NCBI RefSeq assembly: GCF_026005215.1 | Contig: NZ_BPMA01000023.1 | Location: forward strand, 1 to 54,720 | Source of the DNA: Capnocytophaga catalasegens | Lineage (GTDB): Bacteria; Bacteroidota; Bacteroidia; Flavobacteriales; Flavobacteriaceae | Reading direction: 5' to 3' | Length of the DNA stretch: 54,720 bases | In this document: positions 1 through 54,720 of the stretch, one piece after another | How the letters are laid out: the number at the start of each line of letters is the position of its first letter | How positions within the stretch are numbered: the first letter of the stretch is position 1 | The notes under the pieces: model-generated | Databases searched by the model: none | Seen by the model: only the letters and a program-made list of their open reading frames with translations | What the model was told of the DNA's origin: nothing | Translations under genes and position numbers: made by a program

Positions 1-39
1 TTCTGTACCGAAATGCGCCATGAAACTGAAAATATTCAT
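1..39 (-). mobile_element. 5' end of a probable IS1595-family transposase gene (partial)
   Basis: The minus strand has an ATG at 39 opening a 13-codon frame (MNIFSFMAHFGTE) that runs off the left edge. A TAnnTTTG promoter element (TATATTTG, complement of 57-64) lies 18 bases upstream of the ATG. From memory of the family, this start resembles Bacteroidetes IS1595-type transposases, but 13 residues are too few for certainty. The terminal inverted repeat of the element was not identified. The rest of the gene lies outside the window. Confidence 0.45.
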
Positions 40-116
40 AACTATTGATTTTGAGGCAAATATACAAAATTATTTTTAATTACGGATATACAAAAAAATT
101 AAAAATATCTAAATAC

Positions 117-287
117 AAAAAGCCCCAAGTGGGAGCTGTTGAAACCAGAGCTAACGCTATTGATTTGTATAGTATTACTACTATACGACTCCTTCGGGGC
201 AATGTTATATACAAGTGCAACACCTGTATAAAGTTGCTATATTTTTTATTTGGCAATAATCAATACAACTATTGCTCTGATTTCAAC
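117..287 (-). ncRNA. structured minus-strand RNA, possibly 6S-like
   Basis: This reads as a complete small transcription unit on the minus strand. The promoter is TTG (319-321), 19 bases, TATATTTG (292-299), placing the start near 286-287. The RNA begins GUUGAAAUCAGAGC, which pairs with GCUCUGGUUUCAAC near its 3' end: 14 pairs including one G-U. An internal loop follows, then a perfect 8-bp stem (UAUUGAUU/AAUCAAUA). Inside are further hairpins, including GTATAGTA-TTAC-TACTATAC (plus strand 167-186) and a CGAA-capped GC-rich stem. It ends in a terminator (stem AGCTCC/GGGGCT, 121-137, then TTTTT). A long closing stem, interior bubble, about 170 nt and independent transcription fit a 6S-type RNA. 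That identity is inference; the existence of a structured RNA is better supported. Confidence 0.7.
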
Positions 288-291
288 ACTG

Positions 292-321
292 CAAATATAC
301 GACTAATTTTTAAACTACCAA
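292..321 (-). promoter_or_regulatory. Bacteroidetes-type promoter for the 117-287 RNA
   Basis: The -7 element TATATTTG is the complement of 292-299. The -33 TTG is the complement of 319-321, with a 19-base spacer. It matches the Bacteroidetes primary sigma consensus closely. Confidence 0.7.
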
Positions 322-336
322 GTTTTTTGAAATTTT

Positions 337-366
337 TTTGAAAATTTAATTTTATTTGTAAATTTG
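337..366 (+). promoter_or_regulatory. promoter of the 392 lipoprotein gene
   Basis: TTTG at 337-340, then 18 bases, then TAAATTTG at 359-366. The ATG at 392 lies about 20 bases past the expected start. It diverges from the RNA promoter without overlapping it. Confidence 0.6.
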
Positions 367-391
367 CATTATTAAATTAAAATTTTCAAAA

Positions 392-1081
392 ATGAAAAAA
401 ATAGCACTAATGACAATTGCAATTATAATGATTGCTTGTACAAAAACAGAAGCTCCTGAATACTCTGTAACAATAGGAGCAATAAACCCTCCTGAATGGC
501 TGCAGGGAGATTGGGTAAGCACTGACGGGAACACGAACTTAGGGTTGGTTGTTTCAGCAGACAACATCATCAAAGATGGTGTTAATCAAAAAGAAGTAAT
601 GCAAGGGCAACGGATTATTTTTGAAGATGTTTTTAAATACTCACAAGACCAGTACATTTATACGTACGAACTTAAACAGTCTCTTGAAGTTTCAACTAAA
701 TATACGATAACTACCACTACGACTATATACAATGAAGATGGTACGGTAGCAAAAGATAGCAAAGGGAATGATAGAATTACAATAGATAAAAAAGACTACA
801 ACCCTTTACATTCGGCAAAATTCTTTAAAAGTCATTATACAAAAAGAGGTAGTAATGTAAATTTTAGAGCGTTTTTGGTTAATGGCGCATTATCGGAAGA
901 AAGTAATATCGTATATAAAAATGGAACTACTAAAAGAGAAACGAATATTACAGAAAACAACGTGAAATTAAAACAAGTAGTTGTTGAAGAAACAACGAAT
1001 TTTACGTTTGAAAACCTCAAAGGAATTACCGAACAGGAATTTTTAAACTTAATTATTCCGAGAACGTATAAAAAGAAATAA
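392..1081 (+). CDS. lipoprotein of unknown function
   Basis: A 229-residue protein with a short lipoprotein signal whose lipobox cysteine is C16 (IIMIAC), so it is probably lipid-anchored, in the outer membrane or periplasm. The mature part is polar and rich in Thr, Lys and Asn. Near its start is a WLQGDWVSTD stretch like those opening small beta-barrel lipoprotein domains (lipocalin-like folds in Bacteroidetes often begin with G-x-W); that fold is only a guess. No catalytic motif is visible. It is a single-gene unit with its own promoter (337-366) and a strong terminator (1102-1120), set between the RNA gene and the prophage remnant. Confidence 0.75.
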   Translation: MKKIALMTIAIIMIACTKTEAPEYSVTIGAINPPEWLQGDWVSTDGNTNLGLVVSADNIIKDGVNQKEVMQGQRIIFEDVFKYSQDQYIYTYELKQSLEVSTKYTITTTTTIYNEDGTVAKDSKGNDRITIDKKDYNPLHSAKFFKSHYTKRGSNVNFRAFLVNGALSEESNIVYKNGTTKRETNITENNVKLKQVVVEETTNFTFENLKGITEQEFLNLIIPRTYKKK

Positions 1082-1101
1082 TAAAAAATATAATCAATAA
1101 A

Positions 1102-1120
1102 ACCCTGCAATTTGCAGGGT
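1102..1120. terminator. terminator shared by convergent genes
   Basis: Inverted repeat ACCCTGC-AATTT-GCAGGGT followed by GTTTTATTTTT on the plus strand and preceded by A-rich sequence. It lies between the 392 lipoprotein gene and the convergent phage gene ending at 1124, and can serve both. Confidence 0.75.
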
Positions 1121-1123
1121 GTT

Positions 1124-1567
1124 TTATTTTTCCAACCAACTTTTCAGATGTGCAAAAACCTGCTCGTTGCGTATTTTTGTAATGTTTTCCAACACGAATG
1201 GCACAACGCCACTTTGCTCTACTGCTTTGTCAATAAATGGTTTAGCGGTCATTCTCATTTTATGCACTTTGTATCGATACGTAAATGAACGTGGTTTGGT
1301 GCGTGTGCGTTCGCTACCGGCTCGGAGGGTATCCACGCCGTAGTGTTGCACAAAGCCGTGTTGCTCCATTTTGATACTGATTTTGCGTAAATAACGAATC
1401 TTAGGGAAATTTTTTCCTCCGTACAGTCTCGTTTGATATGTACCTTTAACTTCTCGAATGGATTCTTTATCTCCTCTCGAAATGTGTGCCGAAAACTGCG
1501 ACATTTTGCCTCGCAAAGAGCTTTCAAGCATCTGTGCCGCTTTGCGTCCTATTTGTTGTTCTGTCAT
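1124..1567 (-). CDS. prophage protein, structural-type (conserved in Bacteroidetes prophages)
   Basis: A 147-residue basic protein, the last gene of the minus-strand prophage block. It opens with MTEQQIGRKAAQMLE and has central segments with many Arg, Gly and Tyr. In gene order and character it recalls small phage virion-morphogenesis or head-completion proteins of Bacteroidetes prophages. That is inference from memory of related loci, not a recognised domain. The frame is intact. It is separated from the preceding phage gene by a GC-rich palindromic insert (1572-1662), which probably breaks what was once tight operon spacing. Confidence 0.6.
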   Translation of the reverse strand: MTEQQIGRKAAQMLESSLRGKMSQFSAHISRGDKESIREVKGTYQTRLYGGKNFPKIRYLRKISIKMEQHGFVQHYGVDTLRAGSERTRTKPRSFTYRYKVHKMRMTAKPFIDKAVEQSGVVPFVLENITKIRNEQVFAHLKSWLEK

Positions 1568-1571
1568 AGCC

Positions 1572-1662
1572 TCACCCCCAGCCCCTCTCCGAAAGAGAGG
1601 GGTGACGTGCGTTGTCGTGGGGTTCGCACTTATTAAAGCCCCCTTCGTGGGGTTGGGGGACT
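1572..1662. repeat. GC-rich palindromic insert (dispersed-repeat-like)
   Basis: About 90 bases, much richer in G+C than the surroundings, lie exactly between two phage genes. It holds a hairpin with 8-bp arms CCCCTCTC (1582-1589) and GAGAGGGG (1595-1602), and a second C-rich/G-rich pair (CCCCC near 1639-1643 with GGGGG near 1655-1659). Blocks of this kind with CCCCCAGCCCCTCTCC are seen as short dispersed repeats in other bacterial genomes. Only one copy is in this window, so its repetitive nature is inference. Confidence 0.55.
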
Positions 1663-2161
1663 AACAATTCGTTATTCCATCTTCCCACACATTGCTATCA
1701 ACAATAAGTGGTTCTTTATTGCGAAAATGCACCACTACATCTACTCCATATACTTGTATATTCGGGTCCTCCACCGGATATATTTTTGTCATATCTTTTT
1801 CAAATGAACCGTACAGAAAATGCGTTTTGGTGTTATGATTTTTTTTGATACGTGCCAAAATCTGTAAAGCAATCTGTTCTGCTTTGTCAATAGCTTGTTG
1901 TTGCGCTTCGAAATTATCAAAAGCAGGATTGTGAAAAAGCACGCTGAATGTTAGTTTTCTCGTACCAATGGTGTTCATTTCGCCGCTGTCCAGCCCTAAT
2001 TCGTAGTTGAAAATGGTCAAAAAGGGCGAACCAATTCCTGCATACGAACCCATTTTTTGCTGTACTTCACGAGCAAAATATCCTGTAAAATCTTTAATAC
2101 TTTTGTGTTTCTGTGCAATATCTTTAAAGTATTCTTTTAATTGTAAGTAACTATTTTTCAT
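1661..2161 (-). CDS. prophage protein of unknown function
   Basis: A 166-residue protein encoded directly after the 2161-2915 phage gene: the TAA of that gene and this ATG share one base, a sign of translational coupling in one operon. No familiar domain is recognised. It is a mixed alpha/beta sequence with a short helical N-terminus and several aromatic-rich strands (for example IQVYGVDVVVHF near residue 142), compatible with a phage tail-terminator or neck-type protein; that role is a guess. The stop codon lies right at the edge of the GC-rich insert, so the natural C-terminus may have been altered. Confidence 0.6.
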   Translation of the reverse strand: MKNSYLQLKEYFKDIAQKHKSIKDFTGYFAREVQQKMGSYAGIGSPFLTIFNYELGLDSGEMNTIGTRKLTFSVLFHNPAFDNFEAQQQAIDKAEQIALQILARIKKNHNTKTHFLYGSFEKDMTKIYPVEDPNIQVYGVDVVVHFRNKEPLIVDSNVWEDGITNC

Positions 2162-2915
2162 TATGCGCTTGTTTTTTCGTTTCTAATGATTGATTCTTGT
2201 AACATATCTAAGAAATCATACACCAAAGTATCATTGCACTGATGCAAATTTCCTAATGGTTGTCGCTCGTCCATAGCCATCGAATAAATAACCTTAGAGA
2301 AAGAAACGTATTTTTGACTTCTAAAATTTGGTTTTAATGCTTCATCTTCTTTTTTTGCTTTTGGAAAAATCTTCAAATATCGCTCGGTGATATATTCTCG
2401 AACACAAAGAAAAGTAAAGATGATTTGGCAACGTAGTTTTTCATTGATTTTATCCGTAATTTCTGCTACTTTTGGTAAATTCAACGTATCAAAACCGCTC
2501 TTTAACGTGTAGAGCGAAGCCACCAACTGCCGTGCGTATAGCTTTTTGTCTTTCGGATTTTTGCACGTACGATATTTATAAAAAATAGCATCGCAAACCG
2601 AAAATTGCTTGATAGTGCAAGTCTTGATTCTTGCACCAGGAGTTTTTAGTCGTTTAGAAATATCGGGAAACGTATGCAAGTCTCGCTGTTGTAGCAACGT
2701 TTCCACATACGGCGTTAATACCGAAATAGGTACTTGATATAACACTCGATACCAACGTATTTTTGCCCAAAATGTTTTTTCTGCATTATCAGTATTTTTA
2801 ATAATTTGATAACCAGATGCGAATCATTTATTTTGTCAGAAAGAAGCAAAAAAGCAATTTCTTTTTTCTGCCAAGCGGTAAGTTCTTTCCATTTTGTTGG
2901 TATGGTGATTTTCAT
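2161..2915 (-). pseudogene. frameshifted prophage gene (two-part reading frame)
   Basis: Two minus-strand frames together make one phage gene of about 250 codons. The first (2915 to 2715) starts MKITIPTKWKELTAWQKKE; the second carries the rest to 2161. If the second frame is read upstream of its first ATG, it continues as AEKTFWAKIRWYRVLYQVPIS, while the first frame soon ends with unrelated residues. So a one-base indel lies between about 2775 and 2800, where there are A5 and A6 runs on the coding strand. From memory, homologous proteins in Bacteroidetes prophages carry both halves in one chain. The start overlaps the methylase stop (2912-2915), so these were co-transcribed. Function unknown; a tail-related role is possible. 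Confidence 0.7.
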
Positions 2916-3472
2916 TCTATGGGATAATTTGCTATTAATATTTCTGTTTTCGTTGTTCCTTTCAAATTCGAGCTTCCCAAGTTTAATTTAATTCTTTTTT
3001 GATACCAACCCATTTTATCAACATATTTTGTGAGTTCTTCGTTTTGGTACGAACTCAACAAAAATTTTCCTTTAATCTGAGATAATGTTTCCAAAAGTTC
3101 ATCAAAATGTATCTGTTCGTATCCTCCGTAATGACCTTGTCGAGCTCCAACATACGGTGGGTCGCAATAAACAAATGTATTTTCACTATCGTGTGCCTTG
3201 ACAACAACACAGGCATCATTGTTTTCTATCTGAACAGTTTGTAGTCTTTCCGAGTATAATTTGTCAAAACTTCGTATTTTGTTACTCAAATTTCGTTGAT
3301 TTTTTCCTGACTTCAAAAAGCGACAATTTCCAATTTCATTAGAAAACCCATTATTGGTTACGTACCAAAATGCCCACGCACGAGTAATTCTATCAAATAT
3401 ATAAGACGAATGATAAATAACTAATGCTGATTTGTAAATCTCTCGATTGATGATATACTTGATGTTCAGGAA
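2912..3472 (-). pseudogene. truncated D12-class adenine-specific DNA methyltransferase
   Basis: The frame holds the catalytic DPPY motif (TFVYCDPPYVGA) and a C-terminal Dam-like part, typical of phage N6-adenine methylases acting on GATC-like sites. Reading is open from just after the TAA at 3473-3475. The earliest codons already match the middle of such enzymes (INREIYKSALVIYHSS, then WAFWYVTNNGFS). The N-terminal SAM-binding FxGxG segment is missing. No good start codon lies at the right place; only TTG at 3316 opens the visible ORF. The fragment abuts, in the same frame, the stop of the 64-codon gene upstream, which suggests a deletion joined them. Very likely non-functional. Confidence 0.75.
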
Positions 3473-3667
3473 TTAAAGGTAAAATATACGACAACATAGA
3501 TCATCTTCACTTTCAGCCTGTAACAACTCTTTTGCTCGCTGGCGAATCTCTTTTGCTTGTTCGGAATTGAACACATATTTAAGGCTCATATCCACCGTTT
3601 GCATCGTTACAGAAAATTCTTTTGCAATTTCTTTCTTTAACTCTGGGTGTACTCGTATTTTTTTCAT
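3473..3667 (-). CDS. small prophage protein transcribed divergently from the repressor
   Basis: A 64-residue basic protein starting MKKIRVHPELKKEIAKEFSVT. The segment KEFSVTMQTVDMSLKYVFNS looks like a short helix-turn-helix (an initiator-type sequence, with SVTMQTVDMSLKYV as turn and recognition helix), so a Cro-like or phage-regulatory DNA-binding role is plausible but unproven. It is the first gene of the minus-strand phage operon. Its promoter (TATATTTG, complement of 3696-3703, with TTG at 3725-3727) lies in the 62-bp space shared with the repressor. The last residues (CCRIFYL) look unlike the rest and may come from the deletion that truncated the methylase. Confidence 0.6.
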   Translation of the reverse strand: MKKIRVHPELKKEIAKEFSVTMQTVDMSLKYVFNSEQAKEIRQRAKELLQAESEDDLCCRIFYL

Positions 3668-3686
3668 TATTTTGTCCTTTTAAATT

Positions 3687-3727
3687 GATGGTGCAAATAT
3701 AGTTAATAAATTTACTAATATCCAAAT
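3687..3727. promoter_or_regulatory. overlapping divergent phage promoters with a candidate operator
   Basis: Minus strand: TATATTTG (complement of 3696-3703), 21-base spacer, TTG (complement of 3725-3727). Plus strand: TTG at 3687-3689, 19-base spacer, TAAATTTA at 3709-3716, a near-consensus -7. The two overlap face to face. An imperfect 18-bp dyad, TAGTTAATAAATTTACTA (3702-3719), sits over both -7 elements and is a candidate repressor operator (7 of 9 positions symmetric). Confidence 0.55.
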
Positions 3728-3729
3728 TT

Positions 3730-4146
3730 ATGGACAATAATTTTTCTAATATTAAAGAAAGAATTTTACAATTATCTAAAAATAAAGGGTTTTCATTTGA
3801 AAAATTTTTTGATGAAATTGGAATGAGTTACGGAAATTTTAAAGGACAAAACAAAAAAAGACCTATAAATTCAGATGCAATAGTTAATATATTAACTCTA
3901 ATTCCTGATGTAAATCCGACTTGGTTACTCACAGGAAAGGGCGAAATGTTTAAAAGTGAGGTAAAAAATGAGACTCAACCTGCTAATAATGTTTTATTAG
4001 AGCAAGAAAACGCCTTTTTAAAAGAAAAAAACGCTTTATTAGAAGAAAACAAAGCGTTGTTACAAGAAAAAGTAGCCAAGTTAGAGGCTGAGGTACAGGC
4101 GTTAAAGTCATCATCTCAAAGTATGCGTGCCATTCAACCAAGCTAG
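3730..4146 (+). CDS. phage-type repressor with a C-terminal coiled coil
   Basis: A 138-residue protein. Residues about 8-65 form a helix-turn-helix of the Bacteroidetes phage-repressor type (helices around ILQLSKNKGFSFEKFFDEIG and MSYGNFKG, then DVNPTWLLTGKGEMF), which binds operator DNA. Residues about 85-125 are a leucine/glutamate heptad coiled coil (EENKALLQEKVAKLEAEV), probably for dimerisation. No LexA-like protease domain is present. Transcribed divergently from the small phage gene at 3473. The stop at 4144-4146 may be premature: the +1 frame goes on into a CPACG-containing tail ending at 4225. Confidence 0.7.
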   Translation: MDNNFSNIKERILQLSKNKGFSFEKFFDEIGMSYGNFKGQNKKRPINSDAIVNILTLIPDVNPTWLLTGKGEMFKSEVKNETQPANNVLLEQENAFLKEKNALLEENKALLQEKVAKLEAEVQALKSSSQSMRAIQPS

Positions 4147-4225
4147 CCAACACAACCAACCAGTCGTTAATTATTGCCCTGCTTGTGGAGTTATTGTGCA
4201 GTGCATCACACATAATAATGAGTAA
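4147..4225 (+). other. possible frameshifted zinc-ribbon tail of the repressor
   Basis: In the +1 frame relative to the repressor, the sequence after its stop reads QHNQPVVNYCPACGVIVQC and then stops at 4223-4225. A CxxC knuckle directly after a coiled-coil repressor could be its original C-terminus, separated by a small indel; the AGCTAGC at the junction has a 4-base overlap duplication. Alternatively the coincidence is meaningless. Confidence 0.35.
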
Positions 4226-4427
4226 ATATACAGCTTAATATATATGTTTTTTTTAATGTTTTTATATTAAGTTATTGAAAATCAATAATATACACAATTT
4301 AAGAACTTGCAAAATGGGTTAAACTCAAAGCAGAAGTATATCATTTTAACTGAATTTAACTAAAAAACATAACCAACCCACGCTTAAAAAAATACATAAA
4401 TGCGTACCCAACTGAATACCCAACTTT

Positions 4428-4489
4428 TAAAATGGTAATTTTTGGGGTAAGTCAACCCTTTTTGCTAACTCCAGTAAAATGGTAATTTT
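4428..4489. repeat. 15-bp direct repeat pair
   Basis: TAAAATGGTAATTTT occurs at 4428-4442 and 4475-4489, 47 bases apart, in the non-coding stretch right of the phage repressor. Confidence 0.7.
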
Positions 4490-4525
4490 ATAGGTACTTT
4501 TAACTTGGTTTCTGGGTATAAAAAA

Positions 4526-4546
4526 AGCCCAAAAAGGGGCTATTTT
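4526..4546 (+). terminator. terminator-like hairpin
   Basis: AGCCC-AAAAA-GGGGCT followed by ATTTTAT. It has no gene immediately upstream and may be the end of a lost phage gene. Confidence 0.45.
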
Positions 4547-4649
4547 ATAAGGGTTTAAGTACATTTTAAGGGGTTAAATTACGGTAAAGGTTTAATAGAT
4601 GTTTTTTTCTTTAAAATCTTTCGGTAAAAATATGCATAATTACGGATAA

Positions 4650-4758
4650 TGTACATTTCATTTTACCTTAAAAATCAGGCTTTTTTTGTTATAATCCCTT
4701 TATTTTAAGGCTTTTTTGGGCTTTTTTGTTTTATCTGTTTTTGTACATTTCATTTTAC
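4650..4758. repeat. 17-bp direct repeat pair
   Basis: TGTACATTTCATTTTAC occurs at 4650-4666 and 4742-4758, exactly 92 bases apart. Confidence 0.75.
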
Positions 4759-4943
4759 TGTCCATAATACAATTTTAAATTGTTTGTATTATAATTTTGG
4801 TTATTTTATCATAAATATTTTTTAAAAGTGATAAATTAAAATATAGTAATGTCATAGTTTTTATAGAATATTAAAAAAAAAAATTATAAAAAAATAATTT
4901 ATTAAATAATAAAGTTATAAATTTACACCCAAAATATTTTGAA

Positions 4944-5426
4944 ATGAAAGTAGCGGTTATTATGGGGAGTATTAGTGATATGCCAGTAATGCAAGAAGCG
5001 ATACATTTTCTCCAAGAAATACAAGTTGAAGTTGAAATTGATATTGTTTCGGCTCATCGAACACCCGAAAAATTAGTGAATTTTAGCCAAAATGCTCATA
5101 AAAGAGGGATAAGTATCATAATAGCAGGAGCGGGTGGAGCAGCTCATCTTCCAGGGATGGTAGCTTCGATGTCTCCATTGCCTGTTATAGGAGTTCCTAT
5201 CAAAAGTAGCAACTCAATAGATGGTTGGGATTCTGTACTTTCTATTTTACAAATGCCTGCTGGTGTTCCTGTGGCGACTGTGGCGCTTAATGGTGCCAAA
5301 AATGCAGGAATATTGGCTGCACAAATACTTGGTGTGAATGACAAACATTTACAAGAACGCATACTTATTTATAAAAAAAAATTGGAACAAATAGTTTTAG
5401 AAGCATCAGAGAATTTAAAAAAATAA
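4944..5426 (+). CDS. purE: N5-carboxyaminoimidazole ribonucleotide mutase (PurE)
   Basis: A 160-residue cytosolic enzyme of purine synthesis that shifts the carboxyl group of N5-CAIR to make CAIR. The class I PurE motifs are all visible: GSISD near residue 8, SAHRTP near 40 with the catalytic histidine, AGxAAHLPG near 64, and MPAGVPVATVALN near 110. Length is typical. The ATG at 4944 follows a long A+T-rich leader. The next gene (5428) starts one base after this stop, so a lipoprotein gene seems to be co-transcribed. The usual partner purK is not in the window. Confidence 0.95.
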   Translation: MKVAVIMGSISDMPVMQEAIHFLQEIQVEVEIDIVSAHRTPEKLVNFSQNAHKRGISIIIAGAGGAAHLPGMVASMSPLPVIGVPIKSSNSIDGWDSVLSILQMPAGVPVATVALNGAKNAGILAAQILGVNDKHLQERILIYKKKLEQIVLEASENLKK

Positions 5427-5427
5427 G

Positions 5428-6873
5428 ATGATGAAAAATCCTCAAAAAAAATATTTTTCATATATATTTGCTTGTTTAGGCTTGCTGATAGAGAGTTGTA
5501 AACAAGACTCTCAAAAACAACAAATTACACAGATAGAAAAACCTATTGTGTATTATGATTCACTTTGGAACAGGTCGCAACCGAACAGAGCGGTATATTT
5601 TCGTAAAATAATTACAAAAGATACAATTATTGAACGAAGTGATTACACAATGTCGGATTCCACTTTGGTAAGAAAAGAAATGTATTCGCTTGATGGAAAA
5701 CGAAATGGAAATTTTTTTGATGCTCTGACACAACGTACTTTGGAAGAATATTATTATAATAATCTTCCAACATTTCGGATTGAATATCAGACAGGAAAAC
5801 CTAATCAAGCCAAAATAGAAACTGTTTTTGACGAAAAAGGGCAAGAAAAATTTAAATTGTTTTATGATGAGGAAGGGGTTTATATAGGAACTTTTTATTT
5901 TTCTTCAGAAAATCGAGGCAATGGAACAACAGTTCAATACCGATTTCCAGAGATGAAAGTAGCTAAAGTTGAACAATATGACAAAGAACAGAATCTAATA
6001 TTGGAAAGTAAATATACCTTAGATGGTTATGTTTATTACAAATTTCAAAGAGAAAGTAATACACAAGGGCGTGAAATTTACCTCAATTCAGAAGGAGAAA
6101 AAATAGCAGAATTACAACTAATTGCTCAGAAAGGACAGCGTTATAAACCTTATAGTGGCACACAATTATATATTGATTGGAAAACGGGAATAATTTTAAA
6201 TAAAACACAATATATTGATTATCAGAAAGAATGTGAGTATAAATATGATGATAAAGGGATTCTTCGTCAAGAAGATATGTTTATTGATGGACGAAAATCA
6301 AGTACACTTTATTATTCGAATAAGAAAAAACCAGAACAATTAGTGTATGATTTGAATGAAAATCCATATGAAGGCGTGTTGTATGATAATATTTTGCTAC
6401 CTAAAAGTCGAATTGGTTTTAAAAAAGGACAATTGATTCAGAAACAATTTTATTTTGATGGAATATTGCGCCAATCAGAAGATTTTGACGAAAAGAAAAA
6501 TCGAACCCAATATCGTATATATGATTCCAAAGGAAAGTTAGCTTATACTTATGTGATTGATATTGATAAAAATATTAAAGAAAATGAAGTAGAAATTATT
6601 TCATATCGCAAAAATAGAGTTATCGCCAAAGCTTCATTATTAAATGACCTTATTACCAAAGGAAGAATAAAATTTTATCAAGGAAAAAATTTGGTCGAAT
6701 ATAGTCGAAAGGGAGATGTTATAACCAAAGATTATTTTGATAATTCAGGAAAAATAATTAAAAAAATTCAAGCCAATGCTGATATTCGCTCAAACGACCC
6801 TCTATTTGATGAGATTCATTTCAAAATAGAACAATTATATGACCCTGTGGTGGAACTTACTGAAACTAAGTGA
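5428..6873 (+). CDS. putative lipoprotein with MORN/YwqK-like repeats
   Basis: A 481-residue protein with an N-terminal signal and a possible lipobox cysteine (LLIESC, about residue 24). The body is a run of short Tyr/Gly/Lys-rich strands of the kind seen in toxin-antitoxin-annotated YwqK/MORN-like beta-repeat proteins of Bacteroidetes, for example SKYTLDGYVYYKFQ and DDKGILRQEDMFIDGRKS. Such proteins probably form a long repeat sheet at the cell surface or in the periplasm; the function is not known. It begins one base after purE. Two starts are possible (MM); the second Met would shorten it by one residue. No terminator with a clear stem was seen after it. Confidence 0.65.
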   Translation: MMKNPQKKYFSYIFACLGLLIESCKQDSQKQQITQIEKPIVYYDSLWNRSQPNRAVYFRKIITKDTIIERSDYTMSDSTLVRKEMYSLDGKRNGNFFDALTQRTLEEYYYNNLPTFRIEYQTGKPNQAKIETVFDEKGQEKFKLFYDEEGVYIGTFYFSSENRGNGTTVQYRFPEMKVAKVEQYDKEQNLILESKYTLDGYVYYKFQRESNTQGREIYLNSEGEKIAELQLIAQKGQRYKPYSGTQLYIDWKTGIILNKTQYIDYQKECEYKYDDKGILRQEDMFIDGRKSSTLYYSNKKKPEQLVYDLNENPYEGVLYDNILLPKSRIGFKKGQLIQKQFYFDGILRQSEDFDEKKNRTQYRIYDSKGKLAYTYVIDIDKNIKENEVEIISYRKNRVIAKASLLNDLITKGRIKFYQGKNLVEYSRKGDVITKDYFDNSGKIIKKIQANADIRSNDPLFDEIHFKIEQLYDPVVELTETK

Positions 6874-7010
6874 GTTTGTAGCATATCAATATAAAAAAAT
6901 ACTATTTTAAGCGTTAATTGGGATAAATTTATAAATTAAATACTTGCTTTTTTTTATTCTTTGATAGAAATTTGCCCAAATTCTAAATATTGACTTCAAA
7001 TTTTGGTTTT

Positions 7011-7772
7011 ATGAGAATACAATTCTTTTTAACTTTGTTTGCATTGAGTTTTTTTTGCGAATTTCGTGCTGAAAATATTCAGAAAAATAGACTAACCGAT
7101 AGTATTAGTACAGCGACAATGCTTTCAATAAAATTTTTTCTTTTTGAGAATAAAGTGAAAAATTTGTACCAAGAAATAGATGCTACAAGTTATAATCTTA
7201 GTTATGAAGTATTTCGGTATGCTTACATAGGATATCTAACTTTGAGAATAGAGCAGCGGTTAAACGAAAAAAATCTTTTTTCAATAATTGATTTTACTAA
7301 AAAAAGCAATGAAAAACGATTTTATACGATTGATTTACAGCAGAAAAAAATAATCTACAATACATATGTCTCTCATGGGAAAAAAAGTGGAGATAGTGTA
7401 TGTGATTCATTTTCAGATGTTTTTGAATCTCATAAAAGTAGTTTAGGATTTTATATAACAGGCAATACATATAATGGTAGTAACGGATTTAGTTTGCAAC
7501 TTTATGGAGATGAAAAAGGATATAATAGTAATATGGCAAAAAGGGGAGTAGTCATACATACTGCCGATTATGTAAGCGAAGCATATATAGCTAAAAATGG
7601 ACGATTGGGACGTAGTTTTGGTTGTCCTGTCCTGCCTGAAAATATCTACAAACAAGTTATTGAAACTATTAAAAACAAAACACTTATTTTTGCATATTAT
7701 AATGATGAAAAGTATTTAATGACGTCTAAGTATTTGAATGTTAATAAAATAATAGAATTTTTATATCTATAA
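7011..7772 (+). CDS. murein L,D-transpeptidase catalytic-domain protein
   Basis: A 253-residue exported protein of the YkuD_2-type L,D-transpeptidase family, enzymes that make or edit 3-3 crosslinks or protein links in peptidoglycan. Visible features: a signal peptide (MRIQFFLTLFALSFFCEFRA), the strand GFYITGNTY, the catalytic-region histidine in GVVIHTADYV (about H183), and the RSFGCP motif with the nucleophile cysteine at about C205. The ATG at 7011 is preferred to the upstream TTG at 6990, because the signal peptide starts there. Spacing to cmk is 31 bp, so co-transcription is possible. Confidence 0.8.
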   Translation: MRIQFFLTLFALSFFCEFRAENIQKNRLTDSISTATMLSIKFFLFENKVKNLYQEIDATSYNLSYEVFRYAYIGYLTLRIEQRLNEKNLFSIIDFTKKSNEKRFYTIDLQQKKIIYNTYVSHGKKSGDSVCDSFSDVFESHKSSLGFYITGNTYNGSNGFSLQLYGDEKGYNSNMAKRGVVIHTADYVSEAYIAKNGRLGRSFGCPVLPENIYKQVIETIKNKTLIFAYYNDEKYLMTSKYLNVNKIIEFLYL

Positions 7773-7803
7773 ATTTTCAAATAGAAATATTTTTAAAATA
7801 TAA

Positions 7804-8541
7804 ATGAATAAAATAATAATTGCTATTGATGGTTTTTCTTCAACAGGGAAAAGCACTATTGCTAAACAAGTAGCCAAAGAATTAGGATACATTTATGTAG
7901 ATACAGGTGCGATGTATCGAGCAGTAACTTATATAGCTATTCAGAATGATTTGTGTTGCGCTACAAGTTTTTTTGATGAAAAAACAAAATCATTTCGATG
8001 TTATGAGACGGTTGACGAAGAAGCATTGTTAAAAGTACTGAAAAACAGTCAATTATCATTTCAATATAATGAGAAATTAGGTTTTTCAGAAATGTTTTTG
8101 GACAATCAGAGTATTGAAAAAGAAATCCGAGGTATTGAAGTAGCCAATAAAGTTAGTATGGTAGCTCAATTGCCTCAAATACGAAAATATTTGGTTGATT
8201 TACAACGAAATATGGGAAAACAAAAAGGTATCATAATGGACGGACGTGATATAGGGACTATTGTTTTTCCTAATTCAGAACTCAAAATATTTATGACGGC
8301 CTCTGAACAAGTACGAGCTCAGCGTCGCTATGACGAATTAATTGCCAAAGGAGAAAAAATTACGTTTGATGAAGTTTTGAAAAATGTACAACAGCGTGAT
8401 TTTTTAGATACAACTCGCTCACAATCACCTCTTAGAAAAGCTCATGATGCGATAGAATTGGATAATACTCACACAACTATTGAGCAGATGGTACAACAAA
8501 TTGTAGCGCTTGCTCGACAAAAATTACAACAAACTATTTAG
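7804..8541 (+). CDS. cmk: cytidylate kinase
   Basis: A 245-residue cytosolic kinase that phosphorylates CMP and dCMP with ATP. The P-loop is IDGFSSTGKST near residue 8, followed by the typical VDTGAMYRAVT segment. MDGRDIGTIVFP near residue 143 and the RSQSPL segment near 206 (substrate and lid arginines) confirm the family. The length is slightly above the 225-230 typical of Cmk. Its last 8 bases overlap the end of the convergent lipoprotein gene at 8534, so neither gene has room for its own terminator. Confidence 0.93.
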   Translation: MNKIIIAIDGFSSTGKSTIAKQVAKELGYIYVDTGAMYRAVTYIAIQNDLCCATSFFDEKTKSFRCYETVDEEALLKVLKNSQLSFQYNEKLGFSEMFLDNQSIEKEIRGIEVANKVSMVAQLPQIRKYLVDLQRNMGKQKGIIMDGRDIGTIVFPNSELKIFMTASEQVRAQRRYDELIAKGEKITFDEVLKNVQQRDFLDTTRSQSPLRKAHDAIELDNTHTTIEQMVQQIVALARQKLQQTI

Positions 8542-9040
8542 AAGTTTGATAAATTCCAAAATTTAAGTTCGGATTGACTAATCCTTCATTATTGTCATTG
8601 ACCAAAACTAAATCAGAAACAGTTATTATATGGTTGTATTTGGTAGTTTTTGCTATAGTATCAACAACTTTTTGTGTAATGATACGAACCAAACCACCTC
8701 GTGCTTGTATTTGTGATGTAACCTCAGGAGTTGTGCCGGGAGGAGAACTACAAAAATAAGTACTGGAAGGCGGAGCTGTAAAACTACGATATTCGAGCTG
8801 AAAATCAGTTGGAATATTTCCCATAATGGTATCGACTTTGTTTGTCAATTTACTTTTAGCAAACGAAAGAATAAAAGCTTGATTGCCTTGTGTTTTGTAT
8901 AAAAAATTGGTTGTAGTATCACTTGTACAAGAATAAACTTGCGTGCCATCAAAAGAAATAGCTTCGATAGTTAAATCACCATCACTACATGCCCACAAAA
9001 GCATAAAAAAGATAATTATTGTAACAACGAATTTTTTCAT
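8534..9040 (-). CDS. lipoprotein of unknown function
   Basis: About 168 residues with the start at 9040 (MKKFVVTIIIFFMLLWAC), which puts the lipobox cysteine at C18. The upstream TTG at 9061 is less likely. The mature part is a polar, Thr/Ser-rich chain with several cysteines (VYSCTSDT, STYFCSSPPG), and has no domain recognised here. It is convergent with cmk and overlaps it by 8 bp. It is transcribed from a promoter that overlaps that of the cysteine desulfurase gene: TATCTTTG (complement of 9059-9066) and TTG (complement of 9086-9088), 19-base spacer. Confidence 0.7.
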   Translation of the reverse strand: MKKFVVTIIIFFMLLWACSDGDLTIEAISFDGTQVYSCTSDTTTNFLYKTQGNQAFILSFAKSKLTNKVDTIMGNIPTDFQLEYRSFTAPPSSTYFCSSPPGTTPEVTSQIQARGGLVRIITQKVVDTIAKTTKYNHIITVSDLVLVNDNNEGLVNPNLNFGIYQTSK

Positions 9041-9058
9041 AAAATAAAAAATTTGTGG

Positions 9059-9107
9059 CAAAGATAGTTTTTACTTTTTGATTTTGCAAAAAAATATAGT
9101 ACTTTTG
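9059..9107. promoter_or_regulatory. overlapping divergent promoters (lipoprotein / cysteine desulfurase)
   Basis: Plus: TTG 9078-9080, 19 bases, TACTTTTG 9100-9107. Minus: TTG complement of 9086-9088, 19 bases, TATCTTTG complement of 9059-9066. The -33 elements interleave, so polymerase cannot occupy both at once. On the plus side the ATG lies only about 12 bases past the expected start. Confidence 0.65.
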
Positions 9108-9124
9108 TCGCAAAATTGATTCTA

Positions 9125-10273
9125 ATGTCTTTACAAAAAATATATTTAGACAACGCTAGCACAACACCTTTACGTTCCGAAGTAATAAAAAAAATAAAAG
9201 AAAGTTTTCAATACGCAGGTAACCCCTCGTCTACACATAGTTTTGGACGAGCAACAAAAGCAATTATAGAGAAAGCACGTAAGAATATCGCCAAAGAACT
9301 TGCTGTATCTCCTGCTGAAATTATTTTTACTTCGGGAGGAACTGAAGCCAATAATATGATACTTCGAGGCGCTATTCGCAACTTAGGAATCACACAAATT
9401 GTAACCTCTTTGATAGAACATCCTTCGGTTTTACATACAGTTCAATCGCTTGAAAATGAGTATGGTACGATGGTTTCATATGTTAAACTAATGCCAGATG
9501 GCTCAGTTGATTTATATCATTTGAAGAAGCTTCTCTCTGATTTTCCGAGCAAAGAAAAGATTCTGGTTAGTTTAATGCATATCAATAACGAAATTGGAAA
9601 TATTTTACCTCTGGAAGAAGTTGCTGTATTATGTCAGAAATATAATGCGTATTTTCATTCGGATATGGTACAATCAATAGGGCATTTTCAAGTGAATTTA
9701 TCCGAAATTAAAATAGATTTTATCACAGCATCAGCGCACAAATTTTATGGACCAAAAGGTGTAGGATTTGCATTTATTCGCAAAGATATAAACATAAGTC
9801 CTCTTATTTTTGGCGGAGAACAAGAAAGAGGGATGCGTGCAGGAACTGAACCTTTGCATAATATTGTAGGGCTTGAACAAGCATTTATGATTTCGTACCA
9901 AAACTTGGACAAGGAACGCGAATATATTGTTCAACTAAAAAAATATTTTGTAGAAGAAATTGTAAAATATATACCCAATGTAGTTTTTAATGGAGCCACA
10001 GAAGATGTCTCTTACAATATAATTAACATAAGACTACAAACCGACCCTCAAAAAGCAGACATCGTCCTTCTGTATTTAGATATGAAAGGTATTGCTTGTT
10101 CTAAAGGAAGTGCTTGCCAGAGTGGAAGTAATCAAGTTTCACACGTATTGAAGGCTTTTTTGTCAGAAAATCATCTGAAAATGACAAATTTACGTTTTTC
10201 ATTTTCTATTTTTAATACCAAAGAAGAAATAGATTATACGATTCAAGTATTGAAGGAATTTGTTGAAAGTTAA
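9125..10273 (+). CDS. cysteine desulfurase (NifS/IscS family)
   Basis: A 382-residue PLP enzyme that takes sulfur from cysteine as a persulfide for Fe-S clusters or tRNA thiolation. Visible: the YLDNASTTP start; GGTEANN near residue 71; the PLP lysine in SAHKFYGPKG (K206); GGEQERGMRAGT near 230; and the mobile loop GSACQSGS with the catalytic cysteine C331. The ATG at 9125 is chosen over the upstream TTG at 9116, because the family motif begins right after it. No iscU or sufE lies next to it, so its sulfur acceptor cannot be read from context. Confidence 0.9.
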   Translation: MSLQKIYLDNASTTPLRSEVIKKIKESFQYAGNPSSTHSFGRATKAIIEKARKNIAKELAVSPAEIIFTSGGTEANNMILRGAIRNLGITQIVTSLIEHPSVLHTVQSLENEYGTMVSYVKLMPDGSVDLYHLKKLLSDFPSKEKILVSLMHINNEIGNILPLEEVAVLCQKYNAYFHSDMVQSIGHFQVNLSEIKIDFITASAHKFYGPKGVGFAFIRKDINISPLIFGGEQERGMRAGTEPLHNIVGLEQAFMISYQNLDKEREYIVQLKKYFVEEIVKYIPNVVFNGATEDVSYNIINIRLQTDPQKADIVLLYLDMKGIACSKGSACQSGSNQVSHVLKAFLSENHLKMTNLRFSFSIFNTKEEIDYTIQVLKEFVES

Positions 10274-10391
10274 AAGAATTTGAAATCAAAGATAAATAAT
10301 AAAAAATTGAGGCAATATTGATTAAAAAAATTGTAATTATAATTTTTAAAATAAAAAACAAAAAAATATACTTTGTTTTTGATAAAATCCG

Positions 10392-10399
10392 TATATTTG
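10392..10399 (+). promoter_or_regulatory. -7 element upstream of secDF
   Basis: TATATTTG at 10392-10399, 33 bases before the ATG at 10433. A TTTG at 10372-10375 gives a slightly short 16-base spacer. Confidence 0.5.
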
Positions 10400-10432
10400 C
10401 CGAACTTTTTGAAAAAATAAAAATAATGTAAA

Positions 10433-13400
10433 ATGCAAAACAAAGGATTAGTTAAGTTGTTTGCTCTTTTGTTTGGTCTTGTCAGCATTTACCAGTTGTC
10501 ATTTACCTACATAGCAGGCAGAGAAGAGCGTAAAGCACAAGCATTTGCTCAGTCGAAAGTGTCAAGTTCTGTTCCCGATTACAATCAAAAACGAGAACAA
10601 GTACAAGCACAATATCTGGATTCGATAGGCAATGAAGTTGTGTATAATTTAGGTATTACCGAATATACCTATAAAGAGGTGAAAAACAGAGAATTGAATC
10701 AAGGTCTTGACCTCAAAGGAGGAATTAACGTAACCTTACAAATATCAGTAAAAGATATTTTGAAAGGATTAGCTGATAATTCCAAAAATCCAATTTTTGA
10801 AAAATCATTAGTAGAAGCTGATAAAGGACTTCGTGAAACAGACAGAACCTATTTAGATTTGTTCTTCGAGGCTTTTGAAAAAAACGGAGGTAAATTATCA
10901 GCCCCCGATATCTTTGGAAATAAGACACTTAGTGGAATTGTTAATTTGCAAATGACCAACAATGAAGTACGTCCAATTATTCGTAATAAAGTAGATGAGT
11001 CTATTGTTTCTGCCTTTGAAGTATTGCGTAAACGTATTGACAAGTTTGGTGTATCGAATCCTAATATTCAGCGATTGGGGAATTCGGGACGTATTTTAGT
11101 CGAGTTGCCAGGAGCCAAAGATGTTACTCGTATCAAAAAATTATTACAAAGTACAGCACAATTAGAGTTTTGGGAAACTTACAAAGCAAGTGATTTGGCG
11201 CTTTATTTCGATACATTGAACAATTATCTGAAAACACAAGTAAAAGATAATCAAAAAGAAACACAAATAGAAGCTCCTCTCCAGAGTGAGATAGATTCTT
11301 TATTGGTCGATGTAGCCAAAGATTCTGTTCAAACTCCAAATGAAGTAAATCCATTTTATGATCTTATTAAGTTAAGTCAAGGGGTTAATTCTCCTTCGTT
11401 GGGATATTTCTCTACATCTGATACTACGAAACTTATGAACTATCTTCGTTCGGAAGAAGCTAAAAGATTGCTTCCTGCCGAAATGAAATATGTCAAATTT
11501 GATTTTGGAAAACCTTATACTCGTGAAGATTTTACCAAATTATATAATTCTTTCATTTCAATGGAATATGAAAGAACACAACCTGCAGAAGCTAAAAAAT
11601 TCAAAGATGAATTGCTTTCGCTTTTCAGAAAATCGGATCTTATAGAATTGTATGCTCTTAAAGGAAATAGAGATAATCAGGCTCCTCTGACAGGAGGAGT
11701 AATTACTGATGCTGTACAGACCTATGAACACAACAATCCGTGCGTATCAATGACAATGGACGCAAAAGGAGCCAAGATTTGGGAGGCTCTCACTGGAAAA
11801 GCGTATCTTGAAAAAGGTAATATTGCGATTGTTTTAGATAATGTTGTTTATTCGGCACCAGGAGTTACCTCTGGACCTATTTCTGGCGGAAGTTCCCAAA
11901 TTACAGGTAATTTCTCTGTTTTAGAAGCACAAGATTTGGCCAATGTACTTCGTGCAGGTAAATTACCAGCATCAGCTGATGTTATTCAATCAGAGGTAGT
12001 TGGTCCTTCATTGGGGCAAGAAGCCATTGATAGCGGATTTTTATCATTCTTAATAGCAGGTGCGATTATTTTTGTATGGCTTGTTTTTTATTATGGAAGA
12101 GCAGGTATTTTTGCAGATATAGCTTTGGCTTTCAATGTGATACTTATTTTTGGAGTGTTAGTTAGTATGAAGGCTGTACTTACATTGCCAGGTATTGCAG
12201 GTATTGTACTTACTATAGGTATGGCTATTGATGCTAACATTCTTATTTTTGAACGAATTAAAGAAGAACTTTTCAAAGGAAAATCCTTAGCTGAAGCCGT
12301 AAAAGATGGATTTAGCAACGCACTATCATCTATCTTAGATGCAAATATTACTACCTTCTTAACAGCAGTTGTATTACTTATCTTCGGTAGTGGTCCTATC
12401 AAAGGATTTGCCACTACACTTATCATAGGAATTCTAACATCTTTATTTACAGCTATTTTTATCACTCGATTGTTTATAGATAGAGCGGTTGAAAAAAATC
12501 AAAATTTGACGTTTTCAACTCCTATGACCAAGAATTTTATGAGAAATGTATATTTTCGTTTTATCAGAGTACGTAAAAAAGCGTATATTTTCTCAGCTAT
12601 TCTTATAATTATTTCAGTAGGAACAATTCTTACTCGTGGTTTCGACCAAGGAATTGATTTTGCGGGAGGTCGTTCGTATCAAGTTCGTTTCCAAAATCCT
12701 GTAAAAACAACAGAAATTGTAGCAGCGTTAAAAGAATCATTGGGTAATGTAGAGGTAAAAACTTTTGGTGCTGTCAATCAGGTGAAACTTACTACGAAAT
12801 ATAAAGTACAAGAAGAAAGTACCGAAGTTGATAATGAAATACAAGAAATTTTATACAAAGACCTTAAACCATTTATGGGTCAAGATATTTCTTATCAAGA
12901 GTTTATGAGTGGAGAAGGTCTTGGGGTTATGAAATCAGATAAAGTAGGACCAAGTATCGCTGAAGATATCAAAAGTAGTGCCGTGTATGCAATTCTTGGT
13001 TCTCTTATTATCATTTTCTTGTACATATTATTACGATTTAGAAAATGGCAATTTTCATTAGGAGCTGTAATTGCTTTAGCTCATGATGTGATTATTGTAT
13101 TGGGAGTATTCTCGCTTCTTTACTCAATAATGCCTTTTAGTCTTGAAATAGACCAATCATTTATTGCAGCTATACTGACTGTAATAGGATATTCGTTGAA
13201 TGATACAGTGGTTATCTATGACCGAATTCGTGAAATGGTCAAAGAAAAGGGTTGGAGTCGTCATAATTTGAACATTGCACTAAGTACCACGCTCACTCGT
13301 ACACTCAATACTTCTGCGACAACTTTATTGACTTTATTTGCTATCTTTATTTTTGGAGGAGATAGTTTGCGTGGATTTATGTTTGCTATGATTGTAGGAA

Positions 13401-13501
13401 TTATAATGGGTACATATTCTTCAATCTTTATTGCTACACCTCTTGTATATGATACATTGAAAAATAGTAATGAAGGGCTTAAAGCAAATGATGAAGACTA
13501 A
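10433..13501 (+). CDS. secDF: fused protein translocase subunit SecDF
   Basis: A 1022-residue inner-membrane protein with SecD and SecF in one chain, as is common in Bacteroidetes. It uses proton flow to help pull secreted proteins through SecYEG. The N-terminal TM is near residues 5-27, then a large periplasmic P1 region with GLDLKGGINVTLQI near residue 94. The SecD membrane block starts with VVGPSLGQEAIDSG. The SecF half carries GIDFAGGRSYQVRF near residue 742, DKVGPSIAEDI, and a second block of six TM segments ending in the LxxxNDTVVIYDRIRE region. A strong terminator (13516-13545) follows. Confidence 0.96.
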   Translation: MQNKGLVKLFALLFGLVSIYQLSFTYIAGREERKAQAFAQSKVSSSVPDYNQKREQVQAQYLDSIGNEVVYNLGITEYTYKEVKNRELNQGLDLKGGINVTLQISVKDILKGLADNSKNPIFEKSLVEADKGLRETDRTYLDLFFEAFEKNGGKLSAPDIFGNKTLSGIVNLQMTNNEVRPIIRNKVDESIVSAFEVLRKRIDKFGVSNPNIQRLGNSGRILVELPGAKDVTRIKKLLQSTAQLEFWETYKASDLALYFDTLNNYLKTQVKDNQKETQIEAPLQSEIDSLLVDVAKDSVQTPNEVNPFYDLIKLSQGVNSPSLGYFSTSDTTKLMNYLRSEEAKRLLPAEMKYVKFDFGKPYTREDFTKLYNSFISMEYERTQPAEAKKFKDELLSLFRKSDLIELYALKGNRDNQAPLTGGVITDAVQTYEHNNPCVSMTMDAKGAKIWEALTGKAYLEKGNIAIVLDNVVYSAPGVTSGPISGGSSQITGNFSVLEAQDLANVLRAGKLPASADVIQSEVVGPSLGQEAIDSGFLSFLIAGAIIFVWLVFYYGRAGIFADIALAFNVILIFGVLVSMKAVLTLPGIAGIVLTIGMAIDANILIFERIKEELFKGKSLAEAVKDGFSNALSSILDANITTFLTAVVLLIFGSGPIKGFATTLIIGILTSLFTAIFITRLFIDRAVEKNQNLTFSTPMTKNFMRNVYFRFIRVRKKAYIFSAILIIISVGTILTRGFDQGIDFAGGRSYQVRFQNPVKTTEIVAALKESLGNVEVKTFGAVNQVKLTTKYKVQEESTEVDNEIQEILYKDLKPFMGQDISYQEFMSGEGLGVMKSDKVGPSIAEDIKSSAVYAILGSLIIIFLYILLRFRKWQFSLGAVIALAHDVIIVLGVFSLLYSIMPFSLEIDQSFIAAILTVIGYSLNDTVVIYDRIREMVKEKGWSRHNLNIALSTTLTRTLNTSATTLLTLFAIFIFGGDSLRGFMFAMIVGIIMGTYSSIFIATPLVYDTLKNSNEGLKANDED

Positions 13502-13515
13502 TTTTTTATAAAGTT

Positions 13516-13545
13516 AAAACAAGGAATTTTTTAATTCCTTGTTTT
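13516..13545 (+). terminator. secDF terminator
   Basis: A 13-bp perfect stem, AAAACAAGGAATT and AATTCCTTGTTTT, with a TTTT loop, followed by TT. It ends the secDF transcript 15 bases after the stop. Confidence 0.85.
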
Positions 13546-13568
13546 TTAATTTAAATAATTTTTATACT

Positions 13569-14417
13569 ATGAAAAAAGTAAAAATTTTGTTAGTTAGCAC
13601 AATTACTATTTTGATGTTTTCTTGTAACAAAAATAATGATAATACCACATTCGTGAAAGATTTTGATGTTGAGTTTACTTTTGATTATACAAAAGGAAAA
13701 GACACTCGTCCACTTCTTATGAAATGTGATGTTTATAACAAGCAAGAAGCAGACGATTTAAATAAAGCTCTTGAGCAGGCAATCAATAAAGCTCCGAATA
13801 AACGAGGCAAAGTAATAACATCTGCTGCATTCCTTGTCAGTCTGGATTATGCTGTCCCTTATGGATTTGAATTTAGAACGAAAACTCAAGAAAAACCAAG
13901 CTATGAATATGTAGGGAGATTTACTCGAAAAGGATTTCATTTGCAACGTTTTACAGATGAAAAAGGAGAACATTTGCCTTGGGGTGTTTAATAAAAACAC
14001 ACAAGAATTATCCTCGTGAGAATGTAGAATGTACAAAATTTAGGAGATACTTATGAAAATGGATTACATTGTTCTTCGTTTGTTGGTTGGTGTTTGTTCA
14101 ATGGTGGTGCTGTTCAAGATTTGAATTTGTTAGAAAGAACTTATGCTGACGAATATAGAACCTTCCCTTCTTCGACTGAAATTAGCCTTAAAGAAGGGAT
14201 AGATGTAATACGTGCAGGTGATTTGCTCTGGTTTCCTGGACATATAGCCATTGTTATAGGGGTAAAAGATGATATAGTTGTGTATGCTAGTGCAGAAGGA
14301 GGGAAAGCTCATCCAGGCAGAGGCATTCGTTGGCTTACATTTAATAAAAAAACAACCAATTTTGATACTTTTATGTACAAATCGCTTATACAAATGAAAA
14401 ATGTATATGGAGATTAG
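13569..14417 (+). pseudogene. frameshifted NlpC/P60-type lipoprotein gene
   Basis: Two ORFs in different frames make one broken gene. The first has a lipoprotein signal (MKKVKILLVSTITILMFSC, lipobox Cys19 from the ATG at 13569) and stops at 13991. The second holds a cysteine-peptidase/amidase core: GLHCSSFVGWC with the likely nucleophile cysteine, then GDLLWFPGHIAIVIG with the likely histidine, as in NlpC/P60 or CHAP-like enzymes that cut peptidoglycan peptides. Between them (13985-14055) a third frame reads KTHKNYPRENVECTK. So at least two indels are needed, near 13988 and near the AAAATTT at 14036-14042. The second ORF has no start of its own that would keep the catalytic cysteine. Confidence 0.7.
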
Positions 14418-14440
14418 TATTAAGTAAAAAAGAATTTTTA

Positions 14441-14485
14441 AAAACCATTATAGATAAAGATAAATCTGTAATGGTTTTTATTTTT
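14441..14485 (+). terminator. terminator after the broken NlpC/P60-type gene
   Basis: Stem AAAACCATTA (14441-14450) with TAATGGTTTT (14469-14478), an inner AGAT/ATCT pair, then TTATTTTT. Confidence 0.75.
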
Positions 14486-14665
14486 AAATAGCTTCTTTTC
14501 AGAATATAAAATCAGGATATATTTATTTGTAAATCAGGGTAAAAAATTAAAAAATTATGAACAAAATCTACTCCGTATGATTTTTTAGCAAAACTTTTGT
14601 AAAAATTTGTCGTGTAGGTCAAAAAAAAGCTGTAAATTAGCACGCTAAATATAAGTATAATAAAT

Positions 14666-17203
14666 ATGACAGAAGGAGAAAAACTCATTCCTATCAATAT
14701 TGAAGAGCAAATGAAGTCAGCCTACATTGATTATTCGATGTCGGTAATCGTGTCTCGAGCATTGCCCGATGTACGCGATGGACTTAAACCTGTACACCGA
14801 CGTGTGTTATTTGGTATGCACGAATTGGGTGTAAAAAGCAACACAGCATATAAAAAATCAGCGCGTATCGTAGGGGAGGTACTCGGTAAGTATCACCCAC
14901 ACGGTGATTCGTCAGTTTATGATACTATGGTGCGTATGGCTCAAGATTGGAGTATGCGCTATATGCTCGTTGATGGACAAGGAAACTTTGGCTCAGTTGA
15001 TGGTGATAGTCCCGCAGCTATGCGTTATACAGAGGCAAGAATGCGGAAAATTGCTGAAGATATGTTGGCTGATATTGAAAAAGAAACAGTTGACCATAAA
15101 CTTAATTTTGACGATACACTTGAAGAACCCACTGTGCTACCAACACGTATTCCTAATTTATTAGTGAATGGAACTTCTGGAATTGCCGTAGGTATGGCAA
15201 CTAACATGCCACCACATAATCTTTCAGAAGTAGTTGATGGAACAATTGCCTATATTGATAATCCTGATATTGAGATAGATACATTGATGGATTATGTCAA
15301 AGCTCCTGATTTTCCTACCGGAGGAATTATTTATGGATACGATGGTGTACGAGAGGCTTTTAAAACAGGGCGTGGTCGAGTAGTTATTCGAGGAAAAGCT
15401 CATTTTGAAGAAGTTAATGGACGCGAATGTATTATCGTTACTGAAATTCCTTATCAGGTAAACAAAGCGGAAATGATTAAGAAAACCGCAGACCTTATCA
15501 ATGAGAAAAAATTGGAAGGAATTTCAGATGTTCGTGATGAAACAGGAAAAGGAGGTATGCGTATTGTTTATGAACTGAAACGCGATGCGGTTCCTAATGT
15601 TGTTCTTAACAATTTGTTCAAACACACGGCATTGCAATCATCGTTCAGTGTGAATAATATTGCATTAGTCAATGGTCGTCCTCTGCAATTAAATCTCAAA
15701 GAACTCATTTTTCACTTTGTAGAGCATCGGCACGAGGTAGTTGTTCGCCGTACTCAATACGAACTTCGTAAAGCAGAGGAAAGAGCGCATATCTTGGAAG
15801 GACTTATTATTGCTTCGGATAATATTGATGAGGTAATTCAGATTATACGTTCGTCTAATGATGGAGAGCAAGCACGTACGCGGTTAATGGAGCGTTTTAA
15901 TCTCTCTGAAATTCAATCGCGAGCAATTGTTGAAATGCGTTTGCGTCAGCTTACAGGTTTAGAACAAGATAAACTTCGAGCTGAATATCAAGAAGTATTG
16001 GCATTCATCGAAGATTGTAAAGATATTTTGGCAAATAAAGACCGAAGAATGCAAATAATTAAAGATGAATTGTTGGAGATAAAAAATAAATATGGAGATG
16101 AGCGTCGTTCAGTTATTGAATACGCAGGTGGCGACATCAGCATTGAAGATATTATCCCGAACGAACAAGTAGTTATTACCATTTCGCACGCAGGATATAT
16201 CAAACGTACTTCGGTTAATGAATACAAAACTCAAGCTCGAGGTGGAGTAGGGCAGAAGGCTTCCACAACAAGAGATAAAGACTTTTTGGAACATCTTTTC
16301 GTAGGAACAAATCATCAATATATGTTGTTTTTTACTGAAAAAGGAAAATGTTTTTGGCTTCGAGTGTATGAAATTCCCGAAGGAAGCCGTACAGCCAAAG
16401 GTCGAGCTATTCAAAATCTTATCAATATAGAACAAGATGATAATGTAAAAGCCTTTATTTGTACGCAAGACCTTAAAGACCAAGAGTATATCAATAGTCA
16501 TTATGTAATGATGGCAACCAAACGAGGTATTGTTAAAAAAACGCTTTTGGAGCAATATTCTCGTCCCAGACAAAATGGTATCAATGCAATAACAATTCGT
16601 GAAGATGACGAATTGCTTGAAGCTCGACTAACAACAGGCAATAGCCAAGTAATGCTTGCTGTTAAATCTGGAAAAGCAATTCGTTTTGAAGAAGAAAAAG
16701 TACGAGCTATTGGACGAAGCGGTTCGGGAGTTCGTGGAATTACGCTTGAAAGTGATAACGATGAAGTAATCGGAATGGTCGCTATTGAAAATCCGAAAGA
16801 AGAAACCGTATTGGTTGTTTCAGAAAATGGATACGGAAAACGAACCTTTATTGATGACCCAGAAACAGGCGATGCCATTTATCGTATTACTAACAGAGGA
16901 GGTAAAGGAGTTAAAACCATTTCAATTACTGAAAAAACAGGTAATTTGGTAGCTATTAAATCGGTAATGGAAGGAGAAGACCTGATGATTATTAACAAAT
17001 CGGGAGTTGCTATTCGTATGTCAGTTGATGAACTTCGTACTATGGGGCGCGCTACACAAGGAGTTCGCCTTATCAATATTAAAGGAAATGACTCTATTGC
17101 AGCGGTTGCCAAAGTAATGAGAGAAGAAGAAAACGATGAGGATCAAAATGATGTTGATATCAATGAAAGTTTTGATGAAAATGGCATTGAAATTGATAAT
17201 TAA
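14666..17203 (+). CDS. gyrA: DNA gyrase subunit A
   Basis: An 845-residue protein that, with GyrB, introduces negative supercoils by passing DNA through a double-strand break. The breakage-rejoining domain carries the active-site tyrosine Y121 (MRYTEARM). The quinolone-resistance region reads [14 protein letters not shown], so the position equal to E. coli Ser83 is serine (S82) and that of Asp87 is aspartate (D86): a wild-type, quinolone-susceptible pattern. The C-terminal pinwheel has a GyrA-box-like QARGGVGQK near residue 527 and an acidic tail. A near-consensus -7 (TAAATTAG) lies upstream. It is followed after 36 bp by a secreted TPR protein. Confidence 0.97.
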
Positions 17204-17239
17204 AAAGTAAACATAAAAATAATTTAAAAATTTTAGCAT

Positions 17240-18487
17240 ATGAAAAAGCAAATTTTAATAGCATCAGCATTGATGTTGACAATGAATGCTTTCGCTCAAA
17301 AGAAAGAAATGAAAGAAGCAAGTAAAGCTATTGCTAAAGGAGATTTTTCGCAAGCACAATCTCTATTAGAACAAGCTAAAAGTGGAGCTCTTGCCGACCC
17401 GAAAATTGCCCCTGAATATCATTTTTTGAGAGGACAACTTTTTGTTGGAAAAGCAAAGAAAAATCAAGAAACTTTTACATCTTTGGGAGAAGCAGCTAAG
17501 TCTTTTGCTGAATCGGAGAAACTAAGCAAAAAATATAGCGCAGAGATAGCAAAATTAAAAGAAGAAGCTGTTAATATTGCTGTTACTCAAGGGCAAGAAG
17601 CATATAAAGCAAATAATTATAAAAAAGCAGCTCCAGCCTTTGAACAAGTCTATCGCTTGAGTCCAAAAGATACTGTATTTTTGTACAATGCTGCCGTAAT
17701 TGCTGTTCAAGACAAAGATTATGATACAGCATTAAAACACTATGCAGAACTTAAAAAATTGGGATATGATGGAGCAGAAACTAATTATACAGCCAAAAAC
17801 AAAGAAACAGGACAAGTAGAAACTTTTCCAAGTAAGCAACAACGTGATTTGATGGTAAAATCAGGAGCTTATATTACTCCAAAAGAAGAAAAAACACCAT
17901 CGAAAAAAGCGGAAATTATCAAAAATATTGCATTAATTTATGTAGAACAGGGCAAAAAGGAAGAAGCGTTGAAAGCATTTGTTGAAGCTCGAAAATCATA
18001 TCCGAAAGATGCTAATTTGGTAATTCAAGAGGCTTATATTTACTTGCAATTAGAGAACAAAGATAAGTTCAAAGAATTGATGCAAGAAGCCGCTTCATTA
18101 GAGCCAAATAATGCTGATATTCAGTATAATATAGGTGTTATTAACCTCCAACAAAATCATTATGAAGATGCTCGCAAAGCATTTCAAAAAGCACTATCTA
18201 TTAAACCAGATTACTCAGATGCAGCACTGAATATTTCAACTACATATATCAATGAGGGAAATGCGTTGGTAGAACAAATGAATGCTTTGGGCAATACGAA
18301 AGCTGATATTCAAAAATACGATGAATTGAAAGAAAAAAAAGATGGATATTTCAAGCAAGCAGCTTCTGTATTGGAAGATTTTATAAAAAAACAAGGTAAA
18401 AATGCAGATATTTTAGAACAGCTAAAAAATATTTATGCAGCTTTAGGAGATACAGCTAATTTTAAACGTATCAAAGATATGTTGTAA
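17240..18487 (+). CDS. secreted tetratricopeptide-repeat protein
   Basis: A 415-residue protein with a Sec signal peptide (cleavage after AFA, about residue 19), followed by TPR-type helix pairs. The clearest are around residues 120-160 (YKKAAPAFEQVYRLSPKDTV) and 225-335 (EEALKAFVEARKSYPKDAN and YEDARKAFQKALSIKPDYS). TPRs bind other proteins; the partner is unknown. Similar periplasmic TPR proteins commonly follow gyrA in Flavobacteria, an observation from memory. The 36-bp gap after gyrA contains no terminator, so co-transcription is likely. Confidence 0.85.
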   Translation: MKKQILIASALMLTMNAFAQKKEMKEASKAIAKGDFSQAQSLLEQAKSGALADPKIAPEYHFLRGQLFVGKAKKNQETFTSLGEAAKSFAESEKLSKKYSAEIAKLKEEAVNIAVTQGQEAYKANNYKKAAPAFEQVYRLSPKDTVFLYNAAVIAVQDKDYDTALKHYAELKKLGYDGAETNYTAKNKETGQVETFPSKQQRDLMVKSGAYITPKEEKTPSKKAEIIKNIALIYVEQGKKEEALKAFVEARKSYPKDANLVIQEAYIYLQLENKDKFKELMQEAASLEPNNADIQYNIGVINLQQNHYEDARKAFQKALSIKPDYSDAALNISTTYINEGNALVEQMNALGNTKADIQKYDELKEKKDGYFKQAASVLEDFIKKQGKNADILEQLKNIYAALGDTANFKRIKDML

Positions 18488-18540
18488 ATAAAATGACAAG
18501 ATAATTATTTTAAATACATAAAAATACAAATTTAATAACA

Positions 18541-19344
18541 ATGAATAACATTTTAAAAACAATGGTAGCATTATTTTCAATAATGACTATCATAAATTGT
18601 CGTAAAGACTCCAACCCAGCAGTATCTTCTATTCAACCTTCTGATTATGAAATAGAAGGCACAACATTGAAAAAATGGAAAAATACAACAATCTCAACAA
18701 TTGATATGCAATCAGACCCTGTATTGCGTAAAATAACTGTTATTGATGAAGATGTGTTTTCAGGTAAGGAAAATATCACGGCAGTGGTGTTACCGAACGG
18801 ATTGGAAACGATAGGTAGAGCTGCTTTTAGTCAAACTTCGTTGGAAAATATAGTAATTCCTGATGGAGTCAAAACTATTTCAGAATATGCTTTTAGAGAA
18901 TGTCTAAAATTAACATCAGTTGTTTTACCCAAAGGATTGAATAGTTTAGGCAAAGGAGTTTTTGTTGCGTCTAATTTGCAATCAATAAGTATTCCAAATT
19001 CTATCAATGTAATTCCAGAGTCTACTTTTCAAGGTTGTAAAAACTTGAAATCGGTAACTATTTCAGAAGGAATAACTACCTTGACAGGTGGAGCTTTTAA
19101 GAATTGCACTGGTTTGACACAGATAACGCTTCCTAAAACAACTACAGATATTCATAATGAGGCTTTTGCAGGTTGTACAAAATTAGAGACAGTTACAGTA
19201 GAAGCTATAAATCCTCCGAATTTAGGAGCAGGTGTTTTTTATAATCAAGGAATAAAGAATATTTTTGTACCTAAAGAAAGTGTTGATAACTATAAACAAA
19301 GGGAAGGTTGGTCAATGTATATTTCAATAATAAAAAGTAAGTAA
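18541..19344 (+). CDS. lipoprotein with BspA-type leucine-rich repeats
   Basis: A 267-residue protein with a lipobox cysteine at about C20 (TIINC). Residues about 70-240 are BspA-like LRR_5 repeats: the pattern AFxxCxxLxxVxLPxGLxxLG recurs about six times (EYAFRECLKLTSVVLPKGL, TFQGCKNLKSVTISEG, AFAGCTKLETVTVEA). In Bacteroidetes such surface repeats often mediate attachment or protein binding; the target here is unknown. A terminator (19368-19393) follows. Confidence 0.82.
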   Translation: MNNILKTMVALFSIMTIINCRKDSNPAVSSIQPSDYEIEGTTLKKWKNTTISTIDMQSDPVLRKITVIDEDVFSGKENITAVVLPNGLETIGRAAFSQTSLENIVIPDGVKTISEYAFRECLKLTSVVLPKGLNSLGKGVFVASNLQSISIPNSINVIPESTFQGCKNLKSVTISEGITTLTGGAFKNCTGLTQITLPKTTTDIHNEAFAGCTKLETVTVEAINPPNLGAGVFYNQGIKNIFVPKESVDNYKQREGWSMYISIIKSK

Positions 19345-19367
19345 AATATAATGACTAAAAAACAAGG

Positions 19368-19393
19368 AAGCTATACAATTGTATAGCTTTTTT
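19368..19393 (+). terminator. terminator after the LRR lipoprotein
   Basis: A palindrome with arms AAGCTATACAA and TTGTATAGCTT and almost no loop, then TTTT. Outer ACAA/TTGT bases extend the stem. Confidence 0.8.
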
Positions 19394-19483
19394 GTTTGTA
19401 TTATAACGACGTAAAATAAAAATAAAAATTAAAGGTTGTTAGTTGTAAAAAATGTTGTATTTTTGAACAAATTTTTATGAAAT

Positions 19484-19756
19484 ATGATACAACAAGCATC
19501 TTTTGAAGATTTTTTTGGAATGTTATTCACTATTATCCTCATATTCATATTGTTAGGTTGGATAATTCGATGGTCATTTCCGTATATTTTAAGATATTTT
19601 GGACGTAGATTTCAAAAACGATTGCAGCGAGAGTTTCAGCAGGCACAAGGGCAGCAACAAGAACAAACGTATGGGGCGTACGAATCAAATAAAAATAATC
19701 GCCCAAGAGAAAAGAAAAAAGTAGGAGAATATATTGATTTTGAAGAACTTGAATAA
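19484..19756 (+). CDS. DUF4834 family small membrane protein
   Basis: A 90-residue protein with one hydrophobic segment (about residues 11-30: FGMLFTIILIFILLGWII), a basic amphipathic stretch (RRFQKRLQREFQQ), and a polar tail ending in VGEYIDFEELE. This layout matches DUF4834, a Bacteroidetes family of unknown function. It lies 7 bp before the YfhO-type gene, and the two are almost certainly one transcript. Confidence 0.8.
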   Translation: MIQQASFEDFFGMLFTIILIFILLGWIIRWSFPYILRYFGRRFQKRLQREFQQAQGQQQEQTYGAYESNKNNRPREKKKVGEYIDFEELE

Positions 19757-19763
19757 TTATTAT

Positions 19764-22184
19764 ATGAAAACATCTTGGCAAAAAATACTACCTCATTTTG
19801 GGGTAATTATTCTTTTTATAGCTATTGCCTTAGCTTTTTTTTCACCAGTATTAGAAGGTAAAAAAATGTTGCAAAGTGATATTGTGCAATATACAGGAAT
19901 GGCGAAAGAGCGCAATGATTTTCGTGTAACACGCGAAAGTTATTGGACAAATAGTGCTTTTGGAGGAATGCCAACATATCAATTGGGGGCAGAGTATCCG
20001 CATAATTATATAAAATCGCTAGATAAGACCATTCGGTTTTTGCCACGCCCAGCCGATTATTTATTCTTATATTTTGTAGGATTTTATGTGTTGTTATTGG
20101 TCTTGGGGGTAAATTATAGATATGCTTTTTTGGGAGCATTGGCGTATGGTTTTTCTACATATTTAATTATTATTTTGCAAGTTGGACACAATGCCAAAGC
20201 ACATGCGATAGGATATTTTGCTTTTGTTTTGTCAGCGATTTTACTTACTCTGAGGGGGAAATATCTGTGGGGGTTTCTGTTAACGACCATTGCTTTGGCA
20301 CTTGAAATCAATGCGAACCACTTTCAGATGACGTACTACTTGCTCTTTTTGGTACTTGGTATAGGCGTAGTTTATTTGGTTAGAGCAATTCGAGAAAAGA
20401 AAATTTTGTCTTTTGTCAAATCAATAGGAGTATTGTTTGGGGCGTTGTTTTTTTCTTTATTGCTGAATGCGACATCGCTTTTGGCAACGAATGAATATGC
20501 CCAATTTAGTACGCGAAGCAAGTCGGAACTTACTTTTACTCCCGAAGGATTATCGAAAGCTAATCAGAATGGACTTTCTAAAGAATATATAACTGAGTAT
20601 AGTTATGGAATATTTGAGTCGCTTAACTTGATAGTTCCACGACTTTTTGGGGGTTCGAATAATGAAAATATAGGTGAAGATTCAAAAACATTTGAATTCT
20701 TGACAATGCACAATGTATCTGCTTCACAAGCCAAAAGTTTTGCTGAAAACTTGCCTACTTATTGGGGAGAACAACCGATTGTTGCGGCGCCTGCTTATGT
20801 TGGAATTGTTATATTTTTCTTGTTTGTATTGGGAATCTTTATTGTTAAGGGACGTACCAAATATTGGCTTTTGATTGGAGCAGTTCTCTCGTTGTTACTC
20901 TCGTGGGGGAAGAATTTTCCTGTGCTAACCAATTTGATGATTGATTATTTTCCTTTGTATAACAAATTCAGAGCAGTGTCGTCTGTGCAAGTTATTTTAG
21001 AATTGTGTATTCCGGTACTTGCTATCTTGGCTTTGTATCATTTTTTGACCAATAAAAAGAATGAAAATTATACAAAACCTCTTTATTATACAATGGGGAT
21101 TGTGGGGGGAATATTACTTTTGCTATATATTTTCAAAGGAGCATTTTCTTTTGAAGGAGTAAATGATGCCTATTATTCTCAAATGTATGGAGACGAATTA
21201 GTACAGGTTATTGTGCAAGATCGCAAGGTTATTTATACGGCAGATATTTTTAGAGGTATGCTTTTGGTGGGTATTTTGGCAGGAATACTTTGGGCGTTTC
21301 TTACTAAAAAGTTGTCTGAAAAATGGGTATTTCCGTTGCTAATTGTACTGGTTTTATGGGATATGGTAGGAGTAGCCAAGCGATATGTAAGTAATGATAG
21401 TTTTGTAGCTCCTTCACAGGCAGAACGTCCGTTTGAGCTTTCCCCGCAAGAAGAGAAAATACGACAAGATACGGGAAATTATCGTGTTTTTACTACACAC
21501 GAAGGTCTTAATGGTGCGCGTACATCTTATTTTTTTCATTCTATTGGGGGATATCATGCGGCTAAACCCAAAGCAATTCAAGAGTTGTTTGATTATCAAA
21601 TATATAAGAACAATTGGAATATTCTTAATATGTTGAATGTTAAATACATTGTTCAGACTGATGAGCAACGAAAACTGCAAGTTGTTGAAAATCAGGAAGC
21701 ACTGGGCAATGCTTGGTTTGTCAAAAAACGAATACAAATGCCTTCTGCTGATGCGACAATGAAAGCGCTTGATACGCTTAATCTGGCTTCGGTGGCATTA
21801 TTTCAAACAAAAAATCAGACAAATGAAAAATCTGTATCAACATATGTGGTTGATAGTCTATCGACCATTCGTCTTGTGAGTTATCAACCCGATTATTTGG
21901 TGTATGAATCAACGAATTCAAATAAGGGATTTGCTGTATTTTCTGAGATGTATTATCCGTATGATTGGAAAGCAACAATTGATGGGAAAACAACACCGAT
22001 TTATCGTACCGATTATGCGTTGCGTGGGATAGAAATTCCGGCAGGAGTACATCGAGTAGAATTCCGTTTTACTTCTTCGGTAGTGAAAAAGGGAGGTTAT
22101 ATAACGTTGTGTGCCAATATAGCTTTGATACTGCTTTTGATAGGTGCTAGTGTGCAAATATTGATAAAAAAGAAAGCTAATTAA
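19764..22184 (+). CDS. YfhO-family polytopic membrane protein
   Basis: An 806-residue inner-membrane protein with about twelve TM helices and a C-terminal periplasmic beta-rich part (residues about 680-780). The N-terminus (FFSPVLEGKKMLQSDIVQYTGMA) and the GLNGARTSYFFHSIGGYHAAK segment are typical of the YfhO family, whose members are GT-C-like membrane proteins linked to lipid- or polymer-glycosylation in other bacteria. The substrate is not known here. The start at 19764 (MKTSWQ) is preferred: the longer frame from 19734 would overlap the DUF4834 gene. It is followed after 9 bp by the M14-like lipoprotein. Confidence 0.85.
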   Translation: MKTSWQKILPHFGVIILFIAIALAFFSPVLEGKKMLQSDIVQYTGMAKERNDFRVTRESYWTNSAFGGMPTYQLGAEYPHNYIKSLDKTIRFLPRPADYLFLYFVGFYVLLLVLGVNYRYAFLGALAYGFSTYLIIILQVGHNAKAHAIGYFAFVLSAILLTLRGKYLWGFLLTTIALALEINANHFQMTYYLLFLVLGIGVVYLVRAIREKKILSFVKSIGVLFGALFFSLLLNATSLLATNEYAQFSTRSKSELTFTPEGLSKANQNGLSKEYITEYSYGIFESLNLIVPRLFGGSNNENIGEDSKTFEFLTMHNVSASQAKSFAENLPTYWGEQPIVAAPAYVGIVIFFLFVLGIFIVKGRTKYWLLIGAVLSLLLSWGKNFPVLTNLMIDYFPLYNKFRAVSSVQVILELCIPVLAILALYHFLTNKKNENYTKPLYYTMGIVGGILLLLYIFKGAFSFEGVNDAYYSQMYGDELVQVIVQDRKVIYTADIFRGMLLVGILAGILWAFLTKKLSEKWVFPLLIVLVLWDMVGVAKRYVSNDSFVAPSQAERPFELSPQEEKIRQDTGNYRVFTTHEGLNGARTSYFFHSIGGYHAAKPKAIQELFDYQIYKNNWNILNMLNVKYIVQTDEQRKLQVVENQEALGNAWFVKKRIQMPSADATMKALDTLNLASVALFQTKNQTNEKSVSTYVVDSLSTIRLVSYQPDYLVYESTNSNKGFAVFSEMYYPYDWKATIDGKTTPIYRTDYALRGIEIPAGVHRVEFRFTSSVVKKGGYITLCANIALILLLIGASVQILIKKKAN

Positions 22185-22193
22185 GTAAAATAG

Positions 22194-23774
22194 ATGAAAA
22201 AAGTAGGATTGTACATAGTATTTTGTATTCTTTTTGTACGTTGCGACTCGCCGTTTTTTTCGTCAAAAGAAGGGTTTGTTACTCATTTTGAAAAATCGAA
22301 CGGAAATGAAAGTACTTCGTATGATGATTTGTTGTCTTTTTATAAAGAGCTTTCGTCAGAATATACAAGTATATCTTTGCGTACTATGGGAGAAACAGAT
22401 ACGGGTAAGCCGTTACATTTGGTAATATTCAATCCGGAAGGGCGATTTGATTTCAATCGTATAGGTAAAGAAAAAGCCATTCTTTTGATAGCCAATGGCT
22501 TACAGGTAGGTCAGAGTGAAGGAATAGATGCTACGATGTTACTTATGAGAAATCTGGCACAGAAACAAATACGTTTGCCCGAAAACTTGGTTATTGTAGC
22601 CATACCAACCCTTATGCCTCAACAGGTAAAAGAACTCGATACGCTACAATTATACTCGACCGATGAGGGAAAAAACAAATTATTATATTCAGATTTTATA
22701 AAAAATGAATATAAAACAACAGAAGTTTTCAGCGAAATATTTCATTTGGTACAGCCTGATATTTTCATAGATACGCGCTCGGTGCCTCAGCACAATGACA
22801 GAAATACTATTTTTTATCAAACGATTATTCCTGAGAAAATGGGGCACTTACAAGGATATTTGCAAAGTGTATTTGTACCTCGTATTGCCGATTCGCTTTC
22901 TATTCATTCCAAAGAGCTACAAGCCGACTCGATACCGACATATAGCCAACTCTTTTTACCCTATCCAGATACAGCTTTTCCGTATCGTACCCCGAGTTCT
23001 ATTATTGGATATGCATCTCTTTGGAATACACTTTCGCTTAATATCGCTTCGCAGTATGAAAAACCTTATAAAGAGCGGGTTGAAGGTATGTATAATGCAC
23101 TGAAAACAATTATTTCGGTGTGCGATACTGATGTGGCAACAATCAAGCGCTTACGCAAGTCGCAAAGTGAAGCGTTGCAAAAAGAATCTGAATATGTACT
23201 CTCGTATTTGGTTGATGCCAAATCGATGCAGGCAGTTCTGATAACAGATTACGAAAAAGATAGTATGCAATCAGATAGTCTTGCGTTATTGAATTTGCAG
23301 AAAAAAATTATTCAATACCCGATGCGTCATCAGGCTTCGGTGTGTGTGTCGGTTCCCCAAGGATATATTATTCCTAAGTGGCTTACCAACGTAGTACATC
23401 GGCTTGAAACTAATAAAATACAGCTTGAAACTTTTGAAAAAGACACTATAATGAAGGTAACTTCGTATTGGATAGCATCTAATACAACGTTATTGAAGCC
23501 TTTCTCGGGTCATTATCGTCATAAACAGACACAAATTAAGTCTGTACAAGATTCGATTGTGGTTCAAAAGGGTGATTATTGGGTTTCTACCGACCAATTG
23601 GGAATTGCGTATCTGTTAGAAACCTTGGAGCCAGAGGCTTCGGATTCTTTTTTCAGTTGGAATTTCTTTGACGAAATTCTCTCGGAAGACAGGCAAGATT
23701 ACAGGTCTTATTTCAAGCAAGATACGATAAACAAACAACCTTTGTACCCGATATATCGGGTCGAGAAAAAATAA
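22194..23774 (+). CDS. M14 carboxypeptidase-like lipoprotein lacking the zinc ligands
   Basis: A 526-residue lipoprotein (lipobox C17, LFVRC) with an M14 zinc-carboxypeptidase-like domain in residues about 45-300. The fold landmarks are present (TDTGKPLHLVIFNPEG; ILLIANG; EGIDATMLLMRNL; QPDIFIDTR). The catalytic positions are replaced: the zinc-binding HxxE found after NG in active relatives reads Q104-VG-Q107, the later histidine of the DxH motif is R195, and the NRDF-type arginine site reads YSDF. So it is probably a catalytically dead relative with a binding or structural role. It lies 9 bp after the YfhO-type gene and 27 bp before the 165-residue gene. Confidence 0.75.
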   Translation: MKKVGLYIVFCILFVRCDSPFFSSKEGFVTHFEKSNGNESTSYDDLLSFYKELSSEYTSISLRTMGETDTGKPLHLVIFNPEGRFDFNRIGKEKAILLIANGLQVGQSEGIDATMLLMRNLAQKQIRLPENLVIVAIPTLMPQQVKELDTLQLYSTDEGKNKLLYSDFIKNEYKTTEVFSEIFHLVQPDIFIDTRSVPQHNDRNTIFYQTIIPEKMGHLQGYLQSVFVPRIADSLSIHSKELQADSIPTYSQLFLPYPDTAFPYRTPSSIIGYASLWNTLSLNIASQYEKPYKERVEGMYNALKTIISVCDTDVATIKRLRKSQSEALQKESEYVLSYLVDAKSMQAVLITDYEKDSMQSDSLALLNLQKKIIQYPMRHQASVCVSVPQGYIIPKWLTNVVHRLETNKIQLETFEKDTIMKVTSYWIASNTTLLKPFSGHYRHKQTQIKSVQDSIVVQKGDYWVSTDQLGIAYLLETLEPEASDSFFSWNFFDEILSEDRQDYRSYFKQDTINKQPLYPIYRVEKK

Positions 23775-23801
23775 AAGAATGTTAATTTAATATTATAAAT
23801 T

Positions 23802-24299
23802 ATGAGTATATCTAATTTGAATAATGTGCATTTGACCGATGAGCAAATCACAGCTATTAACCAAGCTATGGAGGCTTTGGAAAAAGCGCTTGCGCCATTA
23901 CAGATTAACCTTACTCCCGAAGCGAGACATCGGTATGGGCGAGTGAATGAACAGAACAAACTTTTTATTAACAGAGTGAATGATTTTGCGAGTTTGCAAC
24001 CGCAATTGAAATCACCTGATGTTGATTGGGACGAGTTTGCGCGTGATTACAAAAGTCGTACCTTTTTAGAAGGGCTTATCAATAGGCTTAATAGTCTTTC
24101 GACTCGTGCTAATAATTCTAAAATCTTGCATGATTTTGATAATTATCAAGAAGCACTAGAAGATTATGCGTATACTTCGTATCGGGCAGGCTCTCGTGGA
24201 GTCGGATTTGAAGAGAAATACAAAGAATTGAAGCAATTTTTTGCAAAAACTCGTAAAAATGTCGATAAAAATACAACCGATAAACTTATCAACGAATAA
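23802..24299 (+). CDS. conserved small helical protein next to a tandem array, function unknown
   Basis: A 165-residue soluble, mostly helical protein with no signal peptide and no cysteine. Regions of note: LTDEQITAINQAMEALEKAL; LTPEARHRYGRVNEQNKLFI; WDEFARDYKSRTFLEGLI; DNYQEALEDYAYTSYRAGS; EEKYKELKQFF. The HRYGRVNEQNK and DNYQ..YAYTSYR patches look like conserved functional surfaces. Similar sequences exist as a family restricted to Bacteroidetes, as far as I recall, without assigned function. A 15-bp perfect stem-loop (24315-24349) follows the stop, and directly after it starts a 42-bp repeat array (24361-24669). Confidence 0.7.
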   Translation: MSISNLNNVHLTDEQITAINQAMEALEKALAPLQINLTPEARHRYGRVNEQNKLFINRVNDFASLQPQLKSPDVDWDEFARDYKSRTFLEGLINRLNSLSTRANNSKILHDFDNYQEALEDYAYTSYRAGSRGVGFEEKYKELKQFFAKTRKNVDKNTTDKLINE

Positions 24300-24314
24300 A
24301 AAGTAAGTTTTACT

Positions 24315-24349
24315 AAGGAATTTATCTATCTACATAGATAAATTCCTTA
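24315..24349 (+). terminator. 15-bp perfect stem-loop between gene and array
   Basis: Arms AAGGAATTTATCTAT and ATAGATAAATTCCTT with loop CTAC. It is a strong stem, followed by ATTTAT rather than a pure T-run. It separates the 165-residue gene from the array. Confidence 0.7.
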
Positions 24350-24360
24350 TTTATATGTGC

Positions 24361-24669
24361 AAAAAACACCAAAAAATAAGCAAACTGCTCATTTAGATAA
24401 GTAAAAAGCACCAAAAAACAAGCAAACTGCTCATCTGGACAAGTAAAAAGCACTAAAAAATAAGCAGAATGCTTATCTGGATAAGTAAAAAGCACTAAAA
24501 AATAAGCAGAATGCTTATCTGGATAAGTAAAAAGCACTAAAAAACAAGCAAACTGCTCATTTAGATAAGTAAAAAGCACCAAAAAATAAGCAGAATGCTC
24601 ATCTGGATAAGTAAAAAGCACCAAAAAATAAGCAGAATGCTCATTTAGATAAGCAAAAAGCACCAAAAT
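24361..24669. repeat. tandem array 1: seven 42-bp units with palindromic cores
   Basis: Seven full units of exactly 42 bp and one partial. Core starts are 24376, 24418, 24460, 24502, 24544, 24586 and 24628. The best core is ATAAGCA-GAA-TGCTTAT (units 3 and 4, identical). The right arm, TGCTTATC, can also pair with the next segment, GATAAG, across a TG loop, giving two alternative hairpins. Other units differ by C/T changes in the stems and by GAA versus AAC in the loop. On the plus strand the stem changes give C-A mismatches; on the minus strand they give G-U pairs. No unique spacers are present, so it is not a CRISPR array. Confidence 0.9.
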
Positions 24670-24782
24670 ACATTAAAATAGTTTTGAGAAAGTAAGCAAA
24701 ATAATATAATTTGTTTTAAAAAAATAAAAATAAAGGTATCATATTATTAAAATTAGTTTATAACCTATAAAATTATAAGAAG

Positions 24783-25418
24783 ATGAAAAAGTTTATTATA
24801 ACATTAGTAGTTACAACAGTTACTATTTTTACAATGCAAGCACAAGAAGGTTTAGGACTTTCTCTAAAAGCAGGATTAAATATAAATCAAGGAACAATGT
24901 TAGTTTCGAGTTAAGATATAAAGACAGAGGGGCTTGTAGGTTTTCATGCAGGAGTAGCTTACGAAATAGGAATGTTAAAATATTTTGCTATAGAGCCAGG
25001 TATTTTATTAGATACTCGAGGATTTAAAATAGAGGGTGCAGATAGCAAGATAGATATAATAGGACTTACCATTCCAGTACTTGCTAAAGGGAAATTTGCT
25101 ATAAGTGATAAATTGCTTGTTTTTGCAAGTGTTGGTCCATATGCTAATATCGGATTAAGTGGTAAATCTCGTAAGAAAGGTGTAGATTATGATGTTGAAT
25201 TTGGTTCTAGTAATCCAAGCCAAATGAAGCGTGTGAATTATGGAATAAATTTTGGTGCAGGAATAGAGATTAACCGATTTATAATAGGTGCAGGGTATGA
25301 CTTAGGGCTTTCCAATCTTGGAAATTCAAACGTAGTTTCTGGTGGAATTATCAATGTTAATATAGATAACCAGATACATGTAGATGCTTTTAAACTTAGT
25401 ATCGGATATAAATTTTAA
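24783..25418 (+). pseudogene. outer-membrane beta-barrel gene with an in-frame stop
   Basis: From the ATG at 24783 the frame reads a signal peptide (MKKFIITLVVTTVTIFTMQAQ), a first barrel strand (GLGLSLKAGLNINQGTML), then VSS and TAA at about 24913-24915. Reading continues in the same frame with LVGFHAGVAYEIG and a full set of amphipathic strands to IGYKF at the end, with a terminal phenylalanine typical of outer-membrane proteins. The total is 212 codons with a single nonsense codon, so this is a porin-like barrel protein (OMP_b-brl_2 type) inactivated by one point change. No functional start lies after the stop that would restore export. Confidence 0.8.
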
Positions 25419-25605
25419 CGAATGGAATCCACTTATTATTATTTACTGATTTTGATACCTTACAATAAATTATAATAAGTAGTTTATATATCATTAGTTG
25501 AGATATTATTCGTATAAAATTCGTACTTTTTGACGCAAAAACAGGGATTGTTACTGGAAAAAATGATACTCAATGAAGTTTTGAAAAACAAAAGTTGGGG
25601 GTTAG

Positions 25606-25648
25606 TTCCTCTCTCATTTCTTTTTACAGAAGTCAGAGAGGAATTTTT
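25606..25648 (+). terminator. strong terminator hairpin with no gene just upstream
   Basis: Arms TTCCTCTCT (25606-25614) and AGAGAGGAA (25635-25643), with an inner TTCT/AGAA pairing possible, followed by TTTTTGT. Confidence 0.7.
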
Positions 25649-25795
25649 GTAAAATAAGGTGGCAAATCCTTGTTTTTATAAGGAAAATGCAGATAGAGAA
25701 GGGTAGAGGCAAGCTCTGAAATATATTATACGAATTCTTACTTTTGCCAAGCCAACAAGAAAACTATAATCGAAGAAAAACACAATGCCTGTTTG

Positions 25796-25825
25796 TTGTT
25801 TCTTTGAACTTTATTTGTAATTTTG
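25796..25825 (+). promoter_or_regulatory. mtaB promoter
   Basis: TTG 25796-25798, 19-base spacer, TAATTTTG 25818-25825, about 33 bases before the expected 5' leader's end at the ATG (25866). Confidence 0.55.
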
Positions 25826-25865
25826 CACGCACATAAGTAAGAGTTTATATTTTATTCATAAACAA

Positions 25866-27185
25866 ATGTCAGAAAATAAAAAAGTAGCTTTTTATACACT
25901 GGGTTGTAAGCTGAATTTTTCAGAAACATCGACCATAGCGCGTAGTTTTGAGAATGAAGGCTTTGATAAAGTAGCCTTTGACCAAGTAGCCGATATATAT
26001 GTTATCAATACGTGTTCGGTAACCGATAATGCCGACAAGCAATTTAAACAAATTGTACGTAAAGCCCTTAAAACCAATCAAAATGCTTTTATAGCAGCTA
26101 TTGGTTGTTATGCTCAACTTAAACCCGAAGAGCTTATAGCAGTTGATGGCGTAGATTTGGTGCTGGGAGCTAAAGAAAAATTCAACATTACCCAATATAT
26201 TGATGATTTGACCAAGCTTAATCAAGGTCAAGTACATTCGTGCGATATTAACGAAGCTGATTTCTACGTAGGAAGTTATTCGTTTGGTGATAGAACACGC
26301 GCTTTCTTGAAGGTACAAGATGGGTGCGATTATAAGTGTACGTATTGTACCATTCCGATGGCTCGTGGTATTTCACGTAGTGATACACTCGAAAATGTGT
26401 TGAACAATGCGTATGAAATTTCCAAGAAAGGAATTAAAGAAATTGTTCTTACAGGTGTGAATATTGGCGATTATGGCAAAGGCGAATTGGGTAATAAAAA
26501 GCACGAACATACGTTCTTGGAACTGATAAAAGAATTGGACAAAGTACAAGGAATTGAGCGCTTGCGTATTTCGTCAATTGAACCTAATTTGCTCAAAGAC
26601 GAAATTATCGAATTTGTCTCACAGAGTAAAACGTTCGTTCCGCACTTTCATATTCCTTTGCAAAGCGGAAGCAATACCATTCTTCGTAAGATGAAACGCC
26701 GATATATGCGTGAATTATATGTAGATAGAGTGGCGAAAATTCGTCAGTTGATGCCCGATGCTTGTATTGGGGTAGATGTTATTGTTGGTTTTCCTGGTGA
26801 AACAGACGAATTGTTCTTAGAGACGTATCATTTTTTGAATGAATTAGATATTTCGTATCTGCATGTATTTACATATTCAGAACGTGATAATACGGAAGCT
26901 ATTCAAATGGAAGGAATTGTGCCACACTCCGTAAGAGCCAAACGAAGTCGAATGTTACGAGGTCTTTCTGCAAAAAAAAGAAATGCATTCTATCAAAGTC
27001 AGTTAGCAACTGAGCATATAGCACTTTTTGAAGGTGAAAACAAAAAGGGATACATTCACGGATTTACAGAAAATTATGTAAAGGTGAAAGCTACTTGGAA
27101 TCCCGAATTAGTCAATACATTGCACCGAGTAAAACTCACCCGAATTGACAATGATGGAATACTTCGAATCGAATTTTTAGAATAA
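25866..27185 (+). CDS. mtaB: tRNA t6A37 methylthiotransferase MtaB
   Basis: A 439-residue radical-SAM enzyme that adds a methylthio group to t6A at tRNA position 37 (ANN-decoding tRNAs). The N-terminal domain has the three auxiliary cluster cysteines C14 (TLGCKLN), C50 (NTCSVT) and C81 (GCYAQ). The radical-SAM triad is CDYKCTYC (C154, C158, C161), and a C-terminal TRAM-like end is present. The TLGCKLN start is characteristic of MtaB rather than MiaB. It has its own promoter (25796-25825). Confidence 0.93.
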   Translation: MSENKKVAFYTLGCKLNFSETSTIARSFENEGFDKVAFDQVADIYVINTCSVTDNADKQFKQIVRKALKTNQNAFIAAIGCYAQLKPEELIAVDGVDLVLGAKEKFNITQYIDDLTKLNQGQVHSCDINEADFYVGSYSFGDRTRAFLKVQDGCDYKCTYCTIPMARGISRSDTLENVLNNAYEISKKGIKEIVLTGVNIGDYGKGELGNKKHEHTFLELIKELDKVQGIERLRISSIEPNLLKDEIIEFVSQSKTFVPHFHIPLQSGSNTILRKMKRRYMRELYVDRVAKIRQLMPDACIGVDVIVGFPGETDELFLETYHFLNELDISYLHVFTYSERDNTEAIQMEGIVPHSVRAKRSRMLRGLSAKKRNAFYQSQLATEHIALFEGENKKGYIHGFTENYVKVKATWNPELVNTLHRVKLTRIDNDGILRIEFLE

Positions 27186-27252
27186 AATGAATTGTCATTC
27201 TATTAAATTACATATTTTATGTAACTTTGTCTTTCTAATAAAATAAAAAAAT

Positions 27253-28329
27253 ATGAATGCAAAAATAATATCAAACGGAATACTTCGCGCAGTGGGTATT
27301 TTATTTGTCATTGTACTGGTAGCATATGCGATTTATGAACTCAAAACAATCCTTGTTTATGTAGTCATAGCAATGGTTATCTCTCTTATGGGGCGTCCTT
27401 TAGTACGTTTGTTAAAACAACGCTTACGTTTCTCTAATACCATAGCAGTTTTGTCTGTTATGGGACTAATATTACTGCTTTTAGGAGGTATTATCAGTAT
27501 GTTTATCCCGCTTTTGCTCTCACAGGGGCGCAATTTGTCCTCTATCAATTTTGAAACACTTACCAGTGGTATTGTCAAAAATATTAACCAAGGTGTACGA
27601 CTTATTGGGATAAAAAATTTCTCGGTTGATATAACTATGTTTTCACAATTATTTGATGTGAATGACATTTCTAGTATTGTCAATGGACTTATGACGTTGC
27701 TAAGCGATATTGGTATTGGGTTTTTCTCGGTAGTATTTATTGTTTTTTTCTTTTTGAAAGACGGAACAGCAATAAGCAATGCGTTTATTGGTTTAATAAA
27801 TAGAAAATATATAGGAAAAACGCGACAATCCATAGAAGCAATTAAGAATTTGCTTTCTCGTTATTTTGTAGGATTGCTATTACAAATCACAGTTGTTTTT
27901 GTTATTCTTACCATCGTACTACTTATTCTGGGCGTACAAGATGCGGTGATGATAGCCTTTTTGTGTGCACTTCTGAACTTAATTCCCTATTTGGGACCGC
28001 TTATTGGAGGGGTACTTATTAGCGTACTTACTATGTCAAGCTTTATCGAAGAAGATTTTGCCTCGGTGGTATTGCCCAAAATGATTTATGTACTTATTGG
28101 CTTTTTGATAGCGCAATTGGTTGATAATTTTTTCAGTCAGCCGATTATTTTTTCTAATTCGGTTAAGTCTCATCCGTTAGAAGTTTTTTTGATTATTTTA
28201 ATTAGTGGAACGCTTTTTGGTGTAGTAGGAATGGTTGTTGCCGTACCTGCTTATACAGTTATCAAGGTAATTCTCAAAGCTATTTTCGCAGATAACAAAT
28301 TTGTAAAACTTTTGACCAAAAATATATAA
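27253..28329 (+). CDS. AI-2E family transporter (PerM/YdiK-like)
   Basis: A 358-residue inner-membrane protein with about seven to eight TM helices. The C-terminal membrane block has the family pattern (FLCALLNLIPYLGPLIGGVL near residue 237, then QPIIFSNSVKSHPLEVFLIILISGTLFGVVGM). The family is named for autoinducer-2 export, but members differ and include cation antiporters, so the substrate is not known. A TAACTTTG -7-like element lies at 27223-27230. It is followed after 23 bp by the methyltransferase gene. Confidence 0.88.
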   Translation: MNAKIISNGILRAVGILFVIVLVAYAIYELKTILVYVVIAMVISLMGRPLVRLLKQRLRFSNTIAVLSVMGLILLLLGGIISMFIPLLLSQGRNLSSINFETLTSGIVKNINQGVRLIGIKNFSVDITMFSQLFDVNDISSIVNGLMTLLSDIGIGFFSVVFIVFFFLKDGTAISNAFIGLINRKYIGKTRQSIEAIKNLLSRYFVGLLLQITVVFVILTIVLLILGVQDAVMIAFLCALLNLIPYLGPLIGGVLISVLTMSSFIEEDFASVVLPKMIYVLIGFLIAQLVDNFFSQPIIFSNSVKSHPLEVFLIILISGTLFGVVGMVVAVPAYTVIKVILKAIFADNKFVKLLTKNI

Positions 28330-28352
28330 AATATCATTACAAAGCATTTATT

Positions 28353-29528
28353 TTGAACACGCTTCTATTACAACTTGAAGTTCAAGCCTTCATTGAAGAA
28401 CATTTGGCAAAAGATATAACAAAGCTATTGCTGGGGAAATCACTTTTTGAAGGAGTATCTCTTTCGGAATTAGCTACTCAAATAATTGGAAAAAATAAAT
28501 GCAAAAATAAGCTCCCTAAGTGGTTCTCTACCAAAGGAATATATTTTCCAGATAAGCTAGCAATAGAACAATCTTCTTCGCAGCAAGTAGCTCGTTACAA
28601 ATCGACTTTAGTACAAGGCAATGTACTTGATATGACCGGAGGCTTCGGAGTTGATACGTATTATTTTGCCAAGCAATGTAATAGTGTTATTCACTGCGAG
28701 TTACAGCAAGATTTATCTCAAATAGCAGCTCATAATTTTGGTGTATTCAAACAGAAAAACATTCAGTGTATAGCGCAAGATGCATTTGTTTTTTTAGCTA
28801 ATAATAAATTAAAATTTGATATAATTTATCTTGATCCAGCACGTAGAGACCTTGACAAAAACAAAGTTTTCTTCTTAAAAGATTGTATCCCTAATGTACC
28901 CGATAATTTGGATTTTCTTTGGCAATTTACCGATACTATTTTACTGAAAACTTCTCCGATGCTCGATATTCAGCAAGGAATAAGAGAACTTTCTAACGTG
29001 ACTGATATTCATATAGTTGCACTAAATAATGAAGTAAAAGAATTGCTTTTTTTGTTGAAAAAAGACTATACTGCCGATATACATATCCATGCAGTTCATA
29101 TCCACGCTCATTCTACAGATTCGTTTCACTTTGACCTCAATCAAAAAAATATGGAGGATACGGAATATGCTTCCCCTGAACATTTTTTGTACGAGCCTAA
29201 TGCGGCAATACTAAAATCAGGAGGGTTTGGAGTAATTCCTCAACAATTTCCTGTGAAAAAATTAGCACAACACACACATTTATATACAAGTGAAGACTTG
29301 GTAGATGATTTTCAAGGGCGAATTTTCCGTATAGAAAAGGTTGTACCTTTTAATAAATCACTTAGAAAACTTGTATCGCAAGCCAATATAACAACACGTA
29401 ATTTTCCTTTGTCCGTATCGCAAATACGTAAACAATTCAAAATAAAAGAAGGAGGGGAGCTGTATTTATTTTTCACTACCGATGCTTTGGGACAAAAAAT
29501 AATTATTTTCTGCGAAAAAAACCGATGA
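28353..29528 (+). CDS. class I SAM methyltransferase with THUMP-like C-terminal domain
   Basis: A 391-residue protein with a TTG start. The N-terminal segment (MNTLLLQLEVQAFIEEHL...) is conserved in relatives as I recall them, so the TTG is believed. The SAM-binding motif is VLDMTGGFGVDTYYFA near residue 90, with an acidic second motif (HCELQQ). The catalytic-type motif IYLDPARRD lies near residue 154 (like the NPPY/DPAR loop of base methyltransferases). A C-terminal THUMP-like region (residues about 300-390) suggests a structured-RNA substrate such as tRNA or rRNA; the exact site is unknown. Closely follows the AI-2E gene. Confidence 0.78.
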   Translation: MNTLLLQLEVQAFIEEHLAKDITKLLLGKSLFEGVSLSELATQIIGKNKCKNKLPKWFSTKGIYFPDKLAIEQSSSQQVARYKSTLVQGNVLDMTGGFGVDTYYFAKQCNSVIHCELQQDLSQIAAHNFGVFKQKNIQCIAQDAFVFLANNKLKFDIIYLDPARRDLDKNKVFFLKDCIPNVPDNLDFLWQFTDTILLKTSPMLDIQQGIRELSNVTDIHIVALNNEVKELLFLLKKDYTADIHIHAVHIHAHSTDSFHFDLNQKNMEDTEYASPEHFLYEPNAAILKSGGFGVIPQQFPVKKLAQHTHLYTSEDLVDDFQGRIFRIEKVVPFNKSLRKLVSQANITTRNFPLSVSQIRKQFKIKEGGELYLFFTTDALGQKIIIFCEKNR

Positions 29529-29540
29529 TTTTATAAAAAA

Positions 29541-29585
29541 CTGCGGTGATTTAAAGATTTTGCTTCAAATTACCACAGGTTTTAA
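29541..29585. terminator. imperfect terminator between convergent genes
   Basis: Arms CTGCGGTGATTT (29541-29552) and AAATTACCACAG (29567-29578) with two non-canonical pairs, followed by GTTTTAAA. It lies between the convergent methyltransferase and metE genes. Confidence 0.45.
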
Positions 29586-29631
29586 AATTATATTTTAATG
29601 TAATTTTATAGCATTATAAAGTATTCGAAAA

Positions 29632-31935
29632 TTAAGCATTATATTTTTTACGCAAATCTTTGGCTGTTTTTACCATTGCGACGAGTGCTTTTTTGGTTTC
29701 TTTCCAGTGGCGGGTTTTAAGTCCGCAGTCTGGGTTTATCCATAAGTTGCGTTTTGGGATTACGTTGATAGCTTTTTCCATCAAGAAACTCATTTCCTCA
29801 ACCGATGGTACACGAGGTGAGTGAATGTCATACACACCAGGTCCAATTTCATTTGGATATTTGAAATTAGCAAACACATCTAACAATTCCATTTGTGAAC
29901 GAGAGCACTCGATAGTGATTACGTCAGCATCCATATCAGCGATAGCTTCAATCATATCATTGAACTCAGAGTAACACATATGCGTATGAATTTGAGTGCT
30001 ATTTTCCACCCCTGATGCTGAAATTCGGAACGCACGAATAGCCCAGTAATAATATGCTTGCCAATCTTTACGGCGTAAAGGCAATCCTTCGCGAACTGCT
30101 GGCTCGTCAATTTGGATTATTTTGATATCTGCTTTTTCCAAATCTACCACCTCATCACGAATAGCCAATGCAATTTGCATACACGTTACTGAACGAGGTT
30201 GGTCATCACGAACGAATGACCATTGCAAAATGGTTACAGGTCCTGTAAGCATTCCTTTTACAGGCAATGAAGTCAATGATTGAGCGAACTTTGACCAACG
30301 AACTGTCATTGCATTCGGACGAGAAACATCTCCGTAAATAATCGGTGGTTTTACGCAACGCGAACCGTAACTTTGCACCCAACCGAATTTGGTGAAAGTA
30401 TATCCTTTGAGTTGCTCTCCGAAATATTCCACCATATCGTTGCGTTCGAATTCTCCGTGAACCAATACGTCAATTCCTGCATCTTCTTGGAAACGGATAG
30501 ACTCTTCGATTTCTTTTTTCAATAAAGTTTCATATTCTTCTAGCGGAAGTATACCTTTGTTGAAATTCGCTCTCCAACCTCTAACTTCCTGAGTTTGAGG
30601 GAATGAACCGATGGTTGTTGTTGGAAACAAAGGTAATTTCAATACATTTTGTTGAATAGTTTGACGCTCAGCGAATTTGCTCTTGCGGTGTGCATCTTTT
30701 TCAGTAATGGCATTCACACGCGCTTTTACTACTTCATCGTGAATCAGTTTAGATGTTTTTCGATTGTCATTAGCTATTTTATTTTGAATCACAGCTTGAC
30801 GTCCAGCATCGGTCAATGAATTAGAAGCTAAGGCTTTAAGCGTTGTTATTTCAGATAATTTTTGTTTTGCAAAAGCTAACCATTGTTTGATTTCAGGCGT
30901 AAGTACTTTTTCGTTATTTTCACGTTCTAAATTACAAGGAGAGTGTAATAGAGAGCAAGATGAAGCGATTAACACTTGGTCATTACCCAAAACTTTTTGA
31001 GCTTTTTTAATCAAAGCAACTGATTTTTCGAAATCGTTAATCCAAACATTACGTCCATCTACAATACCAAGCGACAATTTTTTACCTTTTGGAAGTTTTG
31101 TAAGTACTTCATCTAATTGATTTTCAGCACGAACCAAGTCGATGTGTAATATATCTAACGGAAGGTTCAACGCTAAATCAATGTTGTTTTCCAATGCTCC
31201 GAAATAAGTTGTTAAAATAAATTCCGTGATTGGAAATGCTTGTTTTAGCGAGCTATACACTTGGTTGTAAGCCTCTTTTTCTTTGTCAGAAAGGTCAAGC
31301 ACCAAGTATGGTTCGTCAATTTGAATAGTTTTTGCCCCAGCATCTACCAAACTTTGTACGATTTGTTTATAAACAGGTAATAAATTTTCAACCAATTCAA
31401 TTCTGTGGAAACCTTCCTCTTTTTCTTTTCCAAGGAGAAGATAGGTTACTAATCCTAAAAGTACAGGTTTGGTTTCAAAACCATTGGCTTTTGCAAATTT
31501 GTATTCGGCAAGAGCTTTGTTATATCGCAAGCTAAACGATTGATTTTTAGTAAATTCAGGAACTAAATAGTGATAATTCGTATCAAACCATTTGGTCATT
31601 TCAACTGCTGTGATATCAATGTCATTTTTTTGGTATCCACGAGCCAATGTAAAGTAAAGCTCCATATCTGAAAGTTGATTGATAGGAGTAAATCTGCTTG
31701 GAATTGCATCAACTGAAAATGAAAAATCTAACACTTGGTCATAGAACGAAAAATCGTTTGAAGGCAACAAATCGATACCCGCTTCTTTTTGTAAATTCCA
31801 ATTATGAATTCTGATAGTATTAGCCATATCAAATAGCTCTTTTTCAGATATTTTTCCTGCCCAAAAAGCCTCAGAAGCTTTCTTTAATTCACGTTTTTCC
31901 CCAATGCGAGGATAGCCTAATAGATTGGTTTTCAT
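29632..31935 (-). CDS. metE: cobalamin-independent methionine synthase (MetE)
   Basis: A 767-residue cytosolic zinc enzyme that moves a methyl group from 5-methyltetrahydropteroyl-triglutamate to homocysteine. The N-terminal and C-terminal barrels are both complete (N-terminus NLLGYPRIGEKRELKKA; C-terminal TTIGSFPQTQEVR near residue 435). The zinc site is recognisable in HMCYSEF, ECSR and INPDCGLKTR. It is the second gene of a metF-metE unit, 85 bp after metF, so donor folate is made and used by the same transcript. Normal length. Confidence 0.96.
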   Translation of the reverse strand: MKTNLLGYPRIGEKRELKKASEAFWAGKISEKELFDMANTIRIHNWNLQKEAGIDLLPSNDFSFYDQVLDFSFSVDAIPSRFTPINQLSDMELYFTLARGYQKNDIDITAVEMTKWFDTNYHYLVPEFTKNQSFSLRYNKALAEYKFAKANGFETKPVLLGLVTYLLLGKEKEEGFHRIELVENLLPVYKQIVQSLVDAGAKTIQIDEPYLVLDLSDKEKEAYNQVYSSLKQAFPITEFILTTYFGALENNIDLALNLPLDILHIDLVRAENQLDEVLTKLPKGKKLSLGIVDGRNVWINDFEKSVALIKKAQKVLGNDQVLIASSCSLLHSPCNLERENNEKVLTPEIKQWLAFAKQKLSEITTLKALASNSLTDAGRQAVIQNKIANDNRKTSKLIHDEVVKARVNAITEKDAHRKSKFAERQTIQQNVLKLPLFPTTTIGSFPQTQEVRGWRANFNKGILPLEEYETLLKKEIEESIRFQEDAGIDVLVHGEFERNDMVEYFGEQLKGYTFTKFGWVQSYGSRCVKPPIIYGDVSRPNAMTVRWSKFAQSLTSLPVKGMLTGPVTILQWSFVRDDQPRSVTCMQIALAIRDEVVDLEKADIKIIQIDEPAVREGLPLRRKDWQAYYYWAIRAFRISASGVENSTQIHTHMCYSEFNDMIEAIADMDADVITIECSRSQMELLDVFANFKYPNEIGPGVYDIHSPRVPSVEEMSFLMEKAINVIPKRNLWINPDCGLKTRHWKETKKALVAMVKTAKDLRKKYNA

Positions 31936-32020
31936 ATGTTTGTATCTTATTTTATTTCTTTTCGAAGGAGAGGAGTTTATTATTTATTGTATAAAAAATT
32001 GTCTGTCAGTACTGCTAACC

Positions 32021-32977
32021 CTAAAATACCTTTGAAACAATATCTACAATATTATCCGATTTTCCCATAGAGTAATAGTGCAATGTTGGCACCCCCCAGC
32101 GTTTTAGTTCTCTACTTTGTTCGATAGCCCATTCGACACCCACTTGTCGAATATCATTGTTTGTTTGGCATTTTTCAAGCTCACTTACTAATATTTCAGG
32201 AAGGTCAATTTTGAACACTTGCGGAAGCAACGATAAGTGTCGTTTGGTTGTTATGGGTTTGATACCAGGTATGATAGGTATGTTAATTCCTGTAAGTCGG
32301 ACTTTTTCAACAAATTCAAAATATTTTTGATTATCAAAAAACATCTGTGTAACAATATAATCAGCACCTGCATCTACTTTTTCTTTCAATCGAGCCAAAT
32401 CGAAAGCCATTGAAGGCGATTCCAAGTGCTTTTCAGGATAGCCTGCTACACCCACGCAAAAATTCGTGCCATAGTCGGTTTCAATTATATCGTGTAGAAA
32501 CTTTCCTCGACCTAAATCCTTGATTTGCTTGACTAAATCTACCGCATAACGATGCCCATCTTTGGTTGGTTGAAAGTAACGTTCTTCTTTTCGAGCATCA
32601 CCCCGAAGTGCCATTACGTTGTTAATACCTAAATAAAAGCAATCAATCAACAGGTGTTCTGTTTCTTCTTTGGTAAATCCGCCACAAAGCACGTGAGGCA
32701 CAGTATCTATACCATATTTATATTGAATAGCTGAACAAATTCCAACAGTTCCAGGGCGCATACGCGTAATTTTCTTCTCCAACAGACCGTTTGCGTGTTT
32801 TTTGTAAAAATATTCCTCACGAGAGGTTGTTACGTCAATAAAAGGAGGTTTGAACTCAATAAGTGGTTCAATATTCTGGTAAAGCTCTTCAATATTATTC
32901 CCTTTTTTAGGCGGAATAATTTCGAAAGAACATAATGTTTTCCCTTTGGCTTTGGCGATATGTTCGGTTACTTTCAT
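32021..32977 (-). CDS. metF: methylenetetrahydrofolate reductase (MetF)
   Basis: A 318-residue FAD enzyme that reduces 5,10-methylene-THF to 5-methyl-THF, the methyl donor for MetE encoded just downstream. Family landmarks: SFEIIPPKKG near residue 17; DVTTSREEYFYKKHANG near 49; GDARKEE near 120 (the GD-x-R region); and QMFFDNQKYFEFVEKV near 211. Length is as expected for bacterial MetF. The leader is about 35 nt from the promoter (33017-33047) to the ATG, too short for a SAM riboswitch, so control must act on transcription or elsewhere. Confidence 0.95.
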   Translation of the reverse strand: MKVTEHIAKAKGKTLCSFEIIPPKKGNNIEELYQNIEPLIEFKPPFIDVTTSREEYFYKKHANGLLEKKITRMRPGTVGICSAIQYKYGIDTVPHVLCGGFTKEETEHLLIDCFYLGINNVMALRGDARKEERYFQPTKDGHRYAVDLVKQIKDLGRGKFLHDIIETDYGTNFCVGVAGYPEKHLESPSMAFDLARLKEKVDAGADYIVTQMFFDNQKYFEFVEKVRLTGINIPIIPGIKPITTKRHLSLLPQVFKIDLPEILVSELEKCQTNNDIRQVGVEWAIEQSRELKRWGVPTLHYYSMGKSDNIVDIVSKVF

Positions 32978-33016
32978 TCGTACGATGTTTTAGCAAATTT
33001 TCTTTTTAAAAGGGTA

Positions 33017-33047
33017 CAAAAATATGATATTTTTTTTGTTATTCCAA
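33017..33047 (-). promoter_or_regulatory. promoter of the metF-metE unit
   Basis: TATTTTTG is the complement of 33017-33024; TTG (within TTTGG) is the complement of 33045-33047; the spacer is 20 bases. Confidence 0.6.
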
Positions 33048-33204
33048 ATTTTATAAGAAAAAATGTAATTATAATCGATTTTTTATGGATATGACAATAT
33101 GTATTGAATGTATTTTTCAGAAATTTTTTCTAAGTGGATTATTTTAATAAAGTCTTTTTAGTTTTATTTTTTGTAAAAGATTTTATTATAGAAAAAAAAC
33201 TTTT

Positions 33205-34236
33205 TTACACTTCATCATAATTTAGTGTCAAAATATCAGTAATTGGGTGCGCTTGGCAGGTAAGAATTAGTCCGTTTTCTATTTCGGTGTCAGACAAAAC
33301 CTGATTCTTTTCCATTTCGGCTTTTCCTTCGGTTACTTTAGAAATACAGCTACTACAAGCGCCTCCTTTACATGAGTAAGACACATCTAATCCGTGCTGC
33401 AAAAGAGATTCTAAAATGGATTTTTCGCGTGCTATTTCAAAAGTTTTAACGCTACTGTGAAATTGTACGCTAAGGCGAGTAGTACCCTCATATTTTTTAT
33501 GGTTAACTTCTTGAATGACAAATAATTCTGTATGAATGTTTTTCGGATTATAACTTTGTGTAAGCATTGTTTTTATCATTTGCACCATCGCCTGAGGTCC
33601 GCAGATATAAAATCGTTGAAAATCAATGTCTTTGTATTTGTTTTTGAGCAAATGATTTATGATGGTTTCGTCTATTCTTCCGAAAAATTCATTTTTTTCA
33701 TGGGATTGACTGAAAATATAATGCACAAAAAATCGGTCAGGGAATTTTTCTTTAAGTGTTTCTATTTCAGATAGAAACATAGTACTCTCTTTGGTTTTAT
33801 TTCCATACAAAAGTACTATTTTCTGCGAAGTTTTGTGCAGGGCAACTTTTATGATACTAAGCAAAGGAGTTATTCCGCTTCCTGCGGCAAATAAAGCTAA
33901 GTTTTCAGTATAAATTTCGTGTATGTATGCAAATTTTCCTTCAGGAGGATATACAAAAATAGTTTGTCCTTTACGTAATTCTGTATTTGCAAAAGTCGAA
34001 AATTTCCCATTAGGAATTTGTTTGATAGCAATGCTAAGTGGTTCATTATTAGGTTCAGAACAAATAGAATAAGCTCGCCGCACGATCTCTCCTTCAATAG
34101 TAGATTCTAAGGTAATGTATTGTCCTGCAAAAAAATCGAATGTAATTTTTTGATTATCAGGGATATTAAATGAAATTTTAACAGAATCGGAAGTGATTTT
34201 TTCAATATCAGAAATAAGTAATGAGAAAGGAGTCAT
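33205..34236 (-). CDS. PaaE-like flavin/2Fe-2S oxidoreductase
   Basis: A 343-residue protein that carries electrons from NAD(P)H through FAD to a plant-type 2Fe-2S cluster. Three domains in order: FAD-binding (RRAYSICSEP near residue 52), NAD-binding (AAGSGITPLLS near 116 and FYICGPQAMVQ near 207), and a C-terminal ferredoxin domain with cysteines in SCKGGACSSCISK and a fourth in ILTCQAHP. Such proteins partner hydroxylases or other monooxygenases (for example PaaE of phenylacetyl-CoA epoxidase), but no oxygenase lies nearby, so the partner is open. It is the last gene of the bshC-ung cluster. Confidence 0.82.
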   Translation of the reverse strand: MTPFSLLISDIEKITSDSVKISFNIPDNQKITFDFFAGQYITLESTIEGEIVRRAYSICSEPNNEPLSIAIKQIPNGKFSTFANTELRKGQTIFVYPPEGKFAYIHEIYTENLALFAAGSGITPLLSIIKVALHKTSQKIVLLYGNKTKESTMFLSEIETLKEKFPDRFFVHYIFSQSHEKNEFFGRIDETIINHLLKNKYKDIDFQRFYICGPQAMVQMIKTMLTQSYNPKNIHTELFVIQEVNHKKYEGTTRLSVQFHSSVKTFEIAREKSILESLLQHGLDVSYSCKGGACSSCISKVTEGKAEMEKNQVLSDTEIENGLILTCQAHPITDILTLNYDEV

Positions 34237-34274
34237 AATTTTTTAGGTAAATAATTGAATTTCAGTTAAGTATA

Positions 34275-34940
34275 TTACCATTGAATTGGTTTTTTCCCTA
34301 CAGAAAGTAGGTAATCATTTGTTTTACTAAAATGTTTATTTCCAAACCAAAAACCTCTATTGGCACTTAGCGGAGAAGGATGCCCTGCTGTAAGAATACA
34401 ATGTTTGTTACTATCAATTAAAATTGATTTTTTTTTCGCATACCCACCCCAAAGCAAAAAAACAACTTTTTCGCAATGTTGAGAAACAGATTTTATTACA
34501 GCATCAGTAAAAGTTTCCCATCCTTTGTTTTGATGACTTCCCGCCTCACCAGCACGTACGGTTAAAGTAGCATTGAGTAGCAAGACACCTTGGTCAGCCC
34601 AGCGTTCCAAATTGCCACTCTGCGGATAAGGAATTCCTAAATCTTGCTCAATTTCGCGGAAAATATTAACCAATGAAGGTGGGTGTGGTATGGTGTCATA
34701 AACTGAAAAACAAAGCCCATTTGCCTGATTTACACCGTGATACGGGTCTTGCCCTATGATAACTACTTTAATATTGTCAAAGGTACAATGGTCAAAAGCA
34801 GCGAATATTCGCCTTCCTTTTGGGTAACACGCATGCGTGCTGTATTCTTCTTTTACGAATTGTACTAAATTATGAAAATACGGCTTTTCAAATTCGTCTT
34901 GTAAATAAGTTTTCCATGTAGAGTTAATTTGTACATTCAT
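34275..34940 (-). CDS. ung: uracil-DNA glycosylase
   Basis: A 221-residue DNA-repair enzyme that removes uracil from DNA by cutting the glycosidic bond. Family-1 motifs are intact: GQDPYHGVNQANGL with the catalytic aspartate near residue 63, and the HPSPLSANRGFWFG loop near 186 with the catalytic histidine and the leucine-containing DNA-minor-groove wedge. Typical length. It lies 17 bp after bshC and 38 bp before the reductase, all on the minus strand, so it is probably co-transcribed. Confidence 0.95.
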   Translation of the reverse strand: MNVQINSTWKTYLQDEFEKPYFHNLVQFVKEEYSTHACYPKGRRIFAAFDHCTFDNIKVVIIGQDPYHGVNQANGLCFSVYDTIPHPPSLVNIFREIEQDLGIPYPQSGNLERWADQGVLLLNATLTVRAGEAGSHQNKGWETFTDAVIKSVSQHCEKVVFLLWGGYAKKKSILIDSNKHCILTAGHPSPLSANRGFWFGNKHFSKTNDYLLSVGKKPIQW

Positions 34941-34957
34941 TGGTAAAAAGATTAAAT

Positions 34958-36562
34958 TTAATTGTATTTTAATAGTATAAAACGTAGGTCAAAAGGGTTT
35001 AAATGTTCCATAAGTTGTTCAATAAGACTACTTTGCGTAGCTATCATAAACTCACTGAAATTATTAGTTCGCTCTTGCAATGTTCGGTTGGGGAACAGAT
35101 TTGCTTTGATATAAGTTGCTCTTTCTATCAGGTCTTTATATTTCCGTTTTTGAGCTTTCAAGAGTCGTTTTTCTAAAGCATTTAATCCTTTTAATTGATT
35201 GATTTCTTGTGCTTTAACCATATTTAAAAAGGTAACGTCTGTTTTTTGAGCTACTTGATATAATGATGCAAATTGGTCTTGCAGTTGTTTTTTCAAAGGA
35301 ATAAAATTAAGTGGAATATCTGTTACATTTTGAGTTAATTTATTTTCTAAAAGTCTGTTTTCCAGAAAAATATCGGAAAGAGAAAGTTGTAATTTTTCAA
35401 TTTTTTTATATTGTTTTTCAGAAATTAAAAGGACAGAGTTTCGTAGTAAAAGCATTGGAAAAGTAACGTTTGATTGTTCAAAAAAGGCTTTAAGTTCTAA
35501 CCAATATGCAATTTCGCCACCACCACCAATATAACATAAATTGGGCAAAATAACCTCTTGATACATTGGGCGAAGCAAAACATTGGGTGAAAAACGTTCT
35601 GGAAATTGTTGTAATTCGGCTCGAATTTCACTATCAGAAAAAATAATATTTGTTTTATTCACAACAAAGCCTGTCGAGGTTTTTATAATACGTTCTCGAA
35701 TATTAGGTTGTAAATAAAAAATATTTATCTGTCGAGGAGTTACTTGTGTAGGATAGTTTTTGTCTATGTTTTTTATTTCAGTAATTGTTTTATTTACCTG
35801 TTTTTCAGCCAAATGTTCAAAAAGGTCTTTTTCAAAATATGGAATAAAAAGCTGTTTTAATTCAGTATCATTCCCATCAATAATTACAAGTCCGTATTCT
35901 TTAAAAAGAGTATTAACCAAATATCGTGTAGCAGAAGCTAAATCATTGTTTTTCAGATAACTATTTTCAAATAATTGAAATAATTCTTTTGATTGTATGC
36001 CTGCACCTAACTCCGTTTTTAACATTTTGGCAATAGGTTCAAGAGTTTGTGTAGAAAAATTGCCGACCATACCTGTTTGTTCACTATTCCACACTATTTT
36101 TTTCTGATATAAATAAAAATGATTTATTTCTTCAAAATCGTGGTCTTCGGTAGCCATCCAATATACAGGAACAAACTGATAATCAGTATGTTTTTGATTC
36201 AAAATACGACACGCCTTAATGGTAGAGATGATTTTGTAAATAAAATATAAAGGACCAGTGAAGAGACTTAACTGATGTCCTGTGGTAATGGTAAAGCTGT
36301 TTTTATTACGTAGCGCTTGAATATTCTGCTGTGTTTGCTCAGAAATAATCGTGTTTTTATACTGATTTTCAAGGCTTTTTACTAAAATATCACGATGAGC
36401 AAAGTTATAATTTTCTTGTTTTTCTTGAATTTGTTTTTTGAAATTCTCAATACTTGGGAAATGGTTATACAATGATTTAAGTAATTGATTTTCATTGATA
36501 TAATCACAAATGAATTTAGAAAAATAGCCTGTTTTTTCAAAAGGAATAAATTCAGTAGTCAT
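34958..36562 (-). CDS. bshC: bacillithiol biosynthesis cysteine-adding enzyme BshC
   Basis: A 534-residue enzyme that adds cysteine to glucosaminyl-malate in the last step of bacillithiol synthesis. Family features: the N-terminal IPFEKTGYFSKFICDYI; TGHQLSLFTGPLYFIYKI near residue 94; VPVYWMATEDHDFEEINHF near 131; and YIGGGGEIAYWLELKAFF near 345. The latter two are shared with BshC of other Bacteroidetes. It points to bacillithiol as the main small thiol in this organism. The other pathway genes (bshA, bshB) are not in the window. First gene of the unit, with a TATTTTTG -7 at the complement of 36583-36590. Confidence 0.93.
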   Translation of the reverse strand: MTTEFIPFEKTGYFSKFICDYINENQLLKSLYNHFPSIENFKKQIQEKQENYNFAHRDILVKSLENQYKNTIISEQTQQNIQALRNKNSFTITTGHQLSLFTGPLYFIYKIISTIKACRILNQKHTDYQFVPVYWMATEDHDFEEINHFYLYQKKIVWNSEQTGMVGNFSTQTLEPIAKMLKTELGAGIQSKELFQLFENSYLKNNDLASATRYLVNTLFKEYGLVIIDGNDTELKQLFIPYFEKDLFEHLAEKQVNKTITEIKNIDKNYPTQVTPRQINIFYLQPNIRERIIKTSTGFVVNKTNIIFSDSEIRAELQQFPERFSPNVLLRPMYQEVILPNLCYIGGGGEIAYWLELKAFFEQSNVTFPMLLLRNSVLLISEKQYKKIEKLQLSLSDIFLENRLLENKLTQNVTDIPLNFIPLKKQLQDQFASLYQVAQKTDVTFLNMVKAQEINQLKGLNALEKRLLKAQKRKYKDLIERATYIKANLFPNRTLQERTNNFSEFMIATQSSLIEQLMEHLNPFDLRFILLKYN

Positions 36563-36672
36563 AGCAATATAAAATTTATAGGCAAAAATACGATTTTCTT
36601 TTAAAAATATTGGTATAAAAAGAAATTTTATTAGTAAAAATTTGTATCTTTGTACAATAAATTAAATAAAAA

Positions 36673-37296
36673 GTGGCAGTATTTATTAAAATTTACGAAG
36701 AAAACCCCAATAAGAAAGAAATACAAAAAGTTGTAGAAATTCTTAAAAATGGTGGATTGGTTATTTATCCTACTGATACGGTGTATGGGTTAGGATGCGA
36801 TATTACCAATGTGAAGGCTCTTGAACGCATTGCCCAAATAAAGGGAGTAAAACTTGAAAAGGCTAATTTTTCATTTGTTTGTGCCGATTTGAGCAATTTG
36901 TCCGATTATGTAAAACAGATAGACACATCAGTTTTTAAGATACTTAAAAAAGCCCTACCTGGCCCTTATACTTTTATCCTACCAGGAAGTACCAATTTAC
37001 CTAAAATGTTTAAAAAGAAGAAAACCGTAGGAATACGTATTCCTGCTAATAATATTGCTCGTATGTTAGCCGAACGACTTGGAAATCCGATAGTCTCAAC
37101 ATCTATTTATGATGAAGACGAACTTATTGAATATACCACCGATCCAGAACTTATTTTTGAAAAATGGCAAAACAGAGTAGAGGTTATCATAGATGGAGGT
37201 TATGGAGATAATGTCGCTTCGACAGTGATAGATATCTCGCAAGGTTTTCCTGTACTTGTTCGGCAAGGTAAAGGTTCATTTGAAGAAATATTGTAA
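36673..37296 (+). CDS. Sua5/YrdC/YciO-type L-threonylcarbamoyladenylate synthase
   Basis: A 207-residue cytosolic protein with a GTG start. The YrdC fold motifs are seen: GGLVIYPTDTVYGLGCD near residue 30 (with KxR-type ATP site parts after), PGPYTFILPGS near 95, GIRIPAN near 117, and PIVSTSIYD near 134. The family makes threonylcarbamoyl-AMP from threonine, bicarbonate and ATP for t6A37, the base later modified by MtaB (25866). YciO-like paralogues exist, so whether this is the housekeeping synthase is not certain. Divergent from bshC, with a TATCTTTG -7 at 36645-36652 and its start close behind. Confidence 0.82.
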   Translation: MAVFIKIYEENPNKKEIQKVVEILKNGGLVIYPTDTVYGLGCDITNVKALERIAQIKGVKLEKANFSFVCADLSNLSDYVKQIDTSVFKILKKALPGPYTFILPGSTNLPKMFKKKKTVGIRIPANNIARMLAERLGNPIVSTSIYDEDELIEYTTDPELIFEKWQNRVEVIIDGGYGDNVASTVIDISQGFPVLVRQGKGSFEEIL

Positions 37297-37622
37297 AACA
37301 TTCAAAAAGGAATTTTTTGTCAATATATTTTTGAAATTTTTCACCTATTTGTTGAAATAAGTCTGAACTGAAAAATTGAATAAATTCTAAGTTTTATAAA
37401 GTATAAAGGTTTGATTTTTAGTAAATTTTGAAATATTATATAAATTTTTTTTACATCTTTGCTCTCAATAGTTTATTTATAATTGTTGTCCAAATCAATT
37501 GAATAGATAAAAATATTGTCTATTTCGATTTCATAATACACAAGCTTTATAATAGTAAAAACTCGTTATGTACAATACATAGCGAGTTTTTGGGAATATA
37601 AATTTTTATTTTAAATAAAGAA
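37297..37622. other. 326-bp gene-free space between convergent genes
   Basis: A+T-rich, with no ORF of note. The only structure seen is the strong bidirectional terminator at 37557-37590. Confidence 0.6.
37557..37590. terminator. bidirectional terminator
   Basis: AAAACTCGTTATGTA-CAA-TACATAGCGAGTTTT: a 15-bp stem with one T-G pair, A-rich on the left and T-rich on the right. It can end both the Sua5-type gene and fumC. Confidence 0.8.
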
Positions 37623-39020
37623 TTATTTTAAACTTCCAACCATATCTTCGGGGCATACCCAAGCATCAAACTCTTCAGGAGTTACATATCCTAAGTTGAT
37701 AGCTTCTTCACGAAGTGTTGTTCCGTTTCGGTGAGCTGTATTTGCTATTTCGGCAGCTTTGTAATATCCTATTTTGGTATTAAGAGCGGTGACAAGCATC
37801 AGACTTCCATTAACTAACTCTTTGATACGTGTATAATTAGGTTCAATGCCTACGGCACAATGCTCTTCAAAACTTACACAAGCATCACCAATAAGTCGAG
37901 CTGATTGCAAGAAATTAGCACAAATAACAGGTTTAAATACATTGAGTTCATAATGTCCCTGTGTAGCACCTACCGAAATAGCCACATCGTTCCCCATTAC
38001 TTGGGCGGCAACCATCGTAACTGCCTCACACTGAGTAGGATTTACTTTACCTGGCATGATAGAACTTCCAGGTTCATTTTCAGGAATTAGAATTTCTCCT
38101 ATTCCACTTCGAGGTCCTGATGCCATCATACGAATATCATTAGCTATTTTGTTCAATGAAACGGCTAATTGTTTCAATGCTCCATGGGTTTCAACCATTG
38201 CATCGTGTGCAGCAAGTGCTTCAAATTTGTTTTCAGCAGTAACAAAGGGAAGTCCTGTGAATTGTGCTATATACTTAGCAACCAGTACATCATACCCTTT
38301 GGGAGTATTTATCCCTGTTCCTACGGCAGTACCACCCAATGCCAATTCACTAAGATGCGATAGTGTATTTTTGAGTGCTTTTAATCCATGGTCAAGTTGT
38401 GAAACATATCCTGAAAATTCTTGCCCCAAAGTAAGCGGTGTAGCGTCCATTAGGTGTGTTCGCCCAATTTTGACTACATTTTTGAATGCTTCTGATTTCT
38501 TTTTGAGTGTATCACGAAGTTTTTCCACACCAGGGATTGTTGTTTCAACAACCATTTTGTAAGCAGCAATATGCATACCAGTTGGATATGTATCGTTTGA
38601 TGATTGTGATTTATTAACATCATCATTGGGTTGTAAGGTTTTATCGCCTTCACCAATTTTTTTACCTGCCAACTGGTGAGCTCGATTGGCAATAACTTCA
38701 TTTACATTCATATTGGATTGGGTACCAGACCCTGTCTGCCAAATAACCAATGGAAATTGATCATCGAGTTTTCCCTCCAAAATTTCATCACAAACTTTGG
38801 CTATCAAATCTCTTTTTTCAGTAGAAAGTACTCCCAATTCGCAATTTGCGTAAGCTGCTGCTTTTTTCAAATAAGCAAATCCGTAGATGACCTCTTTAGG
38901 CATTGATGCCTCTGGCCCAATTTTGAAATTGTTGCGAGAGCGTTCTGTTTGAGCTCCCCAAAGTTTGTCGGCTGGTACTTTTACCTCGCCCATTGTGTCT
39001 TTTTCAATTCTGTAACTCAT
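37623..39020 (-). CDS. fumC: class II fumarate hydratase
   Basis: A 465-residue cytosolic TCA-cycle enzyme that converts fumarate and malate. The start at 39020 ([11 protein letters not shown]) is preferred over the longer frame from 39059, since family sequences begin there. Signature motifs: [19 protein letters not shown] near residue 95, and the flexible catalytic loop [15 protein letters not shown] near 317. These are the argininosuccinate lyase/fumarase superfamily signatures, and the rest is of fumarase length. It is a single-gene unit facing the SusC gene's upstream region. Confidence 0.95.
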
Positions 39021-39383
39021 ATATTTTATGTATTTATTCTTTAATTTAATTTTCAGCAAACAAAGTTACAAAAAAAAGTAAAATTAAAATTTAAATTGTT
39101 ATTTTTTTTCTCAAAATAGGTGTTTTAATCCAGATGATATTTTATGAATAATTTGTTTTATGTTTATTATTTAGGATAAAAAAGATATCTAAAATATTTT
39201 TTTATATAAAAAAATAATAGATTAGATTTTTTTACTTATTTATGTTCTTGTATTGTACAAGCTATTTTTTTATTCTATCTTTGAATTATAAAAACAATAA
39301 GTTTTTTTTAAAACAAATCATATATAATATTGTTTTTATTTTGAAAAAAAGTATGTTATTTAACTTAAATTTTATAAATAAAA
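39021..39383. other. 363-bp A+T-rich region upstream of the SusC gene
   Basis: Holds the fumC leader on the minus side and the SusC promoter (39253-39283) with an overlapping palindrome on the plus side. No ORF supported. Confidence 0.6.
39247..39283 (+). promoter_or_regulatory. SusC/SusD promoter with a palindrome over the -33 element
   Basis: TTG 39253-39255, 20-base spacer, TATCTTTG 39276-39283. The -33 TTG is the 3-base centre of the perfect 15-bp inverted repeat CTTGTA-TTG-TACAAG (39247-39261), a placement suited to a dimeric regulator competing with sigma. The leader from the expected start to the ATG at 39384 is about 95 nt. Confidence 0.6.
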
Positions 39384-42300
39384 ATGAATAATTCGTTAAG
39401 AAAACCAAAACAAAAAATTCTTTTGGGTAAATGGATTTTGCTGAATTTTTTATTTGCTATGTGTTGGAGTTTTTCTCTCGAAGCAAAAACAAATTCTGTG
39501 TACAATACACAGGAACAAATGCAAAAGAACAAAAAAGTAAGTGGAACCATCACAGATGCTACGGGTACTCCATTGCCCGGTGTGAATATCATCGTAAAAG
39601 GTACTAATATCGGTATGATTTCTGACTTTGATGGTAATTTTGAAATCAATGTTCCTAATAATAAAACGGAACTAGTTTTCTCTTACGTAGGTTTTAAAGA
39701 ACAAACCATTAAAGTAACTCAATCGCGTTCGGGTGTGAAAATTATTCTTCAAGAAGAAGCGCAGCAGCTTGACCAAGTTGTAGTTACAGCATTGGGTATT
39801 AAGCGTTCTGAAAAGAGTTTGTCTTATGCGACACAATCTGTTTCTGGTAAAGAACTTACAGAAGTCCCCTCAAGTAATGTGCTTAACACACTTGCTGGAA
39901 AAACTGCGGGTATGAGTGTTTCTAGCTCAGGCTCAGGAATTGGTAGTTCTGTTAAAATCGTGCTACGTGGAAATCGTTCTATACAAGGTAATAACCAACC
40001 GCTCTACGTAGTTGATGGAACTCCCATTAGTAGTGGTGCTTTCTCTGGAACAGCAATTGGTGATGGCTTTGGAGGAGGAGTTGATACAGGTGATGGTATG
40101 GCTGGTATCAATCCTGAAGATATTGAGAGTATCAACGTACTAAAAGGAGCTACCGCTGCAGCTTTGTATGGTAGCCAAGCTGCTAACGGGGTTGTTTTGA
40201 TTACTACCAAAAGAGGTAATACAGAGAAAATTTCAGTTTCTTTAACCTCATCAGTACAGGCTGATATTCCATATATGACTTATAAGTTTCAAGACCAATA
40301 CGCAATGGGTACAAAAGGCGTTAATGAGCAAACTATCGAAGCGTGGGGAGCAAAACGTACTACAGAAGATCTAAGTAATGACTTTGTTAATCAATTTTTC
40401 AATACAGGATTTATGGCTCAAAATGGTGTATCTGTTAGTGGAGGAAATAATGTTACTAAGAGTTTTTTATCATATCAAAATACTTCAGCAAGTGGTATTA
40501 TGCCTACTAATACATTCAAAAAACATAATTTGAGTTTACGTTCTACTACTTCTCTTTTTGAAAAATTTATGGAAATTGACGGAAGTATTGCTCTGACTAA
40601 GCAAGATACAGACCACGCTCCTGCAGCACCTGGACGATATTTCAACCCTATTGCAGGATTGTATCTTTTCCCAGCAGGAACGACTGCTTTTAATCAATAC
40701 AGAGATACTTACGAAATTCCTGATGCAACTCGAAATGGACTTATGCAAATGAATTGGTATAACGAAAGCGATACATTTAAAAATCCGTATTGGTTAGTTA
40801 ATCGACATAATTATTCATATGAAGTTGAAAAGGCTATTATCAAATTGAATACTAAATTCAATTTTACGAATTGGTTAAGCCTCCAACTTCGAGGAAGTTA
40901 TGATAAGACGGCTACAATAGGGGAGCGCAAAGTTCATTCAGGAATAAAAACGATTGCAGGTAAAGGTGGACGTTATGAATACAAAACTCAAAATTATTCG
41001 CTAATGTACGGAGATGCGCTTTTGACTGTCAACAAATCATTTGATGTTTTTTCAGTAAGTGCTACTTTGGGAACAAGTATTACTGATACTAAAGAACACA
41101 CTAATGAAGTTCAAATTCATAACTTGGTAATTCCTAATCTTTTTGACCTTAGAAACTATTCGGGTATTGAAGGAGGAACTGTTAATGAAAAGAAACATAA
41201 ACAATTGCAATCTGTTTTTGGTACCGTTTCTTTGGGATACGACGAAATGGTATTTTTAGATGTTACAGGGCGTAACGATTGGTCTTCTACACTTCCTGCC
41301 AATAATCGAAGTTATTTTTATCCCTCAGTTGGTACATCCGTTGTTTTTACTGAAATGTTAAATAAAACTGATTCAAAACCTTCATGGCTTGATTTTGGTA
41401 AGTTACGTTTTTCTTGGACACAAGTTGGAAATGATATGCCTTGGGGACTTACAGAACCTTATGATAAAATTAACAAGGGTGGAATTGCAATAGCTAATAC
41501 CGTAAAGCCTTTTGAAGATTTGAAACCAGAACGTTCTAACTCTCTTGAAGCGGGTTTAAATCTTCGATTGTTCAAAAATCGTTTAACTTTAGATGCTGCT
41601 GTATATAAAACAATTACTGAAAATCAGTATTTTAAAGTTGATAATACCTCGGGATCTGGATACTCACAATATTATATCAATGCTGGAAAAATCCAAAACC
41701 GAGGACTTGAAGTTACGTTAGGTTTTACTCCCGTTCAAACAAAAGATTTCTCTTGGAACGGATATTTGAACTATTCTCTTAATGAAAATATGGTATTATC
41801 TTTACCTTCTCAATATCAAGATAAAGGGCTTGAACTTTCATCTGTAGCATACCGATTCCGCCTTGAAGAAGGTCAGGAATGGGGACGTATGTACGAAAAA
41901 CGCTTTAAAAGAAATGATAATGGAGACATTTTACTTACTCGTATTATCGAAAATGGTATTGACAAAGATGTTCAACTACAACAAAGTGATGATTTTGAAT
42001 ACATTGGAAGCATTAACCCGAAATTTTTATTAGGTTTGAAGAATGAATTTTCATACAAAAATTTCTCGCTCGAATTTCTTATTGATGGACGATTTGGTGG
42101 AAATGTAGTTTCTTCTACTCAAAACTTCCTTGATAAAAACGGACGTAGTCAGCGTACTGCCGATGCTCGTAATGAAGGAGGTGTTTCTGTTAAAGGTATC
42201 TTGACTACAATTATCAAACAAACAGGAAATCCTGACTTAACAACTACTGATAGTTTCGATGGAAAAATTGATGCTGAAACTTATTACAAACTTGCACCTG

Positions 42301-42572
42301 TGGGGGAAACTTCAGTATATTCGGCAACTAATATACGTCTTCGCGAATTTTCCCTTTCGTATAATTTGCCAAAATCACTTACAGACCGACTAAAATCGGT
42401 TGAAAGTATCCGAGTTTCGCTTATTGGACGTAATTTAGCTTTCCTTTACAGAGATGCTCCTTATGATCCCGAAATAACACTTTCTACAAGTAGTAATGGA
42501 CTTTCTAATGCAGATCTTTTTAGTATTCCTGCATCAAGAAGTATAGGATTTAGTATTAACGTTAATTTTTAA
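39384..42572 (+). CDS. SusC/RagA-type TonB-dependent outer-membrane transporter
   Basis: A 1062-residue outer-membrane protein that imports a glycan or peptide with a SusD-type partner. Order: signal peptide (about residues 1-35), a carboxypeptidase-D-like beta domain (49-130: GTITDATGTPLPGVNIIVKG), a TonB-box-like stretch (QLDQVVVTALGI), the plug (SLSYATQSVSGKELTEVPSSNVLNTLAGK region; PLYVVDGTPIS near 210), and a 22-strand barrel ending SIGFSINVNF. The substrate cannot be told from sequence. No sigma/anti-sigma pair, regulator or enzyme is encoded beside it, so it is a minimal SusCD unit. SusD follows after 4 bp. Confidence 0.92.
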   Translation: MNNSLRKPKQKILLGKWILLNFLFAMCWSFSLEAKTNSVYNTQEQMQKNKKVSGTITDATGTPLPGVNIIVKGTNIGMISDFDGNFEINVPNNKTELVFSYVGFKEQTIKVTQSRSGVKIILQEEAQQLDQVVVTALGIKRSEKSLSYATQSVSGKELTEVPSSNVLNTLAGKTAGMSVSSSGSGIGSSVKIVLRGNRSIQGNNQPLYVVDGTPISSGAFSGTAIGDGFGGGVDTGDGMAGINPEDIESINVLKGATAAALYGSQAANGVVLITTKRGNTEKISVSLTSSVQADIPYMTYKFQDQYAMGTKGVNEQTIEAWGAKRTTEDLSNDFVNQFFNTGFMAQNGVSVSGGNNVTKSFLSYQNTSASGIMPTNTFKKHNLSLRSTTSLFEKFMEIDGSIALTKQDTDHAPAAPGRYFNPIAGLYLFPAGTTAFNQYRDTYEIPDATRNGLMQMNWYNESDTFKNPYWLVNRHNYSYEVEKAIIKLNTKFNFTNWLSLQLRGSYDKTATIGERKVHSGIKTIAGKGGRYEYKTQNYSLMYGDALLTVNKSFDVFSVSATLGTSITDTKEHTNEVQIHNLVIPNLFDLRNYSGIEGGTVNEKKHKQLQSVFGTVSLGYDEMVFLDVTGRNDWSSTLPANNRSYFYPSVGTSVVFTEMLNKTDSKPSWLDFGKLRFSWTQVGNDMPWGLTEPYDKINKGGIAIANTVKPFEDLKPERSNSLEAGLNLRLFKNRLTLDAAVYKTITENQYFKVDNTSGSGYSQYYINAGKIQNRGLEVTLGFTPVQTKDFSWNGYLNYSLNENMVLSLPSQYQDKGLELSSVAYRFRLEEGQEWGRMYEKRFKRNDNGDILLTRIIENGIDKDVQLQQSDDFEYIGSINPKFLLGLKNEFSYKNFSLEFLIDGRFGGNVVSSTQNFLDKNGRSQRTADARNEGGVSVKGILTTIIKQTGNPDLTTTDSFDGKIDAETYYKLAPVGETSVYSATNIRLREFSLSYNLPKSLTDRLKSVESIRVSLIGRNLAFLYRDAPYDPEITLSTSSNGLSNADLFSIPASRSIGFSINVNF

Positions 42573-42576
42573 AAAA

Positions 42577-44199
42577 ATGAAAAAGATTCTATATACAATA
42601 TGGGTTGGCTTAACTATTATAAGTTGTACTAGTGATTTTGACAAATATAATGCAGACCCATATGCACTAACAAATGATCTGAAAAAGGCCGATTGGCTAT
42701 ATATCAAAAGTGCTTTTCCGCAAATGCAACAATCTGTTTATTATAATAATAGTGGTGGAAATTGGGAATTTCAAATAGCTCAAAATCTTAATGCAGACAT
42801 ATTTAGTGGCTATTTGACTCCCCCTACTGCTTTTAATAATGATAGAAATAATGCAAATTATTTTATGATGGAAGGTTGGAATGAATATGCATTCGGTATG
42901 TATAATAATAACATTATGAAGCCTTGGTTCAATGTAAAGGCTCAAACTCTTGACAAAGGTGAAGCATTGGAAACATATGCCGTAGCTCTTATACTAAAAA
43001 TTGCTGGTATGCATAAATCAACCGATTTGTATGGTCCTATTATCTATTCTCAATATGGAAAAGGAGGAACTACAACTCCTTACGATTCGCAAGAAGCCAT
43101 TTATACACAATTCTTTGAAGAATTAGACGAAGCTGTTAAATATTTGAATGAATATCTCTTAACGACTAATAAAGAAGACCTTGAATATCTGAAAGGAGTT
43201 GACCTTATTTATGATGGTAATGTGAAAAAATGGCTCAAATGGGCTAATTCTTTACGTTTGCGATTGGCTATTCGCGTAAGTAAAGTAAATCCTACATTAG
43301 CTAAACAACAAGCCGAAAAAGCTTTAGATAGTCAATACGGAGGTGTTATTGATTCAAACTCCGATAATGTATTAGTTCCTACAACCAATATGGGACATCC
43401 ACTAATTGTTTTAGCAAATGATTATACGGATACACGTATGAGTGCCGATATGGAATCCATTTTGACTGGACTTAACGACCCACGCCTGTCAGAATATTTC
43501 TCAAAAGCCACTGATGAAGATGTTAATATAAAAAACAAATATAAAGGTATCCGACAAGGCATCAATCTGGTTAGTAAAGATTTGCGTGTAAAATATTCAA
43601 CTTTGGGTAGTCGTTACGATATATCTAGAAGAAATATTACTCCTGTTATTTTAATGACTGCCGCCGAAGTATATTTCTTACGTGCCGAAGGTGTTCTAAG
43701 AGGTTGGTCATCTATGGGAGATACAGCCGAAAATCTTTACAGAAAAGGCGTAGAAACATCTATGGAACAATGGGATGTATCGGGAGCCAGTACCTACCTT
43801 GCTGATGATACAAGCAAACCTGCCGATTATACAGACCCTAAAAATACCAGATACAACGCACCAGCAGCTTCACAAGTAACTGTTAAATGGAATGATTCGG
43901 CTTCCAACGAAGAAAAATTAGAAAAAATCATTACTCAAAAATGGATAGCTATGTTTCCCGATGGAGCTGAGGCTTGGGCAGAATTTCGAAGAACAGGATA
44001 CCCAAAACTCTTACCAATAGAAGAGAATTATAGCTCAGGAGAGATAGATTCTAACATAAGAATCAGACGTTTGAGTTTCCCTCAAAATGAAGAAACAGGT
44101 AGCAATAAAAGCGAAGTACTTAAAGCAGTTTCTTTTTTAAAAGGGAAAGACTCACCAGGTACTCGTCTATGGTGGGATACCGGTGGAAGTAATTTTTAA
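42577..44199 (+). CDS. SusD/RagB-type outer-membrane substrate-binding lipoprotein
   Basis: A 540-residue surface lipoprotein (lipobox C17, LTIISC) that acts as the lid on the SusC barrel encoded just upstream. The body is a TPR-helical SusD-like fold with typical segments AVALILKIAGMHKSTDLYGPI near residue 143, VKKWLKWANSLRLRLAIRVSKV near 216, TAAEVYFLRAEGVLRGW near 356, and QKWIAMFPDGAEAWAEFRRTGYP near 453. The last is the family's C-terminal signature and resembles the SusD_2-like subgroup. The unit ends at the terminator 44221-44244. Confidence 0.9.
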   Translation: MKKILYTIWVGLTIISCTSDFDKYNADPYALTNDLKKADWLYIKSAFPQMQQSVYYNNSGGNWEFQIAQNLNADIFSGYLTPPTAFNNDRNNANYFMMEGWNEYAFGMYNNNIMKPWFNVKAQTLDKGEALETYAVALILKIAGMHKSTDLYGPIIYSQYGKGGTTTPYDSQEAIYTQFFEELDEAVKYLNEYLLTTNKEDLEYLKGVDLIYDGNVKKWLKWANSLRLRLAIRVSKVNPTLAKQQAEKALDSQYGGVIDSNSDNVLVPTTNMGHPLIVLANDYTDTRMSADMESILTGLNDPRLSEYFSKATDEDVNIKNKYKGIRQGINLVSKDLRVKYSTLGSRYDISRRNITPVILMTAAEVYFLRAEGVLRGWSSMGDTAENLYRKGVETSMEQWDVSGASTYLADDTSKPADYTDPKNTRYNAPAASQVTVKWNDSASNEEKLEKIITQKWIAMFPDGAEAWAEFRRTGYPKLLPIEENYSSGEIDSNIRIRRLSFPQNEETGSNKSEVLKAVSFLKGKDSPGTRLWWDTGGSNF

Positions 44200-44220
44200 A
44201 TTTATACATTATAATGTAAT

Positions 44221-44244
44221 AAAGCCATCTTTTTAGGTGGCTTT
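44221..44244 (+). terminator. terminator of the SusCD unit
   Basis: AAAGCCATCT-TTTT-AGGTGGCTTT: a 10-bp stem with one T-G pair, then ATGTTTTAT. Confidence 0.8.
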
Positions 44245-44413
44245 ATGTTTTATTTATGTTTTCTAAATCATACGAAATACTATATTTTTGTAAAAATTAT
44301 AAATTTTTTATGTAATTATATCTGTGTCAAAAAATATTTTGAAAAATATACTTTTTTTCAAAATAACTTATTATTTTTGCACTTGAAATAAAATAAACGA
44401 AAGTTCTTAAAAA

Positions 44414-45358
44414 ATGCTAACAAGAAGGCACATCAGAGTCAAAGTAATGCAGTCTATTTACGCATTGCATCAAACGGAAAATCATAATTTACAAAAAGAA
44501 GAAAAGTTTTTATTATCAAGTATGGATAATATGTACTTGTTGTATGTAGCTTTGATGAGTTTATGGACAGAGTTGTTAAAACGAGGCGAAACTTTGCAAC
44601 AAATTTCAAAAGCAAAGTATTTGGCAACGGATAAAGATAAACAATTAAATCAAAAATTGATTTCCAACAAAGTTCTTTTGTATATTGTTAATAATCAACC
44701 ACTTGTGGATTTGATAGATAAACAAAATCCAATCAATTGGAAATTGTATAGCGAATACGTTGATTTACTTTATAATCAAATAATTCAAAGTGAAGAGTAT
44801 CAATATTATATGCAAAACTCGCAAAATAGCTTCGAGATAGATAAAAATTTTCTGATTGATTTGTATAAAAAAATTATCGCTGTTGATGAAAAATTGTACG
44901 ATTTTCTGCAAGAAGGAGCAATGACTTGGCTTGATGATTTTCCATTAGTCAATACATTGATAATTAAATTGTTAAAAGGAATAAAACAAGATAATCCACC
45001 TTTGTATTTTGTTCCCAAATTATTCAAAGATGTAGTAGACCAAGAATTTGCTATTGATTTGTTGCGCAAGGCAGTCCTGAATGATGAAAAATATAATAAA
45101 TATCTGAAAGGAAAAACACCTCAATGGGAGATTACACGCCTGGCAGAAATAGACGTAATACTTATAAAAATGGGTATTACTGAATTTTTGAAATTTCCAA
45201 GTATTCCTGTCAAAGTAACTATTAACGAATATGTGGAAATAGCCAAAGAATATTCAACCCCCAAGAGTAGCATATTTATCAATGGAATATTAGACAAATT
45301 ATCCAAAGAGTTTTCAGAAAATGGCTTATTGCAAAAAATAGGTCGAGGACTTCTATAA
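44414..45358 (+). CDS. nusB: transcription antitermination factor NusB (long Bacteroidetes form)
   Basis: A 314-residue protein. The start MLTRRHIRVKVMQSIYALHQ is the NusB N-terminal helix, and the C-terminal half (residues about 190-305: YLKGKTPQWEITRLAEIDVILIKMG and VTINEYVEIAKEYSTPKSS) is the canonical all-helical NusB core. The middle about 150 residues are an insertion typical of Bacteroidetes, making it twice the length of E. coli NusB. It works with NusE on boxA for rRNA antitermination. It is followed after 32 bp by the DUF1573 lipoprotein, a pairing common in Flavobacteria as I recall. Confidence 0.9.
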   Translation: MLTRRHIRVKVMQSIYALHQTENHNLQKEEKFLLSSMDNMYLLYVALMSLWTELLKRGETLQQISKAKYLATDKDKQLNQKLISNKVLLYIVNNQPLVDLIDKQNPINWKLYSEYVDLLYNQIIQSEEYQYYMQNSQNSFEIDKNFLIDLYKKIIAVDEKLYDFLQEGAMTWLDDFPLVNTLIIKLLKGIKQDNPPLYFVPKLFKDVVDQEFAIDLLRKAVLNDEKYNKYLKGKTPQWEITRLAEIDVILIKMGITEFLKFPSIPVKVTINEYVEIAKEYSTPKSSIFINGILDKLSKEFSENGLLQKIGRGLL

Positions 45359-45390
45359 AAGAATAAAATTTTAATAAAAATAATAAGAAA

Positions 45391-45834
45391 ATGAAAAAAA
45401 TAATTTTAACTACCGCTTTTTTGAGTGTTTTATTTTCAGCTTGTAATACAGGAACTAATGCTACAGCAAAAATAAATCAACAGAATTTGGAAAAAGCTGA
45501 AAAATTAGCACAAGAAGCTAATCGTTTTCCGCAGATGACTTTTGAAAAATTGGAACACGATTTCGGTAAGATAAAACCTGGGACTGCCGTTGAAACAATT
45601 TTCAAATTTAAAAACACAGGAGATGCCCCTCTTGTAATAACAGATGCAACAAGTAGTTGCGGTTGTACAGTTCCAGAAAAACCAACACAGCCCATAGCGC
45701 CAGGTGATTCGGGAGAAATTAAGGTACATTTTAACGGTTCTGGGAAAGATTTGGTTACCAAAACAGTTACCGTTACTGCCAATACAGAATCTGGTTCACA
45801 ATTACTTACTATCAAAGCTTTAGTACAAGATTAA
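45391..45834 (+). CDS. DUF1573 lipoprotein
   Basis: A 147-residue lipoprotein (lipobox C18, LFSAC). Residues about 45-147 form the DUF1573 immunoglobulin-like domain: FEKLEHDFGKIKPGTAVETIFKFKNTGDAPLVI, then SSCGCTVPEKPTQPIAPG with the family's CxC, and VTVTANTESGSQLLTIKA. It is thought to be a periplasmic or surface beta-sandwich of unknown function. The neighbour nusB is upstream. A bidirectional terminator (45859-45879) separates it from the convergent AAA ATPase gene. Confidence 0.87.
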   Translation: MKKIILTTAFLSVLFSACNTGTNATAKINQQNLEKAEKLAQEANRFPQMTFEKLEHDFGKIKPGTAVETIFKFKNTGDAPLVITDATSSCGCTVPEKPTQPIAPGDSGEIKVHFNGSGKDLVTKTVTVTANTESGSQLLTIKALVQD

Positions 45835-45858
45835 GCAGTCATAGAATAATTATAAAAA

Positions 45859-45882
45859 AATCAGGGATTTCCCTGATTTTTT
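45859..45882. terminator. bidirectional terminator
   Basis: AATCAGGGA-TT-TCCCTGATT followed by TTTTT and preceded by a run of A. It lies between the convergent DUF1573 and AAA ATPase genes. Confidence 0.82.
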
Positions 45883-45903
45883 TATTTAAATACTAATTTT
45901 TTA

Positions 45904-47040
45904 TTATAAAAAACCAATTTTGTTATCAGTTTGGTTTTTTAATTCTTTCAAATCAATATTGGTTAGTTCAGCGAGTGAAAAAGGTTTATCAACAACAACT
46001 GATTTTCCAATAAATTGTAAATATTTATTACATTTTTCTATCGAAAGTTCTTTGAATTTGTATTCTGCAATAAGGCGTCCTTTTCTAAGTAAGGCAGAGT
46101 CTATTTTAGAAATATCAGAATTAAAAGTACATATTAGCTGGCATTCTAAAACATCTGAAAGGATACCATCGGCTATGTTTAGAATAGATGAAACCACATC
46201 GGTATTGCTGTTAAAAGCCGTTCGTTCTGCGATATAATTTTCGCAGTCTTCCAATACTAAAACCGAATTTTTGTTATCAATAAGTAAACCGATAAAACTT
46301 GGGTCAGTTAGTGAACCAATCATTGAAGTTGGAACAAAGATAAATTTTTTGTTAGGAATTTGACTTGTAAGCCATTTGATATAATTAGTTTTTCCAGAGC
46401 CAGCTATTCCGTGGAAGAGTACAATGCCTTTGTTTTCGTCTGTAATAGCGTGTTTCACTCGGTTGTGAATTTCTAAAAAATCGTCATTGTACATCGTATC
46501 AAAATCAATACGATAAGGTTTTATAGTATGTGTTTTTAGCTCAATACCAGTTTGTGTTTTTAGCAAAAGAGAAACTTTTGATTCTTTGGAAATGTATTTT
46601 TCAATATATTCTGAAAAAAGAATTTCGAGATTTTCTTTGGCTTTTGCATTGGTATTTTCGTAATAAACATAATTGACTTTAAAGAGTCCTTCGTCAAATA
46701 TTTGATTATCATATTCATTAGATAAATTACTGGTTGTCAGTATGAAAATTTCTAATTCGGGATGAAAAAAACAAGCTTCACTCTCAAAAAGTTTGTTTTG
46801 TTTTGATGCATATTCAATAGAATAAAAATCGGTACATTTGACAAAATTTTTCAATTTTTCTATCTGAATAACCAAATCGTCATTGTACAGATACAGCACT
46901 GAAAGCAAATCATCTAACAGATTGCGAAACGGATTGGTAAAAGCTAATAATTTGTGTTTATCAACTAATTCAATATGTTCCTGTTCATCTAACCCCATTA
47001 TTTTGATGGGGCGATAATATTTTGAATTTATTATTTTCAT
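45904..47040 (-). CDS. AAA family ATPase of unknown role
   Basis: A 378-residue protein. The N-terminal 190 residues are not recognised; the C-terminal part is an AAA module. Walker A is HGIAGSGKTNYIKWL near residue 210, Walker B is SVLVLEDCENY near 258, sensor 1 lies in LICTFNSDI near 303, and an arginine-rich segment (LLRKGRLIAEYKFKEL) follows near 318, as in BCS1-type and related AAA proteins. The role is unknown; it may remodel a protein partner. It is encoded 40 bp upstream of trmD on the same strand reading away from it, without obvious coupling. The coding bases match the neighbours, so there is no sign of transfer. Confidence 0.75.
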   Translation of the reverse strand: MKIINSKYYRPIKIMGLDEQEHIELVDKHKLLAFTNPFRNLLDDLLSVLYLYNDDLVIQIEKLKNFVKCTDFYSIEYASKQNKLFESEACFFHPELEIFILTTSNLSNEYDNQIFDEGLFKVNYVYYENTNAKAKENLEILFSEYIEKYISKESKVSLLLKTQTGIELKTHTIKPYRIDFDTMYNDDFLEIHNRVKHAITDENKGIVLFHGIAGSGKTNYIKWLTSQIPNKKFIFVPTSMIGSLTDPSFIGLLIDNKNSVLVLEDCENYIAERTAFNSNTDVVSSILNIADGILSDVLECQLICTFNSDISKIDSALLRKGRLIAEYKFKELSIEKCNKYLQFIGKSVVVDKPFSLAELTNIDLKELKNQTDNKIGFL

Positions 47041-47080
47041 TTTTTTATTTTATTAAAGTAGGAAAAAATCGAATAGTATT

Positions 47081-47761
47081 TTATTTGTCTTTTAAGAGGT
47101 CAGGACGACGATTTAGCGTATGTTCGTACGCTTTTTCTTCACGCCATTGTTCTATTTTGGGAGTATTTCCACTGAGAAGAATTTCAGGAACTTGCCATTC
47201 TTTGTACAATGCAGGGCGCGTATATACAGGAGGTGCTAACAGATTATCTTGAAATGAGTCGGTAAGTGCCGAAGTTTCATCAGAGAGTACGCCAGGCAGA
47301 AGCCGAATAACTGTATCACAGAGTACAGCAGCGCCTAACTCTCCGCCCGAAAGGACATAATCTCCAATAGATATTTCGCGAGTGATAAAATGGTCGCGCA
47401 CACGTTGATCGACTCCTTTATAATGTCCGCAAAGGATTATAATATTTTGTAAAGTTGAAAGTGTATTGGCTGTTTTCTGATTTAGGGTTTGTCCGTCGGG
47501 TGTCATATAAATTACCTCATCATAGGTGCGTTGAGATTTAAGTTGTGTGATGCAAGTATCAATAGGTTCTATCATCAGTACCATACCTGCACCACCGCCA
47601 AATTGATAATCATCAACTTGGCGATAATTCCCTAAACCATAATCTCTTAAATCATGAAAATAAATCTCAACTAGTTTTTTTTCGATAGCTCTTTTCAGAA
47701 TAGAAGCTTCAAAAGGACTTTTTAAGAGTTCAGGCAACAATGTAATAATGTCTATTCGCAT
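47081..47761 (-). CDS. trmD: tRNA (guanine-N1-)-methyltransferase TrmD
   Basis: A 226-residue SPOUT-family enzyme that methylates N1 of G37 in tRNAs, preventing frameshifting. The SAM-binding knot motifs are intact: [18 protein letters not shown] near residue 111, and [20 protein letters not shown] near 129, with the catalytic-region aspartate in [10 protein letters not shown] near 165. Its ATG shares one base with the TAG of the preceding coiled-coil protein gene (both at 47761), so translation is coupled. Confidence 0.94.
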
Positions 47762-48366
47762 TAGATGCCTCTGTTTTTGTTGATTTCGTCTTGTAATTGT
47801 CGTCTAACTTTTTGTTCTCTTTCAATGGCTTTGCTACGATAATCTTCGTATTCGCTTTGTAATTCTTCCAAATCTTTGATAGAGCGCTTGGTAACAATAT
47901 TTGATTTAGAAAAACGGAAGATATAGAAAGCCAGCAGAGAGGTAAGTACAAAGATTATTCCCCAGACGATAACTGAATAAAGCCCTTTGCTGATAAGCGC
48001 TCCAAAGAAGTTGATACTATCTTTCTCGTTTTTGAGTTCATTAAGATTGTTTTGAAGTGTATCTATTTGTTGATTGAGTTCTTTTATCTGTTGCTCATTA
48101 CCAGTAATTGCATTTGTCTTTTCAAGCAGTAGATTTTGTTGAGCTTTTAAGCTATCTTGTATATTTTTCTTTAAGGTGTACAATTTCATTTTGGGAACCA
48201 CCTTGAATTGTTGCCAACTATTCGATTTCTCTATAACATCATCAAACTGATTTTCAATTGTATTGGGTCGATTTACAGCCACAGCAAGCGTATCTGTTGA
48301 TTCTTGTCCCCAAGAAGTTTGCATACTTGTTAGTACAAGTGTTGAGATAAAAATTTTTAATTTCAT
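47761..48366 (-). CDS. coiled-coil single-span membrane protein, translationally coupled to trmD
   Basis: A 201-residue protein with a signal peptide (cleavage near GWGQ, about residue 21), a periplasmic coiled coil (about residues 65-115: [18 protein letters not shown]), one TM segment (about 126-150: [22 protein letters not shown]), and a cytoplasmic second coiled coil (about 160-198: [22 protein letters not shown]). Such proteins are often misannotated as tRNA methyltransferases because they sit next to trmD; nothing in the sequence supports enzyme activity. Its function is unknown. Confidence 0.75.
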
Positions 48367-48500
48367 ATCAATAATATTTTTACGAACAGCAAAAGTAACG
48401 TTTTTTCTTAAAAGACAAAAATAAATTCAATTAAAAAAAATATAAAATGTTATTTTGCTACAAAAATAACTTTTTTCATCATTTGATTTGATTTTTTTAG

Positions 48501-48508
48501 TATATTTG
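48501..48508 (+). promoter_or_regulatory. -7 element of the SPOR-domain gene
   Basis: TATATTTG at 48501-48508, 22 bases before the ATG at 48531. The -33 is unclear. Confidence 0.45.
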
Positions 48509-48530
48509 CCCCAATTAAATTATTTTATTG

Positions 48531-48887
48531 ATGAAAACGATTTATTTCTGCTTGTTTTTTGTGAGTAGTGTCTGCTTTTTTTCAGTATTTTCGCAAGAAA
48601 TGAAAATCAATCAAAGTGCACAAATTAAAGAGCTTATGGAAGTTAAAAAAGAATTTGGACAATTGGAAAAAACCTTCCAAATTCAAATTTATAATGGCAA
48701 TGTAACCGATGCGAATAACGAAATGAAAAATGCCTCGGCTAAACTCAATATGCCTGTTTCTATAACTTTCGAAACGCCTAACTATAAAGTACGTGTTGGC
48801 AAATTTCGCTCGCGGATTGAAGCCGAAAAAGCACAAACAAAAGTACGCGCGCACTATCCTGCTTGTTTTGTAATTTCTCCTTATTAA
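48531..48887 (+). CDS. secreted SPOR-domain protein
   Basis: An approximately 118-residue exported protein. The start is the ATG at 48531, not the TTG three bases before. The signal peptide is MKTIYFCLFFVSSVCFFSVFS. Residues about 50-118 form a SPOR domain (TFQIQIYNGNVTDANNEM and YKVRVGKFRSRIEAEKAQTKVRAHYP), which binds denuded glycan strands of peptidoglycan at division sites or other remodelling sites. The gene stands alone upstream of the histidine kinase gene (100-bp gap). Confidence 0.85.
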   Translation: MKTIYFCLFFVSSVCFFSVFSQEMKINQSAQIKELMEVKKEFGQLEKTFQIQIYNGNVTDANNEMKNASAKLNMPVSITFETPNYKVRVGKFRSRIEAEKAQTKVRAHYPACFVISPY

Positions 48888-48986
48888 AGAAATCAAGAGC
48901 AATTATCTCTAAGAGTTAGAAGGGCGTTTTTTCAACAAAACTTCTTTGTTTGCAACAGATATTCTATTAACTTATATCTTGGTGAT

Positions 48987-50432
48987 ATGTTACGAAAGAC
49001 TTCACTTCGGTTTCGGATAATGGTCAGTATGATTCTATTTGTGGTGGTAGCTTTTGCTGTAATCGCCTTGGTTACAACGATGCAGTACAAGAAGCAATCG
49101 GTCAAGTATCACAAAGAACGCCTTTTGCACAAAGAGAAGCAAATAAAAACCCAGATACAATATACATTGTTGCAAACAACATTTCCGGTTGAAGCACAAT
49201 ATATCCCACTGATATTCAAAGATGAAATCTATCGAATATCGAATATTCAGAATGTAAATTTTAATCTGTACGATTTACAAGGGACTTTACTTAAAAGTTC
49301 ACGTGCTGTTTTAGATGAAAGATTTGCCCACATTTGTATTCCAGACTCTATACTCAATGCGTTGGAATCGGCTGTGAATAAACGATACATAGAGCATACT
49401 ATTATTGATAAGAAAGGTTATCAATCTTCGTATTCGTATGTGAATGATAATCAGTTTAAACCCATTCTGATACTGCATATACCTAATTTTGAAAACGATT
49501 CGTTCAACGAAAGCTCTTTGCGAAATTCGTTGTATAATTTGTCTATGGTATATGTAGTACTACTGATTATCGCTGTGGTATTGGCGTATTTTATTTCGAC
49601 CTATATTACTAAATCATTAAAAACAATTGAGAAGCGACTTACTCAAACGCAGTTTCTTGAACACAATGAGAAAATTATTTTAGAAAATCCTTCCGCAGAA
49701 ATAGGGCAATTAATCACCGCTTATAATTCGATGATTGATGAAATAGAAAGGAATAAACAGGCACTGGCAAAAAATGAACGGGAGCGAGCTTGGCGCGAAA
49801 TGGCAAAGCAAATTGCTCACGAAATTAAAAATCCGCTTACTCCTATGCGCTTATCTATTCAGAGTTTTGAACGAAAATTTGACCCAAATTCGCCCAACGC
49901 ACACCAGAAATTGACCGAATTCTCGCAAACACTCATTCAACAGATTGATACACTCAGTAGTATCGCTTCGGCTTTCTCTACCTTTACTCAAATGCCCGAA
50001 CAACAACGTGAATATACCGATGTAGTCAAAATAGTACAAAACACAATTGATATTTTTGATAAAGAATGTGTTTTCTTTCAAAGTGAAGTCAAAAAAATTA
50101 TCGCTTTTGTTGATAAAAATCAAATCAATCGAGTGGTAACCAATCTACTGAAAAATTCGCTACAAGCAACCAGTAATCTGGCAAAGCCTTATATTGAAGT
50201 GTTACTTCGGGTAGAAAACAAAGAGTTAGTTCTCTCTGTTAGAGACAATGGAATGGGGATTTCCCCAGAGTTACAAGAAAAAATATTTGAACCGAAATTT
50301 ACTACCAAAAGCACTGGCTCAGGGCTGGGCTTGGCAATGGTCAAAAACATTGTTCAGTCGTATCAGGGACGCATCGAACTGATTTCGGAACTCAATAAGG
50401 GCGCTATGTTCGTCATTTACATTCCGTTATAA
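48987..50432 (+). CDS. orphan sensor histidine kinase
   Basis: A 481-residue inner-membrane kinase. TM1 (about residues 10-31), a periplasmic sensor of about 150 residues, TM2 (about 187-206), a HAMP-like linker (to about 260), then the DHp domain with the phosphorylated histidine H278 in AHEIKNPLTPMRLSIQ. The ATPase domain has the N box (VVTNLLKNSLQATSN), G1 (VRDNGMGIS) and G2 (TGSGLGLAMVKNI). The family resembles NtrY-like kinases (LTPMRLSIQ is typical). No response regulator lies beside it, so the partner is elsewhere. The gene runs 42 bp before the exo/endonuclease-fold gene. Confidence 0.9.
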   Translation: MLRKTSLRFRIMVSMILFVVVAFAVIALVTTMQYKKQSVKYHKERLLHKEKQIKTQIQYTLLQTTFPVEAQYIPLIFKDEIYRISNIQNVNFNLYDLQGTLLKSSRAVLDERFAHICIPDSILNALESAVNKRYIEHTIIDKKGYQSSYSYVNDNQFKPILILHIPNFENDSFNESSLRNSLYNLSMVYVVLLIIAVVLAYFISTYITKSLKTIEKRLTQTQFLEHNEKIILENPSAEIGQLITAYNSMIDEIERNKQALAKNERERAWREMAKQIAHEIKNPLTPMRLSIQSFERKFDPNSPNAHQKLTEFSQTLIQQIDTLSSIASAFSTFTQMPEQQREYTDVVKIVQNTIDIFDKECVFFQSEVKKIIAFVDKNQINRVVTNLLKNSLQATSNLAKPYIEVLLRVENKELVLSVRDNGMGISPELQEKIFEPKFTTKSTGSGLGLAMVKNIVQSYQGRIELISELNKGAMFVIYIPL

Positions 50433-50474
50433 ATTGGTCTGAAAGTTAATCATTAGTAAGTAAAACAAATTCGT

Positions 50475-51503
50475 ATGTGGAAATCACTTCATTTTATAGA
50501 AAAATGTATCTTTGTGCTCAATCTGTTTTTGGGCGGATTGCTCTTGTTTGGGTACGTTTTGCCCTATATTCCTCCGAAATACTTTGCATTTTCGTCATTG
50601 AGCCTTTTTACGCCTTTACTTCTGATTATCAATATCTTTTTTATGGTATTGTGGATTGTAAAAAGCAAGAAAGTTTGGCTATTTTCAGGAGTGTTGTTTG
50701 TGTTGGGTATTCCTTTTTTGAATCGATTTATTCAGTTTTCAGGCGAAAATAATCCCCAAGATACGGATATAAAACTCATGTCATTCAATGCACGCGTATT
50801 CAATTATTATAATTGGCACACTGACACTACACTACATACCAAAATTGTTGATTTTATTGACCAAGAACACCCTAATATTATAGCCATTCAAGAATTTTAT
50901 CGCAAAGAAAGTAATAGTTTTGACTTTTATAAATATAAAAAGATTATTTACAAAAATGCCAAAGATAACATTGGGCAGGCTATACTGAGTGATTATCCGA
51001 TTATTCACAGCGGTTCGCTCAATTTTCCTCATACCAAAAACAATGGGATATTTGCAGATATTTTGATTGAAAAAGACACTTTGCGCTTGTATAGTTTACA
51101 CTTCGAGTCGTTTCATATCAATCCAGAAGAGCAAGAATTATCGCAAGAAGGGTCTAAGCGCTTGTTGTTAAATTTGGGAAAACGATTTGCACTGCAACAA
51201 TCTCAAGTTGAACTACTTGAAGCACACTATAAAGCATGTCCTTACAAGATTATTCTCTGCGGTGACTTTAACAATACGGCTTTTTCGTACTTGTATCGGC
51301 GTATAAAATCGGGGGGACTTCAAGATAGTTTTGTTGTTTGTGGGAAAGGATTTGGACAAACGTTCAATTTTAGCTATTTTCCGTTGCGAATTGATTATAT
51401 TTTTACTGACCCCGTATTGCAACTATCAAGTTTTAAAACTTTTTCAGATATAAAATACTCTGACCATTATCCTATTTTAGCAACATTTCGTTTTGCTGAA
51501 TAA
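50475..51503 (+). CDS. endonuclease/exonuclease/phosphatase-fold membrane protein
   Basis: A 342-residue protein with two to three N-terminal TM helices (about residues 12-85) and a C-terminal EEP domain (about 95-342). Catalytic landmarks of the fold are present: MSFNARVFN, AIQEFYR with the metal-binding Glu, HFESFH, ILCGDFNNTAFS (Asp/Asn), and the last SDHYPILATF with the conserved Asp-His. The fold covers nucleases and lipid or sugar phosphatases; being membrane-anchored and facing outward, a periplasmic phosphodiesterase or phosphatase is plausible. The substrate is unknown. Follows the histidine kinase, maybe in the same transcript. Confidence 0.83.
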   Translation: MWKSLHFIEKCIFVLNLFLGGLLLFGYVLPYIPPKYFAFSSLSLFTPLLLIINIFFMVLWIVKSKKVWLFSGVLFVLGIPFLNRFIQFSGENNPQDTDIKLMSFNARVFNYYNWHTDTTLHTKIVDFIDQEHPNIIAIQEFYRKESNSFDFYKYKKIIYKNAKDNIGQAILSDYPIIHSGSLNFPHTKNNGIFADILIEKDTLRLYSLHFESFHINPEEQELSQEGSKRLLLNLGKRFALQQSQVELLEAHYKACPYKIILCGDFNNTAFSYLYRRIKSGGLQDSFVVCGKGFGQTFNFSYFPLRIDYIFTDPVLQLSSFKTFSDIKYSDHYPILATFRFAE

Positions 51504-51704
51504 TTTTTATTCCAATTTTTATCACAACCGCTTTGTTACGCTGAATCAAGTTAAAATACAGTAAATTCTCACACTTAGCCAACTCGAAGTGTAGTAAATA
51601 TTACCCTAATCGAAGTCAAAGTGCAGTAGGATACACTATAAATCAATTTATACATGGTATAAAAATGTATGTTTTTCTTTCAAAAAATAATTGTTTAATC
51701 TAAT

Positions 51705-52907
51705 TTATGAACTTTTGGAAGTACTATTTCGTACGCGCTCTTGAAAATCACTCAATATATTCATATAATTGATATAGGCTTCGTACGGAGAGGCGTAGGG
51801 TGAGTCATTATTAGGAATGTATTCGGTAGAAAGTAACTTGGTTCGCATATAATAAAAGTGGTTACTTGCTTGCAATCGGCTATATACACGCAAAAGTTCT
51901 TCATCTTTACATTTTTTTATATTCTCATAAATAGAAAATAGTTCTTCGAAGGCATTTTCTTGTAGTTCATTACCAAGCCACGATGTAATATCACGCTCTT
52001 CATCTGTCCAAGAGATAGGATTGGGGACATAAATGGCTTCTTCGGCTTTGAATTTCTTAGCTACTTCCGTAGGGGTTAAAAAAGCATATTCTTTATCGTC
52101 TAAAATATATTGTGGAAGGTATTTTAAGAAATCAAAAATACCAGATTCGGGTTTATTATATTTTCCAAAGGCTTGATAATCCATAAAAAGGTTTATGACA
52201 TCGCCTTCGGTTAGGCTACTTTTGAGCCAGTGTGCATACTTTTGTGCAGTAAGTGGATATTCATTCCAATTTTTGTCTGAAAATCGGAGTGAAATATCAT
52301 CACTTAACTTAGAATTCTTCAATAGTATCTTAATTTTATCATTATCGGGGTGATGATGTACAAAATTTGGATTTTTCCACCCAAGAATGTGTTTAGCTCC
52401 CTCTGTAAGGATTGTTTTAAACCCGAGTTTAGCAATTCTTTTACCTATTTTGTCTGAATAAATGAGTGAAGTATTACGAAAAGCAACCGGTTTTTTTCCA
52501 AAAAGCTCTTTAATTCGTTTTATATGGTGTTTTACATCACGTTCGAACTCATCGGTATTGTCAGAAAGTGATGATAGGGAATGTGAATAAGGTTCGCAGA
52601 GGAATTCTACGCAGTCCGTTTTGGCTAAATCTTGCAGACTTAGAATAACTTCGGGAGCGTGAAGTTCTAAAAGTTCAATCGCACTACCTGAAATGGAAAA
52701 CGCTACTTTAAAACGTCCTTTATATTTTTTGATTAGTTCCATCAGGATGTTGTTGGCAGGGAGATAACATTTTTTAGATAGTTTCTCAATATCTGCTTTA
52801 TTTATATAATAGTCAAAATAGTCTGTACGCTTACCTATATCAAAGAAATGATACTTGCGTAGTTGTTCTGGGTGATGAATTTCGAAATAAAAACAAATAG
52901 CTTTCAT
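51705..52907 (-). CDS. glycoside hydrolase family 57 protein
   Basis: A 400-residue protein matching the short GH57 form found in Bacteroidetes. Conserved regions: CFYFEIHHPEQL at the start (His-containing motif 1 region), VAFSISGSAIEL near residue 68, VEFLCEPYSHSLSS near 99, TEGAKHILGW near 167 (region of the catalytic glutamate), and LFMDYQAFGKY near 227 (with the likely acid/base aspartate; active relatives often read DYETFG). It probably acts on alpha-glucans such as glycogen. In related genomes the gene is commonly beside a glycosyltransferase or glycogen synthase gene, but here it is alone. Confidence 0.8.
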   Translation of the reverse strand: MKAICFYFEIHHPEQLRKYHFFDIGKRTDYFDYYINKADIEKLSKKCYLPANNILMELIKKYKGRFKVAFSISGSAIELLELHAPEVILSLQDLAKTDCVEFLCEPYSHSLSSLSDNTDEFERDVKHHIKRIKELFGKKPVAFRNTSLIYSDKIGKRIAKLGFKTILTEGAKHILGWKNPNFVHHHPDNDKIKILLKNSKLSDDISLRFSDKNWNEYPLTAQKYAHWLKSSLTEGDVINLFMDYQAFGKYNKPESGIFDFLKYLPQYILDDKEYAFLTPTEVAKKFKAEEAIYVPNPISWTDEERDITSWLGNELQENAFEELFSIYENIKKCKDEELLRVYSRLQASNHFYYMRTKLLSTEYIPNNDSPYASPYEAYINYMNILSDFQERVRNSTSKSS

Positions 52908-53004
52908 AATTAAAAAGATTTAATTAAACATATTTTACTTATATTTTATAACTTAATATATATTTTTTGGTTGTATTATAAAAATTTCGGGATAATTCTA
53001 TTAT

Positions 53005-53373
53005 TTATACATCTGAACGTAATCTATTCTGTGCTTTGGTTAAAACTGCCAAATAGAAAGGAAAGGCAAATGCCAAAGCAACTATTGTACCAAGTATAAT
53101 GTATAATAAAGGATATTTTATATGATATTTTTTTGATGAAGCAAATACAAATACAATAAAAGCAATATTGACAATTGTTAAATCTACAGCAAAAGAAGTC
53201 GTAACAGCATTTGCAGATAAATCAGTAATTAATTGTTCTGAGAAGAAATTCCCTCCCTCAGACATATATTGTAGATTATACTTCCAAGTAACTATCAATC
53301 CTATAAAGGCAATTACATAATACAGATTTACTAAATTAAAAATACGTGAAGTGTTTTTCATTGATGGTTTCAT
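53005..53373 (-). CDS. DUF2834-type small membrane protein
   Basis: A 122-residue protein with about four TM helices (roughly 12-30, 55-77, 85-108 and one short). The N-terminal FNLVNLYYVIAFIGLIVTWKYNLQY and the helix with SANAVTTSFAVDLTIVNIAFIVFVF are the DUF2834 pattern. The function is unknown. An alternative start at MKNTS (53361) would drop four residues. It lies 15 bp after the DUF6261-like gene on the minus strand, so the two are likely transcribed together. Confidence 0.75.
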   Translation of the reverse strand: MKPSMKNTSRIFNLVNLYYVIAFIGLIVTWKYNLQYMSEGGNFFSEQLITDLSANAVTTSFAVDLTIVNIAFIVFVFASSKKYHIKYPLLYIILGTIVALAFAFPFYLAVLTKAQNRLRSDV

Positions 53374-53387
53374 ATGCTTATATATAT

Positions 53388-54053
53388 TTATTTTTTAGCG
53401 GCTTTTACAAATTCATTTAGTTTATTATAGAGAGGAATCCATTGTTCGGCATCGAACATAAGGGTTACTAAATCAAGAAAACGACGTAAATCTTTTTCTA
53501 ATTTTTTGCGTAGTTCTGTAGCACTTTTAATTTCTCGAAGTTCTGAATTGGCTTGTGCTTGTTGGTCAAAGATTTCTATGAAATTTTGATGCGATTTCTT
53601 TAATTGTTCAAAAGCTGTTTCTATCGATAAATTCTTAATGCGTTCTTGATTTTTAATAGAATTAAGAGCTTGAATCAATTTACTTAACTGAATAGTTTGC
53701 TCAGCATAACTAAGTTTATCTATTTTAAGACCATAGAGTTTAAATTCTTCAAAAAGAGCTATTGCATCTATATTATTGGGTGCAGAGTCGAGCTGTATAT
53801 ATCCTTCAAGGAATTTTTTCAATGAGCGAAAGGCTTGATCACGTTCTTTATCAGCTTTGGCAACACTTTGTCCTTTTCCACTAAATGTTTGTTTAGAAAC
53901 TACTTCGTAATAAGGAGTGTAAGATGATTCTAATTTCTTTAAAAACAAATGATTTTGTACTTCGCTAATTTCTGATTGTTTAGCAGTCTGTATAACACGT
54001 TCGGCTAATGCTGCTAAATCTTTGGTGGATAATTGTCTATAATTTACTTTCAT
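53388..54053 (-). CDS. helical hypothetical protein (DUF6261-like) beside a tandem array
   Basis: A 221-residue soluble protein predicted almost entirely helical, with no signal peptide and no cysteine. Segments such as LSTKDLAALAERVIQTAKQS, KADKERDQAFRSLKKFLEGY and KKLEKDLRRFLDLVTLMFDA suggest a long helical bundle. It resembles the Bacteroidetes-restricted DUF6261 proteins from memory; no function is known. The gene has a very good promoter (54088-54117), and just upstream of that lies the second tandem array (54153-54465), so the array is outside its own transcript. The small membrane protein gene at 53005 follows. Confidence 0.7.
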   Translation of the reverse strand: MKVNYRQLSTKDLAALAERVIQTAKQSEISEVQNHLFLKKLESSYTPYYEVVSKQTFSGKGQSVAKADKERDQAFRSLKKFLEGYIQLDSAPNNIDAIALFEEFKLYGLKIDKLSYAEQTIQLSKLIQALNSIKNQERIKNLSIETAFEQLKKSHQNFIEIFDQQAQANSELREIKSATELRKKLEKDLRRFLDLVTLMFDAEQWIPLYNKLNEFVKAAKK

Positions 54054-54087
54054 AAAAATTGAATTTAATACATTAAAATATTTGCAA

Positions 54088-54117
54088 CAAATATACGTAT
54101 AAAATATTTAATATCAA
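54088..54117 (-). promoter_or_regulatory. promoter of the DUF6261-like gene, next to array 2
   Basis: TATATTTG is the complement of 54088-54095; TTG is the complement of 54115-54117; the spacer is 19. The array begins about 36 bases beyond the -33 element. Confidence 0.65.
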
Positions 54118-54152
54118 TCATTTTTAATAAAAAAAATAGTATATGAAATTAC

Positions 54153-54465
54153 TTTTTTTCATACAATGAAATATGTTGTTTTTGCTAGATTAACCTTTTT
54201 CATACGATGAAATATGTTATTTTTTCTATATTAACCTTTTTTCATACAATGAAAAGTATTATTTCAGATAGAATTTAACCTTTTTCATACGATGAAAAGT
54301 ATTATTTCAGATAGATTTTAGCCTTTTTCATACGATGAAATATGTTATTTCAGATAGATTTTAACCTTTTTCATACGATGAAATATGTTATTTTTTCTAG
54401 ATTAAACTATTTTCATACGATGAAATATATTATTTCAGATAGATTTTAACCTTTTTTATATCGAA
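54153..54465. repeat. tandem array 2: seven 41-43-bp units with palindromic cores
   Basis: Seven units plus a decayed eighth. Core starts are 54157, 54198, 54240, 54283, 54326, 54369 and 54411. The invariant core is TTTCAT-ACG-ATGAAA (loop ACG, or ACA in units 1 and 3). In unit 5 the following bases give GAAATA-TGT-TATTTC, so the middle arm can pair left or right, as in array 1. Spacer sequences between the cores vary between two main types (TTTTTTCTAGATTAA and TTTCAGATAGATTTT). No unique spacers. It lies between the edge gene and the DUF6261-like gene. Confidence 0.88.
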
Positions 54466-54484
54466 CTCACGTTAATTTATGATT

Positions 54485-54709
54485 TTAAAGACTTGTTGGA
54501 TACGTTGGGTCGCAGTCCAACGCCAAAACTACACGTAGTTCTTTATCTACTATGCCCGTTACAGGGTCAATAACCAGAACTTTGGCTTTACCTTTTCTGT
54601 TAGTAAAATAAACAAACCACATATCCCGATTATTAACGATATTTTTTCCGATTTTCCAATGAGGCGTTTTACTAATATTTCTCCCAACATATTTTTTAGC
54701 AATAGCCAT
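54485..54709 (-). CDS. hypothetical protein, possibly partial at the window edge
   Basis: A 74-residue frame with an ATG at 54709; the frame stays open to the window end (upstream codons TTC CAA GCA), so the true start may lie outside. It has a basic N-terminal part and a beta-rich middle (MWFVYFTNRKGKAKVLVIDPVTGIVD), like small PepSY- or immunity-protein-type sheets, but no family is recognised. It ends 20 bp before array 2 begins (read on the minus strand). Confidence 0.5.
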   Translation of the reverse strand: MAIAKKYVGRNISKTPHWKIGKNIVNNRDMWFVYFTNRKGKAKVLVIDPVTGIVDKELRVVLALDCDPTYPTSL

Positions 54710-54720
54710 TGCTTGGAAAT

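Follow-up and report, generated by a model that had tools for sequence, protein, structure and literature searches.

Small helical protein genes adjoining private tandem arrays: a putative, apparently undescribed protein-DNA recognition system in Bacteroidota

The window analyzed here, a stretch of 54,720 nucleotides (54.7 kb) from Capnocytophaga catalasegens, carries two tandem arrays of different sequence, each beside a gene for a small protein, which raises the question of whether genes and arrays form a system or stand together by coincidence. TRF and the ORF translations placed both arrays and both genes where the original prediction had put them (Table 1), and all remaining TRF rows in the window scored 74 or less. 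The 42-bp unit of array 1 consists of two 21-bp halves, and ATAAG/CTTAT half-sites, recognized by eye, alternate in this array at a spacing of approximately one helical turn. The units of array 2 (approximately 43 bp) contain the dyad core TTTCATACGATGAAA. Array 1 is separated from its gene, the founder of what is here called family A, by a terminator-like hairpin, and array 2 lies upstream of the promoter-like box of the DUF6261 gene; this box, TATATTTG, we take to be a -7 box of the Bacteroidota type, with the consensus TAnnTTTG. An Rfam scan of the window returned no match. The window also holds a 21-bp repeat at 4007-4071, which is coding.

Table 1. Positions of the genes, arrays and associated signals in the window
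Feature	Position	Strand	Description
Family A gene	23802-24299	+	165 aa, helix-rich, family without a name
Terminator-like hairpin	24314-24349	+	16 pairs, loop of 4; z -4.8 against shuffles
Array 1	24361-24672	.	Period 42, 7.3 copies, 90% matches (TRF)
DUF6261 (PF19775) gene	53388-54053	-	221 aa, all-helical model
TATATTTG, promoter-like -7 box, Bacteroidota type	54088-54095	-	Between the DUF6261 gene and array 2
Array 2	54154-54460	.	Period 43/85, 7.2 copies, 83% (TRF)

The protein encoded beside array 2 matched PF19775 with 72.6 bits (Pfam gathering score, 27), and the family A protein matched nothing in Pfam or NCBIfam at the cut-off. Both had been described as cysteine-free and helix-rich. 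Neither translation contains a cysteine; the helical character is borne out for DUF6261 by an all-helical structure model (pLDDT 88.7, pTM 0.55), and for family A it rests on a poor single-sequence model (pLDDT 46.9) that gave no usable structure. DUF6261 was modeled as a helical bundle in which no DNA-binding fold was recognized; the fold search returned only matches of the helical-bundle type, and a sequence search against solved structures gave nothing convincing. Moreover, the Pfam scan gave no match to an HTH, a winged-helix Rep initiator or a ToxN-like endoribonuclease, neither window protein matched its transposase models, and a PADLOC-DB scan of six proteins yielded a single weak match (E 0.0053). 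Membership of family A in DUF6261 was considered and rejected on the lack of a Pfam match at the cut-off and on an hhalign probability of 0.5% between the two alignments, which revealed no homology between the two window proteins. Faster evolution of the array-linked genes relative to their neighbors was also considered, and no consistent trend was seen.

The flanks of the homologous genes were examined for periodicity at lags of 12-74 bp; fragments (L055 and L025) and duplicate loci (L130, L131, L140 and L146) were set aside, and three DUF6261 upstream flanks and two family A flanks per side were too short or contained N. Significant periodicity was found within 500 bp upstream at 42 of 62 DUF6261 loci, each time at 41-43 bp, and in 1 of 65 downstream flanks. 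In family A the periodicity lay downstream (21 of 31 loci) and was always approximately 21 bp or a multiple (lags of 21, 22, 42, 44, 63, 65 and 66). The order of gene and array, which had been read as differing from case to case, thus follows a rule of the family, namely upstream for DUF6261 and downstream for family A. TRF analysis of 17 DUF6261 loci from named genomes detected upstream arrays of 41-42 bp (or doubled) at 8, in Empedobacter, Chryseobacterium and Epilithonimonas, and a further upstream array of this kind was present at L128, from a genome related at the phylum level only. As a control, all ORFs of a genome sample covering 27% of one draft genome were analyzed after removal of duplicates and of a different kind of repeat, as in the stem analysis below; periodicity was detected in 14/562 upstream and 15/558 downstream regions, and in 13/205 when upstream gaps of at least 150 bp were taken. 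Six of the 14 periodic upstream regions belong to array-linked families themselves, and 27 of the 29 significant flanking periodicities were approximately 21n. The association of gene and array is far beyond chance, and the view that these neighborhoods represent a system and not a coincidence is upheld by these counts.

Each locus has a unit sequence of its own, with resemblance mainly among close orthologues, and in DUF6261 the similarity of the units tracks protein identity. At the level of sequence, this supports the proposal that each protein has a cognate repeat. In degenerate family A arrays, the core (judged by eye) is kept and the spacing is constant, and the spacer sequence drifts. 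The original prediction had counted comparable arrays lying mostly far from these families as evidence against itself; this objection holds in part, since arrays do occur elsewhere, although a number of these correspond to a home array. Fifteen such gene-less arrays were compared, and six each matched a single home array above the best of 60 permuted controls (maximum z 9.9). Five of these matches are clear, with flanks unrelated to those of the home array, and one, at L213, is marginal (z 11.4), being AT-rich, gapped, at 62% and extended beyond the array. Array 1 has such a sister outside the window, at G000:C14:80278-80538. This comparison left out C2:36285, C16:161047, C65:20001 and C12:116027, which lie in long ORFs or have periods of 51 or 285, as well as arrays that precede PQLLE genes or genes for other helical proteins; L210a was retained despite its overlap with a mechanical ORF of 126 aa, and L224 consists of two short arrays separated by 78 N.

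The gene-less arrays led to a third family, PQLLE (NF052641), all six places of which lie outside the window and exceed the NCBIfam cut-off of 80 (119.2 to 213.2 bits). Arrays of 21n bp were located upstream in 5 of the 6 places and, when PQLLE was treated as a test of the prediction, in 3 of the 4 places independent of the discovery of the family. HU-HIG was rejected as an array family, since an array scoring above 100 (44 bp) was present at only 1 of 8 places; two more places had weak AT-rich 22-bp repeats scoring 84 and 89. An expansion of HU-HIG in Bacteroidetes is reportedly the subject of a paper by Burroughs and colleagues. The genome of the window contains 29 full DUF6261 genes above the Pfam cut-off and eight family A places, and the array-linked families occupy approximately 40 chromosomal places in one genome. 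The suggested restriction to Bacteroidota is compatible with a small search of 14 control genomes outside the phylum, none of which exceeded the cut-off. Neither the family A protein of the window nor its DUF6261 group was found in viral contigs, phage records held no DUF6261, and plasmids held no family A and DUF6261 in one Riemerella record. In 18 other species, the fetched flanks around homologues of the array-adjoining genes lacked the gene as well as any matching array; this comparison offers no clean empty site, because gene order is not conserved in those species. The L181 flank contained one unrelated 44-bp array.

We regard it as probable that the helical protein and the adjoining array form a cognate pair, in which an iteron-like array is bound by the protein at the DNA level and the protein may bridge to a sister array. 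The array would be a run of sites placed two helical turns apart in family A and PQLLE, or four in DUF6261, so that subunits on successive units would share one face of the helix and could assemble cooperatively. We infer that the neighboring protein is the binder; it would bind its home array and, where one exists, the sister array with a matching unit elsewhere on the chromosome, would bridge or tether ("handcuff") the two, and may limit its own expression.

That the array acts instead as RNA, with transcribed repeat hairpins bound by the protein in the style of type III toxin-antitoxin systems, appears improbable. In those systems, too, a small gene is preceded by tandem repeats of approximately 36-48 nt, and at L050 the TATATTTG box directly precedes the array. 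However, stems longer than in shuffled units (p<=0.05) were found in 6 of 29 DUF6261 arrays, array 2 included, and in 1 of 10 family A arrays, array 1 not among them; the palindromic character that had been claimed is general only in part. Stem changes show no G-U preference (46 G-T versus 52 A-C cells), and a hairpin as the generally recognized form is not supported. Furthermore, the periods cluster at 21n, a terminator-like stem precedes array 1, and Rfam matched nothing in the window. The promoter-like box stands before the array at some DUF6261 loci and after it at others. A DNA-level array is favored over RNA because of the two- and four-turn periods, the variable promoter position and the absence of a G-U bias.

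Ordinary autoregulating transcription factors, for which the home array would be the operator set at the promoter of the protein's own gene and sister arrays the operators of target genes, are the less unlikely of the other accounts, though still unlikely. The promoter-side location of the DUF6261 and PQLLE arrays fits them, and so do some sister or candidate sister arrays at most approximately 260 bp upstream of the starts of lnt, MATE, trxB and HU-HIG genes, the first three named by eye. In family A, however, the array follows its gene, in the window beyond a terminator-like hairpin, and the sister arrays at C18:9726 and C16:102242, as well as the marginal one at L213, are flanked by convergent gene ends; the shifting promoter box and the missing HTH match argue in the same direction. 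Very improbable is the passive accumulation of satellite or MITE-like repeats in the gaps beside these genes. Arrays are found without such genes too, and the BrickBuilt elements of P. gingivalis, 19 in number, lie between genes and carry a 23-nt tandem unit within a MITE (PMC4596501), but here side and period are fixed per family, the unit is private per locus, terminal inverted repeats reached p<=0.05 in 2 of 32 arrays (about the chance level), and the control counts given above were low. Scarcely credible is an array that encodes repeated peptides, with 21 bp as one heptad. The periods of 21, 42 and 63 are divisible by 3, and the repeat at 4007-4071 is indeed coding, but many arrays have periods of 22, 41, 43 or 44, for which this account is refuted because the frame is broken.

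The cognate-pair reading invites comparison with known systems. Plasmid Rep iterons are direct repeats approximately 20-22 bp, or two helical turns, apart, with the gene adjoining the array, private specificity and handcuffing of distant arrays. The arrays described here resemble them in their direct repeats phased at whole turns (41-43; 21-22 or multiples), in the protein gene beside the array and in the private specificity and handcuffing predicted for them, and differ in being chromosomal, in occupying approximately 40 places per genome, in involving three protein families and in the absence of a detected initiator domain. In type III toxin-antitoxin systems (toxIN), tandem repeats of approximately 40 nt precede the gene for a small protein and work as RNA; the present arrays gave no indication of RNA pairing, and one family (A) has its array downstream. 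ParB-parS, MatP-matS and RAYT-REP have known folds and, as a rule, one protein and site set per genome. They share with the present pairs a protein with (here predicted) cognate sites at several chromosomal places, whereas here the paralogues are numerous, each array is private, and none of those domains was matched. The suggested kinship with toxin-antitoxin-RNA, REP/RAYT or partition systems is unsupported, with few significant stems, no G-U preference and no transposase match. BrickBuilt is, like these arrays, an intergenic, multi-copy short tandem unit of Bacteroidota, whereas it has one shared unit in a MITE with inverted ends and, in the accessible part of its description, no named partner protein (PMC4596501); the units here are private, lack detectable inverted ends and adjoin particular protein genes. 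Literature searches gave one incidental mention of DUF6261, which did not describe the system, nothing on PQLLE and only unrelated-looking papers on HU-HIG. The accessible parts of the literature on repeats and iterons in Bacteroidetes, Capnocytophaga, Flavobacterium and P. gingivalis and on the HU superfamily (including PMC5771137 and PMC6749651) did not describe it either. The gene and array pairs look like an apparently undescribed protein-DNA recognition system in Bacteroidota.

A broader reading, which we offer tentatively and hold to be possible but doubtful, is a hitherto undescribed address system in which at least three small helical families (DUF6261, PQLLE and family A, with two further candidates) and tens of genes per genome would each read a private, helically phased array beside the gene and tether it to its sister, and many independent pairs would thereby organize the chromosome. 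Should these proposals hold, a single bacterial chromosome would have protein/array pairs by the dozen at work in it, orthogonal and sequence-specific, and these would rest on a type of protein without a recognized DNA-binding fold. A function would be given to DUF6261 and PQLLE, which are named families of unknown function, and to one family without a name, and most intergenic tandem arrays in the portion of this genome that was sampled would be accounted for. Moreover, a question of chromosome organization would become directly testable, and the pairs would be a source of many independent DNA-binding specificities usable as tools.

Both tandem arrays of the original prediction exist in the window as described (table), and all other window rows had TRF scores of at most 74. 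Array 1 is preceded by a 165-aa gene that matches no named family (here family A), and array 2 lies on the upstream side of a DUF6261 (PF19775) gene. A 21-bp repeat in three copies at 4007-4071, inside ORF 3730-4146, encodes heptads; it shares the 21-bp period with the arrays but, unlike them, is coding. An outer-membrane beta-barrel gene (PF13568) at 24784-25418, with an in-frame TAA near 24914 and a mechanical ORF that begins only at 24972, is probably a pseudogene.

Arrays and adjoining features in the window
Feature	Coordinates	Source	Location
Family A gene	23802-24299 (+)		
Terminator-like hairpin, 16 pairs			between family A gene and array 1
Array 1	24361-24672	TRF	
DUF6261 gene	53388-54053 (-)		
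TATATTTG box			between array 2 and DUF6261 gene
Array 2	54154-54460	TRF	

The C. catalasegens genome (2.92-Mb draft, 100 contigs) contains 30 DUF6261 places, 29 of them over the cut-off with a full ORF, and 8 family A places including one fragment. Within the retrieved flanks, arrays with a TRF score of at least 100 accompanied 20 of the 29 full DUF6261 genes, always upstream, and 6 of the 8 family A places, always downstream; thus the predicted association of arrays with homologues was borne out. Periodicity was tested in 500 bp of flank on a locus set that also took in the rest of the genus, other families and named genomes; these loci are not independent because some are orthologues. DUF6261 periodicity was significant upstream at 42/62 loci, with lags of 41 (n=10), 42 (n=29) and 43 (n=3) and no other value, and downstream at 1/65. 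Family A periodicity was significant downstream at 21/31 loci (lags 21, 22, 42, 44, 63, 65, 66) and also upstream at 8/31 (lags 14, 15, 20, 42). About a third of loci have no clear array. A truncated family A gene (L025:1468-1665) has kept an array that resembles the one at its relative L019 (z 18). The genus also has longer tandem repeats of another kind, with periods of 83-231 and in part with a CTGAGCGAAGTCGAAG motif, at L080, L081, L110, L111 and L118.

A third family, PQLLE, was reached through orphan (gene-less) arrays, two of them 63-bp arrays upstream of genes matching NF052641. All six PQLLE places found in the genome passed the NF052641 cut-off, and 21n periodicity was present upstream at 5/6 and downstream at 0/6; beyond the places used for discovery it was upstream at 3/4, the exception being a fragment. 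Candidate further array-linked families are represented by two helical-looking genes with upstream 21n arrays, one of 230 aa without a named family (L225:14118-14810) and one of 106 aa, weakly PQLLE-like below the cut-off (L071:2921-3241).

As background, ORFs of at least 100 aa were examined in forty 20-kb stretches taken systematically from the same genome, where regions with a weak maximum were taken no further. Significant periodicity was found upstream of 14/562 ORFs, six of them DUF6261, PQLLE or candidate genes, and downstream of 15/558, one array often being common to neighbouring ORFs. Lags were 21, 41-44, 63 or 65 in 27/29 positives; therefore, helically phased arrays are nearly the sole strong intergenic periodicity in this sample.

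The distribution was patchy (6/296 sampled genomes of the phylum); the window's DUF6261 group (E<=1e-40) occurred in 9/40 genomes and family A (E<=1e-6) in 13/40, C. catalasegens being counted each time. No description of this protein/array association was found in the literature, as far as its text was accessible.

The array units are private to their loci. With similarity counted at z >4, DUF6261 arrays were similar in 6/6 pairs above 80% protein identity (in one pair both members are a single gene sampled twice, whose repeat is of a different type), 2/5 at 65-80%, 7% (n=59) at 50-65% and at most 1% below 50%. Family A arrays were similar in 20% (n=10) at 50-65% and 0/5 at 65-80%, with no pair above 80%. 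Epilithonimonas and Chryseobacterium orthologues keep units in common; a counter-case is L090, which has no significant array, whereas about five units are present at L091, an orthologue with 92% identity.

Fifteen orphan arrays were compared with 44 home regions (arrays beside their protein genes), and 60 column-permuted controls reached a maximum z of 9.9 (3/60 >6.5). Six orphans matched one home array above this maximum (z 11.4 to 54.8), five clearly (z >=15.1), the sixth, AT-rich L213, being marginal; three others fell within the control range (z 6.8-8.8), and six were lower. Array 1 has such a sister at C14:80278-80538 (69% over 251 bp, 42-bp period in both), a match that is weak by whole-genome BLAST alone (E 0.028). 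For array 2 the matches in the genome spanned just 18-20 bp. In aligned pairs similarity does not extend beyond the arrays, with z values of -1.0 to 2.4 for the flanks (L213 excluded). Sisters occupy both promoter-type and convergent gaps, and in Empedobacter one lies 8 kb from its home array. HU-HIG, whose genes as a family have no such arrays, was rejected as array-linked; the array upstream of one HU-HIG gene (L059:9656-9770) resembles that of family A locus L024, at a z of 7.6-8.9 that lies in the range of the controls.

The array periods lie near two and four helical turns and include 22, 41, 43 and 44 bp, which excludes coding in arrays with such periods and points to phasing on the double helix. 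Significant stems occurred in 6/29 and 1/10 arrays, and stem changes amounted to 46 G-T versus 52 A-C cells, so that there was no sign of RNA pairing. A promoter-like box precedes the array at some loci and follows it at others. Where family A arrays have degenerated, the spacers drift but a short core, for example GTTC-N-GAAC (identified by eye), is kept at 21-bp spacing.

The gene-array association is established by computation, and its most probable mechanism is a predicted recognition of cognate DNA. Against a simple reading speak the roughly one third of loci without a clear array, the sisters in both gap types and the predicted DUF6261 structure, a helical bundle (pLDDT 88.7, pTM 0.55) in which no recognised DNA-binding match was found. 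A bold but testable reading is that home and sister arrays are bridged.
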